Assembly: GCF_025629245.1 (NCBI RefSeq)
Contig: NZ_JANZXN010000058.1
Coordinates: 1 to 56,828 of the forward strand
Source of the DNA: Natronobiforma cellulositropha
GTDB lineage: Archaea > Halobacteriota > Halobacteria > Halobacteriales > Natrialbaceae
DNA length: 56,828 nucleotides
Direction: 5' to 3'
A program made the position numbers and the translations under genes. The notes beneath the pieces are model-generated. The model searched no databases. It was not told the DNA's origin and worked only from the letters and a program-made list of their open reading frames with translations. This document shows positions 1-56,828 of this stretch, in pieces; position 1 is the first letter of the stretch, and each line of letters opens with the position of its first letter.

Positions 1-106
1 TATAGCGAAGAACCGACTGGTTTGCTGGAACAGCAGTCATCTCAGCATGATTGCGGTCAGACTCGACGCAATTTCGGCGTGATCGCCATCTCAGCCAGCC
101 ACTAAA

Positions 107-316
107 CTAGAACGGATGGTGGTACAGCACAGAGTTTTCATTGAATCCGATCGTGAAGTGCCGGTTGTTCCAATCGTTGGTGATGGAATATCCTCGACGG
201 TTAGAAGATGGTTTGAATCCGAGAGTGTTTCCGTCGAAGCGGAGTTCTGCTCCGTCTTCCGTGGTGTCTACGTGGATCGATTCAGCGATGGTATTTTCGA
301 TGTTGAAAGTATTCAC
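107..316 (-). CDS. Small hypothetical protein, possible gene remnant
   Basis: I do not recognise this 69-residue reading frame. I start it at the GTG at 314-316 because the frame upstream is only a shadow of the acidic gene at 611-1273. The peptide begins MNTFNIENTIAESI and ends NENSVLYHHPF. It looks like a small beta-rich domain with alternating polar and aromatic residues. Its base composition is clearly more AT-rich than the neighbours, which suggests a transferred or decaying gene. No ribosome site is obvious, so it may be the 3' end of a broken gene rather than an intact one. Confidence 0.35.
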   Translation of the reverse strand: MNTFNIENTIAESIHVDTTEDGAELRFDGNTLGFKPSSNRRGYSITNDWNNRHFTIGFNENSVLYHHPF

Positions 317-390
317 GAGACATTGCTGCTCGCATGTGAATTGTTTCTGCTTAGTTATAAAAGTACCTTCAGGTAGACGTTGATAAGTTA

Positions 391-498
391 CTACCGGTCG
401 TCTTGCGGGTTGTACGGTGTCCCGTACTCTCCCACGAGAACATCCTCTCTCCACTCCCGGAACCGCCAGTAAGCGACGTTCAACGCGATCACCACCAC
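391..498 (-). CDS. Possible very small membrane peptide
   Basis: This short frame begins at the first of three consecutive GTG codons (490-498) and gives about 35 residues. A hydrophobic stretch (VVVIALNVAYW) is followed by a charged tail ending in NPQDDR. The amphipathic pattern and the haloarchaeal-looking tail make it more protein-like than the overlapping frames. A purine-rich ribosome-site-like stretch lies too far upstream to be persuasive, and an in-frame stop lies just before it. It could also be the C-terminal end of a frameshifted membrane gene. No function can be assigned. Confidence 0.25.
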   Translation of the reverse strand: MVVIALNVAYWRFREWREDVLVGEYGTPYNPQDDR

Positions 499-610
499 AG
501 GCGTACCTGCAGCAATAATTGTTCAAATCTCCCTCCCTCGAGCACACCCATCGGTTCCTGCCCATGCAAGCACCACTGGCTTGTGTTCGGCAGTGGTGAT
601 TTTTGGTGCT

Positions 611-1273
611 ATGTGCGCGAACTTCACAGACGACGACGTGGGCAAGACAGTCGTGAACGCGACAGGGGACGAGATTGGGATCGTTTCGGCGGTCGAACAC
701 GGGACGGCGCACGTCGAACCCGACCCGGGGATGACGGACACGATCAAAGCCAAACTCGGGTGGGGCGGCCCAGACGAGGAGGCCTACCCGCTTCAGGAGC
801 ACGCCGTCGACCACGTGACCGACGACCACGTCCACCTGAAGGCGGACCTCGAGAGCAGCGCCGAGGGTGGGACGACGACTGCTGGCGACAGTCGCACCAC
901 GGGCGACACAGACAGGGGCACAGAGATGGGTGACGACACCGGGATGGGCGGTCGCGATATGGGTGACGACAGCGGGATACTCGAGGACGACGACACTGGG
1001 ATGGGATCGGAGGGCCACGGCCGGCTCGAGGAGGACGACCGGGGGACACACGAGGGCCAGGGCCGGATGGGTGACGACGACAGTGGACTCATCGACGACG
1101 ATGACGACGACCTGATCGGTGACGATGACGACGACCTGATCGGTGACGATGACGACGGACGCATCCTGGGCGACGATGACGACGACGACCTGATCGGTGA
1201 CGACGATGATGACGAGGGACTTCTGAGTGACGACGACGATGACGACGACCTGATCGGCGACGACCGTACCTGA
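611..1273 (+). CDS. PRC-barrel domain protein with Asp-rich repeat tail
   Basis: Residues 1-80 of this 220-residue protein form a PRC-barrel-like domain (DDVGKTVVNATGDEIGIV, then DPGMTDTIKAKLGWG and YPLQ), a small beta barrel also found in RimM-type proteins. From about residue 90 the chain becomes low-complexity and extremely acidic, with Gly/Asp/Met stretches. It ends in at least four imperfect repeats of the type DLIGDDDDD. I use the ATG at 611 because the barrel begins immediately after it; the frame is open from 581. The fold is recognisable, but the partner and the role of the tail are not. The tail could act as a solubility or ion-binding segment. Confidence 0.8.
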   Translation: MCANFTDDDVGKTVVNATGDEIGIVSAVEHGTAHVEPDPGMTDTIKAKLGWGGPDEEAYPLQEHAVDHVTDDHVHLKADLESSAEGGTTTAGDSRTTGDTDRGTEMGDDTGMGGRDMGDDSGILEDDDTGMGSEGHGRLEEDDRGTHEGQGRMGDDDSGLIDDDDDDLIGDDDDDLIGDDDDGRILGDDDDDDLIGDDDDDEGLLSDDDDDDDLIGDDRT

Positions 1274-1345
1274 ACGCCGTCGGCCGTCTTCACCCGGGTC
1301 GCGTTCCCGATTCGTTTTTTATTCTTGGCGTGAGTGAACGTAGTC

Positions 1346-1822
1346 ATGGCCGGTCTCTACTACGAGGAGTTCGCCGTCGGTGAGACACTCGAGCATCCGC
1401 GTCGGCGGACGATCACCGAGAGCGACAACCAGCGCTTCTGTGATCTGACGATGAACGCCCAGCCGATCCACTTAGACGAGCCGTTCGCCGCCGAAAGCGA
1501 GTTCGGCGCTCGAGTGGTCAACGGCCTCTACACGATGTCGCTCGCCGTGGGGCTCTCGATTCCCGAGACGACCGATGGAACGATCGTCGCGAACCTCGGC
1601 TACGACGGCGTCGAACACCCGACGCCGGTGTTTCACGGTGATACGATTCGCGCGACCTCGACCGTGACGGAAAAACGCGAGACGAGCGACGGCGAACGTG
1701 GCGTCGTCACGATCCACCAGGAGGTGTTCAACCAAGACGACGAGCTGGTGTGTGCGTTCGATCGGACGGTCCTCTCGAGGAAGCGATCGCGCGAGGGCGG
1801 CGACACGGGTGGGAGTCGATGA
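1346..1822 (+). CDS. MaoC family hydratase
   Basis: This 158-residue single hot-dog-fold protein matches the MaoC/R-specific enoyl-CoA hydratase family in length and pattern: an N-terminal YYEEFAVGE segment, the TESDNQRF(C)DLTMNAQPIH hydratase region around residues 28-47, and the GARVVNGLYTMSLAVG core. Family members hydrate CoA thioesters; the actual substrate cannot be read here. A GTG at 1334 would add four residues, but the ATG at 1346 gives the family-like start. The stop overlaps the ATG of the next gene at 1819, which suggests co-translation with the two PH-like membrane proteins, although no functional link is evident. Confidence 0.85.
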   Translation: MAGLYYEEFAVGETLEHPRRRTITESDNQRFCDLTMNAQPIHLDEPFAAESEFGARVVNGLYTMSLAVGLSIPETTDGTIVANLGYDGVEHPTPVFHGDTIRATSTVTEKRETSDGERGVVTIHQEVFNQDDELVCAFDRTVLSRKRSREGGDTGGSR

Positions 1823-2415
1823 GCGACGCACCCGGCGGCGACACCGCGTCAGAAGACCTCGAGTGGCTCTCGCTCGAGGGCGGTGAGTCGGTCCTCTGGT
1901 CCGGCGGGCCGGACCGGCGGACACTGATTCCCACGCTCGTCATCAGCATCCCGCTGGCGATCATCTTGATCGGGTTCGTCATCATGCTCGGAGAGTACCT
2001 CCGGGTGACGAACACCCACTACGTGGTCACCGACCGGGCGCTCTACCGCAAGAGCGGCATCCTCTCGCGGGACGTCAAACGCGTCGAATTCGAGAAGGTC
2101 CAGAACATCTCCTACAGCCAGAGCGCCTTCGGCGCGCACTTCGGCTACGGTACCGTCGAGATTTCGACGGCGGGCAGCGCGGGCGTCGAACTCGAGTTCG
2201 CGTCGGTGCCGGAGCCACGGGCCGTCCACCAGTTGATCAGCGACCGCACCGCCCGCGGCCGCGACGACGAGGGTGGCGACACCGACGACGTCCTCGAAGA
2301 GATTCTCCTCGAGTTGCGCGCGATTCGCGATTCCGTCGAGAGCGAGACCGGCACGCGGCCGTCGGGTGGCGACCGCTCGAGCGACCCCACACACCACCTG
2401 CGCAGCGATGAGTGA
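1819..2415 (+). CDS. PH-like (bPH2/YdbS-type) membrane protein
   Basis: A short N-terminal soluble part is followed by a hydrophobic segment at about residues 38-58 (LIPTLVISIPLAIILIGFVIML). Then comes a bacterial-type PH domain with the typical sequence YVVTDRALYRKSGILSRDVKRVEFEKVQNI and the FGYGTVEISTAG strand. The C-terminus (about residues 135-198) is acidic and probably disordered, with a helical LEEILLELRAIRDSVE segment. The ATG overlaps the stop of the MaoC gene, and the next gene, a paralogue, overlaps its end by 8 bases, so the three form a tight operon. The family is membrane-associated and of unknown biochemical role. Confidence 0.8.
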   Translation: MSDAPGGDTASEDLEWLSLEGGESVLWSGGPDRRTLIPTLVISIPLAIILIGFVIMLGEYLRVTNTHYVVTDRALYRKSGILSRDVKRVEFEKVQNISYSQSAFGAHFGYGTVEISTAGSAGVELEFASVPEPRAVHQLISDRTARGRDDEGGDTDDVLEEILLELRAIRDSVESETGTRPSGGDRSSDPTHHLRSDE

Positions 2416-3019
2416 CGCGGAGCCTGCTGGGCGGACCGATGGTGGTGGCCGGAGCGACGACAGCGAGGAGGGGCCACCGGTGTGGCTCCCGCTCGCGACG
2501 GGCGAGTCGGTTCGCTGGATCGGCGGCCCGAGGATCCAGACGGCCTACCCGTGGCTCGCTCTCGGCGTCGTCGGTGTGCTGGCGGGTGTGCTCGCGCTCG
2601 TCGTCGACGGGATACCGATTCTCGCGTCGCTGGTGGCGCTACTCGCCGTCCCGACCGCCGTCTGGGGCTGGCTCGCCGTCGACCGCGTCGCCTTCGTCGT
2701 GACGACCGACGCCCTCTACGTCCGCTCCGGCGTCGTCGGGGTGCGCGTCAGGGCGCTCGCACTCGAGCGGGTCCAGAACACCGCGACCCGCCAGCACGCC
2801 CTCGCGAGGGCGCTCGGCTACGGCACGATCACCGTCGAGACGGCGGGCGGCGACGAGCCACTCCGCTTCTGGAACGTCGAGCACCCGGGCGAGGTCCGGG
2901 CGCTGGTCGACGACCGGGTTTCGCGCGCACAGGGTGAGGCGGTTCCGGGGTCACACGCCCAGTGGGAGGCGGTACTCGAGGACGTGCGTGGCTGGCGGCG
3001 TGCGCTCGAGAGGGAGTGA
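2408..3019 (+). CDS. PH-like (bPH2/YdbS-type) membrane protein, paralogue
   Basis: This 203-residue protein repeats the architecture of its upstream neighbour. It has an acidic N-terminus, a hydrophobic hairpin at about residues 45-90 (two membrane segments), and a PH-like domain with FVVTTDALYVRSGVVGVRVRAL, the ERVQNTAT turn and the LGYGTITVETAGG strand. Paired bPH2 proteins often occur as tandem genes. The start at 2408 overlaps the preceding stop and resembles the neighbour's N-terminus (MSDAE versus MSDAP), consistent with a tandem duplication. No catalytic residues are seen; a membrane-scaffold role is inference. Confidence 0.8.
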   Translation: MSDAEPAGRTDGGGRSDDSEEGPPVWLPLATGESVRWIGGPRIQTAYPWLALGVVGVLAGVLALVVDGIPILASLVALLAVPTAVWGWLAVDRVAFVVTTDALYVRSGVVGVRVRALALERVQNTATRQHALARALGYGTITVETAGGDEPLRFWNVEHPGEVRALVDDRVSRAQGEAVPGSHAQWEAVLEDVRGWRRALERE

Positions 3020-3093
3020 CTACACACTCCACGATTGCGAACGTATCACACACCACAGTCAGACCTTTTCACTCCCGGTCCGTCGAGGCTCGT

Positions 3094-3717
3094 ATGCGCG
3101 AGCTGTTTCCGCGAGTAATCGAGACCGAGCGCTTGCGCCTCGAGTCGCTCGAGCGCTCGACGGTCGACGTGCTGGACCTCTACGAGATCTGTTCGTCGGA
3201 CCCCGACATCGACGACGTTACCCGGTTCGTCGAGTGGGAGCCACACCGCCATCCGCGAGAGACGCTCGAGTTCGTCGACGAGATGGTCACCGCGCGCGAG
3301 CGAGGCGAGGTCGGGACGTACGTGATTCGGCCGCGCGAAGGCGAAGACGGCGCGGGCGACCTCGCGGGGATGGCTGGCTTCGAGGTCGACTGGGAACGGC
3401 AGACGATGACCCTCGGCTGCTGGCTTCGCTCGCGCTTCTGGGGTCGCGGCTACTCGGGCGAGCGCGCCAGGGCGTGTATGAGGCTGGCGTTCGACCGGCT
3501 CGACCTCGAGTTGGTGGCCGCGCTCGTGGGCGTCGAGAACGAGGCGTCGATCAGCGCCATCGAGGGGTACACCGGCGCACACGGCGGTGGGCGAGACGGA
3601 CGGTTACGGAACTGGATCAGACTCGCGGACGGTCCGGTCGACTGCTATCGCTACAGCGTCTCGAGCGCCGAGTGGGAGACCAGTGAGCCGGCGCTCGAGG
3701 TTCGCTTCGAGGACTGA
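3094..3717 (+). CDS. GNAT family N-acetyltransferase (RimJ/RimL type)
   Basis: The protein has 207 residues with the RimJ/RimL layout: an N-terminal IETERLRLESL strand, a helix around DLYEICSSDPD, an AGMAGFEVDW strand and the acetyl-CoA loop region WLRSRFWGRGYSGERARACM at about residues 110-129. The ATG at 3094 lies just after an AT-rich stretch and starts where the family starts. These enzymes transfer acetyl groups to amines of proteins or small molecules; the substrate is unknown. It stands alone between the PH-like operon and a convergent cupin gene. Confidence 0.85.
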   Translation: MRELFPRVIETERLRLESLERSTVDVLDLYEICSSDPDIDDVTRFVEWEPHRHPRETLEFVDEMVTARERGEVGTYVIRPREGEDGAGDLAGMAGFEVDWERQTMTLGCWLRSRFWGRGYSGERARACMRLAFDRLDLELVAALVGVENEASISAIEGYTGAHGGGRDGRLRNWIRLADGPVDCYRYSVSSAEWETSEPALEVRFED

Positions 3718-3740
3718 GTTGTGTGGGAGAGGTGGGCTAC

Positions 3741-4214
3741 TCACTCCTCGTCCCAGTAGGACGTTCGCCCGTCGATCCGGTAGAATCCGTGGAGGTCTCG
3801 GTCGCCGCGCCCGCCCGGCGCTGCGCCGACGAAGACGCCGAACGTCTCGGTGTCGGGGTAGACGGTGACGTCGGGGTCGATCATCGTCGAATGCAGCAGA
3901 TATCGCAGCGGGACCTCGCCGTCGTTGACGACCTGGTGTGCGCCCGCCTCGCCTGCGGGGATGCTCACGAAGTCGCCGGTCTCGAGCGGGAGGTCACCGT
4001 CGGCTGTTCGCAGGTACCCCTCCCCGGCGAGGACGAAGAGTGCCTCTTCGTTCGCCGTGTGGTAGTGATACGGCCAGGAGCGCTTCCCCGGCGGGACTTC
4101 GTAGAGACTACTCCCGATCGCACGGCCGTCTTCGGCCAGGCGCTTTCGGCGGAACTCGACGTCGCCGCGCTGAGTCTCCTCCCACTCGAGGTCGTCTGCG
4201 TTCGTCGTGTCCAT
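3741..4214 (-). CDS. Cupin domain protein
   Basis: This 157-residue protein has one conserved cupin barrel. Motif 1 is seen as PYHYHTANEEALFVLAGEGYLRT (two His, then Glu and a Gly turn), and motif 2 as ETGDFVSIPAGEAGAHQVVNDG with the final His. These are the usual metal ligands. The closing part (GFYRIDGRTSYWDEE) is typical of small haloarchaeal cupins that resemble sugar-phosphate isomerase or quercetinase-like proteins. The substrate cannot be predicted. The gene is convergent with the acetyltransferase and has its own upstream region. Confidence 0.85.
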   Translation of the reverse strand: MDTTNADDLEWEETQRGDVEFRRKRLAEDGRAIGSSLYEVPPGKRSWPYHYHTANEEALFVLAGEGYLRTADGDLPLETGDFVSIPAGEAGAHQVVNDGEVPLRYLLHSTMIDPDVTVYPDTETFGVFVGAAPGGRGDRDLHGFYRIDGRTSYWDEE

Positions 4215-4266
4215 TTGCTGGCATTGGTCGCTGACAGAAAAAAGACGCCGCTTCGGCGTGATCTGT

Positions 4267-4620
4267 TCACAGCGCCAGCGAGATCATGTAGAGGTTGATG
4301 AAGACGGCGGCGAGCCAGGGCAGGGCGAGTCCTGCGGGAACGATGGGGGTGTACTCTTCGGGTAGCAGCGAGCGACAGACGAGCGCGACACCGACCGCAC
4401 CGGCCTTCAAGACGAGCATGCCAGCCAGGCCGTAGCCTTCGATCGCTCCGCGAGCGATCGGATTTGCCTCCGCGAGACCGATGTGGAGACCCACGAACGT
4501 CGTCACCACGTCGCCGACGAGCGAGAGCGCCACCAGCACCCAGAGCGCGCGCTCGAGCTCGCCGACCTCCAGGTCGAACCGGTGTCGGAGACCGAACTCC
4601 TGTACGCTATCGGAACTCAT
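4267..4620 (-). CDS. Small integral membrane protein (DUF5658-like)
   Basis: The protein has 117 residues with three to four membrane segments. The first bears the pattern VGDVVTTFVGLHIGLAEANPIAR, in which an Asp-x-x-Thr-Thr pair and a Glu-Ala-Asn-Pro turn are the hallmarks of the DUF5658 family. A soluble N-terminus of about 22 residues contains a short amphipathic helix. Its function is unknown. Just before the ATG, on the coding strand, lies a perfect 5-bp hairpin with a 7-base loop (4625-4641) that could lie in the leader. Confidence 0.75.
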   Translation of the reverse strand: MSSDSVQEFGLRHRFDLEVGELERALWVLVALSLVGDVVTTFVGLHIGLAEANPIARGAIEGYGLAGMLVLKAGAVGVALVCRSLLPEEYTPIVPAGLALPWLAAVFINLYMISLAL

Positions 4621-4812
4621 AGGGCGCTCTCTCGGAGTCGAACCGAGCGGACGGGGTGTCCACCACGCGAGCGTCGAGCGCGAGTTCCAGCGACGTGGCT
4701 ATTGTTATGCCACTCGTGAGCCGGACCCCACTGGTGTAGGAACTGCCTACAGCGGACGAGAGCGGAGTAAGGAATCGATTACTGCCGGGGAACCCGGAAA
4801 TCGGCCGCGGAC

Positions 4813-6606
4813 TCAGAGCACGGTGCCGTGTTTCTTCCGCGGGAGGTCTTTCTCCACGTCGGCGTAGAAGGAAAAGCGCGCGGCGAGTTCCTCGCGGAGA
4901 CGACTCGGCGCGATCAGTTCGTCGATGACGACCTCGCTCGCCATCCGGTGGATGTCGATGTCCGCGCGGTACTCTTCGCGCAACTCCTCGGCGACGCGGG
5001 CGCGCTCGTCCTCGTCGTCGATCTCGGCGAGTTTGCGGGCGTAGACGGCGTTGATCGCTGCCTCGGGACCCATGATACCGATCTCGCCCGAGGGAAGGCC
5101 GAGGACGCTCTCGGGGTCGTAGGCGGGACCGCCCATCGCGTAGATGCCCGCGCCGTAGGCCTTGCGCACGACGACGGTCTGCGTCGGCACCGTCGCACTC
5201 GAGGTCGCGTAGATCAGCTTCTTGCCCTTCTCCAAGATGCCGTCTCTCTCGACCTGCGAGCCAGCCATGAACCCCGGCGTATCACAGCAGTAGAGGAGTG
5301 GCACGTTGAACGCATCGGCGGTCCAGACGAACTCCGCGGCCTTCTCGGCGGCGTCGGGGAAGATCGCGCCCGCGCGGTGTGCTGGCTGGTTCGCCACGAC
5401 GGCGACCGGCCGCCCGTCGATGCGCGCGAACGCGGTGACGATTTCGGCGCCGTACTCCGGGCGCAACTCGAGCAGCGACCCCTCGTCGACGAGGCGCTCG
5501 AGGAGGTCGTGGACGTCGTAGGGTTCGTTCGGGCGGTCGGGAATCACGGCGTCGATGCCGTCGGGTGAGGCGGCGGGTGGGCGGGACTCGCCCATCGGCG
5601 GGCGCTCGTCGGCGTTGTCTGGGAGGAAGGTGACGAGGCGGGCGACGAGGTCGCGGGCGTGGTCTTCGTCGCGGGCGACGAGGTCTGCAGAGCCGGATTC
5701 GCGGGCGTGGACGGCCGCACCGCCGAGTTCTTGCATGTCGATGCGCTCGCCGGTGACCATCTCGACCATCCGCGGGGAGGCGATGGCCATCGCGGCGGTC
5801 CCCTCGACCATGATCGTGAAGTCGGCGAAGACGGGCGTGTAGGCCGCGCCTGCGATACAGGGACCGTAGAGGACGCAGATCTGTGGGACGCGCCCGGAGA
5901 GCATCGAGTGGTTGTAGTAGTACTTGCCGATGCCTTCCCGGTTGGCGAAGAAGCCGGTCTGTTCGTCGATCCGGCCGCCGGAGGAGTCCATCAGGTAGAG
6001 GACCGGCTTGGCGCTCTTCAGCGCCCGCTGCTGGAGTCTGAGGAACTTCTCGACGCCGCGTTCGGCCATCGACCCGGCCTTGACGGTGAAGTCGTTGGCC
6101 ATCACGTGCACGTCTCTGCCCTCGAAGGTCGCCGCCCCGGTCACCATGCCGTCGGCGGGGAGGCGATCACCCTCGTCCGCTCCCTCGGACGCCGCCCCGT
6201 CGGGGTGCCAGGCGTCGAAGTTCGCGAACGTCCCGTCTTCGAAGTGGATGCCGTCGCCGTCGGCGCTCTCCGCACCGAACCAGAGCGCGAGGCGGTCCCT
6301 GACGAATAACTTTCCCGCAGCCTCCTGGCGCTCGCGGTACTCCTCGGGCCCGCCGCGGCGAATGTCCGCGATCTCTTCGCGCAGGGTTCGCTCGCGGGCC
6401 GTCGGGCCGCGGTCGTCGTCCTGGGGCGGTCCTCTCGAGTGCGACTCACCCCCATCTGCGTCACGCGGGCCGCCTTCACGCGTGGCTGTGGGTTCGTCCG
6501 CAGGGCCGACGAACACCGAAACCGGCCGCTCGAGGTGTTCTGCGAGGGCGGTGGCGATGGCGGCGGCCTCCTCTTCGGTCGCGTCGGCGGCGATCCTGAC
6601 GTCCAT
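4813..6606 (-). CDS. Acyl-CoA carboxylase carboxyltransferase subunit with N-terminal accessory segment
   Basis: This 597-residue carboxyltransferase has two crotonase-like halves. The N half carries SSGGRIDEQTGFF, the LYGPCIAGAAYTP oxyanion-type loop and ERIDMQELGG. The C half carries the HRAGAIFPDAAEKAAEFV region, CDTPGFMAG and AYGAGIYAMGG. It would transfer CO2 from carboxybiotin to acetyl- or propionyl-CoA. Unusually, the first 40 or so residues (MDVRIAADATEEEAAAIATA onward) look like the small epsilon/PccX-type accessory subunit, joined by an acidic linker of about 40 residues to the catalytic part. No biotin carboxylase or biotin carrier gene is adjacent, so partners must lie elsewhere. 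Which acyl-CoA is used is unresolved. Confidence 0.85.
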   Translation of the reverse strand: MDVRIAADATEEEAAAIATALAEHLERPVSVFVGPADEPTATREGGPRDADGGESHSRGPPQDDDRGPTARERTLREEIADIRRGGPEEYRERQEAAGKLFVRDRLALWFGAESADGDGIHFEDGTFANFDAWHPDGAASEGADEGDRLPADGMVTGAATFEGRDVHVMANDFTVKAGSMAERGVEKFLRLQQRALKSAKPVLYLMDSSGGRIDEQTGFFANREGIGKYYYNHSMLSGRVPQICVLYGPCIAGAAYTPVFADFTIMVEGTAAMAIASPRMVEMVTGERIDMQELGGAAVHARESGSADLVARDEDHARDLVARLVTFLPDNADERPPMGESRPPAASPDGIDAVIPDRPNEPYDVHDLLERLVDEGSLLELRPEYGAEIVTAFARIDGRPVAVVANQPAHRAGAIFPDAAEKAAEFVWTADAFNVPLLYCCDTPGFMAGSQVERDGILEKGKKLIYATSSATVPTQTVVVRKAYGAGIYAMGGPAYDPESVLGLPSGEIGIMGPEAAINAVYARKLAEIDDEDERARVAEELREEYRADIDIHRMASEVVIDELIAPSRLREELAARFSFYADVEKDLPRKKHGTVL

Positions 6607-6619
6607 AGTGGGTGTGTGA

Positions 6620-6980
6620 TGGGGCGCGGGGTGACCTCCTCCCTGGCGTAAACGCCGGGGCTTCCCACAAGCGAAGGCTTGCAGAGTTGGGAGAGTTATG
6701 GTTTACCACCCGACGGGGTGCTGGCCGGGCCACACGGCCGTTACTCCTATCCTGCAACGGATTCGGAGTTATCTGGCTTGTTTTCCGTCGGTATCCTCGC
6801 CTATCATGCGGGGGATACCCGCGAGAGTCGGGTCGGAACTCCGATATTGTCGATTGTCTCAGCACAGGCGCGGACGTGCCGCGTCGGTCAGCACCCAATA
6901 CAGCCACCGAACACGTAAATCATTCGTACGGCGATTCACGCCCCTCGTAAACGACGGGATTCTCTCGCCTAAAGAAGATA
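6620..6980 (-). mobile_element. Candidate IS200/IS605-type (tnpB) right-end/guide-RNA remnants
   Basis: No intact gene fits this stretch. Read on the minus strand it contains two stem-loops with the same TTTA tetraloop: one at 6941-6958 (7-bp stem, one mismatch) and one at 6641-6660 (8-bp stem, one G-T/A-C position). The second is followed by a purine-rich GGAGGAGGTCACC. This layout resembles the 3' ends of haloarchaeal IS1341-type tnpB elements, where the hairpin forms the end of the omega RNA and the element's right end. A similar hairpin is at 56617-56636 near a real tnpB start. No transposase reading frame remains here. The assignment rests on recalled resemblance and should be regarded as tentative. 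Confidence 0.4.
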
Positions 6981-7344
6981 GCCGTTTTCCGCGGTCGCGT
7001 CGCTCTCGAGTGAGTACTGTGGTGTGTCGTATCGTCGAAAGCGCGGTGGAAGACTGCCGCCAGCCACCGCGAAAGCAGGTTGAGGAGGGTCCACAGAGAC
7101 GCGGGGACGTCGCGTGGGAGTGAGTCGTGCCTCCGTGGTCACCAGCACGGAGACAACTGAACCTGTGTACCCGGTGGTGAGAAGCGTCCGGGTTAACTCG
7201 GCCACGTCTTAAGTACTCGAGCGCTCGAGTGCTGTTCGCCGACCCAACGGTCGAGTAAGGGCGGCTAGTGTGGCCGACGGGGTCGCTGTACGTGAAGATT
7301 AGCTAACGTGGTGTCGCGCGTACGTACGGGTCTCTACTGGCACC
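6981..7344. other. Intergenic region without a convincing gene
   Basis: Reading frames here are short, have untypical composition and do not look like protein. The only distinct object is the perfect 16-base palindrome at 7215-7230. The stretch lies upstream of the Tat-exported protease and presumably carries its promoter, but no clear TATA box stands out. Confidence 0.5.
7215..7230. repeat. Perfect 16-base palindrome
   Basis: The sequence ACTCGAGCGCTCGAGT is its own reverse complement and lies 115 bases before the protease ATG. CTCGAG is very common in this genome, so chance is possible. A dimeric regulator site for the protease gene is the alternative. Confidence 0.35.
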
Positions 7345-8517
7345 ATGGGAAGCGAACGTGAGCGTCTCGTCCATCGGTTGGCCACCCTTCGCGAGCGACT
7401 CGCAGGCGGGATGGATCGTCGCGACTTCCTCCGGACGGTCGCGGCGTCGGGCTACGGGTTCGGCATGGCGCACCTCCTCGGCGTCGAGGACTTTCTGGGG
7501 GTCGACGACGGCGAGGTTCCGGTCGTCACCGCACTCGTCCGAACCGACCCGGACGATCCGTGGTCGCTCACCGAACGGACGACGGCGGTGCCGGCCGACT
7601 GGTACGCACGTGTCTCGCGGGCGTTCGCCCTCCACGAACGCCTCGCTCGCGTCGGCGTCACGGGCTATCTGGCCAGTGCCGTGACGCCCGGGTCCTACGA
7701 CCGCGCAACCGCGACCATCTCCGTCGAGGTGTCGGCCGAGGACCTCGATCAGGTACACGCCACACTCAGACGGCTGTTCGGCGACTTCTCCTTCGACGTC
7801 GCGGCGATCGAAGACGACATCGAGGAACTCGACGACGGGCGCGGCGGCTACGACCCTCGCTTCGCCAGGAACGTCGCCGACGGGCGCGTTCCCGGCGGCG
7901 TCCAGTGTGAGACCGAGACCGGCTTCGCGACGCTCGCACCGGCGCTCTATCAGCCCACGGAGCAGCGAGCGTACTTCGCGACGGCCGAACACGCCTACGG
8001 CGGCGCGGTCTCGAGTTCCTCGTCGCTCGCGCTCTCGCTCGAGCACGCGCGGCCGCTCGAACTCGGCACCGTCCGTCACGCCCACCGCGTCGCGGACGTC
8101 GTCGCCGTCGAACCGGCCGGGGTAGTCGAACCGGCCAGCGAGATTCAGGACGCAACCCCCTCGAGAGTGGTCGGACAGTTCACCCGGTTCGGTCTCGCGG
8201 ACCTGGCCGCCCGCGGCGTCCCGCTCGAGAAGATGGGGTCACAGACCGGCCACTCGACGGGGCAGATCAGCGGCATCGATGCTGTCACGTGTTTCACCGA
8301 CCGGTTCTGCCGGCGCGGCCAGCTACGGTGGGGGGACGAACGCGACCTGACAGACGGTGACAGCGGCTCCGTCGCCTACTGTCCGGACCCGGAAGCGCCC
8401 GACGAGGGGCTGTTGGTCGCGGGATTCAACAACGCCCGAACCTGGTGGCCCGGCCAGAACTTCGTCTGGGGAATTGCGGCGTATCACCTCACGAACGAGT
8501 ACGGCTATCACTTCTGA
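7345..8517 (+). CDS. Tat-exported trypsin-like serine protease family protein
   Basis: This 390-residue protein has a Tat leader (MDRRDFLRTVAASG, residues 23-36) preceded by a 22-residue extension; ATG 7411 is an alternative start. The C-terminal half looks like a chymotrypsin-fold domain. The probable catalytic residues are His216 in FATAEHAYGG, Asp251 in RVADVVAVEP and Ser340 in DGDSGSVAY. The Gly-Asp-Ser-Gly motif and a downstream GLLVAGFNN strand fit the family. The region at 60-180 is an alpha/beta pro-region or extra domain that I do not recognise. The protein should act outside the membrane; its substrate is unknown. Confidence 0.75.
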   Translation: MGSERERLVHRLATLRERLAGGMDRRDFLRTVAASGYGFGMAHLLGVEDFLGVDDGEVPVVTALVRTDPDDPWSLTERTTAVPADWYARVSRAFALHERLARVGVTGYLASAVTPGSYDRATATISVEVSAEDLDQVHATLRRLFGDFSFDVAAIEDDIEELDDGRGGYDPRFARNVADGRVPGGVQCETETGFATLAPALYQPTEQRAYFATAEHAYGGAVSSSSSLALSLEHARPLELGTVRHAHRVADVVAVEPAGVVEPASEIQDATPSRVVGQFTRFGLADLAARGVPLEKMGSQTGHSTGQISGIDAVTCFTDRFCRRGQLRWGDERDLTDGDSGSVAYCPDPEAPDEGLLVAGFNNARTWWPGQNFVWGIAAYHLTNEYGYHF

Positions 8518-8522
8518 CTCGA

Positions 8523-8903
8523 ATGGGACCACCGAACCACGAACGTCGACGGTACGGCCGACACGACTCGAGCGGGGGCGAGGAGTACGGCGACAGCACG
8601 GAGGTGGTGACGGCGGCCGAGGCTGCAGGCGACGGCCCGGCCGACCGAGGTCGTGAGTCCGACAGCCGACGGCCCGAGTCCGATAGCCGCCGGGGCGAAC
8701 CGGCCGAGAGGGGGGCGAGCCGGCTCCGACGCACCGGGCGGTTCGTCCGACGAGTCGCCACCGACCTGGTCGCGGTCGGGCTGTGGGTCGCCGTCCTCAC
8801 CTGGCTCTTCCTCGCGAGGACGTGGCCGCGAGCGCTGTTCTACGTGCTCTTGCTCGTCGGCATTCTCGTCTACGTCCGGTGGACGGCGTCTAGGCGAGCG
8901 TAG
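8523..8903 (+). CDS. Small membrane protein with disordered N-terminus
   Basis: The protein has 126 residues. The first 70 or so are rich in Arg, Glu, Ser and Gly, with repeated ESDSRR-type segments. Two membrane helices follow (about residues 83-99 and 102-118), separated by a short ARTWPRA loop. I chose the ATG at 8523, six bases after the protease stop, rather than the longer frame from 8445, which would overlap the protease. Close spacing suggests co-transcription with the protease. The end overlaps the convergent phosphatase gene by 14 bases. The function is unknown. Confidence 0.6.
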
Positions 8904-9780
8904 ACTCGACCTCGTCGATCAACTCGTCGGTGCCGACGTAGACCGGCGTCCGCTGGTGGAGTTCGGTTGGCTCGACTGCGAGCAACGAGCGCTCGCCGTC
9001 GGTACTCGCGCCGCCTGCACGTTCGATCACGTAGCCGATCGGATTCGCCTCGAACTGGACGCGGAGCTTTCCTTCGGGTCTCGAGCGCAGGCCGGGGTAG
9101 GCGAACAGGCCGCCGTAGGTGAGAACCTGGTTGACGTCGGCGACCATCGCGCCGCCGTAGCGGCGCTTGAGCCGGGATTCGACGTCACGGACGACGGCGC
9201 GAACGTCCGCAGGCCAGTCGGGGACGCGCCCGCCGACGCCGTAGACGGTCGGCTCTGCGGGGAGACGGACGTCTTCGCGGAGCAGTCGCGCCCCACCGTC
9301 GACGAGTTCGTACTCGGAGACGCCCGACTCGGTGGCGAGCACCATCGTCGTCACGGGTCCGTAACAGACGTAGGCGGCGGCGACCAGGTCGCGCCCTCGA
9401 GCGGGCAGCGGGGCGTCGTAGACGCCGACGACCGTTCCGACGGGATTGTTCGAAGCGAGGTTCGACGAGCCGTCGAGCGGGTCGACGGCGACCGAGAGAC
9501 CGCGCGCGTCCGAACCGCCGCCACAGGAGACGACGTCGCCGCGTTCTTCGCTGGCGTACTCGCCGACGCCGTCGATCGCCGTCAGCCGCCTCTCGAGGAG
9601 GTCGTCGGCCCAGACGTCGGCCTCGAGCTGGTGCTCGCCACTCGGGTTCTCCTCGTCGGCGCGGCCACGCCGACCGACGAGTCCTGAGCGGATCGTGACG
9701 GCACTCGCACAGACCGCCTCGACGATCGCATCCAGCGGGTGCTCGAGACCGCCGTCGAACGCTCGCATCGCTCCGCTCAT
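8890..9780 (-). CDS. fbp: Class I fructose-1,6-bisphosphatase
   Basis: This 296-residue protein removes the 1-phosphate of fructose 1,6-bisphosphate in gluconeogenesis. The metal and phosphate sites are seen as the EYASEE segment and [11 protein letters not shown] at about residues 97-107, and the C-terminal [21 protein letters not shown] is typical of the FBPase I/IMPase superfamily. The start codon overlaps the stop of the aldolase gene (ATGA type), so the two successive gluconeogenic enzymes are translationally coupled. An inositol-monophosphatase-like activity cannot be excluded, but the length and the operon favour FBPase. Confidence 0.9.
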
Positions 9781-10610
9781 CCCTCGACCGGGGCGTCGGG
9801 ACGGTCGTCAGCGGCCGTACTCGCCGTCTCGAGTGCGGTCGCCGCGGGCTGTTCGTCGTAGATGACCGACTCGAGGGCGTCGAGGATGTGCCCCGGGTCG
9901 TCGCGCTGCCAGACGTTTCGGCCGACGGCGAGCCCGCAACAGCCTGCACGGGTCGCCGATTCGACCGTCGAGAGGAACGCCTCGTCGCCCTGTTTCGAGC
10001 CGCCGCTCATGACGACCTTCATGTCGCCTGCGGCCCGGCAGGCGTGGGCCATCGCCTCGGGAGAGCCGGGATATTTCACCTTCGCGATGTCCGCGCCGAG
10101 TTCGAGGGCGATGCGGGTGGCGTAGGCGATCGTTCCCGGCTTGGTGTCGTTCTTGAGTCCCTGCCCGCGCGGGTAGGACCACAGGACGACGGGAATGTCG
10201 TACTCGCGGGCTCGCTCCTGGACCTCGCGGAACTCCTCGAACATCTCGACTTCGTGGTTCGACCCGCTGTAGATCGTGAAGCCGACGGCGTCGGCACCGA
10301 GTTCGACGGCGTAGTCGACCGAGCAGTTGACCGGACTGTCGGGTTCGCCCATCCAGAGGTTCGAGGTGCCGTTGAGTTTGACGAGTAAGTTGACCTCGTC
10401 TTCGTAACTCGGGTAGTAGCCCTCGGCGATCCCCTTCTGGACGGCCATCGCGGTGACGGCGTCGTGCGTCGCCGTCTCGAAGACGGTCGCCGGGTCGAGA
10501 CGCTCCGGGACCGACTCGAAGTCGACCGGACCGTGTTCTAAGCCGTGGTCCATGGCGAGAATCACTGCCTTGCCGTCGCGGACGATCGGGGAGTCGTCGA
10601 TTGGAAGCAT
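9777..10610 (-). CDS. fba: Class I fructose-bisphosphate aldolase (archaeal DhnA type)
   Basis: This 277-residue archaeal class I aldolase reversibly joins glyceraldehyde 3-phosphate and dihydroxyacetone phosphate. The N-terminal [13 protein letters not shown] and the [10 protein letters not shown] strand (Schiff-base Lys at about 177-179) are characteristic, as is the phosphate-binding MSGGSKQG and [10 protein letters not shown] at the end of the barrel. It is the first gene of a two-gene unit with fbp. A purine-rich GGAGGG lies shortly before the ATG on the coding strand, and a TATA-like element lies about 30 bases upstream. Haloarchaea commonly regulate such genes by sugar-responsive TrmB-type factors; see the upstream site. 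Confidence 0.93.
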
Positions 10611-10632
10611 CCGGTCGACCCTCCAACAGCGG

Positions 10633-10684
10633 GCTACTTATTTGTGCCGTTCCTACCAGATGAACAATACTTCCTCGAGTAGTA
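10633..10684 (-). promoter_or_regulatory. Aldolase promoter with inverted-repeat site
   Basis: On the coding strand a TATA-like AAATAAGTAGC (10633-10643) precedes the fba ATG by about 30 bases. Some 30-40 bases further upstream is a dyad, TACT-N9-AGTA on the minus strand (10668-10684). The TrmB motif known from Halobacterium is TACT-N7/8-GAGTA, which this only approximates. An activator site upstream of the TATA box would fit gluconeogenic control; that is inference. Confidence 0.4.
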
Positions 10685-10772
10685 AATCCCTCGATCTGGT
10701 GGGCACAACAGTCCGTTTCTCTCGTGTGACTGGATTCTGAAACCGAGTACGTATTATATTTTAGAGCGCTCG

Positions 10773-11339
10773 TCAGTCGCCCACGAGTTCTCTCGCGTTG
10801 TGCCGCCAGGTCCGCACGTGGAGGACGTTCAACTCGAGGACGGCGGCGACCTCTCCGGCGTGGACCGTCGCGAGTCGCTCGGCGGAGTTGATGCCCGCCT
10901 CGCGGAGGCGTTCGGCGTTCTCGGGGCTGACGCCCGTCACGGCCGTCAGCGGCGTCGGCCGGGGCCAGGGCCGTTCGACAGTCTCCTCGCGTTCGGTCTC
11001 GGTCGCACGCGTACGGGCGCTCTCGAACGCCTGCCAGTCCTCGTCGGCGCTGGCGGCGACCCACGCGCGTTCGGCCTCGCCCAACCCCCGGACCTCGCTC
11101 GAGCGCCGGTCTAAGTCGCCGTCGGTCTCGAACGACCACGGGAGCGAGAACCGACGGCGGAGCGCGTCCGCAACCGCGTCGTCGACACCGGCGTCGAGCA
11201 ACATCCGGTAGGAGGTGCGTTTGGCGGCGACGGCCGTCGGATCGACGCACGCCTCCTCGAGCGCCTCGCGTTCGCGCTCGTCGATCCTGGCACCCGACCC
11301 TGTTTCTTCGACGACATCTTCCTTGCTCACACCACTCAC
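10773..11339 (-). CDS. Helix-hairpin-helix domain protein of unknown function
   Basis: The protein has 188 residues. The C-terminal 60 (PLTAVTGVSPENAERLREAGINSAERLA) form a helix-hairpin-helix/SAM-like motif of the kind found in Rad51 or DNA ligase tails. The middle part (FSLPWSFETDGDLDRRSSEVRGLGEAERAWV) is an alpha-helical region I do not recognise. GTG start codons are available at 11339 and 11330; the second gives the commoner-looking MSKEDVV. A DNA- or protein-binding role is plausible for the motif. The gene stands alone, with a 7-bp inverted repeat directly upstream. Confidence 0.65.
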   Translation of the reverse strand: MSGVSKEDVVEETGSGARIDEREREALEEACVDPTAVAAKRTSYRMLLDAGVDDAVADALRRRFSLPWSFETDGDLDRRSSEVRGLGEAERAWVAASADEDWQAFESARTRATETEREETVERPWPRPTPLTAVTGVSPENAERLREAGINSAERLATVHAGEVAAVLELNVLHVRTWRHNARELVGD

Positions 11340-11340
11340 C

Positions 11341-11362
11341 GAGTTAGTTGTACCTCTAACTC
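11341..11362. repeat. Inverted repeat upstream of the helix-hairpin-helix gene
   Basis: GAGTTAG (11341-11347) and CTAACTC (11356-11362) form a perfect 7-bp dyad with an 8-base centre. It ends two bases before the GTG start of the minus-strand gene. It could be an operator or a leader hairpin. Confidence 0.35.
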
Positions 11363-11572
11363 CGCCGTCTTGAACGTTCCCCCTCGAGAGACTGTCGGTG
11401 ACGACGGCTACCCGCTCGCGTCCGACCCGAGTCGCCCCTCGAGAGAACCGACGACGAGGGTGCTTGCGCGTCCGCCCACCTCGCCAGCGTGGGCCGGTTG
11501 ACCGACGGGGTGTCAGACCACCACATACAGCACGGCCCTACACTTACCACGACTCCTGACGAACCCCTGGCT

Positions 11573-12439
11573 ATGAGCACACTCCGTACCGGCGCGGACG
11601 TGACGCGCGTCGGCGTCGTCGGCGCGGGCACCATGGGCGCGGGCATCGCACAGGTCGCCGCCACGGCCGGCTTCGAGGTAACCGTCCACGACGTCGAGGA
11701 GGCGTTCCTCGAGCGCGGCTTCGAGACGATCGACGACAGCCTCGAGCGATTGGCCGCACGCGACCGACTCGAGGTGACCCCCGACGAGGTCCGGGACCGA
11801 CTCGAGGGGACGACCGACCTCGCGGACCTGGCCGACTGCGACCTGGTGGTCGAGGCGGTGGTCGAGGACCTCTCGGTCAAACGCGAGGTGTTCGAGCGCC
11901 TCGACGGACTCGTCGGCGCGGACGTCCTCCTCGGGACGAACACGAGCACGCTCTCGATCACCTCGATTGCGGCGGCGACGGAGACGCCCGAACGCGTCGT
12001 CGGTGTCCACTTCATGAACCCCGTCCCGCTCATGGAGGGCGTCGAACTCGTCGTCGGCGAACACACGAGCGAGGCGGCGGTGCGCGGGGCCGACGCGTTC
12101 GCGGAGGCGCTCGGCAAGACGACCTGGGAGAGCGACGACAAGCCGGGCTTCGTCACGAACCGCATCCTCATGCCCTGGCTCAACGAGGGCATCCGCGCCT
12201 ACGACGAGGGCGTGGCGAGTCGCGAGGACATCGACCGCGGGATGGAACTCGGGACCAACGTCCCGATGGGACCGCTCAGGCTGGCCGATCACATCGGTCT
12301 CGACGTCTGTCTCCACGCCTCGGAGACGCTGGCGCGTGAACTCGGCGACCGCTACACCCCCGCCTACTTGCTCCGGCGGAAAGTCGAGGCGGGCGACCTC
12401 GGCGTCAAGAGCGGCGCGGGCTTCTACGAGTACGACTGA
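11573..12439 (+). CDS. 3-hydroxyacyl-CoA dehydrogenase (NAD+)
   Basis: This 288-residue single-function enzyme oxidises 3-hydroxyacyl-CoA in fatty acid or short-chain acyl-CoA metabolism. The Rossmann fold begins VGVVGAGTMGAGIAQVAATAG. The catalytic region is seen as LLGTNTSTLSI, VGVHFMNPVPLMEGVE (catalytic His) and DKPGFVTNRI. The C-terminal helical domain ends in LGVKSGAGFYEYD, as in the family. I chose the ATG at 11573 because the Rossmann fold follows shortly after it. The length, about 288 residues, matches stand-alone archaeal and bacterial forms. The gene is followed by menB with about 75 bases between them. Confidence 0.92.
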   Translation: MSTLRTGADVTRVGVVGAGTMGAGIAQVAATAGFEVTVHDVEEAFLERGFETIDDSLERLAARDRLEVTPDEVRDRLEGTTDLADLADCDLVVEAVVEDLSVKREVFERLDGLVGADVLLGTNTSTLSITSIAAATETPERVVGVHFMNPVPLMEGVELVVGEHTSEAAVRGADAFAEALGKTTWESDDKPGFVTNRILMPWLNEGIRAYDEGVASREDIDRGMELGTNVPMGPLRLADHIGLDVCLHASETLARELGDRYTPAYLLRRKVEAGDLGVKSGAGFYEYD

Positions 12440-12513
12440 GCGGACTCGAGCGACACCAACGGGACCACTCCGTCACGGGAACCTATTTGACGCCGACACA
12501 CCGACCTCGAGAC

Positions 12514-13401
12514 ATGGTCTCTGAGCTGTTCGACGAGACGCGCTGGGAACCGGTCGACGGTTTCGACGCCGAAGACGTCACCTACCACCGGGCGGTCGAC
12601 TCCGGCACCGTCCGCATCGCCTTCGACCGCCCCGCCGTCCGCAACGCCTTCCGGCCCCGGACGGTCGACGAACTGTACGACGCGCTCGCCCACGCCAAGC
12701 GCCAGACCGACGTCGGCTGTGTGCTCCTGACGGGCAACGGCCCATCACCCAAAGACGGCGGCTGGGCGTTCTGCTCCGGCGGCGATCAGACGATCCGCGG
12801 CGACGACGGCTACGAGTACGACGGCGACGAGGCGAACGCCTCGGAGGCGGGCCGCCTCCACATTCTCGAGGTCCAGCGCCTCATCCGTCACATTCCGAAG
12901 GTCGTCGTCTGCGTCGTCCCCGGCTGGGCCGTCGGCGGCGGCCACTCGCTGCACGTCGTCTGTGACCTCACCCTCGCGAGCGAAGCGCACGCGAAATTCC
13001 TCCAGACCGACCCCGACGTCGCGAGCTACGACGCGGGCTTCGGCTCGGCCTACCTCGCCCGCCAGATCGGCCAGAAGAAGGCTCGAGAGGTGTTCTTCCT
13101 CGGGAAGACCTACAGCGCGAAGGACGCCGCCGAGATGGGGATGGTCAACGAAGTCGTCCCGCACGAGGAGTTAGAGGAGACGGCCCTCGAGTGGGGCGAG
13201 CGGATCAACTCGAAGAGTCCGACGGCGATGCGGATGCTGAAGTACGGCTTCAACATGGCCGACGACGGCTTCGTCGGCCAGCAGGTGTTCGCGGGCGAGG
13301 CGACCCGTCTGGGCTACATGACCGACGAGGCCAGAGAGGGCAGAGACGCCTTCGTCGAGAAGCGCGACCCGGACTTCTCCGAGTACCCCTGGCACTACTG
13401 A
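12514..13401 (+). CDS. menB: 1,4-dihydroxy-2-naphthoyl-CoA synthase
   Basis: This 295-residue crotonase-fold enzyme cyclises o-succinylbenzoyl-CoA to dihydroxynaphthoyl-CoA in menaquinone synthesis. MenB-specific features are FCSGGDQTIRG, the GWAVGGGHSLHVVCDLTLAS oxyanion-hole region, a Tyr-Asp-Ala-Gly-Phe-Gly substrate loop (SYDAGFGSAYLAR) and the terminal FSEYPWHY. The start at ATG 12514 leaves a short N-terminal extension, and a TATA-like CCTATTTGAC lies about 30 bases upstream, so the message may be nearly leaderless. It belongs with menA, menC and menE downstream but is separated from them by a toxin-antitoxin pair. Confidence 0.93.
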   Translation: MVSELFDETRWEPVDGFDAEDVTYHRAVDSGTVRIAFDRPAVRNAFRPRTVDELYDALAHAKRQTDVGCVLLTGNGPSPKDGGWAFCSGGDQTIRGDDGYEYDGDEANASEAGRLHILEVQRLIRHIPKVVVCVVPGWAVGGGHSLHVVCDLTLASEAHAKFLQTDPDVASYDAGFGSAYLARQIGQKKAREVFFLGKTYSAKDAAEMGMVNEVVPHEELEETALEWGERINSKSPTAMRMLKYGFNMADDGFVGQQVFAGEATRLGYMTDEAREGRDAFVEKRDPDFSEYPWHY

Positions 13402-13504
13402 CGCGACGAGCGGGGGACACGTCGGGCGAGCCATAGCCCGCGGCGTATCGAGGACACGGAGGGTGCGTCGTACGTGCAGACACTGTATGCTACCTCACAC
13501 ATTT

Positions 13505-13580
13505 CGTACACCATAGACCATACGTTGCATACATCATACACTGTGCATTACGTACACCATACACCGTACAATTATACCGC
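13505..13580 (+). promoter_or_regulatory. AT-rich promoter with direct repeats upstream of the toxin-antitoxin pair
   Basis: The 11-base sequence CGTACACCATA occurs twice in direct orientation (13505-13515 and 13551-13561), with further related TACACxxTAC-like pieces between. A TATA-like CAATTATACC follows at about 13569-13578. The position directly before an HTH antitoxin gene is what one expects of an autoregulatory operator. Confidence 0.5.
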
Positions 13581-13611
13581 GTGAGGTGGTATCTCCAGCG
13601 AGGTGACCAGG

Positions 13612-13959
13612 ATGCCGATCAGTATCGACTCGTTCGACGAATACGACGCACCGGAACAGAGCGGAACGAACGCCGAGAAGATCGTTCGGTTTCTCGCCGA
13701 AAACCAAGACAAAGCGTTCAAGGCGACCGAAATCGCCGCCGCAACTGGCGTCAACGAGAACTCGGTACCGCCGGTTCTCACCCGGCTTCGGTCGCGCAAT
13801 CTCGTCCGACACAAAGAGCCATACTGGGCGATCGGCGATCCAGCGCACGTTCGAGAGGCGTTCGCTCTGCAGTCGACGACGGCGGTTCTCGACGAGCGTC
13901 TCGGAGACGAAGACCGTGCGCAGTGGCTCGAGGCAGGGGCGGAGAGCACGGACCAGTGA
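13612..13959 (+). CDS. Winged-helix antitoxin-like protein
   Basis: This 115-residue protein has one winged helix-turn-helix (NAEKIVRFLAENQDKAFKATEIAAATGVNENSVPPVLTRL, about residues 21-60) with a basic wing (RSRNLVRHKEPYWAIG). The purine-rich GAGGTGA just upstream favours ATG 13612 over GTG 13603. Its stop overlaps the GTG of a PemK/MazF-like gene, the usual antitoxin-toxin order. It should bind the toxin and repress its own promoter at the direct repeats upstream; this is inference from gene order and fold. The pair splits the menaquinone block and looks like an insertion. Confidence 0.7.
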   Translation: MPISIDSFDEYDAPEQSGTNAEKIVRFLAENQDKAFKATEIAAATGVNENSVPPVLTRLRSRNLVRHKEPYWAIGDPAHVREAFALQSTTAVLDERLGDEDRAQWLEAGAESTDQ

Positions 13960-14309
13960 CGGAGCCAGTCCCACTGTTCGACGAACTCGAGCGGGGCCAC
14001 GTCGTGCTGGCGTCGGACCCGTTCAAGGCTGCTGACGAGGCGACGCGGCCGTGGCTCGTCGTCAACAACGAGCACCATCCATTCGACGGCGAACAGTACA
14101 TCGTGATGGGGCTGACGACGCAGACGTGGTACGAACACCGCATCCCACTCGAGGAGGACGATTATTGCCACCGTCGAGCCCCGAGAACGAGTTCGATCGT
14201 CCCGCACGCACTCGCCTCACTTCACCCCGACTTCGTCACCGACTACGTCTGTCGCATTCGAACCGAACCGATCGATGCGGCCGTCGAGGTACTCCTCGAC
14301 TACCTGTGA
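13956..14309 (+). CDS. PemK/MazF-like toxin
   Basis: The protein has 117 residues starting at a GTG that overlaps the antitoxin stop. The order of elements resembles the PemK/MazF barrel: an N-terminal RGHVVLASDPF strand, RPWLVVNNEHHPFDGEQYIVMGLTT in the core, and the SSIVPHALASL segment near the middle. Family members are ribosome-independent mRNA endoribonucleases. A conserved Arg (RP) in the first strand region and the TT motif are present. The ORF is compact and complete, so the toxin may be active. Target specificity cannot be read. Confidence 0.65.
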   Translation: MTEPVPLFDELERGHVVLASDPFKAADEATRPWLVVNNEHHPFDGEQYIVMGLTTQTWYEHRIPLEEDDYCHRRAPRTSSIVPHALASLHPDFVTDYVCRIRTEPIDAAVEVLLDYL

Positions 14310-14344
14310 GTCGGCCACGCCCGAGATGCCAACGTTAACACTCT

Positions 14345-14363
14345 CTCGAGTGGGACACTCGAG
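14345..14363 (+). repeat. Perfect hairpin directly before menA
   Basis: CTCGAGTG (14345-14352) and CACTCGAG (14356-14363) form a perfect 8-bp stem with a 3-base loop, ending two bases before the menA ATG. It could be an operator or a leader stem. CTCGAG is frequent in this genome, which weakens the case. Confidence 0.35.
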
Positions 14364-14365
14364 CA

Positions 14366-15304
14366 ATGAGTACCAGCACGGTCGAGGTCTCCCAGGCGAG
14401 GGCGTGGGTGATGGCCGCCCGTCCGCAGACGCTGCCCGCAGCGGCCGCGCCGGTCGTCGTCGGGACGGCGCTCGCGTTCTCCGAGGGGGTGTTCGCGCCG
14501 CTGCCAGCGCTGATGGCGTTCGTGGGAGCGGCGCTGATCCAGGTGGGGACGAACTTCGCGAACGACTACTACGACGCGAAGAAGGGCGCGGACACCGACG
14601 ACCGCGAGGGATTCACCCGGGTCACCCAGGCGGGGATCATCGCGCCCGAGCGCGTCAAGCGCGCGACGGTGGTGACCTTTGGACTCGCCATCGTCTCGGG
14701 CACCTATCTCGTCTACGTCGGCGGGCTGCCCATCCTGGTGATCGGTCTGGTGAGCGTGCTGTGCGGGTGGGCTTACACCGGCGGACCCTACCCGCTGGGC
14801 TACCACGGTCTGGGTGATCTCTTCGTCTTCGTCTTCTTCGGCATCGTCGCCGTGATGGGCACCTTCTACGTCCAGGCGGCCGCACAGGTCGAGCCGCTCA
14901 CGACGACGATTCCGCCGGGAACGGTCACCCCCGAGGCGTTCGTCGCGAGCCTCCCCATCGCCGCGCTGGCGACGGCTATCCTCGTCGTGAACAACGTCCG
15001 CGACCGCGAGACCGACGCCGAGACGGGCAAACGCACCCTCGCGGTGCGACTCGGCTACCGCGCGAGCAGGCTCGAGTTCCTGACCTTACTCACACTGGCC
15101 TACGCGGTGCCGCCCTGGTTCCTGCTGGTCTGGGACTTCTCCCCCACAGTTCTCCTCCCGCTGCTCACCCTGCCCTACGCGGCGCTCGTCGCGAAGACCG
15201 TCCTGACGCGGACCGACGGCGAGGCGCTCAACCCCGCGCTCGAGCAGACCGGAAAGCTGCTGGCGGCCTACGCGCTCGCCTTCGCGCTCGGGGTGGTGCT
15301 CTGA
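14366..15304 (+). CDS. menA: 1,4-dihydroxy-2-naphthoate polyprenyltransferase
   Basis: This 312-residue UbiA-superfamily membrane prenyltransferase attaches the isoprenoid tail during menaquinone synthesis. Both Asp-rich prenyl-diphosphate sites are visible: [18 protein letters not shown] at about residues 63-80 and [15 protein letters not shown] at about 209-223. Eight or nine hydrophobic segments surround them. It overlaps menC (ATG within TGA), beginning a coupled menA-menC-menE unit. UbiA relatives can prenylate other aromatics, but the operon fixes the assignment. Confidence 0.92.
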
Positions 15305-16416
15305 TGGGCCGTGACCACGACTGTCACCCGGAACGCGAGGAGATGGACGCGCCGCTCGAGGTCGCCTATCGGCGCTTCTCGCTCCCGCTCCGCCAGCCAC
15401 TCGAGACGGCCCACGGGACGATCGACTCGCGAGAGGGGTTTCTCGTCCGCATCACGGACGGGACGGCGGTCGGCTACGGCGAGGCGACGCCGCTTCCCGG
15501 CTGGACGGAGTCGCTCGAGGCGTGTGAACGCGCACTCGAGCGCGCGGAGCGAGCACTCGCCGACGTAGACGACGGGGCGACCCGCGAGGACGGCGTCCGC
15601 GCGCTGGTCGAGGCGGTCGACGAGACCTCGGCCGCCCGGTGTGGTCTCTCGCTCGCGATTCTCGACCTCGAGGCGGTTCGGTCCTCGTGGCCGCTGTACC
15701 AACAACTCGGCGCGGACGAACGCGTCGCACGGGTCCCCGCGAACGCGACCGTCGGGGATGGCTCGCCCGAAGAGACGGCTGCCGCGGCGACGGCCGCGGT
15801 CGGCCGTGGGTTCTCCGTCTGTAAGCTCAAAGCGGGCGTCCGCAGCGTCGAGGCGGACCTCGAGCGGGTCCGAGCGGTCCGAACCGCCGTCGGCCCGGAC
15901 GTGGAGGTACGCGTCGACGCCAACGGCGCGTGGACGTACGAGGAGGCCGAACGCGCCGTCGAGGGATTCGCCGAGGCTGACGTCTCGGTCGTCGAACAGC
16001 CGCTTCCCGCGGAGGCGCTCGAGGGTCACGCCGAGTTGCGCGGGCGCGGCGTCGCCATCGCGCTCGACGAGGGGGTGCTCTCACACGGCATCGACGCGAT
16101 CTGTAACGCCCAGTGTGCCGACGCCGTCGTCGTGAAGCCGATGGCACTCGGCGGGATCGACGTCGGTCTCGAACTCGCGATGTGGGCGCGCGAACTCGGT
16201 GTCGAACCGATCGTGACGACGACCATCGACGGCGTCGTCGCCCGGACGGGGACGGTCCACCTCGCGGCGGCGATTCCCGAGGTCACCGCCTGTGGCATCG
16301 CGACCGCCGACCTGCTGGCCTCGGACCTCGGCCGCGACCCCGTCCCGTTCGAACGCGGTGCGGCGGTCGTCCCCCAGACCAAAGGCAGCGGCGTCTCGGG
16401 AGTGTGGGAGGCGTGA
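15304..16416 (+). CDS. menC: o-Succinylbenzoate synthase
   Basis: This 370-residue enolase-superfamily enzyme dehydrates SHCHC to o-succinylbenzoate. The catalytic and metal residues are seen in order: the Lys-x-Lys strand FSVCKLKAGV at about residues 176-180, Asp in VRVDANGAW, Glu in SVVEQPLP, Asp in IALDEGV, and a Lys in VVVKPMALGG. The ATG at 15304 overlaps the menA stop; an ATG at 15343 would remove 13 weakly conserved residues and may be the real start. It is coupled to menE by overlap. The related dipeptide epimerases share the fold, but the context supports MenC. Confidence 0.9.
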   Translation: MGRDHDCHPEREEMDAPLEVAYRRFSLPLRQPLETAHGTIDSREGFLVRITDGTAVGYGEATPLPGWTESLEACERALERAERALADVDDGATREDGVRALVEAVDETSAARCGLSLAILDLEAVRSSWPLYQQLGADERVARVPANATVGDGSPEETAAAATAAVGRGFSVCKLKAGVRSVEADLERVRAVRTAVGPDVEVRVDANGAWTYEEAERAVEGFAEADVSVVEQPLPAEALEGHAELRGRGVAIALDEGVLSHGIDAICNAQCADAVVVKPMALGGIDVGLELAMWARELGVEPIVTTTIDGVVARTGTVHLAAAIPEVTACGIATADLLASDLGRDPVPFERGAAVVPQTKGSGVSGVWEA

Positions 16417-17999
16417 GCGGGGGACCCGCCGGCTCGTTCGAGTGGCCGACGACGGATCTGCTCACCCACCGCGCGCAGACCACCCCCGAGCGGACGGCGC
16501 TCGTCGACGCCGACACCGGCGAGACGTGGACCTACCGCGACTTCGACGCCCTCGCGTGGCAACTCGCCGACGCGTTCGAGGCGACGCGGACGCGTCCCGC
16601 ATCCGATCCAACCGGTGACGACACCCCGTCCCGCATCGCCGTGCTCCTCGAGACGCGCGTCGAGTACGCCGCCTCGCTCTTCGCCGGCGAGCGCTGTGGT
16701 CTCGAGACCGTCCTCCTCCACACCCGCGAGACGGCCGCCGAACTCCGGGCGAAACTCGAGCGGACGAGCCCCGAACTGCTCGTCTGCGGGACCGAGACGG
16801 AGGCGCTGGCGCTCGAGGTTGCGCCCTGTCCGATCCTCTCGCTCGACGCCCCGGTGAGCGACGAGGTCCACGGCCTGTCTTCTGTTGGCGGCGAAGACCG
16901 TCCGTCCGGCCGCCGTAACCCGCCCGAAGTCGACCTCGACCGATCGCATCTCGTCGTCTTCACCTCGGGGACCTCGAGCGAGCCGAAAGGGGTCCGACTC
17001 ACGCCGCGGAACCTGCTCGCGAGCGCGAGCGCGTCGGCGCTCCGTCTGGGCGTGCTCCCCGGCGACCGGTGGCTCAGCCCCCTGCCGATGTACCACGTCG
17101 GTGGCCTCGCGCCGGTCGTCCGCTCGACGCTCTACGGGACGACGGCGGTGATCCAGCGCGAGTTCGACCCTGTGGAGACCGCGCGGGCGCTCGCCCGAAC
17201 CGACTGCACCGGCGTCTCGCTCGTGCCGACGATGCTCGAGCGCCTGCTCGAGACCGGCTGGGAACCCGAACCCCCGCTCCGGTTCGTCCTCCTCGGTGGT
17301 GCGCCCGCCTCGGTGGACGTGCTCGAGCGCGCGCTCGAGGCGGGCGTCCCCGTCCACCCGACGTTCGGAATGACCGAGACGGCCTCGCAGGTAGCGACCG
17401 CAACGCCGGCGCAGGTGGCCGAGACGCCGGGCACGGTGGGCCAGCCACTCGTCTGTACGACCGTCTCGATCCTCGCCGAACGGAGGGATGGCTACGCACC
17501 CGTCGGCCCGGGTGAGCGCGGCGAACTCGTGGTGTCGGGACCGACGGTCACGCCGGGCTACCTCGACGACGAGGTGACCGACGCGGCGTTCAGCGAGTGG
17601 GGCTTTCACACCGGCGACGTCGGCTACCGCGACGAGCACGGACGCCTCTGGATGTGCGGGCGGCGAACCGACCGGATCGTCACCGGCGGCGAGAACGTCG
17701 ACCCCGACGAGGTCGCGGCCGTACTCGAGTCTCACCCACAGGTTCGGTCGGCCGCCGTCGTCGGCCTCGCAGATCCGGAGTGGGGTGAGCGCGTCGGCGC
17801 GCTGCTCGTCACCGGTGCGAGCGAGGGGCCGTCGACCGGGCACGTTCTCGAGCACTGCCGTGAGCGCCTCGCGGGGTTCAAGTGTCCGAAGACGGTCGGG
17901 TTCGCCAGCGAGGTGCCGCGGACGCACTCGGGGACGGTCGACCGCGAGGCGGTTCGCACTCGGCTCGAGTCGGCGGGTGAACCCGTCGGCGACGAGTAA
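16413..17999 (+). CDS. menE: o-Succinylbenzoate-CoA ligase
   Basis: This 528-residue adenylate-forming ligase makes o-succinylbenzoyl-CoA. Core motifs are present: VFTSGTSSEPKGV (P-loop-like A3), PMYHVGGLAP, PTFGMTETASQVA, TGDVGY and GGENVDPDEV. The GTG start at 16413 overlaps the menC stop. The C-terminal A10 motif reads PRTHSGTVDRE, so the Lys normally found in the SGK position, which contacts the phosphate during adenylation, is a Thr here. Either another residue substitutes or this is a lineage feature. Thiolation-domain residues are otherwise in place. Confidence 0.88.
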   Translation: MSGGPAGSFEWPTTDLLTHRAQTTPERTALVDADTGETWTYRDFDALAWQLADAFEATRTRPASDPTGDDTPSRIAVLLETRVEYAASLFAGERCGLETVLLHTRETAAELRAKLERTSPELLVCGTETEALALEVAPCPILSLDAPVSDEVHGLSSVGGEDRPSGRRNPPEVDLDRSHLVVFTSGTSSEPKGVRLTPRNLLASASASALRLGVLPGDRWLSPLPMYHVGGLAPVVRSTLYGTTAVIQREFDPVETARALARTDCTGVSLVPTMLERLLETGWEPEPPLRFVLLGGAPASVDVLERALEAGVPVHPTFGMTETASQVATATPAQVAETPGTVGQPLVCTTVSILAERRDGYAPVGPGERGELVVSGPTVTPGYLDDEVTDAAFSEWGFHTGDVGYRDEHGRLWMCGRRTDRIVTGGENVDPDEVAAVLESHPQVRSAAVVGLADPEWGERVGALLVTGASEGPSTGHVLEHCRERLAGFKCPKTVGFASEVPRTHSGTVDREAVRTRLESAGEPVGDE

Positions 18000-18015
18000 C
18001 GACAGCGCGGTGACT

Positions 18016-18100
18016 TATAGGGTCGGTTGTACCGATGTACCGACCGATCGCAGGCGGTGGATCGCGGTCGAGGGCGCAATGGCGGACAACCGACCCTATA
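18016..18100. repeat. Perfect 15-bp inverted repeat between menE and the NRDE gene
   Basis: TATAGGGTCGGTTGT (18016-18030) is exactly complementary to ACAACCGACCCTATA (18086-18100), with 55 bases between. It lies 17 bases after the menE stop and ends 26 bases before the GTG of the next gene. A large stem-loop (terminator or small RNA), a paired regulator site, or the ends of a tiny mobile element are possible explanations. No coding sequence lies inside. Confidence 0.6.
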
Positions 18101-18126
18101 TCCGTCCAGCGGGCGACTGTGCCGGT

Positions 18127-18885
18127 GTGTGCACGCTCGCTCTCGCCTGGCAGGTCTTCCCCGAGACACCGGTCGTCGTCGGTGCGAACCGCGACGAATC
18201 GCTCGAGCGCCCCTCCGAGCCACCGGCGGTGTACCGAACGTCCCCGCGCGTGATTGCCCCGAGCGACGCCCGCGCGGGCGGGACCTGGATCGGCGTGAAC
18301 GAGTCTGGTCTCTTCGTCGGTATTACGAACTTCTGGACCGACGCGGACCTCGCCGGTGAGCGCTCGCGGGGGTTGCTCGTCGGGGACGCCCTCTCGAGTC
18401 GCTCCGCAGACGAGGCGCTCGAGACGGTCACGGCGACGACGAGCGCGTTCGAGTACGAGGGGTTCGTGCTCGTGCTCGCCGACGCGACGGACGCTTACGC
18501 GCTGGTCTGGGACGGCACGCTCGAGCGGACGGCGTTCGACCCGGGCGTACACGTGGTCGTCAACGTCGGCTTCGACGACCGGTTCTCGGTGCCGTCGGCT
18601 CGCGCGGAGGTGGCCCGGGCCCAGGCCGAGAACGCGAGGCGTGTGCGAAATGCACTCACCGGGGCGGCCGATACCGTCCGGGAGTCGGGCGGCGGGAGTG
18701 ACGCGTGGCTCGAGCGGGCGGCGAGCGTCCTCGGCGATCACGACTACGGCGTCTGTGTCCACGGCGACGGCTTCGGGACGCGTTCGTCGTCGCTGCTCGC
18801 CGTCGGCACCGAGACGACGTACGCCTTCGCGGACGGGCCACCGTGTCGGACGCCGTACGAGTTCGTCGACGTCGGTCCGTTGTGA
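18127..18885 (+). CDS. NRDE family protein
   Basis: This 252-residue member of the NRDE (Ser/Thr-rich T10 type) family is named for a conserved Asn-Arg-Asp-Glu, seen here as VVVGANRDESLERPSEPP. I chose the GTG at 18127 because it gives MCTLALAWQ, the usual start with Cys at position 2, which in Ntn-like families becomes the N-terminal nucleophile after Met removal. Other signatures are GGTWIGVNESGLFVGITNF and ERSRGLLVGDAL. The biochemical role is not established; a hydrolase of the Ntn type is possible. A long inverted repeat lies just upstream. Confidence 0.85.
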   Translation: MCTLALAWQVFPETPVVVGANRDESLERPSEPPAVYRTSPRVIAPSDARAGGTWIGVNESGLFVGITNFWTDADLAGERSRGLLVGDALSSRSADEALETVTATTSAFEYEGFVLVLADATDAYALVWDGTLERTAFDPGVHVVVNVGFDDRFSVPSARAEVARAQAENARRVRNALTGAADTVRESGGGSDAWLERAASVLGDHDYGVCVHGDGFGTRSSSLLAVGTETTYAFADGPPCRTPYEFVDVGPL

Positions 18886-18943
18886 CAGCCGTCGACAGTC
18901 GGTGGGGCGCGTGTCGACGCCCGTGGCCGGACGGCGAAAGGCA

Positions 18944-18979
18944 CATTTATGCGCAACGCGGTACCATACGGACGTATGG
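18944..18979 (+). promoter_or_regulatory. Promoter with operator-like palindrome before the HTH gene
   Basis: A TATA-like CACATTTATGCG (18944-18955) is followed by the perfect dyad CCATAC-GGAC-GTATGG (18964-18979), and a further GGTATGG lies at 18985-18991. A dyad between the TATA box and the start is the standard place for a repressor. The downstream gene encodes an HTH protein, so autoregulation is likely. Confidence 0.5.
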
Positions 18980-19013
18980 ACGCAGGTATGGCGCGAGCGC
19001 TGGGTACGGATCG

Positions 19014-19376
19014 ATGGTGGTCGCCGTGAGTGTAGCCGAGGCCGAAGCGGGGCTCTCGGACGACGAGTACGCCGGACTCGAACTCGTCCGCGAGACGGGC
19101 GGTATCCACCAGAGCGACTTCTGGAAGGAACTCGACGTCTCCTCGAGGAAGGGGAGTCGTATCGTCGAGTCGCTCGTCGAGAAGAACCTGGTCGAGCGCG
19201 AAGAGACCGTCTACGACGGGCACAACACCTACCACATCACGCCGACCGCTCGCGACCTCGATTTCACGCTGTTGATGGCCGGTGACATGCTCTCGCCGTT
19301 CATCGGCGAAGAAGAAGTCGACCCGAACAGCGACGCCTTCTCGCAGTGGATCATGAACCTGGCGTACCAGGAGTAA
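19014..19376 (+). CDS. Winged-helix transcriptional regulator
   Basis: This 120-residue protein has a helix-turn-helix of the archaeal MarR/Lrp-like winged type: GLELVRETGGIHQSDFWKELDVSSRKGSRIVESLVEKNLVERE (about residues 21-63), followed by a wing (YDGHNTYHITPTARD). The C-terminal acidic segment (SPFIGEEEVDPNSDAFSQWI) resembles haloarchaeal small regulators. Upstream ATGs at 18976 and 18988 are out of frame, so the start is 19014. It probably binds the palindrome upstream. Its regulon is unknown. Confidence 0.75.
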   Translation: MVVAVSVAEAEAGLSDDEYAGLELVRETGGIHQSDFWKELDVSSRKGSRIVESLVEKNLVEREETVYDGHNTYHITPTARDLDFTLLMAGDMLSPFIGEEEVDPNSDAFSQWIMNLAYQE

Positions 19377-19425
19377 GACGCGGGCGGGTTCGGGACGGTT
19401 TTACTGGCAGTACGTCTGTGAGGAG

Positions 19426-19848
19426 CTACGCGCTTCGGCGTTCGACGAGGACGAACGGATCGCGTTCGCGATTGTAGTACGGAACGTCGCCGTCGATGGC
19501 CTCGATGAGCCGTCGGTGGACCTCGCGGGCGGCCCGCCCCTCGTCCGGCTTCAGGTGGTGTAGTCCGCGCATGTCGTGCCAGAAGTCCCCATCGAGCCAG
19601 AGGAGCGTCTCGTCGTTCGACTGGTAGACGATCTCTCCCTGGTCTGTGAGTCCATCGAGGGCGAGCTGTCGACCCGACAGCTGTGCGCGGGCGAGGACGG
19701 CGACGAGCTGGCGTCTCGAGACGGGTGCGTGGAGGGCGACGTCGTCGATGGTCTCGCCGAAGTACTCCTCGACGAGGTCACACGCGCGCGTGAACTCGTC
19801 GAATTCGACCGTGTGGTTCTGTGCAATCTTCATTGGAATCGTACTCAC
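19426..19848 (-). CDS. Hypothetical haloarchaeal protein
   Basis: I do not recognise this 140-residue protein. Two starts are possible: GTG 19848 or ATG 19833 (MKIAQNHTVEF), and the purine-rich GGAGAG is better spaced for the latter. It is acidic at the N-terminus, with an alpha-helical middle (RRQLVAVLARAQLSGRQLAL) and a strand-rich part (GEIVYQSNDETLLWLDGDFWHDM). It ends in helical RAAREVHRRLIEAI. There is no signal peptide or membrane segment. A strong TATA box lies upstream. It stands between the regulator and gatA and is convergent with the former. Confidence 0.6.
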   Translation of the reverse strand: MSTIPMKIAQNHTVEFDEFTRACDLVEEYFGETIDDVALHAPVSRRQLVAVLARAQLSGRQLALDGLTDQGEIVYQSNDETLLWLDGDFWHDMRGLHHLKPDEGRAAREVHRRLIEAIDGDVPYYNRERDPFVLVERRSA

Positions 19849-19889
19849 TCTCCGGTGACAGTCTCCGATTACTCAGCGCTACGACTTCT

Positions 19890-19902
19890 CAATATATATA
19901 GT
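19890..19902 (-). promoter_or_regulatory. TATA box of the hypothetical gene
   Basis: On the minus strand the sequence reads TATATATATTGAG within an AT-rich island, 42-70 bases before the candidate starts at 19848 and 19833. This is a typical archaeal TATA element and allows a short leader. Confidence 0.5.
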
Positions 19903-19934
19903 TGTGTGTAATTGACAGTCGCGGGGCCTGACGC

Positions 19935-21203
19935 TCAGAGCGCACTCGCCGTGCGAACAATCCGCCGTTCGCCGAACGCCGGACCGATGAACTGCACCCC
20001 GACCGGGAGTCCGTTCGTCTCGCCGGCGGGCACGGAGATGGCGGGGAGGTTCGCCAGATTGACCGGAACGGTGTTGGCGTCGGCGAGGTAGAGTTGTAAC
20101 GGATCGTCGAGACTCTCGCCGAGTTCGAACGGCGGGACGGGCATCGTCGGCGAGGCGAGGACGTCCACCTCGTCGAACGCCTCGTCGAAGTCCCGGGTGA
20201 CCCACGCACGGGCGTCCTGTGCCTTCTTGTAGTACTTGTCGTGGTAGCCAGCCGAGAGCGCGTAGGTGCCCAGGAGGATGCGGCGTTTGACCTCGTCGCC
20301 GAAGCCCTCCGCGCGGGTCCGGCCGAACGCGTCGTTCCAGTTGCCGCCCGCGTCGCTCGAGTGGCCGTAGCGGACGCCGTCGAAGCGTGCGAGGTTCGAG
20401 GAGGCTTCGGACATCGCGATCACGTAGTAGGCGGAGACGGCGTGGCCGACCGAGGGGAGGCAGACCTCGCGGGTAGTCGCGCCCGCGCTCTCGAGCGTCT
20501 CGACCGTCTCCTCGAAGGCGTCGATGACGCCCTGGTCGGCACCCTCTAGCAGTTCGGTGGGGATGCCGACCGAGAGACCGTCGACGTCGCCGTCGGCGGC
20601 GTCGGCGTAGGTTCCCTCGCCGTCGGGTGCCTCGCGCGTGGTCGCGTCGCGCTCGTCGGGACCGGCGATCACGTCGAGCAGCGCGGCGGCGTCCTCGACC
20701 GTCTGCGCGAACGGGCCGATCTGCTCGAGGCTGTTGCCGTAGGCGACGAGACCGTAGCGGGAGACGAGACCGTAGGTTGGCTTGATGCCGACGACGCCGC
20801 AGAAGGCGGCGGGACAGCGGATCGAGCCGCCGGTGTCGGAGCCGAGCGCGAGGTCGGCCTCGCCGGCGGCGACGGCGGCGGCGGAGCCACCCGAGGAGCC
20901 ACCGGGGACGTGGCCGGGGGCGGCGGGGTTGTCCGTCGAACCGAAGTGGGAGGTCTCGGTCGTCGTCCCCATGCCGAACTCGTCCATGTTGGTCTTGCCG
21001 ACGATGGTCGCACCGGCCGCCTTGAGGCGCTCGACGACCGTCGCGTCGTACGGTGGAACGTACTCGGCGAGCATCTTCGACCCGCAGGTCGTGCGGACGC
21101 CCGCCGTCGAGATGTTGTCCTTGACGGCGACCGTCCGACCCGAGAGTGGTCCCTCGTCGGTCCCCTCGAGTTCCGTCTCGGTGATGAAGGCGTTTACCGA
21201 CAT
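19935..21203 (-). CDS. gatA: Asp/Glu-tRNA amidotransferase subunit A
   Basis: This 422-residue amidase-signature protein is the glutaminase subunit of GatCAB, which converts Glu-tRNA(Gln) or Asp-tRNA(Asn) to the amidated form. The catalytic Ser-cis-Ser-Lys set is visible: Lys in GRTVAVKDNIS, the GGSSGGSAAAVAAG segment, and Ser in LGSDTGGSIRCPAAFCG. It follows gatC with a single base between the gatC stop and its ATG, so translation is coupled. gatB is not in the window. The length is slightly below bacterial GatA (about 480), as usual for haloarchaea. Confidence 0.93.
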   Translation of the reverse strand: MSVNAFITETELEGTDEGPLSGRTVAVKDNISTAGVRTTCGSKMLAEYVPPYDATVVERLKAAGATIVGKTNMDEFGMGTTTETSHFGSTDNPAAPGHVPGGSSGGSAAAVAAGEADLALGSDTGGSIRCPAAFCGVVGIKPTYGLVSRYGLVAYGNSLEQIGPFAQTVEDAAALLDVIAGPDERDATTREAPDGEGTYADAADGDVDGLSVGIPTELLEGADQGVIDAFEETVETLESAGATTREVCLPSVGHAVSAYYVIAMSEASSNLARFDGVRYGHSSDAGGNWNDAFGRTRAEGFGDEVKRRILLGTYALSAGYHDKYYKKAQDARAWVTRDFDEAFDEVDVLASPTMPVPPFELGESLDDPLQLYLADANTVPVNLANLPAISVPAGETNGLPVGVQFIGPAFGERRIVRTASAL

Positions 21204-21204
21204 C

Positions 21205-21489
21205 TCAGGAGACGTTCGGGCCCTTGAAGAACCCGTCTTCGGTGTCGGCGGCGTTCTCGAGTGCGGCGTCGGTCTCGAGGCACTCGCGTGGTTCGTCGGG
21301 ACGCATCACGTTCGTCAGGTCGGCGTCGTGGTCGACTTCCGGGACCTCGTCGAGTCGCTCGAAGTAGGTGAGGATGTCCTCGAACTGCTCGGCGAATCGG
21401 CCGACTTCGTCGTCTGCGAGGTCGACCCGGGCGAGTGATGCGACGTGGCGCACCTCCTCGGCGTCGACCGCTGTCGTCCGCTCAGTCAT
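21205..21489 (-). CDS. gatC: Asp/Glu-tRNA amidotransferase subunit C
   Basis: This 94-residue GatC stabilises the GatAB amidotransferase. The family pattern VRHVASLARVDLADDEVGRFAEQFEDILTYFERLDEVP is present, and the C-terminal belt region ends near DGFFKGPNVS. I chose ATG 21489 rather than 21501 because MTERTTAV gives the usual short lead before the first helix. It is the first gene of the gatC-gatA pair. Confidence 0.92.
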   Translation of the reverse strand: MTERTTAVDAEEVRHVASLARVDLADDEVGRFAEQFEDILTYFERLDEVPEVDHDADLTNVMRPDEPRECLETDAALENAADTEDGFFKGPNVS

Positions 21490-21649
21490 GCCCGAACGCA
21501 CTCACTTGCCGGGAGTAAGGGTTTCGATGTGGGTGTGAGTCGTCTCGAGCGCCGGCGACCACTCGTGCTGGTGTGGCTGTCGGTTGAGACGTGATTTCAG
21601 TGAGTTCGAGACTCGCTCGAGTGTTCGCCAACCCACATATTGTTCGATA

Positions 21650-21756
21650 CCTTTACGAAAAATTCATGTAGATGTTAAACTAAGCTAAGGTGTGTACAGG
21701 GTCATGATTTCTCCGGAGGAGTGTCGAACGAACTCGGCACACTCCGGGATGTACAC
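21650..21756 (+). promoter_or_regulatory. Promoter and structured leader of the first cellulase gene
   Basis: A TATA-like TTTACGAAAAATTC lies at about 21651-21664. Downstream is a nested stem. Outer arms are GTGTACA (21692-21698) and TGTACAC (21750-21756). Inner arms are CCGG plus AGTGT (21713-21716, 21720-21724) pairing with ACACTCCGG (21739-21747), with a 3-base bulge. If transcription starts about 26 bases after the TATA box, the whole structure sits in the 5' leader, 34 bases before the ATG at 21790. Confidence 0.45.
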
Positions 21757-21789
21757 GACTAGCACTCCCAGTGAGTGTTTCAACTAACC

Positions 21790-23418
21790 ATGAGACAGAG
21801 GACGACATCCGAACGAGGAGCACAGTCTACGAGCGACCGGTTCGACGTCGGCGAGGCGTCCCGTCGTGACTTTTTGAAAGCCGCGGGTGTCGGGGCCGGT
21901 GCGTTGGCACTCGGCGTCTCGGCGAGCACCACCGCCGCGGCCGAACCCCAGATCTCGACGCCGTGGCTCCACGTCGACGGCAACCTCGTCAAAGACGAGG
22001 ACGGGAACACGGTCAAACTGCGCGGGCTGAACATCGCCGACCCGAAGCGGATGAACACCGAGGCGGCGGCGATGGGCAAGACCGCAGAGCAGGCGGTCGA
22101 CATGCTGACCGACCAGGACGAGGGCTGGTACCCGCGCGTGATCCGTATCCCCGTCCAGCCACAGGACATCGCCGAACTGATGCCCGGCCACATCGCCGGC
22201 CCATCCGATCCGATCGCCTTCACCGAGGCGGAACTGCTCGAGTACCTGGAGACGCACCTCGACCCAGTCATCGAGCAGTGTCGCCAGCGCGGCGTCTACG
22301 CCATCGTCGACTTCCACCGCCACTGGACCGGCGGCGACGGCTGGACTGGCGACTGGGACGACCCTCAGTACCAGGACGCCCTGTTCGAGGAGGTCGACAT
22401 GTTCTGGGACATCGTCGCCCCCAGATACGCAGATCAGTCACACGTCCTCTACGAGGTCTACAACGAGCCAACGACGCCCGGAATCTGGGGTACGCCAGAC
22501 GGCGGCGAACACGACAACTGGACGAACATCTGGCTCGAGTGGAAGGAGTTCTCCCAGCCGTGGGTCGACACCATCCGCGAGCACGCCGACAACATCGTGA
22601 TCATCGGCTCGCCGAGCTGGACGCAGAGTCCGGAAGGTGCACTCGTCGAACCGTACGAGGGTGAAAACCTCGCCTACGCCTACCACATCTACCCCGGTCA
22701 CACGGTGAGCGGAACCGACGACTGGGCCGGTCCTGGCCCGAACGGCGAGGGTGTCAACCACGTCTACGAGGAGTTCCCCCTGTTCGTCACCGAGTTCGGT
22801 TGGGACGACCTCAACGTGGTCGACCACGGCCACGATACCGCCCAGTACCTCGCGGGGACGACCTCCGAGTTCGGCGAACCGTTCATGGACTTCCTCGAGT
22901 CGAGCGACGCCATCAGCTGGACGGCGTGGTGTGCTCACCCGACGTGGCTCCCCGCGATGTTCTCCCGGCCGTTCCTCCCCGAGGACGCACCGGACGAACC
23001 CTACGACAACCCGTACGAAGACCCCATTCCGGAGTACTGTGAAGATCTCCCCTGTGAGTGGGACCTCCTCGGCGTCGACGACGGCGACTACGACGCCCAC
23101 ATGGGCGGCTACATCAAGGACGTCCTCGAGGAGTACAAAGACGACCTGATCCCCGGTGCGGAGACGCCTGGGAGCGGCAACGGTGACGACCCATCCGGTC
23201 TCGACGTCAACGGTGACGGCAACGACGCCCAGGACCTCACCGGTGACGGTCTCTACGAGGACATCACCGGCGACGGTAACCTCGGCTTCAACGACGTCGT
23301 GACGTTCTTCGAAGAGCACAACGGCGACGTCGTCCAGTCGAACGTCGAGTACTTCGACTTCTCGGGCAACGGCAGCGTCGGCTTCAACGACGTCGTCTCG
23401 CTGTTCGAGCGTCTGTAA
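21790..23418 (+). CDS. GH5 endoglucanase with dockerin-like module (first of six)
   Basis: The protein has 542 residues: a Tat leader (SRRDFLK at 24-30), a GH5 barrel (about 56-450) and a dockerin-like module (470-542). The catalytic acid/base is Glu226 in YEVYNEPT and the nucleophile is Glu335 in FVTEFGW; the barrel opens with WLHVDGNLVKDEDGNTVKLRGLN. The C-terminal module has calcium loops of the DxTxDG...D type. It should cleave beta-1,4-glucan outside the membrane; cellulase versus mannanase cannot be settled without more data. ATG 21790 is preferred over GTG 21775. It is the first gene of the locus, has its own leader, and its closest relative is the gene at 32452. Confidence 0.9.
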   Translation: MRQRTTSERGAQSTSDRFDVGEASRRDFLKAAGVGAGALALGVSASTTAAAEPQISTPWLHVDGNLVKDEDGNTVKLRGLNIADPKRMNTEAAAMGKTAEQAVDMLTDQDEGWYPRVIRIPVQPQDIAELMPGHIAGPSDPIAFTEAELLEYLETHLDPVIEQCRQRGVYAIVDFHRHWTGGDGWTGDWDDPQYQDALFEEVDMFWDIVAPRYADQSHVLYEVYNEPTTPGIWGTPDGGEHDNWTNIWLEWKEFSQPWVDTIREHADNIVIIGSPSWTQSPEGALVEPYEGENLAYAYHIYPGHTVSGTDDWAGPGPNGEGVNHVYEEFPLFVTEFGWDDLNVVDHGHDTAQYLAGTTSEFGEPFMDFLESSDAISWTAWCAHPTWLPAMFSRPFLPEDAPDEPYDNPYEDPIPEYCEDLPCEWDLLGVDDGDYDAHMGGYIKDVLEEYKDDLIPGAETPGSGNGDDPSGLDVNGDGNDAQDLTGDGLYEDITGDGNLGFNDVVTFFEEHNGDVVQSNVEYFDFSGNGSVGFNDVVSLFERL

Positions 23419-23468
23419 GACGCTCGAGCTTACGAGACTCCCGTCTCGGAGTGTTCGAGATGCTCTAA
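23406..23468 (+). repeat. Stop-codon hairpin with one echo copy (50-base period)
   Basis: CGAGCGTC (23406-23413) pairs perfectly with GACGCTCG (23419-23426), and the loop TGTAA contains the gene's stop codon. A second stem, CGAGAC/GTCTCG, follows at 23433-23448. The piece GTGTTCGAGATGCTCTAA at 23451-23468 repeats the gene end (Val-Phe-Glu-Met-Leu-stop) exactly 50 bases after the corresponding true end, in another frame. The structure may act as terminator or mRNA stabiliser. Confidence 0.75.
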
Positions 23469-23704
23469 CGTCAGAACCGATCCTCACCACTTCTTTCGTT
23501 GGTCTCGTACCGGCCGGCAGACGGCGCTGTGAGACGCCGTCGACAGTCGGAAATCCATTCCTCGTCTCCAGTCGTCCGGCACGCATATTTGCGTCATTCT
23601 AGCAGTAATAATAATAGTGTACTAGTTCGAACTGAGTCCAGGGCCACGGTGTGATTCTCCCCCACCACTCGCTACCGCAACCCGGGGAGACGGCAAGAGT
23701 ACCC

Positions 23705-26143
23705 ATGACACAGGAATCCGATCCCACACGCACGAACCGACCGACACCGCTCTCGAGACGCCGGTTTCTCCAGACCAGTTTGCTCGCCGGGGCGGGGACG
23801 GTGCTCTCGAGCGGGGCGGCCGCGGCGTCGACGGACGCGGCCGAACTGTTCCACGCCGACTTCGAGTCGGTCGAGACGGGAGCCTACGAGCCGAGTCGCC
23901 TCGAGTGGGGCGGCAACGACCTCTCGGTCGTCTCCGAGGAGTTCCTCTCGGTCGAACGCGAGGAGTCGGGCAATCAGATTCTCGTCGGGCGGTTCCCCGA
24001 GGGTGTCGAGGGGGCAGGAAACGGTAACGGCGGCGGTGACTTCATCGTCGACCTGGGTGCGGCGTACGACGAACTCTACTGTGCCTACCGGATCAGGTTC
24101 GACGAGGGCTTCGAGTTCCACCAGCCGGGTGGGAAACTGCCCGGACTCGCCGGGACCGACGGCGAGAGCCGCTCGATCACCGGCGGTGACGTTCCCGACG
24201 GCGAGAACGGCTGGTCGGCGCGGATGATGTGGCGAGACCCGCCGAACCCAGACGACGGCGGCCTGGTGATGTTCTACACCTACCACCCCGACATGCCCGA
24301 CGAGTACGGTGACAACCTCTACTGGGATCACGGCCCGTCGGGACAGGTCCACTTCCAGCCCGGCGAGTGGCACCTGATCGAACACCGCGTCGTGATGAAC
24401 ACCCCCGGTGAGAACGACGGGATACTCGAGGGCTGGTTCGACGGCGAGAAGGCCTACGAGAACCACGGGATGCGTTTCCGTGACACGGCCGACCTCGGCA
24501 TCGACGACTTCTACTTCTCGCTGTTCTTCGGCGGTGGCCAGACCGACCACTGGGCGCACGACCGCGAGGAACAGATCGCCTTCGACGACGTGGTCGTCTC
24601 GAGCGAGCCGATCTGGCTCGACGACGACGAGCCACCCGCCGCCCCGGAGACGCTCGAGTCCGTCGACGTCGGCTCGACGAGTGTCGACCTCGCCTGGTCG
24701 GCCAGCGAGGACGCAGGCGGTTCCGGCCTGGCGGGTTACTGCCTCTACGCCAACGGCCGGCTTCGCGAGGAGGTGAGCGCGACCACCACGGAGGCGACCC
24801 TCGAGCGCCTCGTCGCGGGCACCGAACACGAACTCGCGGTCTCGGCGGTCGACCACGCGGGCAACGAGTCCGCGACGGCGACGGTCACCGTCGAGACCGA
24901 GCCGCTCGAGTCGACGACGCCGCCGTCGCGCCCGGCCGGACTCACGGTCACGGACCACCAGCTCGAGTGGCTCGACCTCGCGTGGGACCCCGCCGAGAGC
25001 GAGGTCGGCCTGGCTCACTACGAGGTGTCCGTCGACGGAACGCTCGAGCACCGACTCGAGCCGGAGACGACGGCAACGCGCGTGAGCGGACTCTCGCCCG
25101 ATACGGCCTACGACCTCGCAGTGTCGGCGGTCGACCTCGCCGGAACCACCGGTGACCAGGCGACGCTCCGTACGGGGACGGCTCCCGTGCGTGCCGACGA
25201 GGACGCACTCGTCGTCCACCGCTTCGGTGCGGGTCGCTGGCCCGGTGAGAACGCCCTCGGCGAGTGGGCGGGCAGCGGGAACTTCCTGTCCGACGACGAA
25301 CTCACCGACGCGCTCCGTCTCGAGTACGACGACAGCGGCTGGGTTCGCAGCTACGTCGACCGGGACGTCTCGGCGTACGACTACCTGACGCTCGTCGCTC
25401 GCGGCGACCGGGGTGGCGAGGAGAGTCACCTGGTGGTCGAACTCGACGGCGAGGGCGGGCGCCTCGTCGACCTCACCGACGACGCGGTGGGTACGACGCC
25501 GTCGGCGGTTCGAATCCCCCTCTCGAATCTGGGTGAGCCGTCGCTGGCCGACAACCTCTACATGAGCTTCACCGAGGGCGGGGCCGGTGCGCTCGAGTTC
25601 CTCGAGATCCGCTTCGAGACGGCGTTCGACCCCGCTGTTCCGGACGGGCCGAACCTGCCTGCGAATCTGGCCGTGACGGAGACGACGACCGAGTCGGTGA
25701 CGCTCGCGTGGGACGAACCCGCGGGGTCGTTCTCACACTACGCCGTCTACGTCGACGGCCGCTATCGCACCTGGAGCGAGGACGAGCCGACGGCGACGGT
25801 CGACGGACTCGAGGCGGACACCGAGTACGAGTTCGCGGTGCGGACCATCGGGGCGAACGACGAAGAGTCCAGCCCCGCGACGCTCACGGTGCGGACCGAG
25901 TCGGACGAGGAGGACGCACTCGAGATTCACGCCGACGGCGTCACGTACACGCCGGCTGACCTGACCGGAGACGGCCTGTACGAGGACGTGACGGGCGACG
26001 GAACCCTCGGCTTCAACGACGTGGTGGTCTTCTTCGACAACCTCGACGACCCCGTGATCGTCGACAACCCGGCCAGATTCGACTTCAGCGGAACCGGCGA
26101 TGTTGGCTTCGCCGACGTGATCGCGCTCTTCGAACTCGTCTAG
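23705..26143 (+). CDS. PL14-like polysaccharide lyase with FN3, beta-sandwich and dockerin-like modules
   Basis: The protein has 812 residues. A Tat leader (SRRRFLQ at 17-23) precedes a jelly-roll domain (about 47-305) that resembles polysaccharide lyase family 14: YCAYRIRFDEGFEFHQPGGKLPGL, GWSARMMWR, YTYHPDMPDEYGD, and the FFGGGQTDHWAHD segment near the end. Then follow two FN3 domains (about 308-398, 402-492), a CBM-like sandwich (about 500-640), a third FN3 (645-732) and a divergent dockerin-like module (750-812). Family members cleave glucuronan or alginate; the natural substrate here is unknown. ATG 23705 has the Tat motif in the right place. The dockerin differs from the others (DFSGTGDVGFAD). 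Confidence 0.75.
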   Translation: MTQESDPTRTNRPTPLSRRRFLQTSLLAGAGTVLSSGAAAASTDAAELFHADFESVETGAYEPSRLEWGGNDLSVVSEEFLSVEREESGNQILVGRFPEGVEGAGNGNGGGDFIVDLGAAYDELYCAYRIRFDEGFEFHQPGGKLPGLAGTDGESRSITGGDVPDGENGWSARMMWRDPPNPDDGGLVMFYTYHPDMPDEYGDNLYWDHGPSGQVHFQPGEWHLIEHRVVMNTPGENDGILEGWFDGEKAYENHGMRFRDTADLGIDDFYFSLFFGGGQTDHWAHDREEQIAFDDVVVSSEPIWLDDDEPPAAPETLESVDVGSTSVDLAWSASEDAGGSGLAGYCLYANGRLREEVSATTTEATLERLVAGTEHELAVSAVDHAGNESATATVTVETEPLESTTPPSRPAGLTVTDHQLEWLDLAWDPAESEVGLAHYEVSVDGTLEHRLEPETTATRVSGLSPDTAYDLAVSAVDLAGTTGDQATLRTGTAPVRADEDALVVHRFGAGRWPGENALGEWAGSGNFLSDDELTDALRLEYDDSGWVRSYVDRDVSAYDYLTLVARGDRGGEESHLVVELDGEGGRLVDLTDDAVGTTPSAVRIPLSNLGEPSLADNLYMSFTEGGAGALEFLEIRFETAFDPAVPDGPNLPANLAVTETTTESVTLAWDEPAGSFSHYAVYVDGRYRTWSEDEPTATVDGLEADTEYEFAVRTIGANDEESSPATLTVRTESDEEDALEIHADGVTYTPADLTGDGLYEDVTGDGTLGFNDVVVFFDNLDDPVIVDNPARFDFSGTGDVGFADVIALFELV

Positions 26144-26190
26144 GCACTCCCGTTTTTCGCCGTCCAATCCCTATATTTTCTCACCGACAG

Positions 26191-26205
26191 AAAAATTTAA
26201 TTAAC
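26191..26205 (+). promoter_or_regulatory. TATA box of the second GH5 gene
   Basis: The sequence AAAAATTTAATTAAC lies 74-88 bases before the ATG at 26279. Nearly the same element (AAAAATTTAACAC) precedes the GH5 gene at 37557, and related elements precede the genes at 29456 and 30706. Confidence 0.55.
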
Positions 26206-26278
26206 ACTGGTGACGACTTCTATCGGACACGCCTACATGGGTGTGCAGGGTCAGACGAGCGGTCACACGAGAGTTACT

Positions 26279-29176
26279 ATGAGAGACGATACGACACGAC
26301 ACGGACGGACGGAACAGCAAACGGACACGGGAGCGACCCGGCGTGACTTCCTGAAAGCGGCGAGTGCAGGTGCCGTGGCGACCGGTCTCGGTCTCGGGGC
26401 CGGTGCCGTCGGCACGGCGAGTGCCTCGAGCGGGATCAACACGCCGTGGCTCCACGTCGAGGGGAACACGGTGAAAGACCCCCTCGGGAACGAGGTCATC
26501 CTCCGCGGGGTGAACGTCCCGGACCCCAAACGGCTCAACGTCACCGCGCCAGCGCGTGGGAAGAACGCGGAGCAACTGATCGACATGGCGACGAGCGCCG
26601 ACGATGGCTGGTACTCGCGGGTCGTCAGACTCCCGGTCCACCCCGGTGACATCGCCGAGTTACCGCCGGTGCCCGAAGCCGATGTCGACGTACACGTACC
26701 GCCGACGTTCACGCGAGAAGAACTCGAGACCTACATCGAAGACCACCTCGACCCGGCGGTCGAGCAGTGCTGGGACCGGGGCGTCTACTGTATCATCGAC
26801 TACCACCGCCACTGGGGCGAGGGTGAACTCGAGTGGAACTACGGACCGCTCGACGAGGAGGTGCGGATGTTCTGGGACGTCGTCGCCAGCCACTACGACG
26901 ACCACCCGCACGTCATCTTCGAGGTGTACAACGAACCGACGCTGCCCGGGATGTACGGCGAGTGGGGAACGGCAGACCTCGAGAACACCTGGCGCGAGTG
27001 GAAGGATACGGCCCAGCCCTGGGTCGACCAGATCCGCGAACACGCCCCCGACAACCTGATCATCATCGGTTCGCCGGGGTGGAGTTCCTCGCCGGAGGGG
27101 GCGATGATCGAGGAGTTCGACGGCGAGAACCTGATGTACGCCTACCACATCTACTCGGGTCACGGCCTGCGGAGTGAGGAGGACTTCGACGGCCGTGAGG
27201 AGGCCGAGGCGACGAACGGTGTCTGGGAACACGTTCCGGTGTTCTGTACCGAGTTCGGCTGGGAGACCCTGCGCCAGGGTGAAGCACCCGGGAGTGCGAT
27301 CGAGTGGCTCGACGGCCAGACCGACGACTTCGGTGAGGCCATCTACAACTGGATGGACAACCGGCCGATCCACTGGACGGTGTGGTGTTTCGACATCACA
27401 TGGCTCCCCTCGATGTTCGAGCGCGGATTCACCGACGAGGACCCGGTCGACGCGATGGGCGACCCCTACAGCGCGGAAGGCGTCCCCGAGGACTGCCCGG
27501 ACCTCCCGTGTGAGTGGGACCTCTTGGGCGAGGACGTCGGCGCCTACGACGACTACATGGGCGCGTTCATGAAGGAGTGGCTCTACGACCGGCGCAACGA
27601 CGACCTCCCGCAGGTCGACTACGACCCCTACCCGCCGGAAGTCCCCGAGGACCTGACCGTGATCGACGCCGACGAGCGGAGCGTCGACATCTCCTGGAGT
27701 CCGGTCGACTCACCCGGTGACTCGCCGTTCTCCCACTACAACGTCTACGTCGACGGCGAGAAACACACCGAGGTCACCGACACCGAGGTCACCGTCGACG
27801 ACTTGCTCTCGGACACGACCTTCGAGATCGGCGTCTCCGGCGAGGACGGCACCGGCAACGTCTCCGAACCGGCGACGATCGAAGCGACGACCGAACCCAT
27901 CGACGACGACACGCCACCGACGATTCCCGGCGGTCTCACCCTCGAGTCGCGAACCTACCACTCGCTGACCATCGAGTGGGAGGAGTCCGCGGCGAACGGC
28001 CCGGCGGACGTCTTCGAGTACGTCGTCTACGTCGACGGCGCAGAACACGAGCGCGTCCCCGACGGGACGACCACGACGACGCTCGAGGACCTCGATCCGT
28101 CGGCGCAGTACGAGGTCGCCGTCACGGCGTTCGACCGGGCGAGCAACGAGTCCGATCCGAACGCCATCGTCCTCGAGACGCGCTCGAACCGCGCGACCGA
28201 GAACGACCTGCTGATCAACGACTACGGTTCGGACTCGCCGTGGCCGAGTAGCAACATGCTCGACGAGTGGGTCGGCGGCGACTACGAGGGCGTCTCCGAC
28301 GGAGTGCTCCGCCTCGAGTACGACGACATCTGGTGGTACGCGACGGGCGTCAACCGCGACATCACCGACCACGCCGAGTTGCGGCTGCTCGTCCGCGGTG
28401 ACGAGGGCGGCGAAGAACGCGAGATCGACATCCGGTTCGCCGACCTCGACCAGTCGCTCGCGAGCCTCTCCGAGGATACGATCGGCACCGAGTTCGACGT
28501 CTTCATCATCGATCTCGAGGCCGCGGACGCCGATCTCACAGACCCCGGTCAGATCCAGTTCCAGACGGATATCGGAACCAGTGGTGCGATCGAGATCGAC
28601 GAGATCTGGCTGGCTGCCGAGGACGACCCGGCAGACGGCATCGTCGACGAGGACCCAGACGTGGGCGCGGACGTCTCGCCACCGCACGCATTCACGGTCG
28701 AGTCGACCACGGAGTCGTCGGTGACCGTCTCGTGGGGTGTCGACGTGCCGGACGATGCCGACATCTACGTCGACTACTACAACGTCTACCTCGGCGGGAG
28801 TCACTACGCCGAAGTCGACGAGGGTGAGATCACGATCGACGGTCTCGACGCGGGAACGACCTACACCATCGGCGTCTCCGCTGTCGATCAGGACGGCAAC
28901 ACGACGACGGTGAGTACGATCCAGGCGACGACCGACGGCGGCGAGGAACCGGCGGGTCTCGACGTCACCGGTGACGGCAACGCGGCGCAGGACCTCACTG
29001 GCGACGGACTCTACGAGGACATCACTGGCGACGGGAACTTCGGGTTCAACGATGTCGTGACGTTCTTCGAAGAACACGACGGCGACGTCGTCCAGAACAA
29101 CGTCGAGTACTTCGACTTCAGCGACAGCGGCAGTGTCGGGTTCAACGACGTGGTTGCGTTGTTCGAGCGGCTGTAA
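26279..29176 (+). CDS. Large GH5 hydrolase with three FN3 domains, beta-sandwich and dockerin-like module
   Basis: The protein has 965 residues: Tat leader (TRRDFLK at 20-26), GH5 barrel (about 50-440; Glu219 in FEVYNEPT and Glu325 in FCTEFGW), FN3 at about 454-538 and 547-635, a sandwich of unknown type at 640-780, a third FN3 at 800-886, and the dockerin-like module at 893-965. The 640-780 sandwich (LLVRGDEGGEEREIDIRF) matches the equivalent domain of the PL14-like neighbour, which shows module exchange. ATG 26279 is chosen over 26210 because it puts the Tat motif about 20 residues from the start. The enzyme is probably secreted and active on beta-glucan. Confidence 0.88.
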   Translation: MRDDTTRHGRTEQQTDTGATRRDFLKAASAGAVATGLGLGAGAVGTASASSGINTPWLHVEGNTVKDPLGNEVILRGVNVPDPKRLNVTAPARGKNAEQLIDMATSADDGWYSRVVRLPVHPGDIAELPPVPEADVDVHVPPTFTREELETYIEDHLDPAVEQCWDRGVYCIIDYHRHWGEGELEWNYGPLDEEVRMFWDVVASHYDDHPHVIFEVYNEPTLPGMYGEWGTADLENTWREWKDTAQPWVDQIREHAPDNLIIIGSPGWSSSPEGAMIEEFDGENLMYAYHIYSGHGLRSEEDFDGREEAEATNGVWEHVPVFCTEFGWETLRQGEAPGSAIEWLDGQTDDFGEAIYNWMDNRPIHWTVWCFDITWLPSMFERGFTDEDPVDAMGDPYSAEGVPEDCPDLPCEWDLLGEDVGAYDDYMGAFMKEWLYDRRNDDLPQVDYDPYPPEVPEDLTVIDADERSVDISWSPVDSPGDSPFSHYNVYVDGEKHTEVTDTEVTVDDLLSDTTFEIGVSGEDGTGNVSEPATIEATTEPIDDDTPPTIPGGLTLESRTYHSLTIEWEESAANGPADVFEYVVYVDGAEHERVPDGTTTTTLEDLDPSAQYEVAVTAFDRASNESDPNAIVLETRSNRATENDLLINDYGSDSPWPSSNMLDEWVGGDYEGVSDGVLRLEYDDIWWYATGVNRDITDHAELRLLVRGDEGGEEREIDIRFADLDQSLASLSEDTIGTEFDVFIIDLEAADADLTDPGQIQFQTDIGTSGAIEIDEIWLAAEDDPADGIVDEDPDVGADVSPPHAFTVESTTESSVTVSWGVDVPDDADIYVDYYNVYLGGSHYAEVDEGEITIDGLDAGTTYTIGVSAVDQDGNTTTVSTIQATTDGGEEPAGLDVTGDGNAAQDLTGDGLYEDITGDGNFGFNDVVTFFEEHDGDVVQNNVEYFDFSDSGSVGFNDVVALFERL

Positions 29177-29330
29177 GCCGCTCGGGCGTACGAGACGCCC
29201 GTCCCGTAGTGTTCGAACGGCTGTAAGCCGTTCGTGCGAGCAACGCTTCGATTTGCGTTGTTCGAGCGTCTGTGAGACGGGTGAGCCAGCACGATTCTGA
29301 CTTGCGTTGCTCGAGACCCTTGGCAACGAT
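29159..29330 (+). repeat. Tandem array of four 49-50-base gene-end units
   Basis: Units begin at 29159, 29209, 29258 and 29307. Each starts with a degenerate copy of the coding end (Leu/Val-Phe-Glu-Arg-Leu-stop). The first is the true gene end. Units 1 and 2 carry perfect 8-bp stems around TGTAA: CGAGCGGC/GCCGCTCG (29164-29184) and CGAACGGC/GCCGTTCG (29214-29234). Unit 3 retains a 4-bp stem around TGTGA, and unit 4 has decayed. The echoes lie outside any reading frame that continues the gene. Confidence 0.8.
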
Positions 29331-29352
29331 CAGTACTCGAGTGGAACAGAGG

Positions 29353-29369
29353 AAAAAAGTTAATTACTC
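29353..29369 (+). promoter_or_regulatory. TATA box of the non-catalytic dockerin gene
   Basis: AAAAAAGTTAATTACTC lies about 90 bases before the ATG at 29456, after the repeat array. A GGGAGGACAC ribosome-site-like stretch lies just before the ATG. Confidence 0.45.
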
Positions 29370-29455
29370 TCGACGGCAGTGTGTAATCGAACACCTTCGA
29401 TCGTGTACCCGGCGGTCTGATCTGGGGACAGAGCGGTCGGGGAGGACACACAGTC

Positions 29456-30478
29456 ATGAGAGAGACGGACACACCTTCGAACGGAGACGAACAGCCTTCG
29501 ACGCAGCCAGTCGTCGCTAGCCGACGCGACGTGTTGAGAACCGCAGCGACCAGTGCGCTCGTCGCCTCCCTCGGCGTCGCTGGCGTCACCACAGCCAGCG
29601 CCGTCGAAGACGGTGACGACGCCGACGATGCGGGTATCGTCGACTACGACCTGGGAACGTCGCGCTACGCCGTCGGCGACCCGGAGGGTCTCCCGGAGAT
29701 CCTCTTCGGGGACGACCTCGAGATTCGCGGAACGATCTGGCTCCCCACGACGAACTGTCACACGGTAGAGCTCGTCGACCTCGAGTACGACACGGAACGC
29801 AGCCACCTGACGATGACCGTCGCCGACGGTCTCGAAGACCACGTCGACGACGAGAGCGACTGTTCAGACACGCAGGTACCGATCCGCTACACCCTCACCG
29901 TCGACTTCGAAGACGGGCTACCAGAGACCGTCACCGCCATCGAAGACGACGCCGAGACGACCCGTCAGCTGACGGTCGCGAGCGACGGGAGCGCCCTCCC
30001 GCCCGCGCCGAGTTCACTCGAGGCGGTCTCGGTGACCGACTCCGCGGCCGAACTCGAGTGGGACGGCGACGCTGACGCGTACGCGGTGTACGTCGACGGC
30101 GACCTCGCCACGGAGGTCGACGAGACGGCGGCGACGGTCGACGGTCTCGAGTCGGACGCGACCTACGAGGTGGCCGTGACGGCAGTCGACGGCGACGGCG
30201 TCGAGTCGATGCCCGCGACGACCACCGTCACGACCGAGGAGGGCGAGGGGGCGTTCGAGCTAGACGTCAACGGTGACGGCAACCCGGCGCAGGACCTCAC
30301 CGGAGACGGTCTCTACGAGGACATCACTGGCGACGGGAATCTCGGGTTCAACGACGTGGTGACGTTCTTCGAAGAGCACAACGGCGATACGATCCAGAAC
30401 AACGTCGAGTACTTCGACTTCAGCGGCAACGGCGGCGTCGGCTTCAACGACGTCGTCGCCCTCTTCGAACGGCTGTAA
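29456..30478 (+). CDS. Tat-exported non-catalytic protein with FN3 and dockerin-like module
   Basis: The protein has 340 residues: a Tat leader (SRRDVLR at 22-28), an unrecognised beta-rich domain (about 55-175), one FN3 domain (about 181-262) and the dockerin-like module (267-340). The middle domain has Cys residues in TTNCHTVEL and DDESDCSD that may form a disulfide, and no recognisable catalytic site. It could be a carbohydrate-binding, adaptor or anchoring component of the same system. It has its own TATA box and ends in a stop-codon hairpin. The module makes membership of the locus certain, but the function stays open. Confidence 0.8.
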   Translation: MRETDTPSNGDEQPSTQPVVASRRDVLRTAATSALVASLGVAGVTTASAVEDGDDADDAGIVDYDLGTSRYAVGDPEGLPEILFGDDLEIRGTIWLPTTNCHTVELVDLEYDTERSHLTMTVADGLEDHVDDESDCSDTQVPIRYTLTVDFEDGLPETVTAIEDDAETTRQLTVASDGSALPPAPSSLEAVSVTDSAAELEWDGDADAYAVYVDGDLATEVDETAATVDGLESDATYEVAVTAVDGDGVESMPATTTVTTEEGEGAFELDVNGDGNPAQDLTGDGLYEDITGDGNLGFNDVVTFFEEHNGDTIQNNVEYFDFSGNGGVGFNDVVALFERL

Positions 30479-30527
30479 GGCGTTCGACCTCGCTGGGATC
30501 CGCTCAGAGGTGTTCGAACGGCTGTAA
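30461..30527 (+). repeat. Stop-codon hairpin with one echo copy (49-base period)
   Basis: CGAACGGC (30466-30473) pairs with GGCGTTCG (30479-30486) with one mismatch, and the stop codon lies in the TGTAA loop. The echo GTGTTCGAACGGCTGTAA (30510-30527) repeats the gene end 49 bases later. The spacer resembles that after the GH10 gene. Confidence 0.7.
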
Positions 30528-30620
30528 ACGCTTCGTACCGTATTTTCCGTCGCCGCACGGACCTGAGCAGTGCTTCGCCGGTCTCGATTCGATGGGCGGG
30601 TTTAATTTTATACTGGGTAG

Positions 30621-30635
30621 GAAGATTTAATCTCG
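30621..30635 (+). promoter_or_regulatory. TATA box of the third GH5 gene
   Basis: GAAGATTTAATCTCG lies about 71-85 bases before the ATG at 30706; a second AT-rich element (TTTAATTTTATAC) is at 30601-30613. Either may act as the TATA box. Confidence 0.4.
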
Positions 30636-30705
30636 TAGGTCCCCACTCGGTGAACGAAACCGAGCGCGCCCCGGCGGCCGATGGGGCCAGATCGAGTACA
30701 CGACG

Positions 30706-32325
30706 ATGACAGAGAGAGATACCTTTCACGAGACGGACGTGCCGAACGGCGGCGACGGGTACCGACCGACGCGCCGAACCGTGCTGAAAGCAGTCGGGAC
30801 GGGGGCACTCGCGACCGGACTGGCCGCTGGCGCTAGCTCGAGTGTGAGCGCCCAGGGGAGCGGTCCCGGACAGGACATTTCGACGCCGAAGCTCTCGGTC
30901 GACGGCAACAAACTCGTCGACCCGGAGGGGAACGTCGTCAAACTGCGCGGTCTCAACATCGCCGACCCGCGCCGGATCGACGCGACTGCCCCCTCGAGAG
31001 GGAAGAACGCGGTCCAGACCATCGACTACCTCACTGACCAGGACGAGGGCTGGTACCCGCGCGTGATCCGTATTCCAACCCAGCCGGGGGACATCGGCGG
31101 CCTGCCGCCGGTCCCCGTCGCCGACTGGCAGTATCCCGAGCCGCCGTCGTTCGACGAGGACGACCTGGTCGCTTACTGTGAGAACCACCTCGATCCGGTC
31201 GTCGAGCGCTGTGCCGAGCGGAACGTCTACGCCATCATCGATTACCACCGCCACTGGGGCGGCGGGGCGCTCCAGTGGAACGATCCCGTCCTCGACGAGG
31301 AGGTGCGCATGTACTGGGACTACGTGGCCGAACGCTACGCCGACGAGGACCACGTCATCTTCGAGGTGTACAACGAGCCGACGTCGCCACAGCTGGCCGG
31401 TCAACTGGTCGACGCCGACGGAAACATCCACGAGGACTGGCTCGAGTGGCTCGAGGTGGCCCAGCCGTGGGTCGACATCATCCGCGAGTACTCCGACAAC
31501 GTCATCCTCATCGGCTCGCACAACTACAGCCAGCGACCCGAGGCGGCGGTGCTAGCGCCCTTCGAGGGTGAGAACCTCGCCTACACCTACCACATCTACC
31601 CGCAACACCAGATCAGCCAGCACCAGGGTTGGGACGAGTACGACACAGCCCTCGAGAGCGTCGTCACGCCCGACGGGACGCCGGTCTACGAGGAACACCC
31701 GCTGTTCGTCACCGAGTTCGGCTGGGAGGACGGGAACCTCGACACCTTCTACCTCCTCCAGGGGACACGTGAGGAGTTCGGCGATCCGTTCCTCGAGTTC
31801 TTAGAATCGAGCGACGCGATTAGCTGGACGGCGTGGTGTGCCGATCCGATCTGGCGACCCGTGATGTTCACGCGTGGCTACCTCGACGAGGACCCGTTCG
31901 ATCCGATCGACGAGGACGCCATCGGCGACCCCTACAGCGAACCGGTCGAAGAGCACTGTCCCGACCTGCCGTGTGACTGGGAACTCCTGTCCGCAGACCA
32001 CGGCGAGTTCATGGGCGAGGTCATTCGCGCCCACCTCGAGGAGTACAAAGACCACGGGATTCCGTTGGCCGAGGGAGGTCCGGAGCCGGGCAACGGTGGC
32101 GAAGAACTCGACGTGACGGGCGACGGCAACCCGGCGCAGGACCTGACGGGTGACGGGCTCTACGAGGACGTGACGGGTGACGGGAACCTCGGGTTCAACG
32201 ACGTCGTCACGTTCTTCGAAGAACACGACGGCGACGTCGTCCAGAACAACGTCGAGTACTTCGATTTCTCGGGCAGCGGCAGCGTCGGCTTCAACGACGT
32301 GGTCGCCCTCTTCGAACGGCTGTAG
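30706..32325 (+). CDS. GH5 hydrolase with dockerin-like module (compact form)
   Basis: The protein has 539 residues: Tat leader (TRRTVLK at 22-28), GH5 barrel (about 58-450) and dockerin-like module (466-539), without accessory domains. Glu224 (FEVYNEPT) is the likely acid/base and Glu337 (FVTEFGW) the nucleophile. It belongs to the WLHVDGN-type clade with the genes at 21790, 26279 and 32452. Between the two halves is a distinctive loop (GHPV region replaced by QHQISQHQGWDEY) that should shape the substrate cleft. It is secreted and probably acts on beta-1,4-glucan or mannan. Its stop codon lies in a weaker version of the hairpin. Confidence 0.9.
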   Translation: MTERDTFHETDVPNGGDGYRPTRRTVLKAVGTGALATGLAAGASSSVSAQGSGPGQDISTPKLSVDGNKLVDPEGNVVKLRGLNIADPRRIDATAPSRGKNAVQTIDYLTDQDEGWYPRVIRIPTQPGDIGGLPPVPVADWQYPEPPSFDEDDLVAYCENHLDPVVERCAERNVYAIIDYHRHWGGGALQWNDPVLDEEVRMYWDYVAERYADEDHVIFEVYNEPTSPQLAGQLVDADGNIHEDWLEWLEVAQPWVDIIREYSDNVILIGSHNYSQRPEAAVLAPFEGENLAYTYHIYPQHQISQHQGWDEYDTALESVVTPDGTPVYEEHPLFVTEFGWEDGNLDTFYLLQGTREEFGDPFLEFLESSDAISWTAWCADPIWRPVMFTRGYLDEDPFDPIDEDAIGDPYSEPVEEHCPDLPCDWELLSADHGEFMGEVIRAHLEEYKDHGIPLAEGGPEPGNGGEELDVTGDGNPAQDLTGDGLYEDVTGDGNLGFNDVVTFFEEHDGDVVQNNVEYFDFSGSGSVGFNDVVALFERL

Positions 32326-32382
32326 GGCGTCCGAACCCCCAGGGACCGTCCCCACCGATACGTTTATTTCTAAACCATCGAA

Positions 32383-32394
32383 GCAATTTTATAG
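32383..32394 (+). promoter_or_regulatory. TATA-like element of the fourth GH5 gene
   Basis: GCAATTTTATAG lies 58-69 bases before the ATG at 32452, within an AT-rich island. It is the best TATA candidate, and a CAGAG/CTCTG hairpin follows it in the leader. Confidence 0.4.
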
Positions 32395-32451
32395 TCTGTG
32401 GGGGATGATAACACAACCTGCAGAGACGGGTGTGCTCTGTGGGTGTATTCC

Positions 32452-35037
32452 ATGAGACGACATCGACCGACGACCTCGAGTGACGAATCGAGCGCCCTCC
32501 TCGGTGGGACGAGACGCGACTTCCTGAAGGCGACCGCGGGTGCAGGTGCGGTGCTCGCCGGGTTGGGTGTCGGTGCGAGCGGGACGGCATCGGCGGGCAT
32601 CCCGACGCCGCGGCTCCACGTCGACGGCAACCTCGTGAAAGACCCCGACGGGAACACGGTGGTGCTCCGCGGGCTCAACATGGCCGACCCGAAGCGGCTG
32701 AACGTCACTGCGCCAGCGCGCGGGAAGAACGCCGAACAGGTCGTCGACTTCCTCACCGACGAGAGCCAGGGCTGGTACCCGCGGATCATCCGCGTTCCCG
32801 CCCAGCCGACGGACATCGGCGAGCACGAACCCGGCCACTCCGGCGGCCCGCCGGAGCCGGTGGCGTTCACCGAAGCCGAACTCCTCGAGTACTTAGAGAC
32901 CCACTACGACCCGGTCGTCGAACAACTGCGCCAGCGCGGCGTCTACATGATCGTCGACTTCCACCGCCACTGGGAGGGACTCGAGTGGGACACGCCAGCG
33001 CTGTCTGACGAAGTCGAGCTGTTCTGGGACGTCGTCGCCGAGCGATACGCCGATCGGGATCACGTCCTCTTCGAGGTGTACAACGAGCCGACCGAGCCGG
33101 GAATGTGGGGCGACCCGACCGAGATGGAGGGTGTCGCAGAGACCTGGCGCGAGTGGAAGGAGACGGCCCAGCCGTGGGTCGATACGATTCGCGAGCACGC
33201 GGACAACATCGTCCTCATCGGCTCGCCGAGCTGGACCCAGAGTCCCGAGGGCGTCTACATCGAACCGTTCGACGGCGAGAACCTCGCCTATACCTACCAC
33301 ATCTACGCGGGCCACCCCGTCAGCGGGGACCAGGCGTGGGCCGAGGCGGCGGGCAACGGCGAGGGAACCGACGGTATCTACGAGGAGGTTCCCCTCTTCG
33401 TCACCGAGTTCGGCTGGGAGACCAACAACGTCAGCCACCAGGTGCTCCAGGGCCAGACGAGCGACTTCGCCGATCCCTTCTTCGAGTGGCTCGAGTCGAG
33501 CGACGGCATCCACTGGACGGCGTGGTGCGCAGATCCCGTCTGGCGGCCGGTCATGTTCAGCAGGCCGTTCATCGGCGAGGACCCGGCGAACCCCGAGGAC
33601 GTCGACTCTATCGGACACGTCTACGAGGATCCGATTCCGGAACACTGTCCGAACCTCCCGTGTGAGTGGGAACTGCTCGGCGGCGAGCACTACGCGGGCG
33701 AGTACGTCAAAGCGTTCCTCGAGGAGTACAAAGACGAGGACCTCCCCGGGGCGGCCTACGACACCGTTGCCCCGCCCTCGCCGCCGGGACTCGAGGTCAC
33801 CTCGGCGTCGTTCACCGAACTCGACCTCGCGTGGGAGGCTGTGGACGACTCGGGTGAGGCCGGAATGTCTCACTACAACGTCTACGTCGACGGCGACCAC
33901 CACGCGTCGGTGTACGACGGAACGGAGACGACGCTCACCGGACTGACCGCGGAGACCGACTACGAAATCGCGGTCACCGCCCAGGACCGGGCGGGCAACG
34001 AGTCCGGCGAGTCGACGGTTTCGGCGAGTACGGAGTCGTTCGAGGACGATACGCCACCGACGCCGCCGTCGAGTCTCGAGGTGCTCGAGGTCTCCCAGTC
34101 GAGTGTCACCCTCGAGTGGGACGCGGCCGAACCGGGCGGTGACGCCTGGCTGACCGGTTACCGGATCGCTGTCGACGGCGCGTTCGACCACGAGGTCGGC
34201 GAGGAGACGACGGAGACGACGGTCGTCGGCTTGCAGTTCGAGACGAGCTACGAGTTCGCCGTGACCGCAGTCGACGCGGCGGGCAACGAGTCGGAGTCGG
34301 TCACCGTCTCGGCGACGCCGACCTCACACCCCGACCAGGAGCCGTTCAACGGCCCGCACACGATTCCGGGCCGCGTCGACGCCGTCGACTTCGACCAGGG
34401 TGGTGAGGGCATCGCCTTCGAGACGGAGGGGGGCGGCGGGAGCGGCTACCGCGACGACCAGGCGGGGATGGAACAGACCCCCGGCGGGGGCTACCACCTC
34501 GCGTTCATCGAGTCGGGCGACTGGTGGGAGTACACCGTCGAGGTCGAAGGTCCCGGCACCTACGAGGTGAGCGTCGGCGTCGCGAGTGCCGACGGCTTCG
34601 ACGGCGGGGCGCTCGACGTCTACGTCAACGACCAGGTCGTCGACAGCATCGTCTTCGATTCGACCGGCGGCTGGCACGAGTTCGAGGCGGTCGAGGGCGG
34701 CGAGGTCGACCTCGAGGCGGGGCTCAACATCGTCCGTATCCAGACGACGGCCGACGAGTTCAACTTCCAGTGGTTCGAGTTCGACGGCGAGCCCGGAGAG
34801 ATCGACGAGCCAGTCGACCTCGACGTGAGCGGCGACGGCAACCCGGCCCAGGACCTGACCGGTGATGGTCTCTACGAGGACATCACTGGCAACGGCCAGC
34901 TCGGCTTCAACGACGTCGTGACGTTCTTCGAAGAGCACAACGGCGACGTCGTCCAGAACAACGTCGACTACTTCGACTTCAGCGGCAGTGGGAGCGTCGG
35001 CTTCAACGACGTCGTCGAACTCTTCGAGATGCTGTAG
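32452..35037 (+). CDS. GH5 hydrolase with two FN3 domains, CBM6-like module and dockerin-like module
   Basis: The protein has 861 residues: Tat leader (TRRDFLK at 20-26), GH5 barrel (about 50-435; Glu212 in NEPTEPG, Glu319 in VTEFGW), FN3 at about 441-527 and 535-622, a CBM6-like module at 628-778 (GYHLAFIESGDWWEYTVEVE and the NIVRIQTTADEFNFQWFEF end), and dockerin-like module at 788-861. CBM6 modules bind xylan or beta-glucan. ATG 32452 is supported by its position before the Tat motif; an upstream frame opens at 32398. Over 57 consecutive bases its dockerin DNA is identical to that of the gene at 21790, which points to recent exchange. Confidence 0.9.
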   Translation: MRRHRPTTSSDESSALLGGTRRDFLKATAGAGAVLAGLGVGASGTASAGIPTPRLHVDGNLVKDPDGNTVVLRGLNMADPKRLNVTAPARGKNAEQVVDFLTDESQGWYPRIIRVPAQPTDIGEHEPGHSGGPPEPVAFTEAELLEYLETHYDPVVEQLRQRGVYMIVDFHRHWEGLEWDTPALSDEVELFWDVVAERYADRDHVLFEVYNEPTEPGMWGDPTEMEGVAETWREWKETAQPWVDTIREHADNIVLIGSPSWTQSPEGVYIEPFDGENLAYTYHIYAGHPVSGDQAWAEAAGNGEGTDGIYEEVPLFVTEFGWETNNVSHQVLQGQTSDFADPFFEWLESSDGIHWTAWCADPVWRPVMFSRPFIGEDPANPEDVDSIGHVYEDPIPEHCPNLPCEWELLGGEHYAGEYVKAFLEEYKDEDLPGAAYDTVAPPSPPGLEVTSASFTELDLAWEAVDDSGEAGMSHYNVYVDGDHHASVYDGTETTLTGLTAETDYEIAVTAQDRAGNESGESTVSASTESFEDDTPPTPPSSLEVLEVSQSSVTLEWDAAEPGGDAWLTGYRIAVDGAFDHEVGEETTETTVVGLQFETSYEFAVTAVDAAGNESESVTVSATPTSHPDQEPFNGPHTIPGRVDAVDFDQGGEGIAFETEGGGGSGYRDDQAGMEQTPGGGYHLAFIESGDWWEYTVEVEGPGTYEVSVGVASADGFDGGALDVYVNDQVVDSIVFDSTGGWHEFEAVEGGEVDLEAGLNIVRIQTTADEFNFQWFEFDGEPGEIDEPVDLDVSGDGNPAQDLTGDGLYEDITGNGQLGFNDVVTFFEEHNGDVVQNNVDYFDFSGSGSVGFNDVVELFEML

Positions 35038-35187
35038 GTCCGGCCCGGAAACCGCGTTTTCCCCTCCTGTGTGCGCGTCGACGACCCTCCCGTCACCGCC
35101 GATCCTGCCGGCGCGTCGTACGACCGCCACCGACTGCCGTATGCCACCTTCAACATTATATTACCCGCTCGAGAATATTAGATCAAG

Positions 35188-35203
35188 ACAATAAAACCTT
35201 AAG
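35188..35203 (+). promoter_or_regulatory. AT-rich promoter of the GH10 gene
   Basis: ACAATAAAACCTTAAG is one of several AT-rich elements at 35152-35203, about 100 bases before the ATG at 35305. It is the closest to a TATA box; the leader would be of moderate length. Confidence 0.35.
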
Positions 35204-35304
35204 TTTGTCCGGTGTTTACTCGAGGTAGTCACGAGGCGGGACAGGTACGGCTGTGGGCGTGGGTCCGCGGCCGATGGCTGACAGCACAACTCACTACGAA
35301 ACCT

Positions 35305-37089
35305 ATGACAACCAACGATCGAACGGAAACGGGCGACAGCGGCGAGCAAACGACGGTTCATCCTCCGCGCCACCGCGGACCGTCCCGCTCACCCACCGAC
35401 GAGAGCACCGCAGACTCGAGCGACGGACTGCTCGGGTCGATCGAGCGACGCGATTACCTCCGTGCGATGGGTGCGGCGGGACTGCTCGGCGCACTCGGTG
35501 CCGGAAGCGCGCCAGCAGCCAGCGCCTACTACTCACCGCGAGGCGAGTGGGAGGCCGACGCCGACGCGCGCATTCAGGAACACCGCACGAGCGACGTCGA
35601 CATCGTCGTCGAAGACGGCAACGGCAACGCCGTCTCGGGTGCCGACGTCTCTATCGAGATGCAGGAGCACGATTACGGCTTCGGGACGGCCGTCGCCGCC
35701 GAACTCGTCACTCGCGGGACGATCTGGGGCGAACAGCAACACTCCGAGTCCGACGCCGAGCAGTATCGTGAGTACATCCCGGAACTGTTCAACAAGGTCG
35801 TCTTCGAGAACCTCCACAAGTGGGGTATCTACGAGGACAACCAGGAGATTGCAGACGAGACGGTCGAGTGGATGCGCGACCGCGACCTCGAGATTCGCGG
35901 CCACGTCTGTCTCTGGGGCAACGTCGACGCGTGGGCGATTCCGCCGGACGTCGTCGAGGCGATGGGTGTCGACTGGCAGAACGGTCACGAGGACTTCACC
36001 GCGCCGGACCACGACCCCGACTACGTCGTCGACCGCTCGATGGAGCACATCGAGACGATCATCGAACACTACGGCAACGACATCGCCGAGTGGGAGGTCG
36101 TCAACGAAGTGATCCACGAGACCGAGATGATCGAGGCTGTCGACGGCCACGGTGTCGACCCCGTCGAGGCACCGATCCTCGCCGACTGGTACCTGAAGGC
36201 CCAGGAAGTCGCAGACCAGTACGACATTCCGATCGCCGTCAACGACTACAACACGCTCGTCGGTCCGTACCAGAACACCCGCGACGACTACAACCGACAG
36301 ATCGAGTTCCTCCTCGACAACGGTGTCGACTTAGACGGCATCGGCTTCCAGTGTCACTTCGGTGACTTCGAGCGTATCACCTCCGCTGAGATCATGGATG
36401 CGCTCGACGACTACTCCCAACACGGCGTCCGTCTCCGTGCGACGGAGTTCGACACCTTCCAGGGCGACTGGACGCGCGAGGAGCAGGCAGACTACCTCTA
36501 CGAGTTCATGAAGACGTTCTTCAGCCACCCCAACACGGACGACTTCCTCATCTGGGGCTTCTGGGACGGCGAGCACTGGGGGCCGGATGCGGGCGGCAAC
36601 GCCGACGCGCCGCTGTTCGAGGAAGACTGGACGCCCAAACCAGCCTACGACGTCTGGATGGACCTGGTCTTCGACGAGTGGTGGACCGACGAGTCCGGCA
36701 CCACCGACACCAGCGGCACGTTCTCCACCACGGCGTTCCTCGGCGAGCACGAGGTCACCGTCTCCGCCGGCGGCGAGACGACCACCGAAACCGTCTACAT
36801 CGACGACTCGAGTTCGACGACCATCACCATCAACACCGACGGTGAAGGACCCGGACCGGACCCCGACGGACTCGACGTCAACGGCAACGGCATGGACGCC
36901 CAGGACCTCACCGGTGACGGTCTCTACGAGGACATCACCGGCGACGGGAACCTCGGGTTCAACGACGTCGTGACGTTCTTCGAAGAACACAACGGCGACG
37001 TCGTCCAGTCGAACGTCGAGTACTTCGACTTCTCCGGCAGCGGAAGCGTCGGCTTCAACGACGTCGTCTCGCTGTTCGAACGGCTGTAG
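35305..37089 (+). CDS. GH10 endo-1,4-beta-xylanase with dockerin-like module
   Basis: The protein has 594 residues. After an unusually long N-terminal stretch of about 48 residues comes a Tat leader (ERRDYLR at 47-53), an Ig-like N-terminal segment (about 95-125) and a GH10 barrel to about 460. The acid/base is Glu268 in EWEVVNEV and the nucleophile is Glu381 in LRATEFD; HVCLWGN and the DDFLIWGFWDGEHW region are GH10 hallmarks. A short sandwich (about 465-510) leads to the dockerin-like module (522-594). It hydrolyses xylan outside the membrane. ATG 35305 fits the Tat motif better than the open frame from 35212. Confidence 0.93.
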   Translation: MTTNDRTETGDSGEQTTVHPPRHRGPSRSPTDESTADSSDGLLGSIERRDYLRAMGAAGLLGALGAGSAPAASAYYSPRGEWEADADARIQEHRTSDVDIVVEDGNGNAVSGADVSIEMQEHDYGFGTAVAAELVTRGTIWGEQQHSESDAEQYREYIPELFNKVVFENLHKWGIYEDNQEIADETVEWMRDRDLEIRGHVCLWGNVDAWAIPPDVVEAMGVDWQNGHEDFTAPDHDPDYVVDRSMEHIETIIEHYGNDIAEWEVVNEVIHETEMIEAVDGHGVDPVEAPILADWYLKAQEVADQYDIPIAVNDYNTLVGPYQNTRDDYNRQIEFLLDNGVDLDGIGFQCHFGDFERITSAEIMDALDDYSQHGVRLRATEFDTFQGDWTREEQADYLYEFMKTFFSHPNTDDFLIWGFWDGEHWGPDAGGNADAPLFEEDWTPKPAYDVWMDLVFDEWWTDESGTTDTSGTFSTTAFLGEHEVTVSAGGETTTETVYIDDSSSTTITINTDGEGPGPDPDGLDVNGNGMDAQDLTGDGLYEDITGDGNLGFNDVVTFFEEHNGDVVQSNVEYFDFSGSGSVGFNDVVSLFERL

Positions 37090-37139
37090 GCCGTTCGAGC
37101 TCGCTGAGCTTCGCTCAGGGGGTGTTCGAGATGCTCTAA
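37072..37139 (+). repeat. Stop-codon hairpin with one echo copy (50-base period)
   Basis: CGAACGGC (37077-37084) pairs perfectly with GCCGTTCG (37090-37097), and the loop TGTAG contains the stop. A second stem, CTGAGC/GCTCAG, lies at 37104-37118. The echo GTGTTCGAGATGCTCTAA is at 37122-37139. The stem uses different bases from the copy at 23406 but keeps all pairs. Confidence 0.75.
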
Positions 37140-37515
37140 CGCTCGAGTCGACTGTCCGCCATCCGAGTCGACGCACCATCGACTCACCGTGCCTTTTCGG
37201 TTTTCGCCCTCCACCGTCGAGCGCCGTCCTCACTCTGTGGAGGTCTACGGTGGCCGTGTACACACCATCGCAACCCGCTCGAGCGAGCAGACGGACGAGC
37301 AGTCACACGCACGACGCGCGGCCCGCGATAGTTACGACGAACGAATCGACGCCGACCACTCGAGTGCCATACATGTCTCCAGCGTCGACGGGTCCATTCC
37401 ATTGTGGCTGGTGTTGCTCCCAGAAGCACTGGTATAGCCGCCACTGTAGCCAAACGATTCTGTCACCACGCCTATAGTGACACAGTAAGTTTTCAATAGT
37501 TTATATCCTATAGAG
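37140..37515. other. Intergenic stretch without a convincing gene
   Basis: Short frames on both strands look random. The right part (37470-37540) is AT-rich and holds the promoter of the next GH5 gene. Confidence 0.5.
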
Positions 37516-37530
37516 ATAAAAATTTAACAC
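37516..37530 (+). promoter_or_regulatory. TATA box of the fifth GH5 gene
   Basis: ATAAAAATTTAACAC lies 27-41 bases before the ATG at 37557, so the transcript may be nearly leaderless. It is almost identical to the element at 26191. Confidence 0.55.
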
Positions 37531-37556
37531 AGACGAATTTGAATATACTGCCGCCT

Positions 37557-39038
37557 ATGGCACAGGATGGCACTTCGCTGGCAGCAGACGATGCTGGCGA
37601 TGACCGACACGACACGACGCGACGAACGTTTATGAAAGCAGCGGGGGCCGGCGTAGGGGCCCTCGCCCTCGGCGGGTTCTCCGGATCGGCGACGGCATCG
37701 GTCGGTAACCCGACGCCCCGACTCAGCACCGACGGCAAGTGGATCGTCAACCCCGACGGCGAGCGGGTCAAACTCCGTGGCTTCTCGACGGCGAGCCTCG
37801 ATTTCACCGAGATTGGCCACTCAGAGGGGTGGATCCCCTACTCCGTCGAGGAGGTTCTGGAGCGAGCGACAGACGGCGAGAAGTGGCACCCCAACACGGT
37901 TCGCATCCCGATCACCGAAGACCCGGTCCACGACCACGGGATGGACTACGTCGTCGAGGACCTCCTGCGGCCGGCGATCGACTACCTCGCCGACCGCGGC
38001 GTCTACGCGATGATCGACTTCCACCTCATCCGTCCCTACGTCGAGGCTCGAGCCAACGCCGAAGGGATGACCGAAGACGGCTGGGCCGACGACGACTACA
38101 GCCACGGCTTCAACCCTGACGTCGAGACCGACGACCTCCTCGTCGAGTTCTGGGACGCGGTCGCCCCGGAGTTCGCCGACGACGAACACGTCATCTACGA
38201 ACTGTACAACGAACCGACGCTCCCGGTCGCCTGGTCGACCTACGGCGACTACGGACCGGAGGTCACGAGTCGCGAAGACTCCTGGCTGCTCTGGCGTGAC
38301 GTCGCCCAGCCCTGGGTCGACCTGATCCGCGAGCACGCCCCCGAGACGCCGATCATCATCGGCTCCCCCCACTGGACCTCCGAGACGCAGTTCGCCCCGG
38401 AGTACCCATTCGAGGGCGAGAACCTCATCTACGCCAGTCACATCTATCCGGACAACGGCTACCCCGGGGAGTTCGACGAGGAGTACGGCGCACCCGCAGA
38501 AGAGGTGCCCGTCGTCTGTACGGAGTTCGGCTGGGACCCCGACGAGGAGTTCCGCGAGACCGTCGAGTTCGGCACCACGAGTGAGTGGGGTTCGCCCTTC
38601 ATCGAGTGGCTCGAGTCCTACGACAACATGGGCTGGCAGGCCTGGTGTTTCGACTGGGCGTGGCAACCGACGTTCTTCGACGAAACCAGCGATGGCTGGG
38701 AGCTGAAAGACGGCGAAGAACAGATGGGCTGGTACATCCGGGACGTACTCGAGGACACTAAAGACGACATGATCGTCGGTGAGAGTGATGGAGACGATGA
38801 CGATGACGCCCCATCCAATCTCGACGTCACCGGCGACGGCAACCCTGCCCAGGACCTCTCGGGTGACGGTCTCTACGAGGACATCACCGGTGACGGTAAC
38901 CTCGGCTTCAACGATGTCGTCGAGTTCTTCGAGAACCACGACGGTGACGTCGTCCAGAACAACGTCGAGTACTTCGACTTCTCCGGCAGCGGCAGCGTCG
39001 GTTTCAACGACGTCGTCGCCCTCTTCGAGATGCTCTAG
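37557..39038 (+). CDS. GH5 hydrolase of the second clade with dockerin-like module
   Basis: The protein has 493 residues: Tat leader (TRRTFMK at 21-27), GH5 barrel (about 52-410) and dockerin-like module (about 421-493). It belongs with its downstream neighbour to a second GH5 clade, opening with LSTDGKWIVNPDGERVKLRGFSTAS and having IDFHLIRPY in place of VDFHRHW. Glu219 in YELYNEPT and Glu323 in CTEFGW are the likely catalytic pair. The substrate may differ from that of the first clade. It ends in a stop without a strong hairpin. The start fits a close TATA box. Confidence 0.88.
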   Translation: MAQDGTSLAADDAGDDRHDTTRRTFMKAAGAGVGALALGGFSGSATASVGNPTPRLSTDGKWIVNPDGERVKLRGFSTASLDFTEIGHSEGWIPYSVEEVLERATDGEKWHPNTVRIPITEDPVHDHGMDYVVEDLLRPAIDYLADRGVYAMIDFHLIRPYVEARANAEGMTEDGWADDDYSHGFNPDVETDDLLVEFWDAVAPEFADDEHVIYELYNEPTLPVAWSTYGDYGPEVTSREDSWLLWRDVAQPWVDLIREHAPETPIIIGSPHWTSETQFAPEYPFEGENLIYASHIYPDNGYPGEFDEEYGAPAEEVPVVCTEFGWDPDEEFRETVEFGTTSEWGSPFIEWLESYDNMGWQAWCFDWAWQPTFFDETSDGWELKDGEEQMGWYIRDVLEDTKDDMIVGESDGDDDDDAPSNLDVTGDGNPAQDLSGDGLYEDITGDGNLGFNDVVEFFENHDGDVVQNNVEYFDFSGSGSVGFNDVVALFEML

Positions 39039-39182
39039 TCACCACTCAGTCGTCTGCGTCTACGCCGTTCGAACCACTGGCGCGCTCGACCACCGGGCTC
39101 GAGTGCCCAATGGCTATCACCTCACCGATATTTGATGAACGAACGATACAGTTATTCTATTCCTACACAGTTACGATTAAAA

Positions 39183-41624
39183 ATGGACGTGAACAACACG
39201 CAACAGCGATCGGATGGATCGACACGACGAACGTTCCTGAAGGCGGCCGGGACCGGTCTCGGTGGTCTCGCCATCGGCGGTCTCTCGAGCAGCGCCGGGG
39301 CGGTCGGGATTCCGACACCCAGACTCCACACGGAGGGGAAGTGGATCGTCGACCCCGACGGCAACCCGGTTACGCTCCGCGGATTCGCGACCGCGGGGCT
39401 GGGATACATGTCCTACGACTGGTATCCACGGACCGTCGAGGAGGTGCTCAACCACGCCGTCGACGGCGAGACGTGGCACCCGAACATGATCCGTCTGCCC
39501 TGCGGTCTCGGCGGCATCCGGGACTACGGCGGCATCGAACCCTTCGTCGAGGAGGTGCTCAGACCGGCGGTCGACCTGCTCTACGCACGTGGCGTCTACG
39601 CGATGATCGACTTCCACCTCATCATGCCGTACACGCAGGAGGCGATCGACGACTACAACGAGGAGACCGACGAGGACGACCAGTACGACCCCATCGACGA
39701 GGTGATGGAGTGGTTCTGGGACGTCGTCGCCCCGGAGTTCGCCGACGACGAACACGTCCTCTACGAACTGTTCAACGAACCGACCTACCCGTACATCTGG
39801 GACGAGTACGGCCAGGAGGTCGACCGCGAGGAGTCCTGGCTGCTCTGGCGCGACGTCGCCCAGCCGTGGGTCGACCTCGTACGCGAACACGCCCCCGAGA
39901 CGCCCATCGTCATCGGCTCTCCCGGCTGGACCTCCGAGACACAGTGGGCACCCGAGTACCCCTTCGAGGGTGAGAACCTCGTCTACGCCAGCCACATCTA
40001 CCCCGCCAACGGCGACCCCGACGAGTTCGACGAGGAGTACGGCGCACCCGCCGAGGAGGTGCCCGTCATCTGCACCGAGTTCGGCTGGGACCCCGACAGC
40101 TGGGACGTCGACGAGGGGTCGACCACCGAGTGGGGCGCGCCCTTCCGCGAGTGGATGGACTCCTACGAGAACATGGGCTGGCAGGCCTGGTGTTTCGACG
40201 ACACCTGGGCACCCACCTTCTTCGACTCACCCGACGAGGGCGTCGGCGTCCCCTGGGAACTCAAAGACGACGAGGAGCAGATGGGCTGGTTCATCCGCGA
40301 GTGGCTCGCAGAGACCAGAGACGACGGGCTTCCGGCCGACCAGCTCGGCGACGACGTGCCGCCGGAGCCACCGAGCGACCTCACCGTCACGCGGGCCGCC
40401 GAAATCGCCGCCGACCTCGAGTGGGAGCCTGCCACCGACCCCGGAGACGCGGGCGTCGTCCTCTACAACGTCTTCCTCGACGGCGAGTTCTCCCACGATG
40501 TCGTCGCCGCGAGCGGAACCGAGACGACCATCGACGGTCTCGAGCCTGGCCGAAGCTACGAGGTGACGGTGACGGCGGTCGACCGCGTCGGCAACGAATC
40601 CGACGAGGCGGCCGTGACGGTCGACACCATTCCCTACGGGACGGGCCAGACACCGTTCGACGGCCCGAACGAGGTCCCCGGACGCATCCAGGCCGAGGAC
40701 TTCGACGAGGGCGGTCCCGGTACCGCCTACTCCGTCACCGCCGACTCACCCGCCGACACCGACTACCGCGAGACGACCGTCCCGCTCGAGGAGAACGGCA
40801 CCTCCGGCTACAACATCGGCTTCCTCGACACCGGCGAGTGGTGGGAGTACACCGTCGACGTCGAGACCAGTGGTACCTACGACATCTCGGTCAACGTCGC
40901 CTCCGAGAACCCCGAAGGTGGGGCGCTCCGGGTCGAACTCGACCGCGAGGAAGTCGCGAGCACCACCGTCTGGCACACCGGCGGCTGGGCCGACTGGACC
41001 GAGGTCCGCGTCGGTGCCGCCGACATCCCGGCGGGACGCCACATCGTCCGCGTCTCCGTCGAGGCCGACGGGTGGAACTTCGACTGGCTCGAGTTCGACC
41101 TGGACGAAGCCCACGACGACTTCCCCGACGAACCCGACGCTCCCTCGAACCTCACCTCGCCAGCCCAGACCGAGACGAGCGTCGACCTCGCGTGGGACGC
41201 CGTCGAGGACGCAGACACCTACGCCGTCTACGTCGACGGCTCGCTCGACCACGAGGTCGACGGCCTGCGGACGAGTACGACCGTCGAGGGCCTCTCGGCA
41301 GGAACGGCCTACGTCGCCGGCGTCTCCGCGATCGGGACCGACGGCGCGGCGTCCCCACTCGAGACGATCAGCGTCTCGACCGAGGGCGGGGAGGACTCCG
41401 TCGACCTCGACGTCACCGGCGACGGCAACCCCGCCGGGGACCTGACGGGTGACGGACTCTACGAGGACGTGACGGGTGACGGCCAGCTGGGCTTCAACGA
41501 CGTCGTCACGTTCTTCGAAGAACACGACGGCGACGTCGTCCAGTCGAACGTCGAGTACTTCGACTTCTCGGGCAGCGGCAGCGTCGGCTTCAACGACGTC
41601 GTCGCCCTCTTCGAGCGCCTGTAG
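39183..41624 (+). CDS. GH5 hydrolase of the second clade with FN3, CBM6-like and dockerin-like modules
   Basis: The protein has 813 residues: Tat leader (TRRTFLK at 14-20), GH5 barrel (about 44-385; Glu199 in YELFNEPT, Glu299 in CTEFGW), FN3 at about 393-482, CBM6-like module at 488-640 (GYNIGFLDTGEWWEYTVDVE), a second FN3 at 652-734 and the dockerin-like module at 741-813. The barrel is closely related to the preceding gene, so the two look like a tandem duplication, while the CBM6 resembles that of the gene at 32452. ATG 39183 follows an AT-rich stretch, and a TATA-like TTATTCTATT is about 25-35 bases upstream, so it may be leaderless. Confidence 0.9.
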   Translation: MDVNNTQQRSDGSTRRTFLKAAGTGLGGLAIGGLSSSAGAVGIPTPRLHTEGKWIVDPDGNPVTLRGFATAGLGYMSYDWYPRTVEEVLNHAVDGETWHPNMIRLPCGLGGIRDYGGIEPFVEEVLRPAVDLLYARGVYAMIDFHLIMPYTQEAIDDYNEETDEDDQYDPIDEVMEWFWDVVAPEFADDEHVLYELFNEPTYPYIWDEYGQEVDREESWLLWRDVAQPWVDLVREHAPETPIVIGSPGWTSETQWAPEYPFEGENLVYASHIYPANGDPDEFDEEYGAPAEEVPVICTEFGWDPDSWDVDEGSTTEWGAPFREWMDSYENMGWQAWCFDDTWAPTFFDSPDEGVGVPWELKDDEEQMGWFIREWLAETRDDGLPADQLGDDVPPEPPSDLTVTRAAEIAADLEWEPATDPGDAGVVLYNVFLDGEFSHDVVAASGTETTIDGLEPGRSYEVTVTAVDRVGNESDEAAVTVDTIPYGTGQTPFDGPNEVPGRIQAEDFDEGGPGTAYSVTADSPADTDYRETTVPLEENGTSGYNIGFLDTGEWWEYTVDVETSGTYDISVNVASENPEGGALRVELDREEVASTTVWHTGGWADWTEVRVGAADIPAGRHIVRVSVEADGWNFDWLEFDLDEAHDDFPDEPDAPSNLTSPAQTETSVDLAWDAVEDADTYAVYVDGSLDHEVDGLRTSTTVEGLSAGTAYVAGVSAIGTDGAASPLETISVSTEGGEDSVDLDVTGDGNPAGDLTGDGLYEDVTGDGQLGFNDVVTFFEEHDGDVVQSNVEYFDFSGSGSVGFNDVVALFERL

Positions 41625-41632
41625 ACGCTCGA
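41611..41632 (+). terminator. Stop-codon hairpin at the end of the last locus gene
   Basis: TCGAGCG (41611-41617) pairs perfectly with CGCTCGA (41626-41632), and the 8-base loop contains the TAG stop (41622-41624). It is a variant of the hairpins at the ends of the other dockerin genes. No clear echo copy follows; a decayed one may begin near 41655. Confidence 0.6.
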
Positions 41633-41763
41633 GCACGCGCGGTCGCTTCGCTACTCTCGAGTGGCCGTCCGAGAAACCGGCCCGCTCGGCTCCGTTTCGC
41701 AGAACGGGCCGAAGGGGTTGCTCCGTTCTCAACACTATTGTGTGGTGAGGGTGAACGAACCGC

Positions 41764-42705
41764 ATGGAGTTCGGCTACCACCACAGTTCCTTCGCCGTCC
41801 ACGACGACCGCTCGCCCGCCGAAGCCATGCTCGAGCGCGCCCAGCGACTCGAGAACGACGGCTTCGAGTGGTTCTCCCTGATGGACCACCTCTGGCAACT
41901 CCCGTTTCACGGCCACAAGGACGAGCCGTTCATCGAGTGCTACAGCGGTCTCTCGGCCGTCGCCGCCGTCACCGACCGGCTGACGCTCAGCGCGCTCGTC
42001 ACCTGCGTCCACTACCGCAACCCGGGCTACCTCGCCAAAGTCGTCAGCTCACTCGACGCCATCTCCGGCGGCCGGGCCGTCCTCGGCATCGGCGCTGGCT
42101 GGTACGAAGCCGAGTACGACGCCCTCGGTCTCGAGTTCCCGCCCGCCGACGAGCGCATCCGCCAGACGCGCGACGCGATTCGTCTCTGTCAGCGTGCCTG
42201 GGAAGACGACTCTCCGGTCGACTACGACGGCGAGTACTACGCGCTCGAGGGTCTCTACCTCGACCCGAAACCCGACGAGATTCCGGTGTTGGTCGGCGGT
42301 GGCGGCGAACAGCTGACCCTCCGGCTCACCGCCGAGTACGCCGACTGGTGGAACGTCCCCGGCACGGCCCCCGCCGAGTACGAACACAAACTCGAGGTGC
42401 TGGCAGACCACTGCGAGCGCGTCGGGCGTGACTACGACGAGATCGAGAAGACCGTCACGATCCCGACGCTCTTGCGCGAGGACACCGACGGCGCCCACGC
42501 AGCCTACGAGGACCTCCTCGCCGAGACCGACCGGGAACCGACATCGAGAGACGAGTTCCGCGGTCTCGTCGGCACCCCCGAGGAGGCCGCCGAAGGAATC
42601 GAGACCTACCGCGAGTTGGGCGTCGACCGCTTCGAGATCGGCGTCCCGAAGAACGACCCGGAGACCATCGACCGCTTCGTCGACGACGTGATGTCCCAGT
42701 TCTGA
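41764..42705 (+). CDS. LLM class (F420-dependent type) oxidoreductase
   Basis: This 313-residue luciferase-like monooxygenase-fold protein has the pattern MEFGYHHSSF, LMDHLWQLPFHGHKDEPFIECYSGLSAVAAVTDRLTLSALVTCVHYRNPGYLAKVVSSLDAISGGRAVLGIGAGWYEAEYDALG. This resembles the F420-linked class common in haloarchaea. Such proteins transfer hydride with coenzyme F420 (or use FMN); the substrate is unknown. It begins a new transcription unit 140 bases after the GH5 locus and is followed closely by an acyltransferase-like gene. It is not obviously related to polysaccharide breakdown. Confidence 0.85.
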   Translation: MEFGYHHSSFAVHDDRSPAEAMLERAQRLENDGFEWFSLMDHLWQLPFHGHKDEPFIECYSGLSAVAAVTDRLTLSALVTCVHYRNPGYLAKVVSSLDAISGGRAVLGIGAGWYEAEYDALGLEFPPADERIRQTRDAIRLCQRAWEDDSPVDYDGEYYALEGLYLDPKPDEIPVLVGGGGEQLTLRLTAEYADWWNVPGTAPAEYEHKLEVLADHCERVGRDYDEIEKTVTIPTLLREDTDGAHAAYEDLLAETDREPTSRDEFRGLVGTPEEAAEGIETYRELGVDRFEIGVPKNDPETIDRFVDDVMSQF

Positions 42706-42779
42706 GCGCTCGAGTGACGGCTGCGGCAACCACTCGAGCGCAGGCAAAGGTGTATGTCCCTGGTCGGTATACGACGCTC

Positions 42780-43562
42780 GTGCGCGACCGAGGAGTGACC
42801 GTTCGTTCTCGCCCGCTCCGCCACCGGGGGACCGTCGATTACATGCGCGTCGCTCGAGACCGGAGCAACGTCCACGGTCTCGTCGAGTTCGACGTCACCG
42901 ACGCCAGGAACCGCATCCGAGAGCGAACGGCGGAAACGGGCGAACAGCTCTCGTTCACCGCGTTTCTCGTCCACTGTCTGGGGCAGGCCCTCGATGAGCA
43001 CCCGGAGATCCAGTCCTACCGCGACTGGTGGGGTCGGATCGTCCGCTTCGAGGACGTCGACGTGATGGTCATCGTCGAACTCCCGATCGACGGCGGGCAT
43101 CTCGGCGTCCCGCACGTCATCAGGGCGGTGAACCGGCGGCCGCTGGAGTCGGTTCACGACGAGATTCGTGCGGTCCAGTCTGACTCCGGTGAGCACCGCC
43201 AGTCCACGGCGGCGACGCTCGGACTCCGACTTCCAGGTCCCATCCGGCGACAGTTCTGGCGGCTGCCAACCCTGTCCCCACGCCGCTGGAAACGGGTCGC
43301 CGGGACCGTCGCCGTGACCGCCGTCGGCATGTTCGGCACGGGCGGTGGCTGGGCGATTAGCCCGACGAACTACGCCCTCCAGCTCACGGTGGGTGGGATC
43401 GAACGCAAGCCGGGCCTCGTCGACGGCGAAATCGTCCCTCGAGAGTACCTCTCTCTCACGGTGACGGCCGACCACGACGTCGTCGACGGCGCACCGATCG
43501 CCCGGTTCGTCACCCGGCTGAAGGAACTCGTCGAGACCGCCCACGGACTCGACCACCCGTAG
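42780..43562 (+). CDS. Stand-alone E2-type acyltransferase catalytic domain
   Basis: The protein is about 260 residues with the catalytic fold of 2-oxo acid dehydrogenase dihydrolipoyl acyltransferases: VDYMRVARDRSNVHGLVEFDV at the N side and TADHDVVDGAPIARFV at the C side. The active-site His and Asp-Gly of DHxxVDG are kept, but the usual Arg after His is Asp. No lipoyl or E1-binding domain is present, so it is not a normal E2. Start codons are uncertain: GTG at 42714, 42780 or 42795. I prefer 42780 from a TATA-like element about 28 bases upstream. Its acceptor is unknown. Confidence 0.7.
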   Translation: MRDRGVTVRSRPLRHRGTVDYMRVARDRSNVHGLVEFDVTDARNRIRERTAETGEQLSFTAFLVHCLGQALDEHPEIQSYRDWWGRIVRFEDVDVMVIVELPIDGGHLGVPHVIRAVNRRPLESVHDEIRAVQSDSGEHRQSTAATLGLRLPGPIRRQFWRLPTLSPRRWKRVAGTVAVTAVGMFGTGGGWAISPTNYALQLTVGGIERKPGLVDGEIVPREYLSLTVTADHDVVDGAPIARFVTRLKELVETAHGLDHP

Positions 43563-43612
43563 TGCGCTCGAGCGACGGTCCCACTCATGTGTGACCGCCG
43601 CGAAGTACCGCC

Positions 43613-44167
43613 ATGGGCTTTCACACCTTTCCGATCGAGCGCGCCGACGCACTCGAAGACCCCTCGCGCTACCGCTTCTGTTCGCGCGAGGAACTGCTCG
43701 AGTTGCTCGCCGTCGACACAGACGCCACCGTCGCCGACCTGGGTTCCGGGACCGGCTTCTACTCGCGGGAGATCGCCCCGTTCGTCGCCACGCTGTACGC
43801 CATCGACCTCCAGGCGGCGATGCACGCACGCCACCGCGCGGCCGGTCTCGCCCAAAACGTCGTCCCCCTCACGGCCGCCGTCGACTCGCTCCCCTTCGAC
43901 GACGGCGCGCTCGACGCGGCCGTTTCGACGATGACCCACCACGAGTACGCCGACGAGGCGACGCTGGCGGAACTCGCCCGCGTGATCCGCCCCGGCGGCC
44001 CGCTCGTCACCGTCGACTGGTCGGCGACCGGCACCGGCGAGGACGGCCCGCCGCTCGAGGAACGGTTCACTCCCGACGAGGTCGTGGGCCACCTCGAGAC
44101 CGCTGGCTTCACCCTCGAGCGCGTCCACGACCGCCCGGAGACGCTCGCGGTCGTCGCCCGTCGGTGA
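43613..44167 (+). CDS. Class I SAM-dependent methyltransferase
   Basis: This 184-residue protein has a Rossmann-type methyltransferase core: motif I ADLGSGTGFYSREIA (about residues 43-57), motif II ending YAIDLQ, and the DAAVSTMTHHEYADE and RPGGPLVTVDWSA post-motifs. It is UbiE/methyltransferase-11-like, with short N- and C-termini, and could methylate a small molecule or quinone; the sequence does not say which. It starts 51 bases after the acyltransferase-like gene in the same direction. Confidence 0.85.
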   Translation: MGFHTFPIERADALEDPSRYRFCSREELLELLAVDTDATVADLGSGTGFYSREIAPFVATLYAIDLQAAMHARHRAAGLAQNVVPLTAAVDSLPFDDGALDAAVSTMTHHEYADEATLAELARVIRPGGPLVTVDWSATGTGEDGPPLEERFTPDEVVGHLETAGFTLERVHDRPETLAVVARR

Positions 44168-44296
44168 CGGACGGCTTCGGGTTGGTGCCCGCTCGGGGGT
44201 TCGTATGGTCGGGAGTTGATGAGTCTCGCTCGAGGGAGACACCAGTTCGCCGCCAGAATAGTTTATGGACGCCGCCGGAGCATAACCATTGGAAAT

Positions 44297-44449
44297 ATGG
44301 TGAACAGAGACGAGATGGTGATGGCTGGCTGTGAACGCTGCGGAACGGTCCACGCGGGGCAACTGGTGATCGACGGCGGGCTAAAACTGATCGGGCGCAA
44401 CGGCTGTGTCTGCGGGAGTACGGAGTTCGTCGTCGTCGAGGATGGGTAG
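44297..44449 (+). CDS. Small zinc-ribbon-like protein
   Basis: The protein has 50 residues with a CxxC (GCERCGTVH) and a CxC (NGCVCGSTEF), the four cysteines of a minimal zinc ribbon. Such tiny proteins are frequent in haloarchaea and their targets are unknown. The ATG at 44297 is preceded by GGAAATATGG, and a TATA-like element (GAATAGTTTATG) lies about 30-40 bases upstream. The earlier ATG at 44216 would add 27 unlike residues. Confidence 0.65.
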   Translation: MVNRDEMVMAGCERCGTVHAGQLVIDGGLKLIGRNGCVCGSTEFVVVEDG

Positions 44450-44465
44450 AATAGAAAATATAACA

Positions 44466-44789
44466 CTAATTTCTATAATAAAGGGGATTTAATTTGGAGC
44501 GTAAATCGTATCGGAGGAATTCCCAAGTCCACCAAGCACCAATCAATAATATAGCTGAGAAAAAAAGACTCCCGCTGATAATGATGGCGATTGAATAGGC
44601 GATTGAGACTAAATTAACGTCGGCTGCGAGTGCCAAAGGAGCTGCCATAAGTAGAGTGGCGTTTATTAATGGCCCCAATATTGATATGGCGTTCTGCTTG
44701 AACAGTTTCACGACACTTTGATTGGTCTCCTCAATGTCTATCAGGAGCTTTATAGACCAATCAAGAAAGATTTTTATTGTCGATATCAT
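44466..44789 (-). CDS. Small membrane protein of the AT-rich operon (third gene)
   Basis: I do not recognise this 107-residue protein. It has an N-terminal amphipathic stretch (DWSIKLLIDIEE) and two strong membrane segments (about 36-56 and 62-90), followed by a basic tail (RYDLRSKLNPLYYRN). Its start overlaps the end of the previous gene by 29 bases, which implies coupling. Base composition is strikingly AT-rich compared with the rest of the window, a sign of foreign origin. The next operon member upstream also has two membrane segments, so a hetero-oligomeric membrane complex is possible. Confidence 0.65.
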   Translation of the reverse strand: MISTIKIFLDWSIKLLIDIEETNQSVVKLFKQNAISILGPLINATLLMAAPLALAADVNLVSIAYSIAIIISGSLFFSAILLIGAWWTWEFLRYDLRSKLNPLYYRN

Positions 44790-45339
44790 ACCACAGTTTC
44801 AAAAATATTGCAGAGGTAGATAATAAAAGTATCCCTATTGGGATCATCATTAGTTCAGGGATTGTGCCAGTGAAAGAGAGAGATATTAATGAAAGTAGGA
44901 GGCTGAGTGCTGCTAGCCCCGACCAAAATGAGAATTTACGGAAGGTTTGAATATCTGCTGAGCTATATTCGTGGCCCATTTCACTATCAACACCTGTACC
45001 TTCGAGAACAGGCTCTATAGTCCTTCTGCTGGTATACTCTTCCTGAGAATCGAGATGGAGATCTTTACACAGATCAGAAGCGTCAGGACCCGCATACATT
45101 ATATATGGCTGAGATTCCCCACCGCTTTGCTTATGTTGTTCGTGTTTCCCACGATCATGGACTTCTCCAACATCTTCAACATAAGATAGGGGACTGCGCT
45201 CATCGTTTAAAATTCGCTCCACTTCAGACATTTTTCTATTTTCTTCCTTCAACCGTTCATATTCCATTTCGTCAATTACAACAGTTCTATTATTAGCTTT
45301 CGGTGAACTGCCATCCCTATTTGGCTCTTGGTCAATCAT
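44761..45339 (-). CDS. Membrane-anchored protein of the AT-rich operon (second gene)
   Basis: The protein has 192 residues from ATG 45339 (MIDQEPNRDG); an upstream frame start at 45375 would overlap more of the first gene. The N-terminal two thirds are soluble: a coiled-coil-like helix (MEYERLKEENRKMSEVERIL) and a His/Gln-rich, probably disordered part. Two membrane segments follow at about 141-159 and 164-182. The start overlaps the stop of the first gene. No family is recognised. The soluble N-part and paired membrane helices would suit a sensor or effector tethered to the membrane. Confidence 0.65.
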   Translation of the reverse strand: MIDQEPNRDGSSPKANNRTVVIDEMEYERLKEENRKMSEVERILNDERSPLSYVEDVGEVHDRGKHEQHKQSGGESQPYIMYAGPDASDLCKDLHLDSQEEYTSRRTIEPVLEGTGVDSEMGHEYSSADIQTFRKFSFWSGLAALSLLLSLISLSFTGTIPELMMIPIGILLLSTSAIFLKLWYDIDNKNLS

Positions 45340-46009
45340 GATTTTCACCCACCAATTCATCAAAATCAACACCATCTATATTCACGCCGACCGTTTCAGA
45401 TATTTCCTCTAAGTGTTTTTGAATGTGTGCTATCTCAAACAATATACTATCTTTATCGTGGTCTGTCAATTCCCATTTCGAAGGGGTTTTAGAAAGCGAA
45501 TTGTCAAGATCGTGTGTTATTGATGCTAACATTCCAAGAATCTTTGCCACATCATCTTTAGATTTGAGGACTAAGGTATCTCCAGAGTAGATGGAAAGTT
45601 CAATATATGGATGACCATCGGAAGATATGTGTGAGATCTCTGCATCGGTTATAGTAAGCGGATTGTATTTACCTAAATATTTTTCTTGGTAGATCGCTCG
45701 TAGTTCTAGTTCAAGTTGCGAATAATCATCACCTATCGATTTAAGTCGATTTACTGTTTCCTCGTCAAACTCGTCCTCAACATCTTCGAAGAAACTATCA
45801 AGGTCTAGCACCGAGAAATATACGGCGGCCATTGAGTCTTTTGCCCTCGAATTTTCCGAGTACTCTCGTAGTAATTTTTTCGTCTTTTCTCCATCAAAAC
45901 GATATTCAAGTGCCCTATCTAATAGGGTTCGAACATCATCTTCGTAATTAAGTAACGAGTTGACCCAAATAGGCAGATTGGAAGGCGCTGAATTTGTCTC
46001 GTCGCTCAT
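45332..46009 (-). CDS. Soluble helical protein of the AT-rich operon (first gene)
   Basis: I do not recognise this 225-residue acidic protein. It is predominantly alpha-helical (VRTLLDRALEYRFDGEKTKKLLREYSEN; VEDEFDEETVNRLKSIGDDYSQLELELRAIYQEKY), with a central strand-rich part (ISHISSDGHPYIELSIYSGDTLVLKS) and a helical end (FEIAHIQKHLEEISETVGV). No signal peptide or membrane segment is present. It is the first gene of a three-gene overlapping operon whose promoter carries a palindrome. Unlike its surroundings it is AT-rich, and it ends about 150 bases from the tRNA-Trp gene, a common integration neighbourhood. Confidence 0.7.
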   Translation of the reverse strand: MSDETNSAPSNLPIWVNSLLNYEDDVRTLLDRALEYRFDGEKTKKLLREYSENSRAKDSMAAVYFSVLDLDSFFEDVEDEFDEETVNRLKSIGDDYSQLELELRAIYQEKYLGKYNPLTITDAEISHISSDGHPYIELSIYSGDTLVLKSKDDVAKILGMLASITHDLDNSLSKTPSKWELTDHDKDSILFEIAHIQKHLEEISETVGVNIDGVDFDELVGENHD

Positions 46010-46013
46010 GGTG

Positions 46014-46044
46014 ACTCATATTCATGAGTTCTATATATTAAATA
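46014..46044 (-). promoter_or_regulatory. TATA box and palindrome of the AT-rich operon
   Basis: On the minus strand an ATATTTAATATATA element (46031-46044) is followed by the perfect dyad ACTCAT-GAAT-ATGAGT (46014-46029), which ends four bases before the ATG at 46009. The dyad lies where a repressor would block transcription start; the transcript would be leaderless or nearly so. Confidence 0.55.
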
Positions 46045-46157
46045 TTCTTGTGTGGGTTTTGGTTGGGCCCAGAATGGTGTCCACGGTTGACCTCAGTTTA
46101 TTGAACCCACTCTTCGTCCGATTTCTGCCGCTCGCGGAGTTGCTCGCGCCAGAAGAA

Positions 46158-46332
46158 TGGGGTCAGAGGGATTTGAACCCCCGATCGACTGATATCTCCG
46201 GTACGCCTCGGAACTCCAGAGGGTCATCATACGGACACTGATCAGGTGTCCGATCAGTATATCAGTCTGGAGTGTCGTCCCGGGCGCGTTGCCTCTGGAG
46301 TCAGTCGCCATGCCTGGCTTGGCCATGACCCC
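46158..46332 (-). tRNA. tRNA-Trp (CCA) with intron
   Basis: The exons fold into a normal tRNA: acceptor GGGGTCA/TGACCCC, D-arm GCCA/TGGC, anticodon stem ACTGA/TCAGT with loop CTCCAGA (anticodon CCA), and T-arm with loop TTCAAAT. Exon 1 is 46295-46332, and the intron is about 101 bases (46194-46294), placed after position 37. It contains a box C (ATGATGA, 46224-46230) and box D-like CTGA elements, as in the known haloarchaeal intron that acts as a C/D guide for 2'-O-methylation of the same tRNA. No CCA end is encoded. A TATA-like element precedes the gene. Confidence 0.95.
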
Positions 46333-46411
46333 TCGAGCATCTCTTGGCGCATACTACCTAAAGTGGTTTCGATTCGGGCCGGTCGATGCGCCGCCGGTGG
46401 GCGGTCTCGAG

Positions 46412-47287
46412 TCAGAGCCAGGGGGCGCGACTCGAGCTATCCGTCGTGTCGTCGCTCGGGTAGGGTTCGTCGATCACGCCGCCGTCGGCGGCCTCGCTCG
46501 AGGCGGCGGCCCCGTCGCCCTCGTCGGTGTCGCCGACGCGCGCGGAGACGCGCTCGCGGAGGTCGTCGCCGGGGTCGAAGGCGAACAGGGCTGCGACGGC
46601 GAGGACGGCGAGCGGGGCGTTGCCGAAGGGCTGGCCGAGGATGGCCAGCGGCAGGAGGCCGAGGGCGACGGCGCTGCCGAAGCGGAAGCGGTCGATGTCC
46701 ATGTACTCGCGGAGGTAGGGCCCGAGGAGGGCGACCGTCAGCGCGAAGCCGACGCCGATGACGGCGGCGGCGGTCGCGTTGGCGACGAGGCCGGGGTCGT
46801 CGAGGACGGCGAGCTGTGCCCCGGCGGGGTCGATGCTCGCGACGAGACCCAGCGCGATGATGACGCCCGAACTCGGGAGGTAGTCGCCGATGGTCGCGCT
46901 CGCGGTCTTGGCGGCGATGGCGAGGATCACCAGCGCGGCGAAGCGCTCGAAGACCACGATGTTGAGGACGCTCCCGATGGCGGGGGCGAGCGCGGCCTGA
47001 ATCGCGGCGAGGGCGATCAGGGGCAGGCCGACCAGGAGGACGATGCGCGCCTGCTCGAGCGGTGCGCCGTCCATGTCGGCGAGGATGACGGCGACGGTGG
47101 CGCTGCCGCCGAAGATCAGGAGACCGACCTGGATGGCACCGAGGGTGGTGTCGAGTGCGCCCGCGAGGATCAGGGCGGCGAAGATGCCGTCGATCAGGGG
47201 CAGGCCCATCACGAGTGCGAGCAGGCGGGTGTCACCACCGACGAGGCGCTCGAGTTTGAGCGCGACGGGGTGTTGTGACGTGCTCAT
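46412..47287 (-). CDS. Multi-spanning membrane protein (DUF5794-like)
   Basis: The protein has 291 residues with six to eight hydrophobic segments, and a cytoplasmic-type acidic C-terminus (RVGDTDEGDGAAASSEA) of about 45 residues. It opens with LERLVGGDTRLLALVMGLPLIDGIFAALILAG and has an LREYMDIDRFRFG loop between later helices. This matches the haloarchaea-specific DUF5794 family, whose function is unknown. ATG 47287 is preferred; the longer frame to 47449 has no protein-like content. It is divergent from guaB, sharing a 478-base regulatory region. Confidence 0.75.
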   Translation of the reverse strand: MSTSQHPVALKLERLVGGDTRLLALVMGLPLIDGIFAALILAGALDTTLGAIQVGLLIFGGSATVAVILADMDGAPLEQARIVLLVGLPLIALAAIQAALAPAIGSVLNIVVFERFAALVILAIAAKTASATIGDYLPSSGVIIALGLVASIDPAGAQLAVLDDPGLVANATAAAVIGVGFALTVALLGPYLREYMDIDRFRFGSAVALGLLPLAILGQPFGNAPLAVLAVAALFAFDPGDDLRERVSARVGDTDEGDGAAASSEAADGGVIDEPYPSDDTTDSSSRAPWL

Positions 47288-47765
47288 CGACAGGCGTGAT
47301 GGCCGTGACCCAGGGCCAGCGGGTGGGAGTGATGTGGGCGGTGGGACGGCTGGCGTTGCTGCCAGTCTGCGGACCACTGCTGGCCAAACGCTGTGGAGAA
47401 CGGACGGGCCGGTGTAAACGCGCCGACGAGGTCGCTGGTCGTCTGGCACGGTCGGGCGTCGTCGGTCGTTCTCACAGCGTTCACAATCATGAATAACTAT
47501 TCAGGACCAGTATCGATAAAGGTTGTGTGAGAAACGGCCACAGCGTGCACGCATCGGTACCCGAACCGCTGAATTTTCCCACCGATGTCCATCGATGCAC
47601 AGATCGGGTACCTGTCTACCCGATACTGACACGCCCGCTGGACCCACCGTCTGCGCGGCCGGGCCGAACCAGTGTCACTCGAGGCGAGACACTGTCGCTC
47701 GCCAGCGCGTCACACGTGGCGGCCTGTCTCGCAACGTTTTTCCCCGGGGATTTCCCACATGTTAC
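47288..47765. promoter_or_regulatory. Divergent promoter region with palindrome and long inverted repeat
   Basis: No protein-coding frame is convincing. Near the middle is the dyad TGAATA-AC-TATTCA (47490-47503) and a TATA-like GATAAAGG (about 47514-47521) that could serve guaB. Further right GGTACCCGA (47556-47564) pairs with TCGGGTACC (47604-47612), enclosing a small CGATG/CATCG hairpin (47583-47594). These would lie in a guaB leader of about 220 bases and could be regulatory; this is inference. Confidence 0.45.
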
Positions 47766-49265
47766 ATGGCGAACGACGTTCCTGAGCACGGGCCGTATTC
47801 TGCGAAGCTACAGGTGCCGGAGGCGCTGACGTTCGACGACGTCTTGCTCCGGCCGAAAGAGAGCCGCGTCGAACCCGACGAGGCCGACCTCACCTCGAGA
47901 GTCTCGACGTCGGTCGAGGTGTCCGTCCCGATTCTCTCGGCGGCGATGGACACCGTCACCGAGAGCGGGATGGCGATCGCGATGGCGCGCCACGGCGGGA
48001 TGGGTGTGATTCACCGGAACATGAACGTCGACCGGATGGTCGAGGAGATCGACCAGGTCAAACGCGCCGACGAACTCATTATTCCGCTCGAGTCGGTCGT
48101 CACTGCGGATCCCGAGATGACCGTCCGCGAGGTCGACGAATTGATGGCGCGCCGGGGTGTCGGCGGTGCGCCCGTCGTCAACACGAACGGCGAGGTCCTG
48201 GGGATCATCTCGAGTACGGACATCCGCCCGCACCTCGAGGTCGGCGAGAACGACGCCGTGACGGCGGCGATGACCGACGAGGTCATCACGGCGCCGAAGG
48301 ACGTCGACGCGCGCGAGGCGTTCGACCTGATGTACGAGCACAAGATCGAGCGCGTGCCGGTCGTCGACGACGAGAACCTGCTGGTTGGGCTGGTGACCAT
48401 GCAGGGGATTCTCCAGCGTCGCGAGTACAAGGAGGCCGCACGTGACGAAGCGGGTCGCCTGCGCTGTGGTGTCGCCGTCGGGCCGTTCGAGACCGACCGC
48501 GCAATCGCCGCCGACGAGGCCGGTGCGGACGTGCTCTTTATCGACTGTGCGCACGCGCACAACCTGAACGTGATCGACGGTGCGCGCGAGATCAAAGCGG
48601 CCGTCGAGGCGGACGTAGTGGTCGGCAACGTCGGGACGCGCGAGGCGGCGGCGGACCTCGTCGAGTTCGCCGACGGCATCAAAGTCGGTATCGGGCCGGG
48701 ATCGATCTGTACGACCCGCGTTGTCTCCGGTGCGGGCATGCCCCAGATCACGGCGGTCTCACAGGTCGCAGACGTAGCGGCCGAACACGACGTGCCCGTC
48801 ATCGCCGACGGCGGCATCCGCTACTCGGGTGATGCGATCAAAGCCATCGCCGCCGGGGCGGACGCGATCATGCTCGGGTCGTACTTCGCGGGCACGGACG
48901 AGGCCCCTGGTCGGGTCATTACGATGAACGGCAAGCGCTACAAGCAGTACCGCGGCATGGGCAGCGTCGGCGCGATGAAGTCGGGCGACAGCGGGCGCTA
49001 CCTCAAAGAAGACCCCGAGGACGACGAGGAGTACGTCCCCGAGGGCGTCGAGGCCGCCACGCCCTACAAGGGGACACTGAAATCCGAACTCCACCAGCTG
49101 GCCGGCGGGATGCAGTCCGGCATGGGCTACGTCGGAGCGCCGACGATCCCCGAGTTCAAAGACCGCGCCGAGTTCGTCCGCATCTCGAGTGCCGGCCAGA
49201 CGGAGGGGCACGCACACGACGTGGTCATCACCGACGAAGCGCCGAACTACTCGCCGCAGAACTGA
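47766..49265 (+). CDS. guaB: IMP dehydrogenase
   Basis: This 499-residue NAD-dependent enzyme oxidises IMP to XMP, the first committed step to GMP. The barrel is interrupted by two CBS domains (about residues 110-225). Catalytic Cys315 lies in GIGPGSICTTRVVSG, with GGIRYSGD and MLGSYFAGTDEAPG as phosphate-binding parts and the flap region following at EGVEAATPYKG. The start at ATG 47766, close to an AT-rich TTTTTCC, leaves a short LTFDDVLL beginning as in other IMPDHs. It is probably regulated by the structures in the upstream region. Confidence 0.95.
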   Translation: MANDVPEHGPYSAKLQVPEALTFDDVLLRPKESRVEPDEADLTSRVSTSVEVSVPILSAAMDTVTESGMAIAMARHGGMGVIHRNMNVDRMVEEIDQVKRADELIIPLESVVTADPEMTVREVDELMARRGVGGAPVVNTNGEVLGIISSTDIRPHLEVGENDAVTAAMTDEVITAPKDVDAREAFDLMYEHKIERVPVVDDENLLVGLVTMQGILQRREYKEAARDEAGRLRCGVAVGPFETDRAIAADEAGADVLFIDCAHAHNLNVIDGAREIKAAVEADVVVGNVGTREAAADLVEFADGIKVGIGPGSICTTRVVSGAGMPQITAVSQVADVAAEHDVPVIADGGIRYSGDAIKAIAAGADAIMLGSYFAGTDEAPGRVITMNGKRYKQYRGMGSVGAMKSGDSGRYLKEDPEDDEEYVPEGVEAATPYKGTLKSELHQLAGGMQSGMGYVGAPTIPEFKDRAEFVRISSAGQTEGHAHDVVITDEAPNYSPQN

Positions 49266-49334
49266 GCGGACGGCTGGCCGCACGTCCGACTGGAAAGGAC
49301 AACAGCTACGGTCGGCGGGTCCTACCCGTCGAGT

Positions 49335-49733
49335 GTGAACCGCCGTACGCTGCTTCGAACCGCCGGAGCCACGGTCCCGGTAGCCTGTCTCGCGGGCTGT
49401 CTCTCGAATCTCAGTTTTACGACGCCGGTCGAGGTCCAGGTCAGAAACCGGATCGACGAGAGTCGGAACGTACGAATTACCGCCATCGACGGCGAGGACG
49501 GCCGCGGTACGTACGAACAGTCGGTCGCCGTCACTCCCGGTGAGACTGCTGGATTAGAGCGCCTCTCGAACACCGACCAGCACGTCAGAATCGAGGTACT
49601 CAGCCCAGACGGCGAGGAGGTCGACATCGAGACGCTCACCGTCGGCGAACGCTCGCGCGCGGTCACCGTCTCGATTACCGACGAGGGTGTCTCCGTCGAC
49701 CACAACGAGCGCGACCCACCGGCCGACGACTAA
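49335..49733 (+). CDS. Tat-exported lipoprotein of unknown function
   Basis: The protein has 132 residues with an RR-containing leader (MNRRTLLRTAGATVPVACLAGC) and lipobox LAGC, so it should be exported and lipid-anchored at the Cys near residue 22. The rest is a single beta-sandwich-like domain with Val/Asp-rich strands (VEVQVRNRIDESRNVRITAIDG) and no catalytic motif. The start is GTG. It is the last plus-strand gene before the convergent YcaO gene. The function is unknown. Confidence 0.75.
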   Translation: MNRRTLLRTAGATVPVACLAGCLSNLSFTTPVEVQVRNRIDESRNVRITAIDGEDGRGTYEQSVAVTPGETAGLERLSNTDQHVRIEVLSPDGEEVDIETLTVGERSRAVTVSITDEGVSVDHNERDPPADD

Positions 49734-49751
49734 CTCCTCTCCCGAGCGCTT

Positions 49752-51488
49752 CTACGGGTACGGGTGATACGGTCCCTCGAGTCGCGGCTCGAAGCCGAGG
49801 TCCGCCGGGACGGTGTTGGCTCGCTCACCGAAGAACGCCGTTCCAGTGAACAGCGGCTGGGCTTCGGGGACGACGACGCGCACCGCTTCGAAGCCGAGTG
49901 CCTCGACGTCGCGGGTCGTCAGCCGCGCTGCGTACGGCGTCAGACCGGCGTCGGTCGCCCGCGAGACGAGCGACTCGAGTCGTTCGAGACCGGTCGGGAC
50001 GGGGTCGGGACCGACGGCGGCGGCGTCGACGTCGCCGTCGACGGCGATGAACGACCTGGCCGCGTCGGGGAAGGAGGCGTACTCGCCGATTTCGCCCGAG
50101 GCGTCCGCGGCGTCCTCCGGGCCGAGTGCCCGCAGCTCCATCCAGTTCTGGAGCGCCTCGCAGAGCGCTGCCCGGGCGGCCCCGACGGCGTCGAGTGAGG
50201 CCGCAGACCCCATCGCGAACTGTGGCCAGCCGCCTTCACGGTGGACGGCGACCGAGACGACCGGTACGTCTACGTCCTGGGTGACGAGCAGCGGCGTCAC
50301 GGTCAGCCCCTCGCCGCGGGCGCGCCGGGCGAGGCGTTCGAACACGTCGTCGTCGACGCCCAGCGCCAGCGGTTCGAACGTCGAGTACCACGAGAGCATC
50401 GTCGCGTCGCGCTCGATGACCTCGCTGAGACCGGAGACGAGCGCGTCGACCGTCGAAGAGCCGAGACCGAGACCGGTGGTGATCGACGGGAGCAGTTGCT
50501 CACCTGGCGGGGGGAACTGGACGGCCGCCGCCGGCAGGTGGGCCTCGTCGCCGGTCTCGAGGTTCTCACCGAGTACCCAGCGGTGTTCTTCCTCCGGGTC
50601 GAACGCCGGGGCGTCTCCGGGTCTGACCAGCTCGTCCGGTGAGAGCGCAGCCTCGAGTTCGTCGAACGGCGCGCGGACGAAGTCCGACGGGCGGTAGGTC
50701 GCCCCGCAGTAGCGCTCGAGCGTCTCGCCGACGGCTTTCATCATCGCGGCGTTCCAGTCCTCGTCGACACCGGCGGCCTGTGGCGGCGTTCGGGCGTCGC
50801 TGAACCCGCTCGTGTCGGCCGCGCTCGCGAGGTAGTACGGCGCGGGGAACGACTCGGCTTCGCCGAGCGTCGAGACGATACCGACGCGCTCGTCGATGAC
50901 CGTGTCTGCGCTCGCGACAGCCGCCTCGAGGTCCACCGAGTCGTCGTCACGGCCGAGCGCCCGGTCTCTCGAGTCGGGTTCACAGTCACAGTTGGGCACG
51001 GGGAGGAAGCGCCGGCGTGCGTAGACGCGTGAGTCGCCGAGTTCGACGACGTGACCGAACAGGCGGTCTTCGCCTGCGAACGTCCGGGCGCACTCGTAGC
51101 CGGCGACCGCTCCGGCGAACCGGGCGGTACTCCGAGAGCCGGTCGCTCGTTCGGCGCGTTCTCCGTCAGAGAGGTTCGACTCGACGCGCATCCGGAGACA
51201 GTGGAAACAGCCCGTCGACGCCGAGAAGCCGCTCACGGCGGCGTCTACGTCGGTCAACGGGTGGCCGCCCATGCCGCCGATTTCGACGGCGATCCAGGGG
51301 GTGTTTCCCGCGAGTGCGGCCTCGTTCGCGTCGGCGAACGTCGACGCGCCGGCGACGTCTGCGACGACGGCGAACCGTGCGGTTTCGACGTCCGCCGGCT
51401 CGGCGTCGACGGTTTCGATGTCGACGTCTGCGAGGGCGGTGGCGACGGTCTCTGCGATGGGGTCGTCACCCACGATGTGTACGTCCAT
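49752..51488 (-). CDS. YcaO-type cyclodehydratase with N-terminal E1-like domain
   Basis: The protein has 578 residues. The N-terminal 190 look like an ocin/ThiF-type partner domain: a Rossmann-like VHIVGDDPIAETVATAL, and two Cys pairs (TGCFHCLRM and PNCDCEPD) that could bind zinc. The YcaO domain follows with the ATP-binding elements AMMKAVGETLERYCG, TVDALVSGLSEVIERDA and AARAALCEALQNW, and a Pro-rich end (GPYHPYP). YcaO enzymes use ATP to activate backbone amides for azoline or thioamide formation. No precursor peptide or other maturation gene is seen nearby. ATG 51488 fits the Rossmann start. Confidence 0.85.
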   Translation of the reverse strand: MDVHIVGDDPIAETVATALADVDIETVDAEPADVETARFAVVADVAGASTFADANEAALAGNTPWIAVEIGGMGGHPLTDVDAAVSGFSASTGCFHCLRMRVESNLSDGERAERATGSRSTARFAGAVAGYECARTFAGEDRLFGHVVELGDSRVYARRRFLPVPNCDCEPDSRDRALGRDDDSVDLEAAVASADTVIDERVGIVSTLGEAESFPAPYYLASAADTSGFSDARTPPQAAGVDEDWNAAMMKAVGETLERYCGATYRPSDFVRAPFDELEAALSPDELVRPGDAPAFDPEEEHRWVLGENLETGDEAHLPAAAVQFPPPGEQLLPSITTGLGLGSSTVDALVSGLSEVIERDATMLSWYSTFEPLALGVDDDVFERLARRARGEGLTVTPLLVTQDVDVPVVSVAVHREGGWPQFAMGSAASLDAVGAARAALCEALQNWMELRALGPEDAADASGEIGEYASFPDAARSFIAVDGDVDAAAVGPDPVPTGLERLESLVSRATDAGLTPYAARLTTRDVEALGFEAVRVVVPEAQPLFTGTAFFGERANTVPADLGFEPRLEGPYHPYP

Positions 51489-51563
51489 ACCGAAGCCCTG
51501 GGAGGCCGGTACCAAAAACGAACCGTTCGAGTGGTTAGTACAACGCCGTCGGCTGGCGAGCCA

Positions 51564-52007
51564 TTACGCTGGCGGCTCGTCGTCGAGTTCTTCGAGGACC
51601 TCGCGGGCGTTCTCGACGGCGATGTGTTTCTTCGCGGGGTAGGCCTCGACTTTCGCGCGGAAGGTGATGCCCTCACCGAGGGCGACGTCGCCGGAGAAGG
51701 CCGCCTGCTTGTCCAGACGCAAGAACAGTTCCGTGTTCTCGGTGACGCGCTCGTCGAGTTCGGCGAGCAACCGGCCGAACGACTCGAGGTCGGCGAGACG
51801 GGCGAGGACGTGGCGGACGTCGTCGGCGTTCTCGACGCGCGCAGAGAGGATGAGGATGCGGTCGCCGTAGTGGCCTTCGCTCTCGAGGCGTTCGATCTCG
51901 AACTCCTCGGGGAGGAAGGTTCTGAGTGCGTCCTCGACGCGCTTTTCGTCTTCGGTTGCGTAACAGAACGCCCGAAGGTCGACGTAGTGGAGTGGAATCT
52001 GTCCCAT
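51564..52007 (-). CDS. RNA-binding protein (exosome-associated RNA-binding family)
   Basis: The protein has 147 residues beginning with MGQIPLHYVDLRAFCYATEDEKRVEDALRTFLP and containing the ESEGHYGDRILILSARVENADDVRHVLARL segment, typical of the archaeal COG1325/PF01877 RNA-binding family. The family is predicted to associate with RNA processing complexes. The start at 52007 matches the family; the frame opens at 52040. A small SH3-like gene lies upstream in the same direction. Confidence 0.75.
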   Translation of the reverse strand: MGQIPLHYVDLRAFCYATEDEKRVEDALRTFLPEEFEIERLESEGHYGDRILILSARVENADDVRHVLARLADLESFGRLLAELDERVTENTELFLRLDKQAAFSGDVALGEGITFRAKVEAYPAKKHIAVENAREVLEELDDEPPA

Positions 52008-52063
52008 GGTCGGTGGTGAGTCGGCGCCGCCGGCCGTCACGGCGGGCCGGGTCGCCTGTGCGG

Positions 52064-52282
52064 TTACTCGTCGTCGTCGCCGGCGTCGGCTTCGTCTGCG
52101 CTCTCGTCGGTCTCTTCGAGTGCGTCCTCCGGCACGCCGCTCTCCTGGCCGTCCTCGAAGCTGATCGTGTAGGTGACGTCGCCGAACATCGACTCCATCG
52201 TCTGGGTGACGGTGCCGGTCTCGCCGTCGAACTCGCTGTGCTTGTCGTGTAAGACGACGCGGTCGTCCTCTTCGAAGCTCAT
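52064..52282 (-). CDS. Small SH3/KOW-like barrel protein with acidic tail
   Basis: The protein has 72 residues. The first 50 (FEEDDRVVLHDKHSEFDGETGTVTQTMESMFGDVTYTISFEDG) look like a small SH3/KOW-type barrel, as in DUF1918 and KOW proteins. The end is strongly acidic (ESADEADAGDDDE). I use ATG 52282, as the upstream extension is not protein-like. It probably belongs to the same unit as the RNA-binding protein. Confidence 0.65.
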   Translation of the reverse strand: MSFEEDDRVVLHDKHSEFDGETGTVTQTMESMFGDVTYTISFEDGQESGVPEDALEETDESADEADAGDDDE

Positions 52283-52369
52283 ACGCTCAGTTCCCCGGGC
52301 GAAGGTAAAAAGGGACTGATTCCCCGACACCGCGGCGGTGGTCGGTCCCCGCCGTCGGCGTCTGCGTGT

Positions 52370-53047
52370 TCAGCCGTCGAGTTCCTCGAGTAAGACCGCC
52401 GCGGCCCGCTGTGAGGACGCTGGACCGCGGGCGGTGATCAGGTTGCCGTCGACGGTGACGCTGGTATCCGACTCGAGTTCGGCGTCCCAGGTGCCGCCGG
52501 CGGCGACGACCTCGTCTTCGACCCAGTAGGGGAGCTTCCGCCCGTTCGGGAGGCGGTCGTGGTCGTCGACGATGTCCGTCTCCCAGGCGTTCGGAAAGCC
52601 GGTGACCTCGCGGCCGTCGACGAGGAACTCCCCGTCAGACCCTCGGGTGAACGCGAGTAAGCCGACGGCGTGACAGACGACGAGTGCGACTCCCTCCCCT
52701 TCGACGGTCGCTGCGAGCAGCGCTCGCGCGTGGCCGTCCTGGTTGACGTCCCACTCGGTGCCGTGGCCCCCCGGGAAGACGACGGCGTCGTACTCGTCGG
52801 CGCTCGCTTCCGCGAGCGGAATCGGATTCTCGAGTCGCTCGTCGGTGGCGTGGACCTCCTCGACGTGGGCGGCGGTCTCCTCGCCGACCTGCTCGGGATC
52901 GATCGAGAGGTCGTCGACGACCGGTTTCGATCCGGTCGGCGTGGCGACCGTGATCTCGACACCCGCCTCGGTGAGCGCCTCGAGTGGCGCAATGCATTCT
53001 TCTCCCCAGTACCCCTCCTCACTTACGACGAACAGTGCTGTCGTCAC
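52370..53047 (-). CDS. DJ-1/PfpI family protein (Hsp31-like)
   Basis: This 225-residue class I glutamine amidotransferase-like protein has the nucleophile elbow Cys125 in ALVVCHAVG, Glu in EEGYWGEECIAPLE (about residue 16-17) and FPGGHGTEWD (about 91-100). This matches the Hsp31/YhbO-like branch, reported as glyoxalase/deglycase or chaperone. The start is GTG 53047; a TATA box with dyad GGAT-AAAA-ATCC (53071-53082) is 25-35 bases upstream, so it is probably leaderless. It stands alone. Confidence 0.88.
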   Translation of the reverse strand: MTTALFVVSEEGYWGEECIAPLEALTEAGVEITVATPTGSKPVVDDLSIDPEQVGEETAAHVEEVHATDERLENPIPLAEASADEYDAVVFPGGHGTEWDVNQDGHARALLAATVEGEGVALVVCHAVGLLAFTRGSDGEFLVDGREVTGFPNAWETDIVDDHDRLPNGRKLPYWVEDEVVAAGGTWDAELESDTSVTVDGNLITARGPASSQRAAAVLLEELDG

Positions 53048-53123
53048 GGATTTTCGTACACTTCACTAGGATAAAAATCCTCGCCGATGGCCAGCGCGAA
53101 TGGTAGCAACCGCTATCGTAGCC

Positions 53124-53187
53124 ACTGCAAGTCAGTGCACACCTGATCGCCAGACGGGTCGGCGATCAGTGTGTAAATCGTTGCAGT
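53124..53187. terminator. Nested 20-bp inverted repeat between the DHH and PfpI genes
   Basis: ACTGCAA (53124-53130) pairs with TTGCAGT (53181-53187), and inside CACAC plus TGATCGCC (53138-53151) pair with GGCGATCA plus GTGTG (53161-53173), with one bulged base and a 9-base loop. It is downstream of the DHH stop (84 bases) and upstream of the PfpI promoter. It may be a terminator or a small structured RNA. Confidence 0.5.
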
Positions 53188-53270
53188 TGTTACTATAGGC
53201 CGGTGACCGGTCGCTGCTGGCTGCAGGTCACCCGCTCGAGACCGACTGAGATTCGCGTGGGCCGCTCCGA

Positions 53271-54278
53271 TCACACCTCGCCGTCACCGTCTAAGTTGAG
53301 TGCCTCGAAGAACCGGCGGGAGATTCGACGCGAGACGAACGAGAGGAGTGCGTCGTCGTCGTCCGCCTCGTCGCCGAAGAGTCCGAGGTCGATCTGCCCG
53401 CCGGCCATGTCGTGGTGGCCGCCGGTCGCTCCGAGCCCTCCGAACGCACCCTCGAGCGTTTCGCCGATGTGTACGCGCGGATCGATCGATCGGCCGCTGA
53501 TACGGATCGAGTCGGAGACGAGACCGAAGACGAGGACCGTGTCGACGCCCTCTAAGTTCAGGAGGTAGTCGGCTGCCTGTGGCAGGGCGTCGGTCTCCGG
53601 CGTGATCCCGACGTTCGCGACGAGCGAGGAACCGCGTCGTTCGCGCGAGGTGATCGCCCGGCCGATCGCGTCGATCGTCGCCGGAGAGAACGCAGAGCCG
53701 TACAGTTGGTCGAGTACCTCGAGATCAGCCTCTGGGTAGACCGCGAGCGCGGCTTCGTACTCCCTGGCCGTCGGCTCTCTGATGTAGTCGAGACGCTCCC
53801 TGTGGAGGGCGAACAGGAGCGCAGAGGCCAGCCGTTCCGTGATCGCCACGTCGAGTTTGAGGAGGTACTCGACGAAGATCGTCGCCGTCGCGCCGTACTC
53901 GACGCGAACGTCCACGAACGGTGCGCCGAGCGGGTCACCGGGGTGGTGGTCGACGACGATGGTTGGGTCGACGGCGTCGCTCACGGTGTTCGCCCCGTAG
54001 CGTGAGTGGTCGACGAACGCGCTCGCCTCGTACCCAGCGACGTCGACGTCCTCGAACGCCTCGACGTCGATCTCGAGGAGGTTGACGAACGCGCGGTTTT
54101 GCTGGTGTGAGATCTCACCGCCGTAGACGATCACGACGTCTTCGACGCCGTGTGCGCTCGCGATCTCCGCCAGCGCGAGGGCGCTCGCGAGACAGTCTGG
54201 ATCCGGGTTGTCGTGACAGACGATCGCGAGCGAGACCGTCTCCTCGAGCACCGCCGCGAGTTCCGCCGCGCGGGACAT
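53271..54278 (-). CDS. DHH family phosphoesterase (NrnA/RecJ-like)
   Basis: This 335-residue protein has the DHH domain (LAIVCHDNPDPDCLASALAL at about residues 17-36; ASAFVDHSRYGAN; TIVVDHHPGDP) and the DHHA1 domain ending in GGLGATGGHHDMAGGQIDLG. The Asp and His residues bind two metal ions. Family members hydrolyse oligoribonucleotides, pAp or cyclic dinucleotides; the choice cannot be made here. It is 335 residues, as usual for haloarchaeal members. It is followed by an extensive inverted repeat that may end transcription. Confidence 0.9.
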   Translation of the reverse strand: MSRAAELAAVLEETVSLAIVCHDNPDPDCLASALALAEIASAHGVEDVVIVYGGEISHQQNRAFVNLLEIDVEAFEDVDVAGYEASAFVDHSRYGANTVSDAVDPTIVVDHHPGDPLGAPFVDVRVEYGATATIFVEYLLKLDVAITERLASALLFALHRERLDYIREPTAREYEAALAVYPEADLEVLDQLYGSAFSPATIDAIGRAITSRERRGSSLVANVGITPETDALPQAADYLLNLEGVDTVLVFGLVSDSIRISGRSIDPRVHIGETLEGAFGGLGATGGHHDMAGGQIDLGLFGDEADDDDALLSFVSRRISRRFFEALNLDGDGEV

Positions 54279-54359
54279 ACGGACTAGTAGGCGACAGAAC
54301 GGCTTAGACCCCCTGTCGGCGTTCGGTTCGTGAGACGAACGCTCGATACAGGAAGCTGC

Positions 54360-55358
54360 TCACCGCCCGGTCAGCGCCTCGCTGGCGGGTGCGAACGGGA
54401 GCGTCGTCCCGAGACCCGCCTCGAGTGCCTTCTCGTAGAGCATCGACGCGGCGGCGACCGTCTCGATACCGGTCCCACCGCTGTCGAAGACGGTGAGTTC
54501 CTCGGCGCTCGTCCGGCCGGGTGTCGCCCCCGCGACCACCTCGCCGAGTTCCGCGTGTACGTGGTCTTCGGTCACCGCGCCCGCCTCGAGCGCTGCCAGA
54601 AACGACCCTGCGTCCCGTGTCACGCGCTCGCGCAGGTCGGGGACGTACGTCGCCCGTTCGATCGTTTCGACGTCGAGTTCGCGTTTCTTCGGGTGGTATC
54701 GGCCCATCGCCGTCACGTGCGTGCCGGGTGCGAGATCGTCGCTCGAGACGACCGGCGAGTCGGCCGTCGTCGCCGTGATGACGACGTCGGCGCCGTCGAC
54801 GGCGTCGGCGCTCGAGGAGACCGCCTGCACGGTCCCCTCGAGTCGGTCGGCGAACTCCTCGGCGAACGCCTCGCGGTGCTCGCGCGTGGGTGAGAAGACT
54901 CGGACCGCTTCGAACTCGCGGACGGTCGCGCTCGCACGAAGCTGGCCGCGGGCCTGTGGCCCGGTGCCGATGACGGCGACGGTGGCCGCGTCACGGCGGG
55001 CGAGTGCGTCGACGGCGACGGCACCGGCGCCTCCGGTTTTGAACGGGTTCATACTCGCACCGTCGATGATCGCGAGCGGCTCGCCCGTCTCGGCGTCGAA
55101 CAGCGGGGTGACGAACCAGGCGTCGCCCGCACCGAAGCCGGCCGCGTAGGTGTAGCCACCCATCGCGCCGGTCTCGGGGAGCAAGGCGGCGTAACTGGTG
55201 AGCATGCCGCCGGGATCAGATCGGGTGAACGTCTGGCGTGGCCGTGCCGGCGCTCCCGTGCCACGTTCGCGGTAGGCTTCCCGGACCGCGTCGACGTACT
55301 CGTCGGGCGTGGCCAGTGCTGTCACGTCCGCGCTACTGAGAAACAGGACGTCGGTCAT
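54360..55358 (-). CDS. Ornithine cyclodeaminase/alanine dehydrogenase family protein
   Basis: This 332-residue protein of the OCD/mu-crystallin family has the NAD-binding VAVIGTGPQARGQLRA (about residues 127-142) and an N-terminal substrate-binding half with KTGGAGAVAVDAL. Such enzymes use NAD to deaminate ornithine, alanine or related amino acids, or reduce cyclic imines. The precise substrate cannot be read. The gene lies 1 bp away from no partner; the neighbour upstream is a small membrane protein gene. Confidence 0.88.
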   Translation of the reverse strand: MTDVLFLSSADVTALATPDEYVDAVREAYRERGTGAPARPRQTFTRSDPGGMLTSYAALLPETGAMGGYTYAAGFGAGDAWFVTPLFDAETGEPLAIIDGASMNPFKTGGAGAVAVDALARRDAATVAVIGTGPQARGQLRASATVREFEAVRVFSPTREHREAFAEEFADRLEGTVQAVSSSADAVDGADVVITATTADSPVVSSDDLAPGTHVTAMGRYHPKKRELDVETIERATYVPDLRERVTRDAGSFLAALEAGAVTEDHVHAELGEVVAGATPGRTSAEELTVFDSGGTGIETVAAASMLYEKALEAGLGTTLPFAPASEALTGR

Positions 55359-55403
55359 CGTCTGCCCGAACGGCTGGGTGGGTAAAAAGGTCCTCGAGAG
55401 TCG

Positions 55404-55649
55404 TTACTCTGCGTTGATCGGGGGCCGCTGACCCTGCCGCGGGCGCTTGCGCGACGGCTGGTTGGGCGACTCCTCGACGGCGTCCGTCGGTGCGTTGACG
55501 AACATCGCGTGGCCGATGAGACCGATCGCGACGGCTGCACCGATCGGTACGGCGGTCGTCAGCGAGACACCGACGACGGTCAGTGCGGCGGTGATGCCGA
55601 GCAGTGCGACCGGGATAAGCCCGAGAACAACGTCGTAATATCCAGCCAT
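55404..55649 (-). CDS. Small membrane protein
   Basis: This 81-residue protein has two hydrophobic segments (about 8-28 and 33-51) and a basic, proline-rich tail (PNQPSRKRPRQGQRPP). The ATG at 55649 is preceded on the coding strand by an AT-rich stretch with a TATA-like sequence. The function is unknown; haloarchaea encode many such small membrane proteins. Confidence 0.65.
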   Translation of the reverse strand: MAGYYDVVLGLIPVALLGITAALTVVGVSLTTAVPIGAAVAIGLIGHAMFVNAPTDAVEESPNQPSRKRPRQGQRPPINAE

Positions 55650-55974
55650 AATCTACTACATAGTATGGGGAATAGGTATATAAGCATTTCCCATAATTTG
55701 CTGATAGCGAACTCGTCTGCAACGTAGTGCTTTGAGAACAGATTCCTATAACTTATGAATTAGTTATTCTCCGGAACCTGACGCTAATCTCACGCTCCAC
55801 AGCTGAAACGAAGTCCATCTCCCGCCCGTATCGAATCCGCCGGTGATAGCAACCGATAGACGGCGGCGACCTGTACTGTCCGGTACCCGGTCTCTCGCGA
55901 GCAAACCCACACGTCGTAGATACGCCTCTTTGTTCGAGACGGCCGCTGCGGTACTCCCTCCTCTGACTGACAGG
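55650..55974. other. Intergenic region without a convincing gene
   Basis: The left part (55655-55780) is AT-rich and contains the promoter of the small membrane protein. The right part has only short frames of random character; one minus-strand frame from 56006 to 55764 overlaps the next gene and is unconvincing. Confidence 0.5.
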
Positions 55975-56400
55975 TCAATTGGCAGGGGCGAACGCGGCGT
56001 ACCCAACGCGCCAGGTCAGCAGACAGACCAGTCCCAGCCCACCGATCACGAGCGGAAACGGCCAGGCCATTCCGCCCTCGAAGAAGGGCGACCCACGGAG
56101 GAGCAACGCCACGTTCGCCGCTGCGAGCCAGGCGACGGCTACGACACGGGCAGCCTCGAGCGGCTCTGAGAGGACCCGCTCGGCGTACGCGCCAGCGAGT
56201 ACCGCGAGGGGAACCCACGCGAGGAGAAACGGGGCGATTCCCTCGAACGTCGACAGCGGGGCTGTGAGCGGGTCCGTCCCGTGAGAGACCATTCCGCCCG
56301 CGACGAGCGCCGACAGCAGGGCACCGTCGACGAGTGCGACCACGAGTGTTCGCCGGTCGGCCGTCGGCCGCCACGCGAGCGTCGGTGGGGTCGTGTCCAT
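55975..56400 (-). CDS. DUF3054 family membrane protein
   Basis: The protein has 141 residues with four membrane segments and the DUF3054 pattern: VVALVDGALLSALVAGGMVSHG, APFLLAWVPLAVLAGAY, then a third and fourth helix with LRGSPFFEGGMAWPFPLVIG. ATG 56400 gives MDTTPPTLAWR; the frame opens at 56436. Members are of unknown function and are common in actinobacteria and haloarchaea. Confidence 0.8.
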   Translation of the reverse strand: MDTTPPTLAWRPTADRRTLVVALVDGALLSALVAGGMVSHGTDPLTAPLSTFEGIAPFLLAWVPLAVLAGAYAERVLSEPLEAARVVAVAWLAAANVALLLRGSPFFEGGMAWPFPLVIGGLGLVCLLTWRVGYAAFAPAN

Positions 56401-56616
56401 ACGCTCGAGTCGGGCCGCGTCCGCTATGGCCGTCACGGTTTCGGCCGGGACCGAGCCGTTTCAGCAATCTCGAGGCACCTCGCGCGCAAGAAAGAACCGC
56501 GGCGGGCGGCCGCCGCGGGCCGTCCAACGGACAGAGCGTCGCGTGCGAGGTACCCTGCCTCGCACGAACGACCCTCGCGGGAGACCTTCTTTGTTATGGG
56601 ATGAGCAGGCGCAAAA

Positions 56617-56636
56617 CCTCGCGCTTTAGCGCGGGG
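56617..56636 (+). mobile_element. IS200/IS605-type end hairpin
   Basis: CCTCGCGC (56617-56624) pairs with GCGCGGGG (56629-56636), with one G-T pair and TTTA loop. ATACGCGACGTCAC follows. The form is typical of haloarchaeal IS1341-type ends. Its own transposase body is not visible to the left, where the sequence is only poor, frame-broken coding, so it may be an orphan right end or the left end of the tnpB element beginning at 56750. Confidence 0.5.
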
Positions 56637-56749
56637 ATACGCGACGTCACTGGATGACGCCACCCACCGATGACTGCACGGCTGGGTATTCCACGCCAAC
56701 CACTACCTTTAATATGAAAGGTTCCATAAGTTCTTATGAACACAGTACA

Positions 56750-56828
56750 ATGCTGGAGACAACCCGCACCTATCGAGCGAAAATCGGCAACCACTCCCAA
56801 GTGAGTGACGACCTCGATGACTGCGGGC
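56750..56828 (+). CDS. tnpB: TnpB (IS1341-type) N-terminus, cut by the window end
   Basis: The first 26 codons give MLETTRTYRAKIGNHSQVSD followed by DLDDCG, which matches the usual N-terminus of haloarchaeal IS1341-type TnpB proteins: RNA-guided nucleases associated with IS200/IS605-family elements. The gene runs off the right edge. An out-of-frame ATG at 56736 is not the start. A TATA-like TTTAATATG lies at about 56708-56716, 34-42 bases upstream. No tnpA is seen in the window. Confidence 0.75.
   Translation, partial: MLETTRTYRAKIGNHSQVSDDLDDCG

Follow-up and report, generated by a model that had tools for sequence, protein, structure and literature searches.

A haloarchaeal cluster of Tat-exported, dockerin-bearing polysaccharidases likely belongs to a cellulosome-type complex

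The nine products of the locus described here are likely dockerin-bearing subunits of an archaeal cellulosome-type complex, although we have no binding data. A first-pass annotation, made from the sequence alone, had favored a dockerin whose partner is encoded elsewhere. This option is supported by the cohesins of candidate scaffoldin, anchor and adaptor proteins on other contigs of the genome (C23/C60, C13 and C26), again without binding data.

Results

In the window, by which we mean the whole 56,828-nt stretch of DNA that was analyzed, nine adjacent open reading frames, all present, run along the plus strand at 21790-41624. Pfam assigned GH5 (PF00150) to six of their products, GH10 (PF00331) to one and PL14 (PF21294) to one. 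The first gene (21775..23418, ATG at 21790) encodes an endoglucanase-type GH5 (PF00150 1.8e-28, TAT_signal 2.9e-5) with its dockerin at 23188-23415. It is followed by a PL14-like protein with three FN3 domains (23651..26143; PF21294 1.8e-34) that carries the most divergent dockerin (25913-26140), and by a GH5 likewise with three FN3 domains (26210..29176, dockerin 28946-29173; PF00150 2.6e-33). The non-catalytic, 340-aa product (29456..30478) has one FN3 as its only Pfam domain over cut-off (PF00041 9.6e-7), and its C-terminal module (30248-30475) reached 15.0 bits with Dockerin_1, which is under cut-off. Next come a GH5 (30706..32325, dockerin 32095-32322; PF00150 8.7e-29), a GH5 with FN3 and CBM6 (32398..35037, dockerin 34807-35034; PF00150 2.5e-28, CBM_6 2.9e-14) and the xylanase-type GH10 (35212..37089, dockerin 36859-37086; PF00331 4.8e-39). 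The locus ends with a further GH5 (37539..39038, dockerin 38808-39035; PF00150 4.6e-28) and a second GH5 with FN3 and CBM6 (39132..41624, dockerin 41394-41621; PF00150 1.9e-28, CBM_6 5.3e-17).

By eye, the catalytic motifs are intact both in the GH5 products (acid/base NEP, nucleophile TEFG) and in the GH10 (NEV, TEF). All nine products have a twin-arginine leader, eight of them found by regular expression and that of the GH10 (ERRDYLRA) by eye. Intergenic gaps range from 66 to 449 bp, and transcription as a single operon is therefore not implied. The first-pass description of nine plus-strand Tat genes, with six GH5, one GH10, one PL14-like and one non-catalytic product sharing a C-terminal module, thus held. 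The motif that it quoted for this module held only in part, as the PL14-like copy deviates (FDFSGTGDVGFAD).

The common C-terminal module comprises 76 residues with dockerin-type calcium loops. Over the last 60 residues, eight of the nine products are 85-98% identical, the PL14-like one 62-68%; similarity across the nine is far above chance. The calcium-type loops of a representative copy (23188..23415, plus strand) are DLTGDGLYED on the N-terminal side and the two F-hand loops DITGDGNLGFND and DFSGNGSVGFND. As criterion for an F-hand calcium loop we took Asp at positions 1 and 12, Asp or Asn near 3 and 5, and a helix after each loop. Asp occupies positions 1 and 12 of both loops in 38 of 38 homologues compared, and the model (pLDDT 94.4) places helices at 34-43 and 66-74, so that the type I dockerin criterion of two F-hand calcium loops, each followed by a helix, is met. 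The module is also highly acidic, with three calcium-type loops and a C-terminal position. At loop positions 10-11, Phe-Asn prevails in this genome for loop 1 and either Phe-Asn or Phe-Ala for loop 2, and other lineages have other residue pairs. This variation fits a role of these positions in lineage-specific recognition, which we infer as a possibility only.

Family models recognize the module poorly. Copies in the window reach at most 15.0 bits with Pfam Dockerin_1 against a cut-off of 22.9, which is passed by three paralogues in the same genome and by one PhoX-type homologue (24.5 bits). An NCBIfam search with the module gave no match, and a PDB sequence search with it found only EF-hand proteins among the best 60. 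PDB sequence searches were uninformative also for the cohesin repeats described below, where they found nothing, and fold comparison was therefore needed. With the module model, each of the 22 VIA rows is a chain that contains a dockerin, the best being 2vn5_B (Z 5.8, rmsd 2.2 over 52 residues), which meets the dockerin fold criterion. The nearest PDB folds in Foldseek are likewise dockerins, with weak E-values over 55 residues as expected for such a short domain.

No cohesin was found within the window, neither by Pfam Cohesin search nor with a cohesin-repeat profile, in line with the first-pass statement that it holds no cohesin or scaffold; cohesins were found on other contigs. The genome-wide check proposed there, for cohesin-fold partners and more modules, returned both. 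A profile search counted 47 module copies in the 3.76-Mb genome, 38 of them outside the window and each listed individually. Domains on these 38 carriers include ten GH5, four GH9, two GH10, GH26, GH43 and GH81; further carriers are a serpin, a solute-binding protein, sugar-dehydrogenase/plastocyanin proteins and some proteins without Pfam match. Fifteen copies form a second dockerin cluster at C23:3.8-38.4 kb. With GH5, GH9, GH10, GH26, GH43, GH81 and PL14, the cellulosome criterion of many different dockerin-bearing polysaccharidases is met.

The scaffoldin candidate lies at C23:3-3563 on the minus strand and continues at C60:3-866. It combines a Tat leader and a GH5 with at least five tandem cohesin-like domains, followed by CBM5/12 and PKD. 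By gene calling, the reading frame on C23 holds five tandem repeats of about 130 aa with acidic, poly-Glu/poly-Asp linkers and runs off the contig end. C60 begins inside a cohesin-like repeat and goes on to CBM5/12 (PF02839, 31.2 bits, over cut-off), PKD and a stop. Where the ends of the two contigs overlap, 230 of 232 nt are identical, and from this we infer that the contigs are adjacent or parted by more near-identical repeats. Because the assembly breaks within such repeats, the number of cohesins stays undetermined beyond at least five. The C23 and C60 parts show no dockerin, and no route of cell attachment was seen for this protein. The criterion of a scaffoldin with several cohesins and a CBM is met, although the protein is split across two contigs. 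That of a non-catalytic backbone is not met, as the scaffoldin starts with a GH5. It is not a strict criterion, however, and a catalytic scaffoldin is known in Acetivibrio.

A candidate for an anchored cohesin is encoded a few kb deeper in C23 (C23:6049-6681, minus strand), with a dockerin enzyme gene on either side. This protein of 211 aa has one repeat between a signal peptide and a C-terminal hydrophobic tail, from which we predict its anchoring to the cell surface. On C13 and C26, two adaptor candidates have the order Tat-FN3-Coh-FN3-Coh-Doc, assigned partly by eye. A further reading frame at C23:29667-30287 combines half a cohesin with a dockerin; the first cohesin half is absent in frame, and we excluded it from the counts of working scaffolds. 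The inference of a complex is supported by the joint presence, in one dockerin cluster, of a tandem array, an end with CBM5/12 and PKD, and a single copy with a membrane tail.

Pfam Cohesin (PF00963) did not match the repeats. A profile-profile comparison did link them to haloarchaeal cohesins of the PF00963 type (probability 90.3, E 1.5e-6), and the tandem repeats of C23/C60 and the anchored repeat match one profile model (E 1e-41 to 1e-57). The AlphaFold2 model of a repeat is a nine-stranded sandwich (pLDDT 96, pTM 0.87), which meets the cohesin criterion of a nine-stranded beta-sandwich. Its leading Foldseek rows in the PDB are cohesins (TM 0.80), and VIA gave 2jh2 (Z 15.8, 124 residues), 2xdh of Archaeoglobus fulgidus (Z 14.0) and 1aoh of CipA (Z 13.5). 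The repeats are hence cohesin-fold domains in a form not recognized by Pfam; their fold is model-predicted and binding data are lacking.

Among 242 haloarchaeal genomes, the module occurs in 111 and this cohesin in 100. Both are present in 94, the module alone in 17 and the cohesin alone in 6, while 125 have neither (Fisher OR 115); at genus level, the counts in the same order are 38/4/1/31. Apart from this collapse to genera, no phylogenetic correction was made. At the threshold used for A2-type cohesin detection (E 1e-3), the 17 genomes with module only include G079 with seven copies and G089 with five. Co-occurrence is partly trivial, because a PhoX-Coh-Doc protein bears both domains. In the widespread minimal form, a PhoX phosphatase ending in Coh-Doc adjoins an anchored-cohesin gene, often with a PGF-type tail.

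These counts bear on two other readings. Firstly, C22 encodes a Pfam-type cohesin protein of 250 aa with a PGF-like tail, which could be the partner and which we had at first taken as such; no other protein of this genome passes the Pfam Cohesin cut-off. We rejected it as partner and consider it very unlikely, since its gene is part of an unrelated, operon-like series of genes of lipoprotein and peroxidase type, and Pfam cohesins are present in relatives without the module and scarcely co-occur with it (OR 2.2 in the same 242 genomes, used as control). Secondly, the modules could be salt- and calcium-dependent stabilizers or retention tags without a specific protein partner. Their high acidity, three calcium-type loops, C-terminal position and occurrence on unrelated secreted proteins would fit. 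Against this, 125 of the 142 genomes without cohesin also lack the module, only 6 of the 100 genomes with cohesin are without the module, and the module model matches dockerins, so that we regard a mere tag as very improbable. The first-pass options of a tag or of self-association are not excluded biochemically, but would leave the strict co-occurrence with a cohesin-fold domain unexplained. What was to refute docking, a module common on unrelated haloarchaeal secreted proteins and without a shared partner, is half met: PhoX phosphatases, a serpin and a solute-binding protein carry it, yet it mostly travels with a partner cohesin.

Seven other genomes have dockerin clusters with a multi-cohesin scaffoldin of their own (2-8 cohesin copies). 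Six of them (G062, G104, G142, G143, G202 and G077) have 6-13 dockerins each and, beside dockerin genes, a Tat-exported protein with 2-4 cohesins that in most cases ends like the PKD of the scaffoldin described here. G246 has 29 dockerins, an intact Tat-GH5-8xcohesin protein of 1755 aa and an adjoining anchored cohesin of 258 aa. In addition, G002, of another family, carries 70 dockerins and 14 cohesins in 2.72 Mb, including a protein with three cohesins plus dockerin and a PGF-tailed two-cohesin protein. From the distribution we infer that polysaccharide-degrading genomes have enlarged the widespread PhoX/anchored-cohesin pair. This pair might also be the evolutionary origin of the system, a guess that rests on its wide distribution and not on a tree.

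Alternatively, dockerins could serve simple surface display, tying single enzymes to anchored cohesins only; the tandem-cohesin GH5 protein would then be an enzyme with binding or stalk repeats, and no multi-enzyme complex would form. In favor, the system in its smallest and commonest form consists of a single PhoX dockerin protein with one anchored cohesin, and the genome studied here retains an anchored cohesin. However, the tandem repeats are of the same domain family as the anchored one, as the shared profile model shows, they recur in 2-8 copies in separate dockerin clusters, and display alone would not call for tandem repeats joined to a CBM. We thus hold display without a complex to be unlikely.

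Discussion

The assembly that we favor over display or tagging is a cellulosome-type complex. The enzymes would fold in the cytoplasm and exit by the Tat route. Outside the cell, their C-terminal calcium-loop dockerins would plug into cohesins of two kinds, either those of the soluble scaffoldin targeted to the substrate (Tat-GH5 with five or more cohesins, then CBM5/12 and PKD) or that of the membrane-anchored single-cohesin protein. Through its CBM, the scaffoldin may direct enzymes to the substrate; others may be kept at the cell surface by the anchored cohesin, and the FN3-Coh-FN3-Coh-Doc proteins of C13 and C26 may act as adaptors. Domains, folds, export and anchor signals, linkage and co-occurrence are shown by sequence and model. 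In the absence of binding data, dockerin-cohesin binding, its calcium dependence and the formation and size of a large complex are inferred.

A bolder reading is that of a true archaeal cellulosome in near-saturated salt. Its enzymes, prefolded for Tat export, would be held by multi-cohesin scaffoldins with a GH5 head and by anchored cohesins of the PGF type. Instead of descending from clostridial parts, it would have arisen within haloarchaea from the display pair of PhoX-dockerin and anchored cohesin. We lean toward this reading, without binding data. Cellulosomes are regarded as a speciality of anaerobic bacteria and fungi. If our reading is true, the haloarchaeal parts list of dockerins, scaffoldin, anchor and adaptors would add a domain of life to them, and with extreme salt a setting in which protein-protein docking is chemically hard. 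It would further account for haloarchaeal degradation of insoluble cellulose and mannan, and offer salt-stable docking pairs.

The reading also amends published annotations. A mannan/cellulose island of Natronoglomus mannanivorans, in which the dockerin was interpreted as substrate binding (PMC10963439), is of the same cluster type, with GH5, GH10, PL14 and 'type I dockerin' proteins. Protein lengths in the G246 cluster (637, 610, 1755, 258, 589, 741, 577, 600 and 592) equal those of Table 1 in that paper, from which we infer that G246 matches this organism. There, the 1755-aa protein is annotated as GH5/CBM6 endoglucanase and the 258-aa protein as S-layer glycoprotein, and the word cohesin is absent from the main text. 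Provided that the match by lengths is correct, we reread the former as a scaffoldin and the latter as an anchored cohesin. In a study that compared cellulose use among haloarchaea, the mechanisms are described as almost unknown, and neither dockerins nor cohesins are mentioned (PMC10267330). In the open-access literature searched, preprints not included, we found no claim of an archaeal cellulosome, a haloarchaeal scaffoldin or a haloarchaeal cohesin/dockerin system.

Archaeal cohesins and dockerins as such are known from A. fulgidus, whose cohesin was matched by our repeat model, and from ANME, where scaffoldin-like proteins have up to five cohesins with a dockerin and where absence from other archaea is cited (PMC9012536). 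In contrast to those proteins (that paper and works cited therein), which are not known to be linked to polysaccharide degradation, the present genome has dozens of CAZyme dockerins together with a CBM-bearing scaffoldin and an anchor. Anaerobic fungal cellulosomes are likewise non-clostridial multi-enzyme complexes assembled via dockerins, but their dockerin type and scaffold are unrelated. Similar in layout are the simple clostridial cellulosomes of C. cellulolyticum (CipC) and C. cellulovorans (CbpA). In the scaffoldins of these mesophilic clostridia, as seen here, a CBM accompanies tandem cohesins and a dockerin is absent, and clustered genes for dockerin-bearing GH5, GH9 and other enzymes are shared as well. 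The haloarchaeal system differs in being archaeal, Tat-exported and exposed to extreme salt, with a GH5-headed scaffoldin, poly-Glu/poly-Asp linkers, CBM5/12 and PKD in place of the clostridial CBM3, a cohesin family unseen by Pfam and a dockerin with an extra N-terminal calcium-type loop. This kind of machine is thus already known; judged by the open-access literature, its combination of domain of life, cohesin family and catalytic scaffoldin head is probably new.

Further cohesin loci

A two-gene locus is kept in many haloarchaea (stretches L107, L108, L109 and L110), in which a Tat-dependent PhoX phosphatase ending in a cohesin followed by a dockerin neighbors a membrane-tailed single cohesin. 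The pair's own function, display of the phosphatase, seems not to have been described so far. In the relative G246, an eight-cohesin scaffoldin and an anchored cohesin are encoded at L200:11114-17434. These proteins, which we matched by length only, are listed in PMC10963439 as a GH5/CBM6 endoglucanase and an S-layer glycoprotein, respectively; both labels are probably mis-annotations.

In the genome of N. cellulositropha itself (G000), an ORF at G000:C23:29667-30287 (L028:9667-10287) encodes a cohesin without its first half, followed by a dockerin. The pieces upstream sit in different frames, and the ORF hence is probably a decayed cohesin-dockerin gene. Contig C22 encodes a cohesin protein of the Pfam type that has a PGF-like tail (L024:8039-8791). 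Its gene lies in an operon-like run with lipoprotein and peroxidase-type genes, and the protein apparently does not serve as a partner of the cellulases.

A second haloarchaeal system, distinct from the dockerin-CAZyme one, is found in genomes G207 and G043. At G207:C1:74000-113000 (L112/L113), several subtilases carry classical Pfam dockerins, most of them also cohesins, and are adjoined by a PGF-tailed ORF of 2024 aa with at least 14 Pfam-type cohesins in tandem. G043 also has such a subtilase-dockerin/Pfam-type-cohesin system. The system appears to be a surface-anchored protease counterpart of the cellulosome.

Dockerin proteins other than CAZymes

In G000, the dockerin also ends two giant surface-type ORFs of 2623 and 3851 aa (L034 on C11 and L035 on C34, respectively). 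It is borne as well by a Tat-exported serpin (L104:5550-7109, C6); likewise, clostridial cellulosomes have serpin-dockerin proteins. An SBP_bac_5 solute-binding protein (L103:4055-5986, C15) ends in the dockerin, which suggests that products are captured at the proposed complex. Similar dockerin-bearing binding proteins occur in ANME (PMC9012536).
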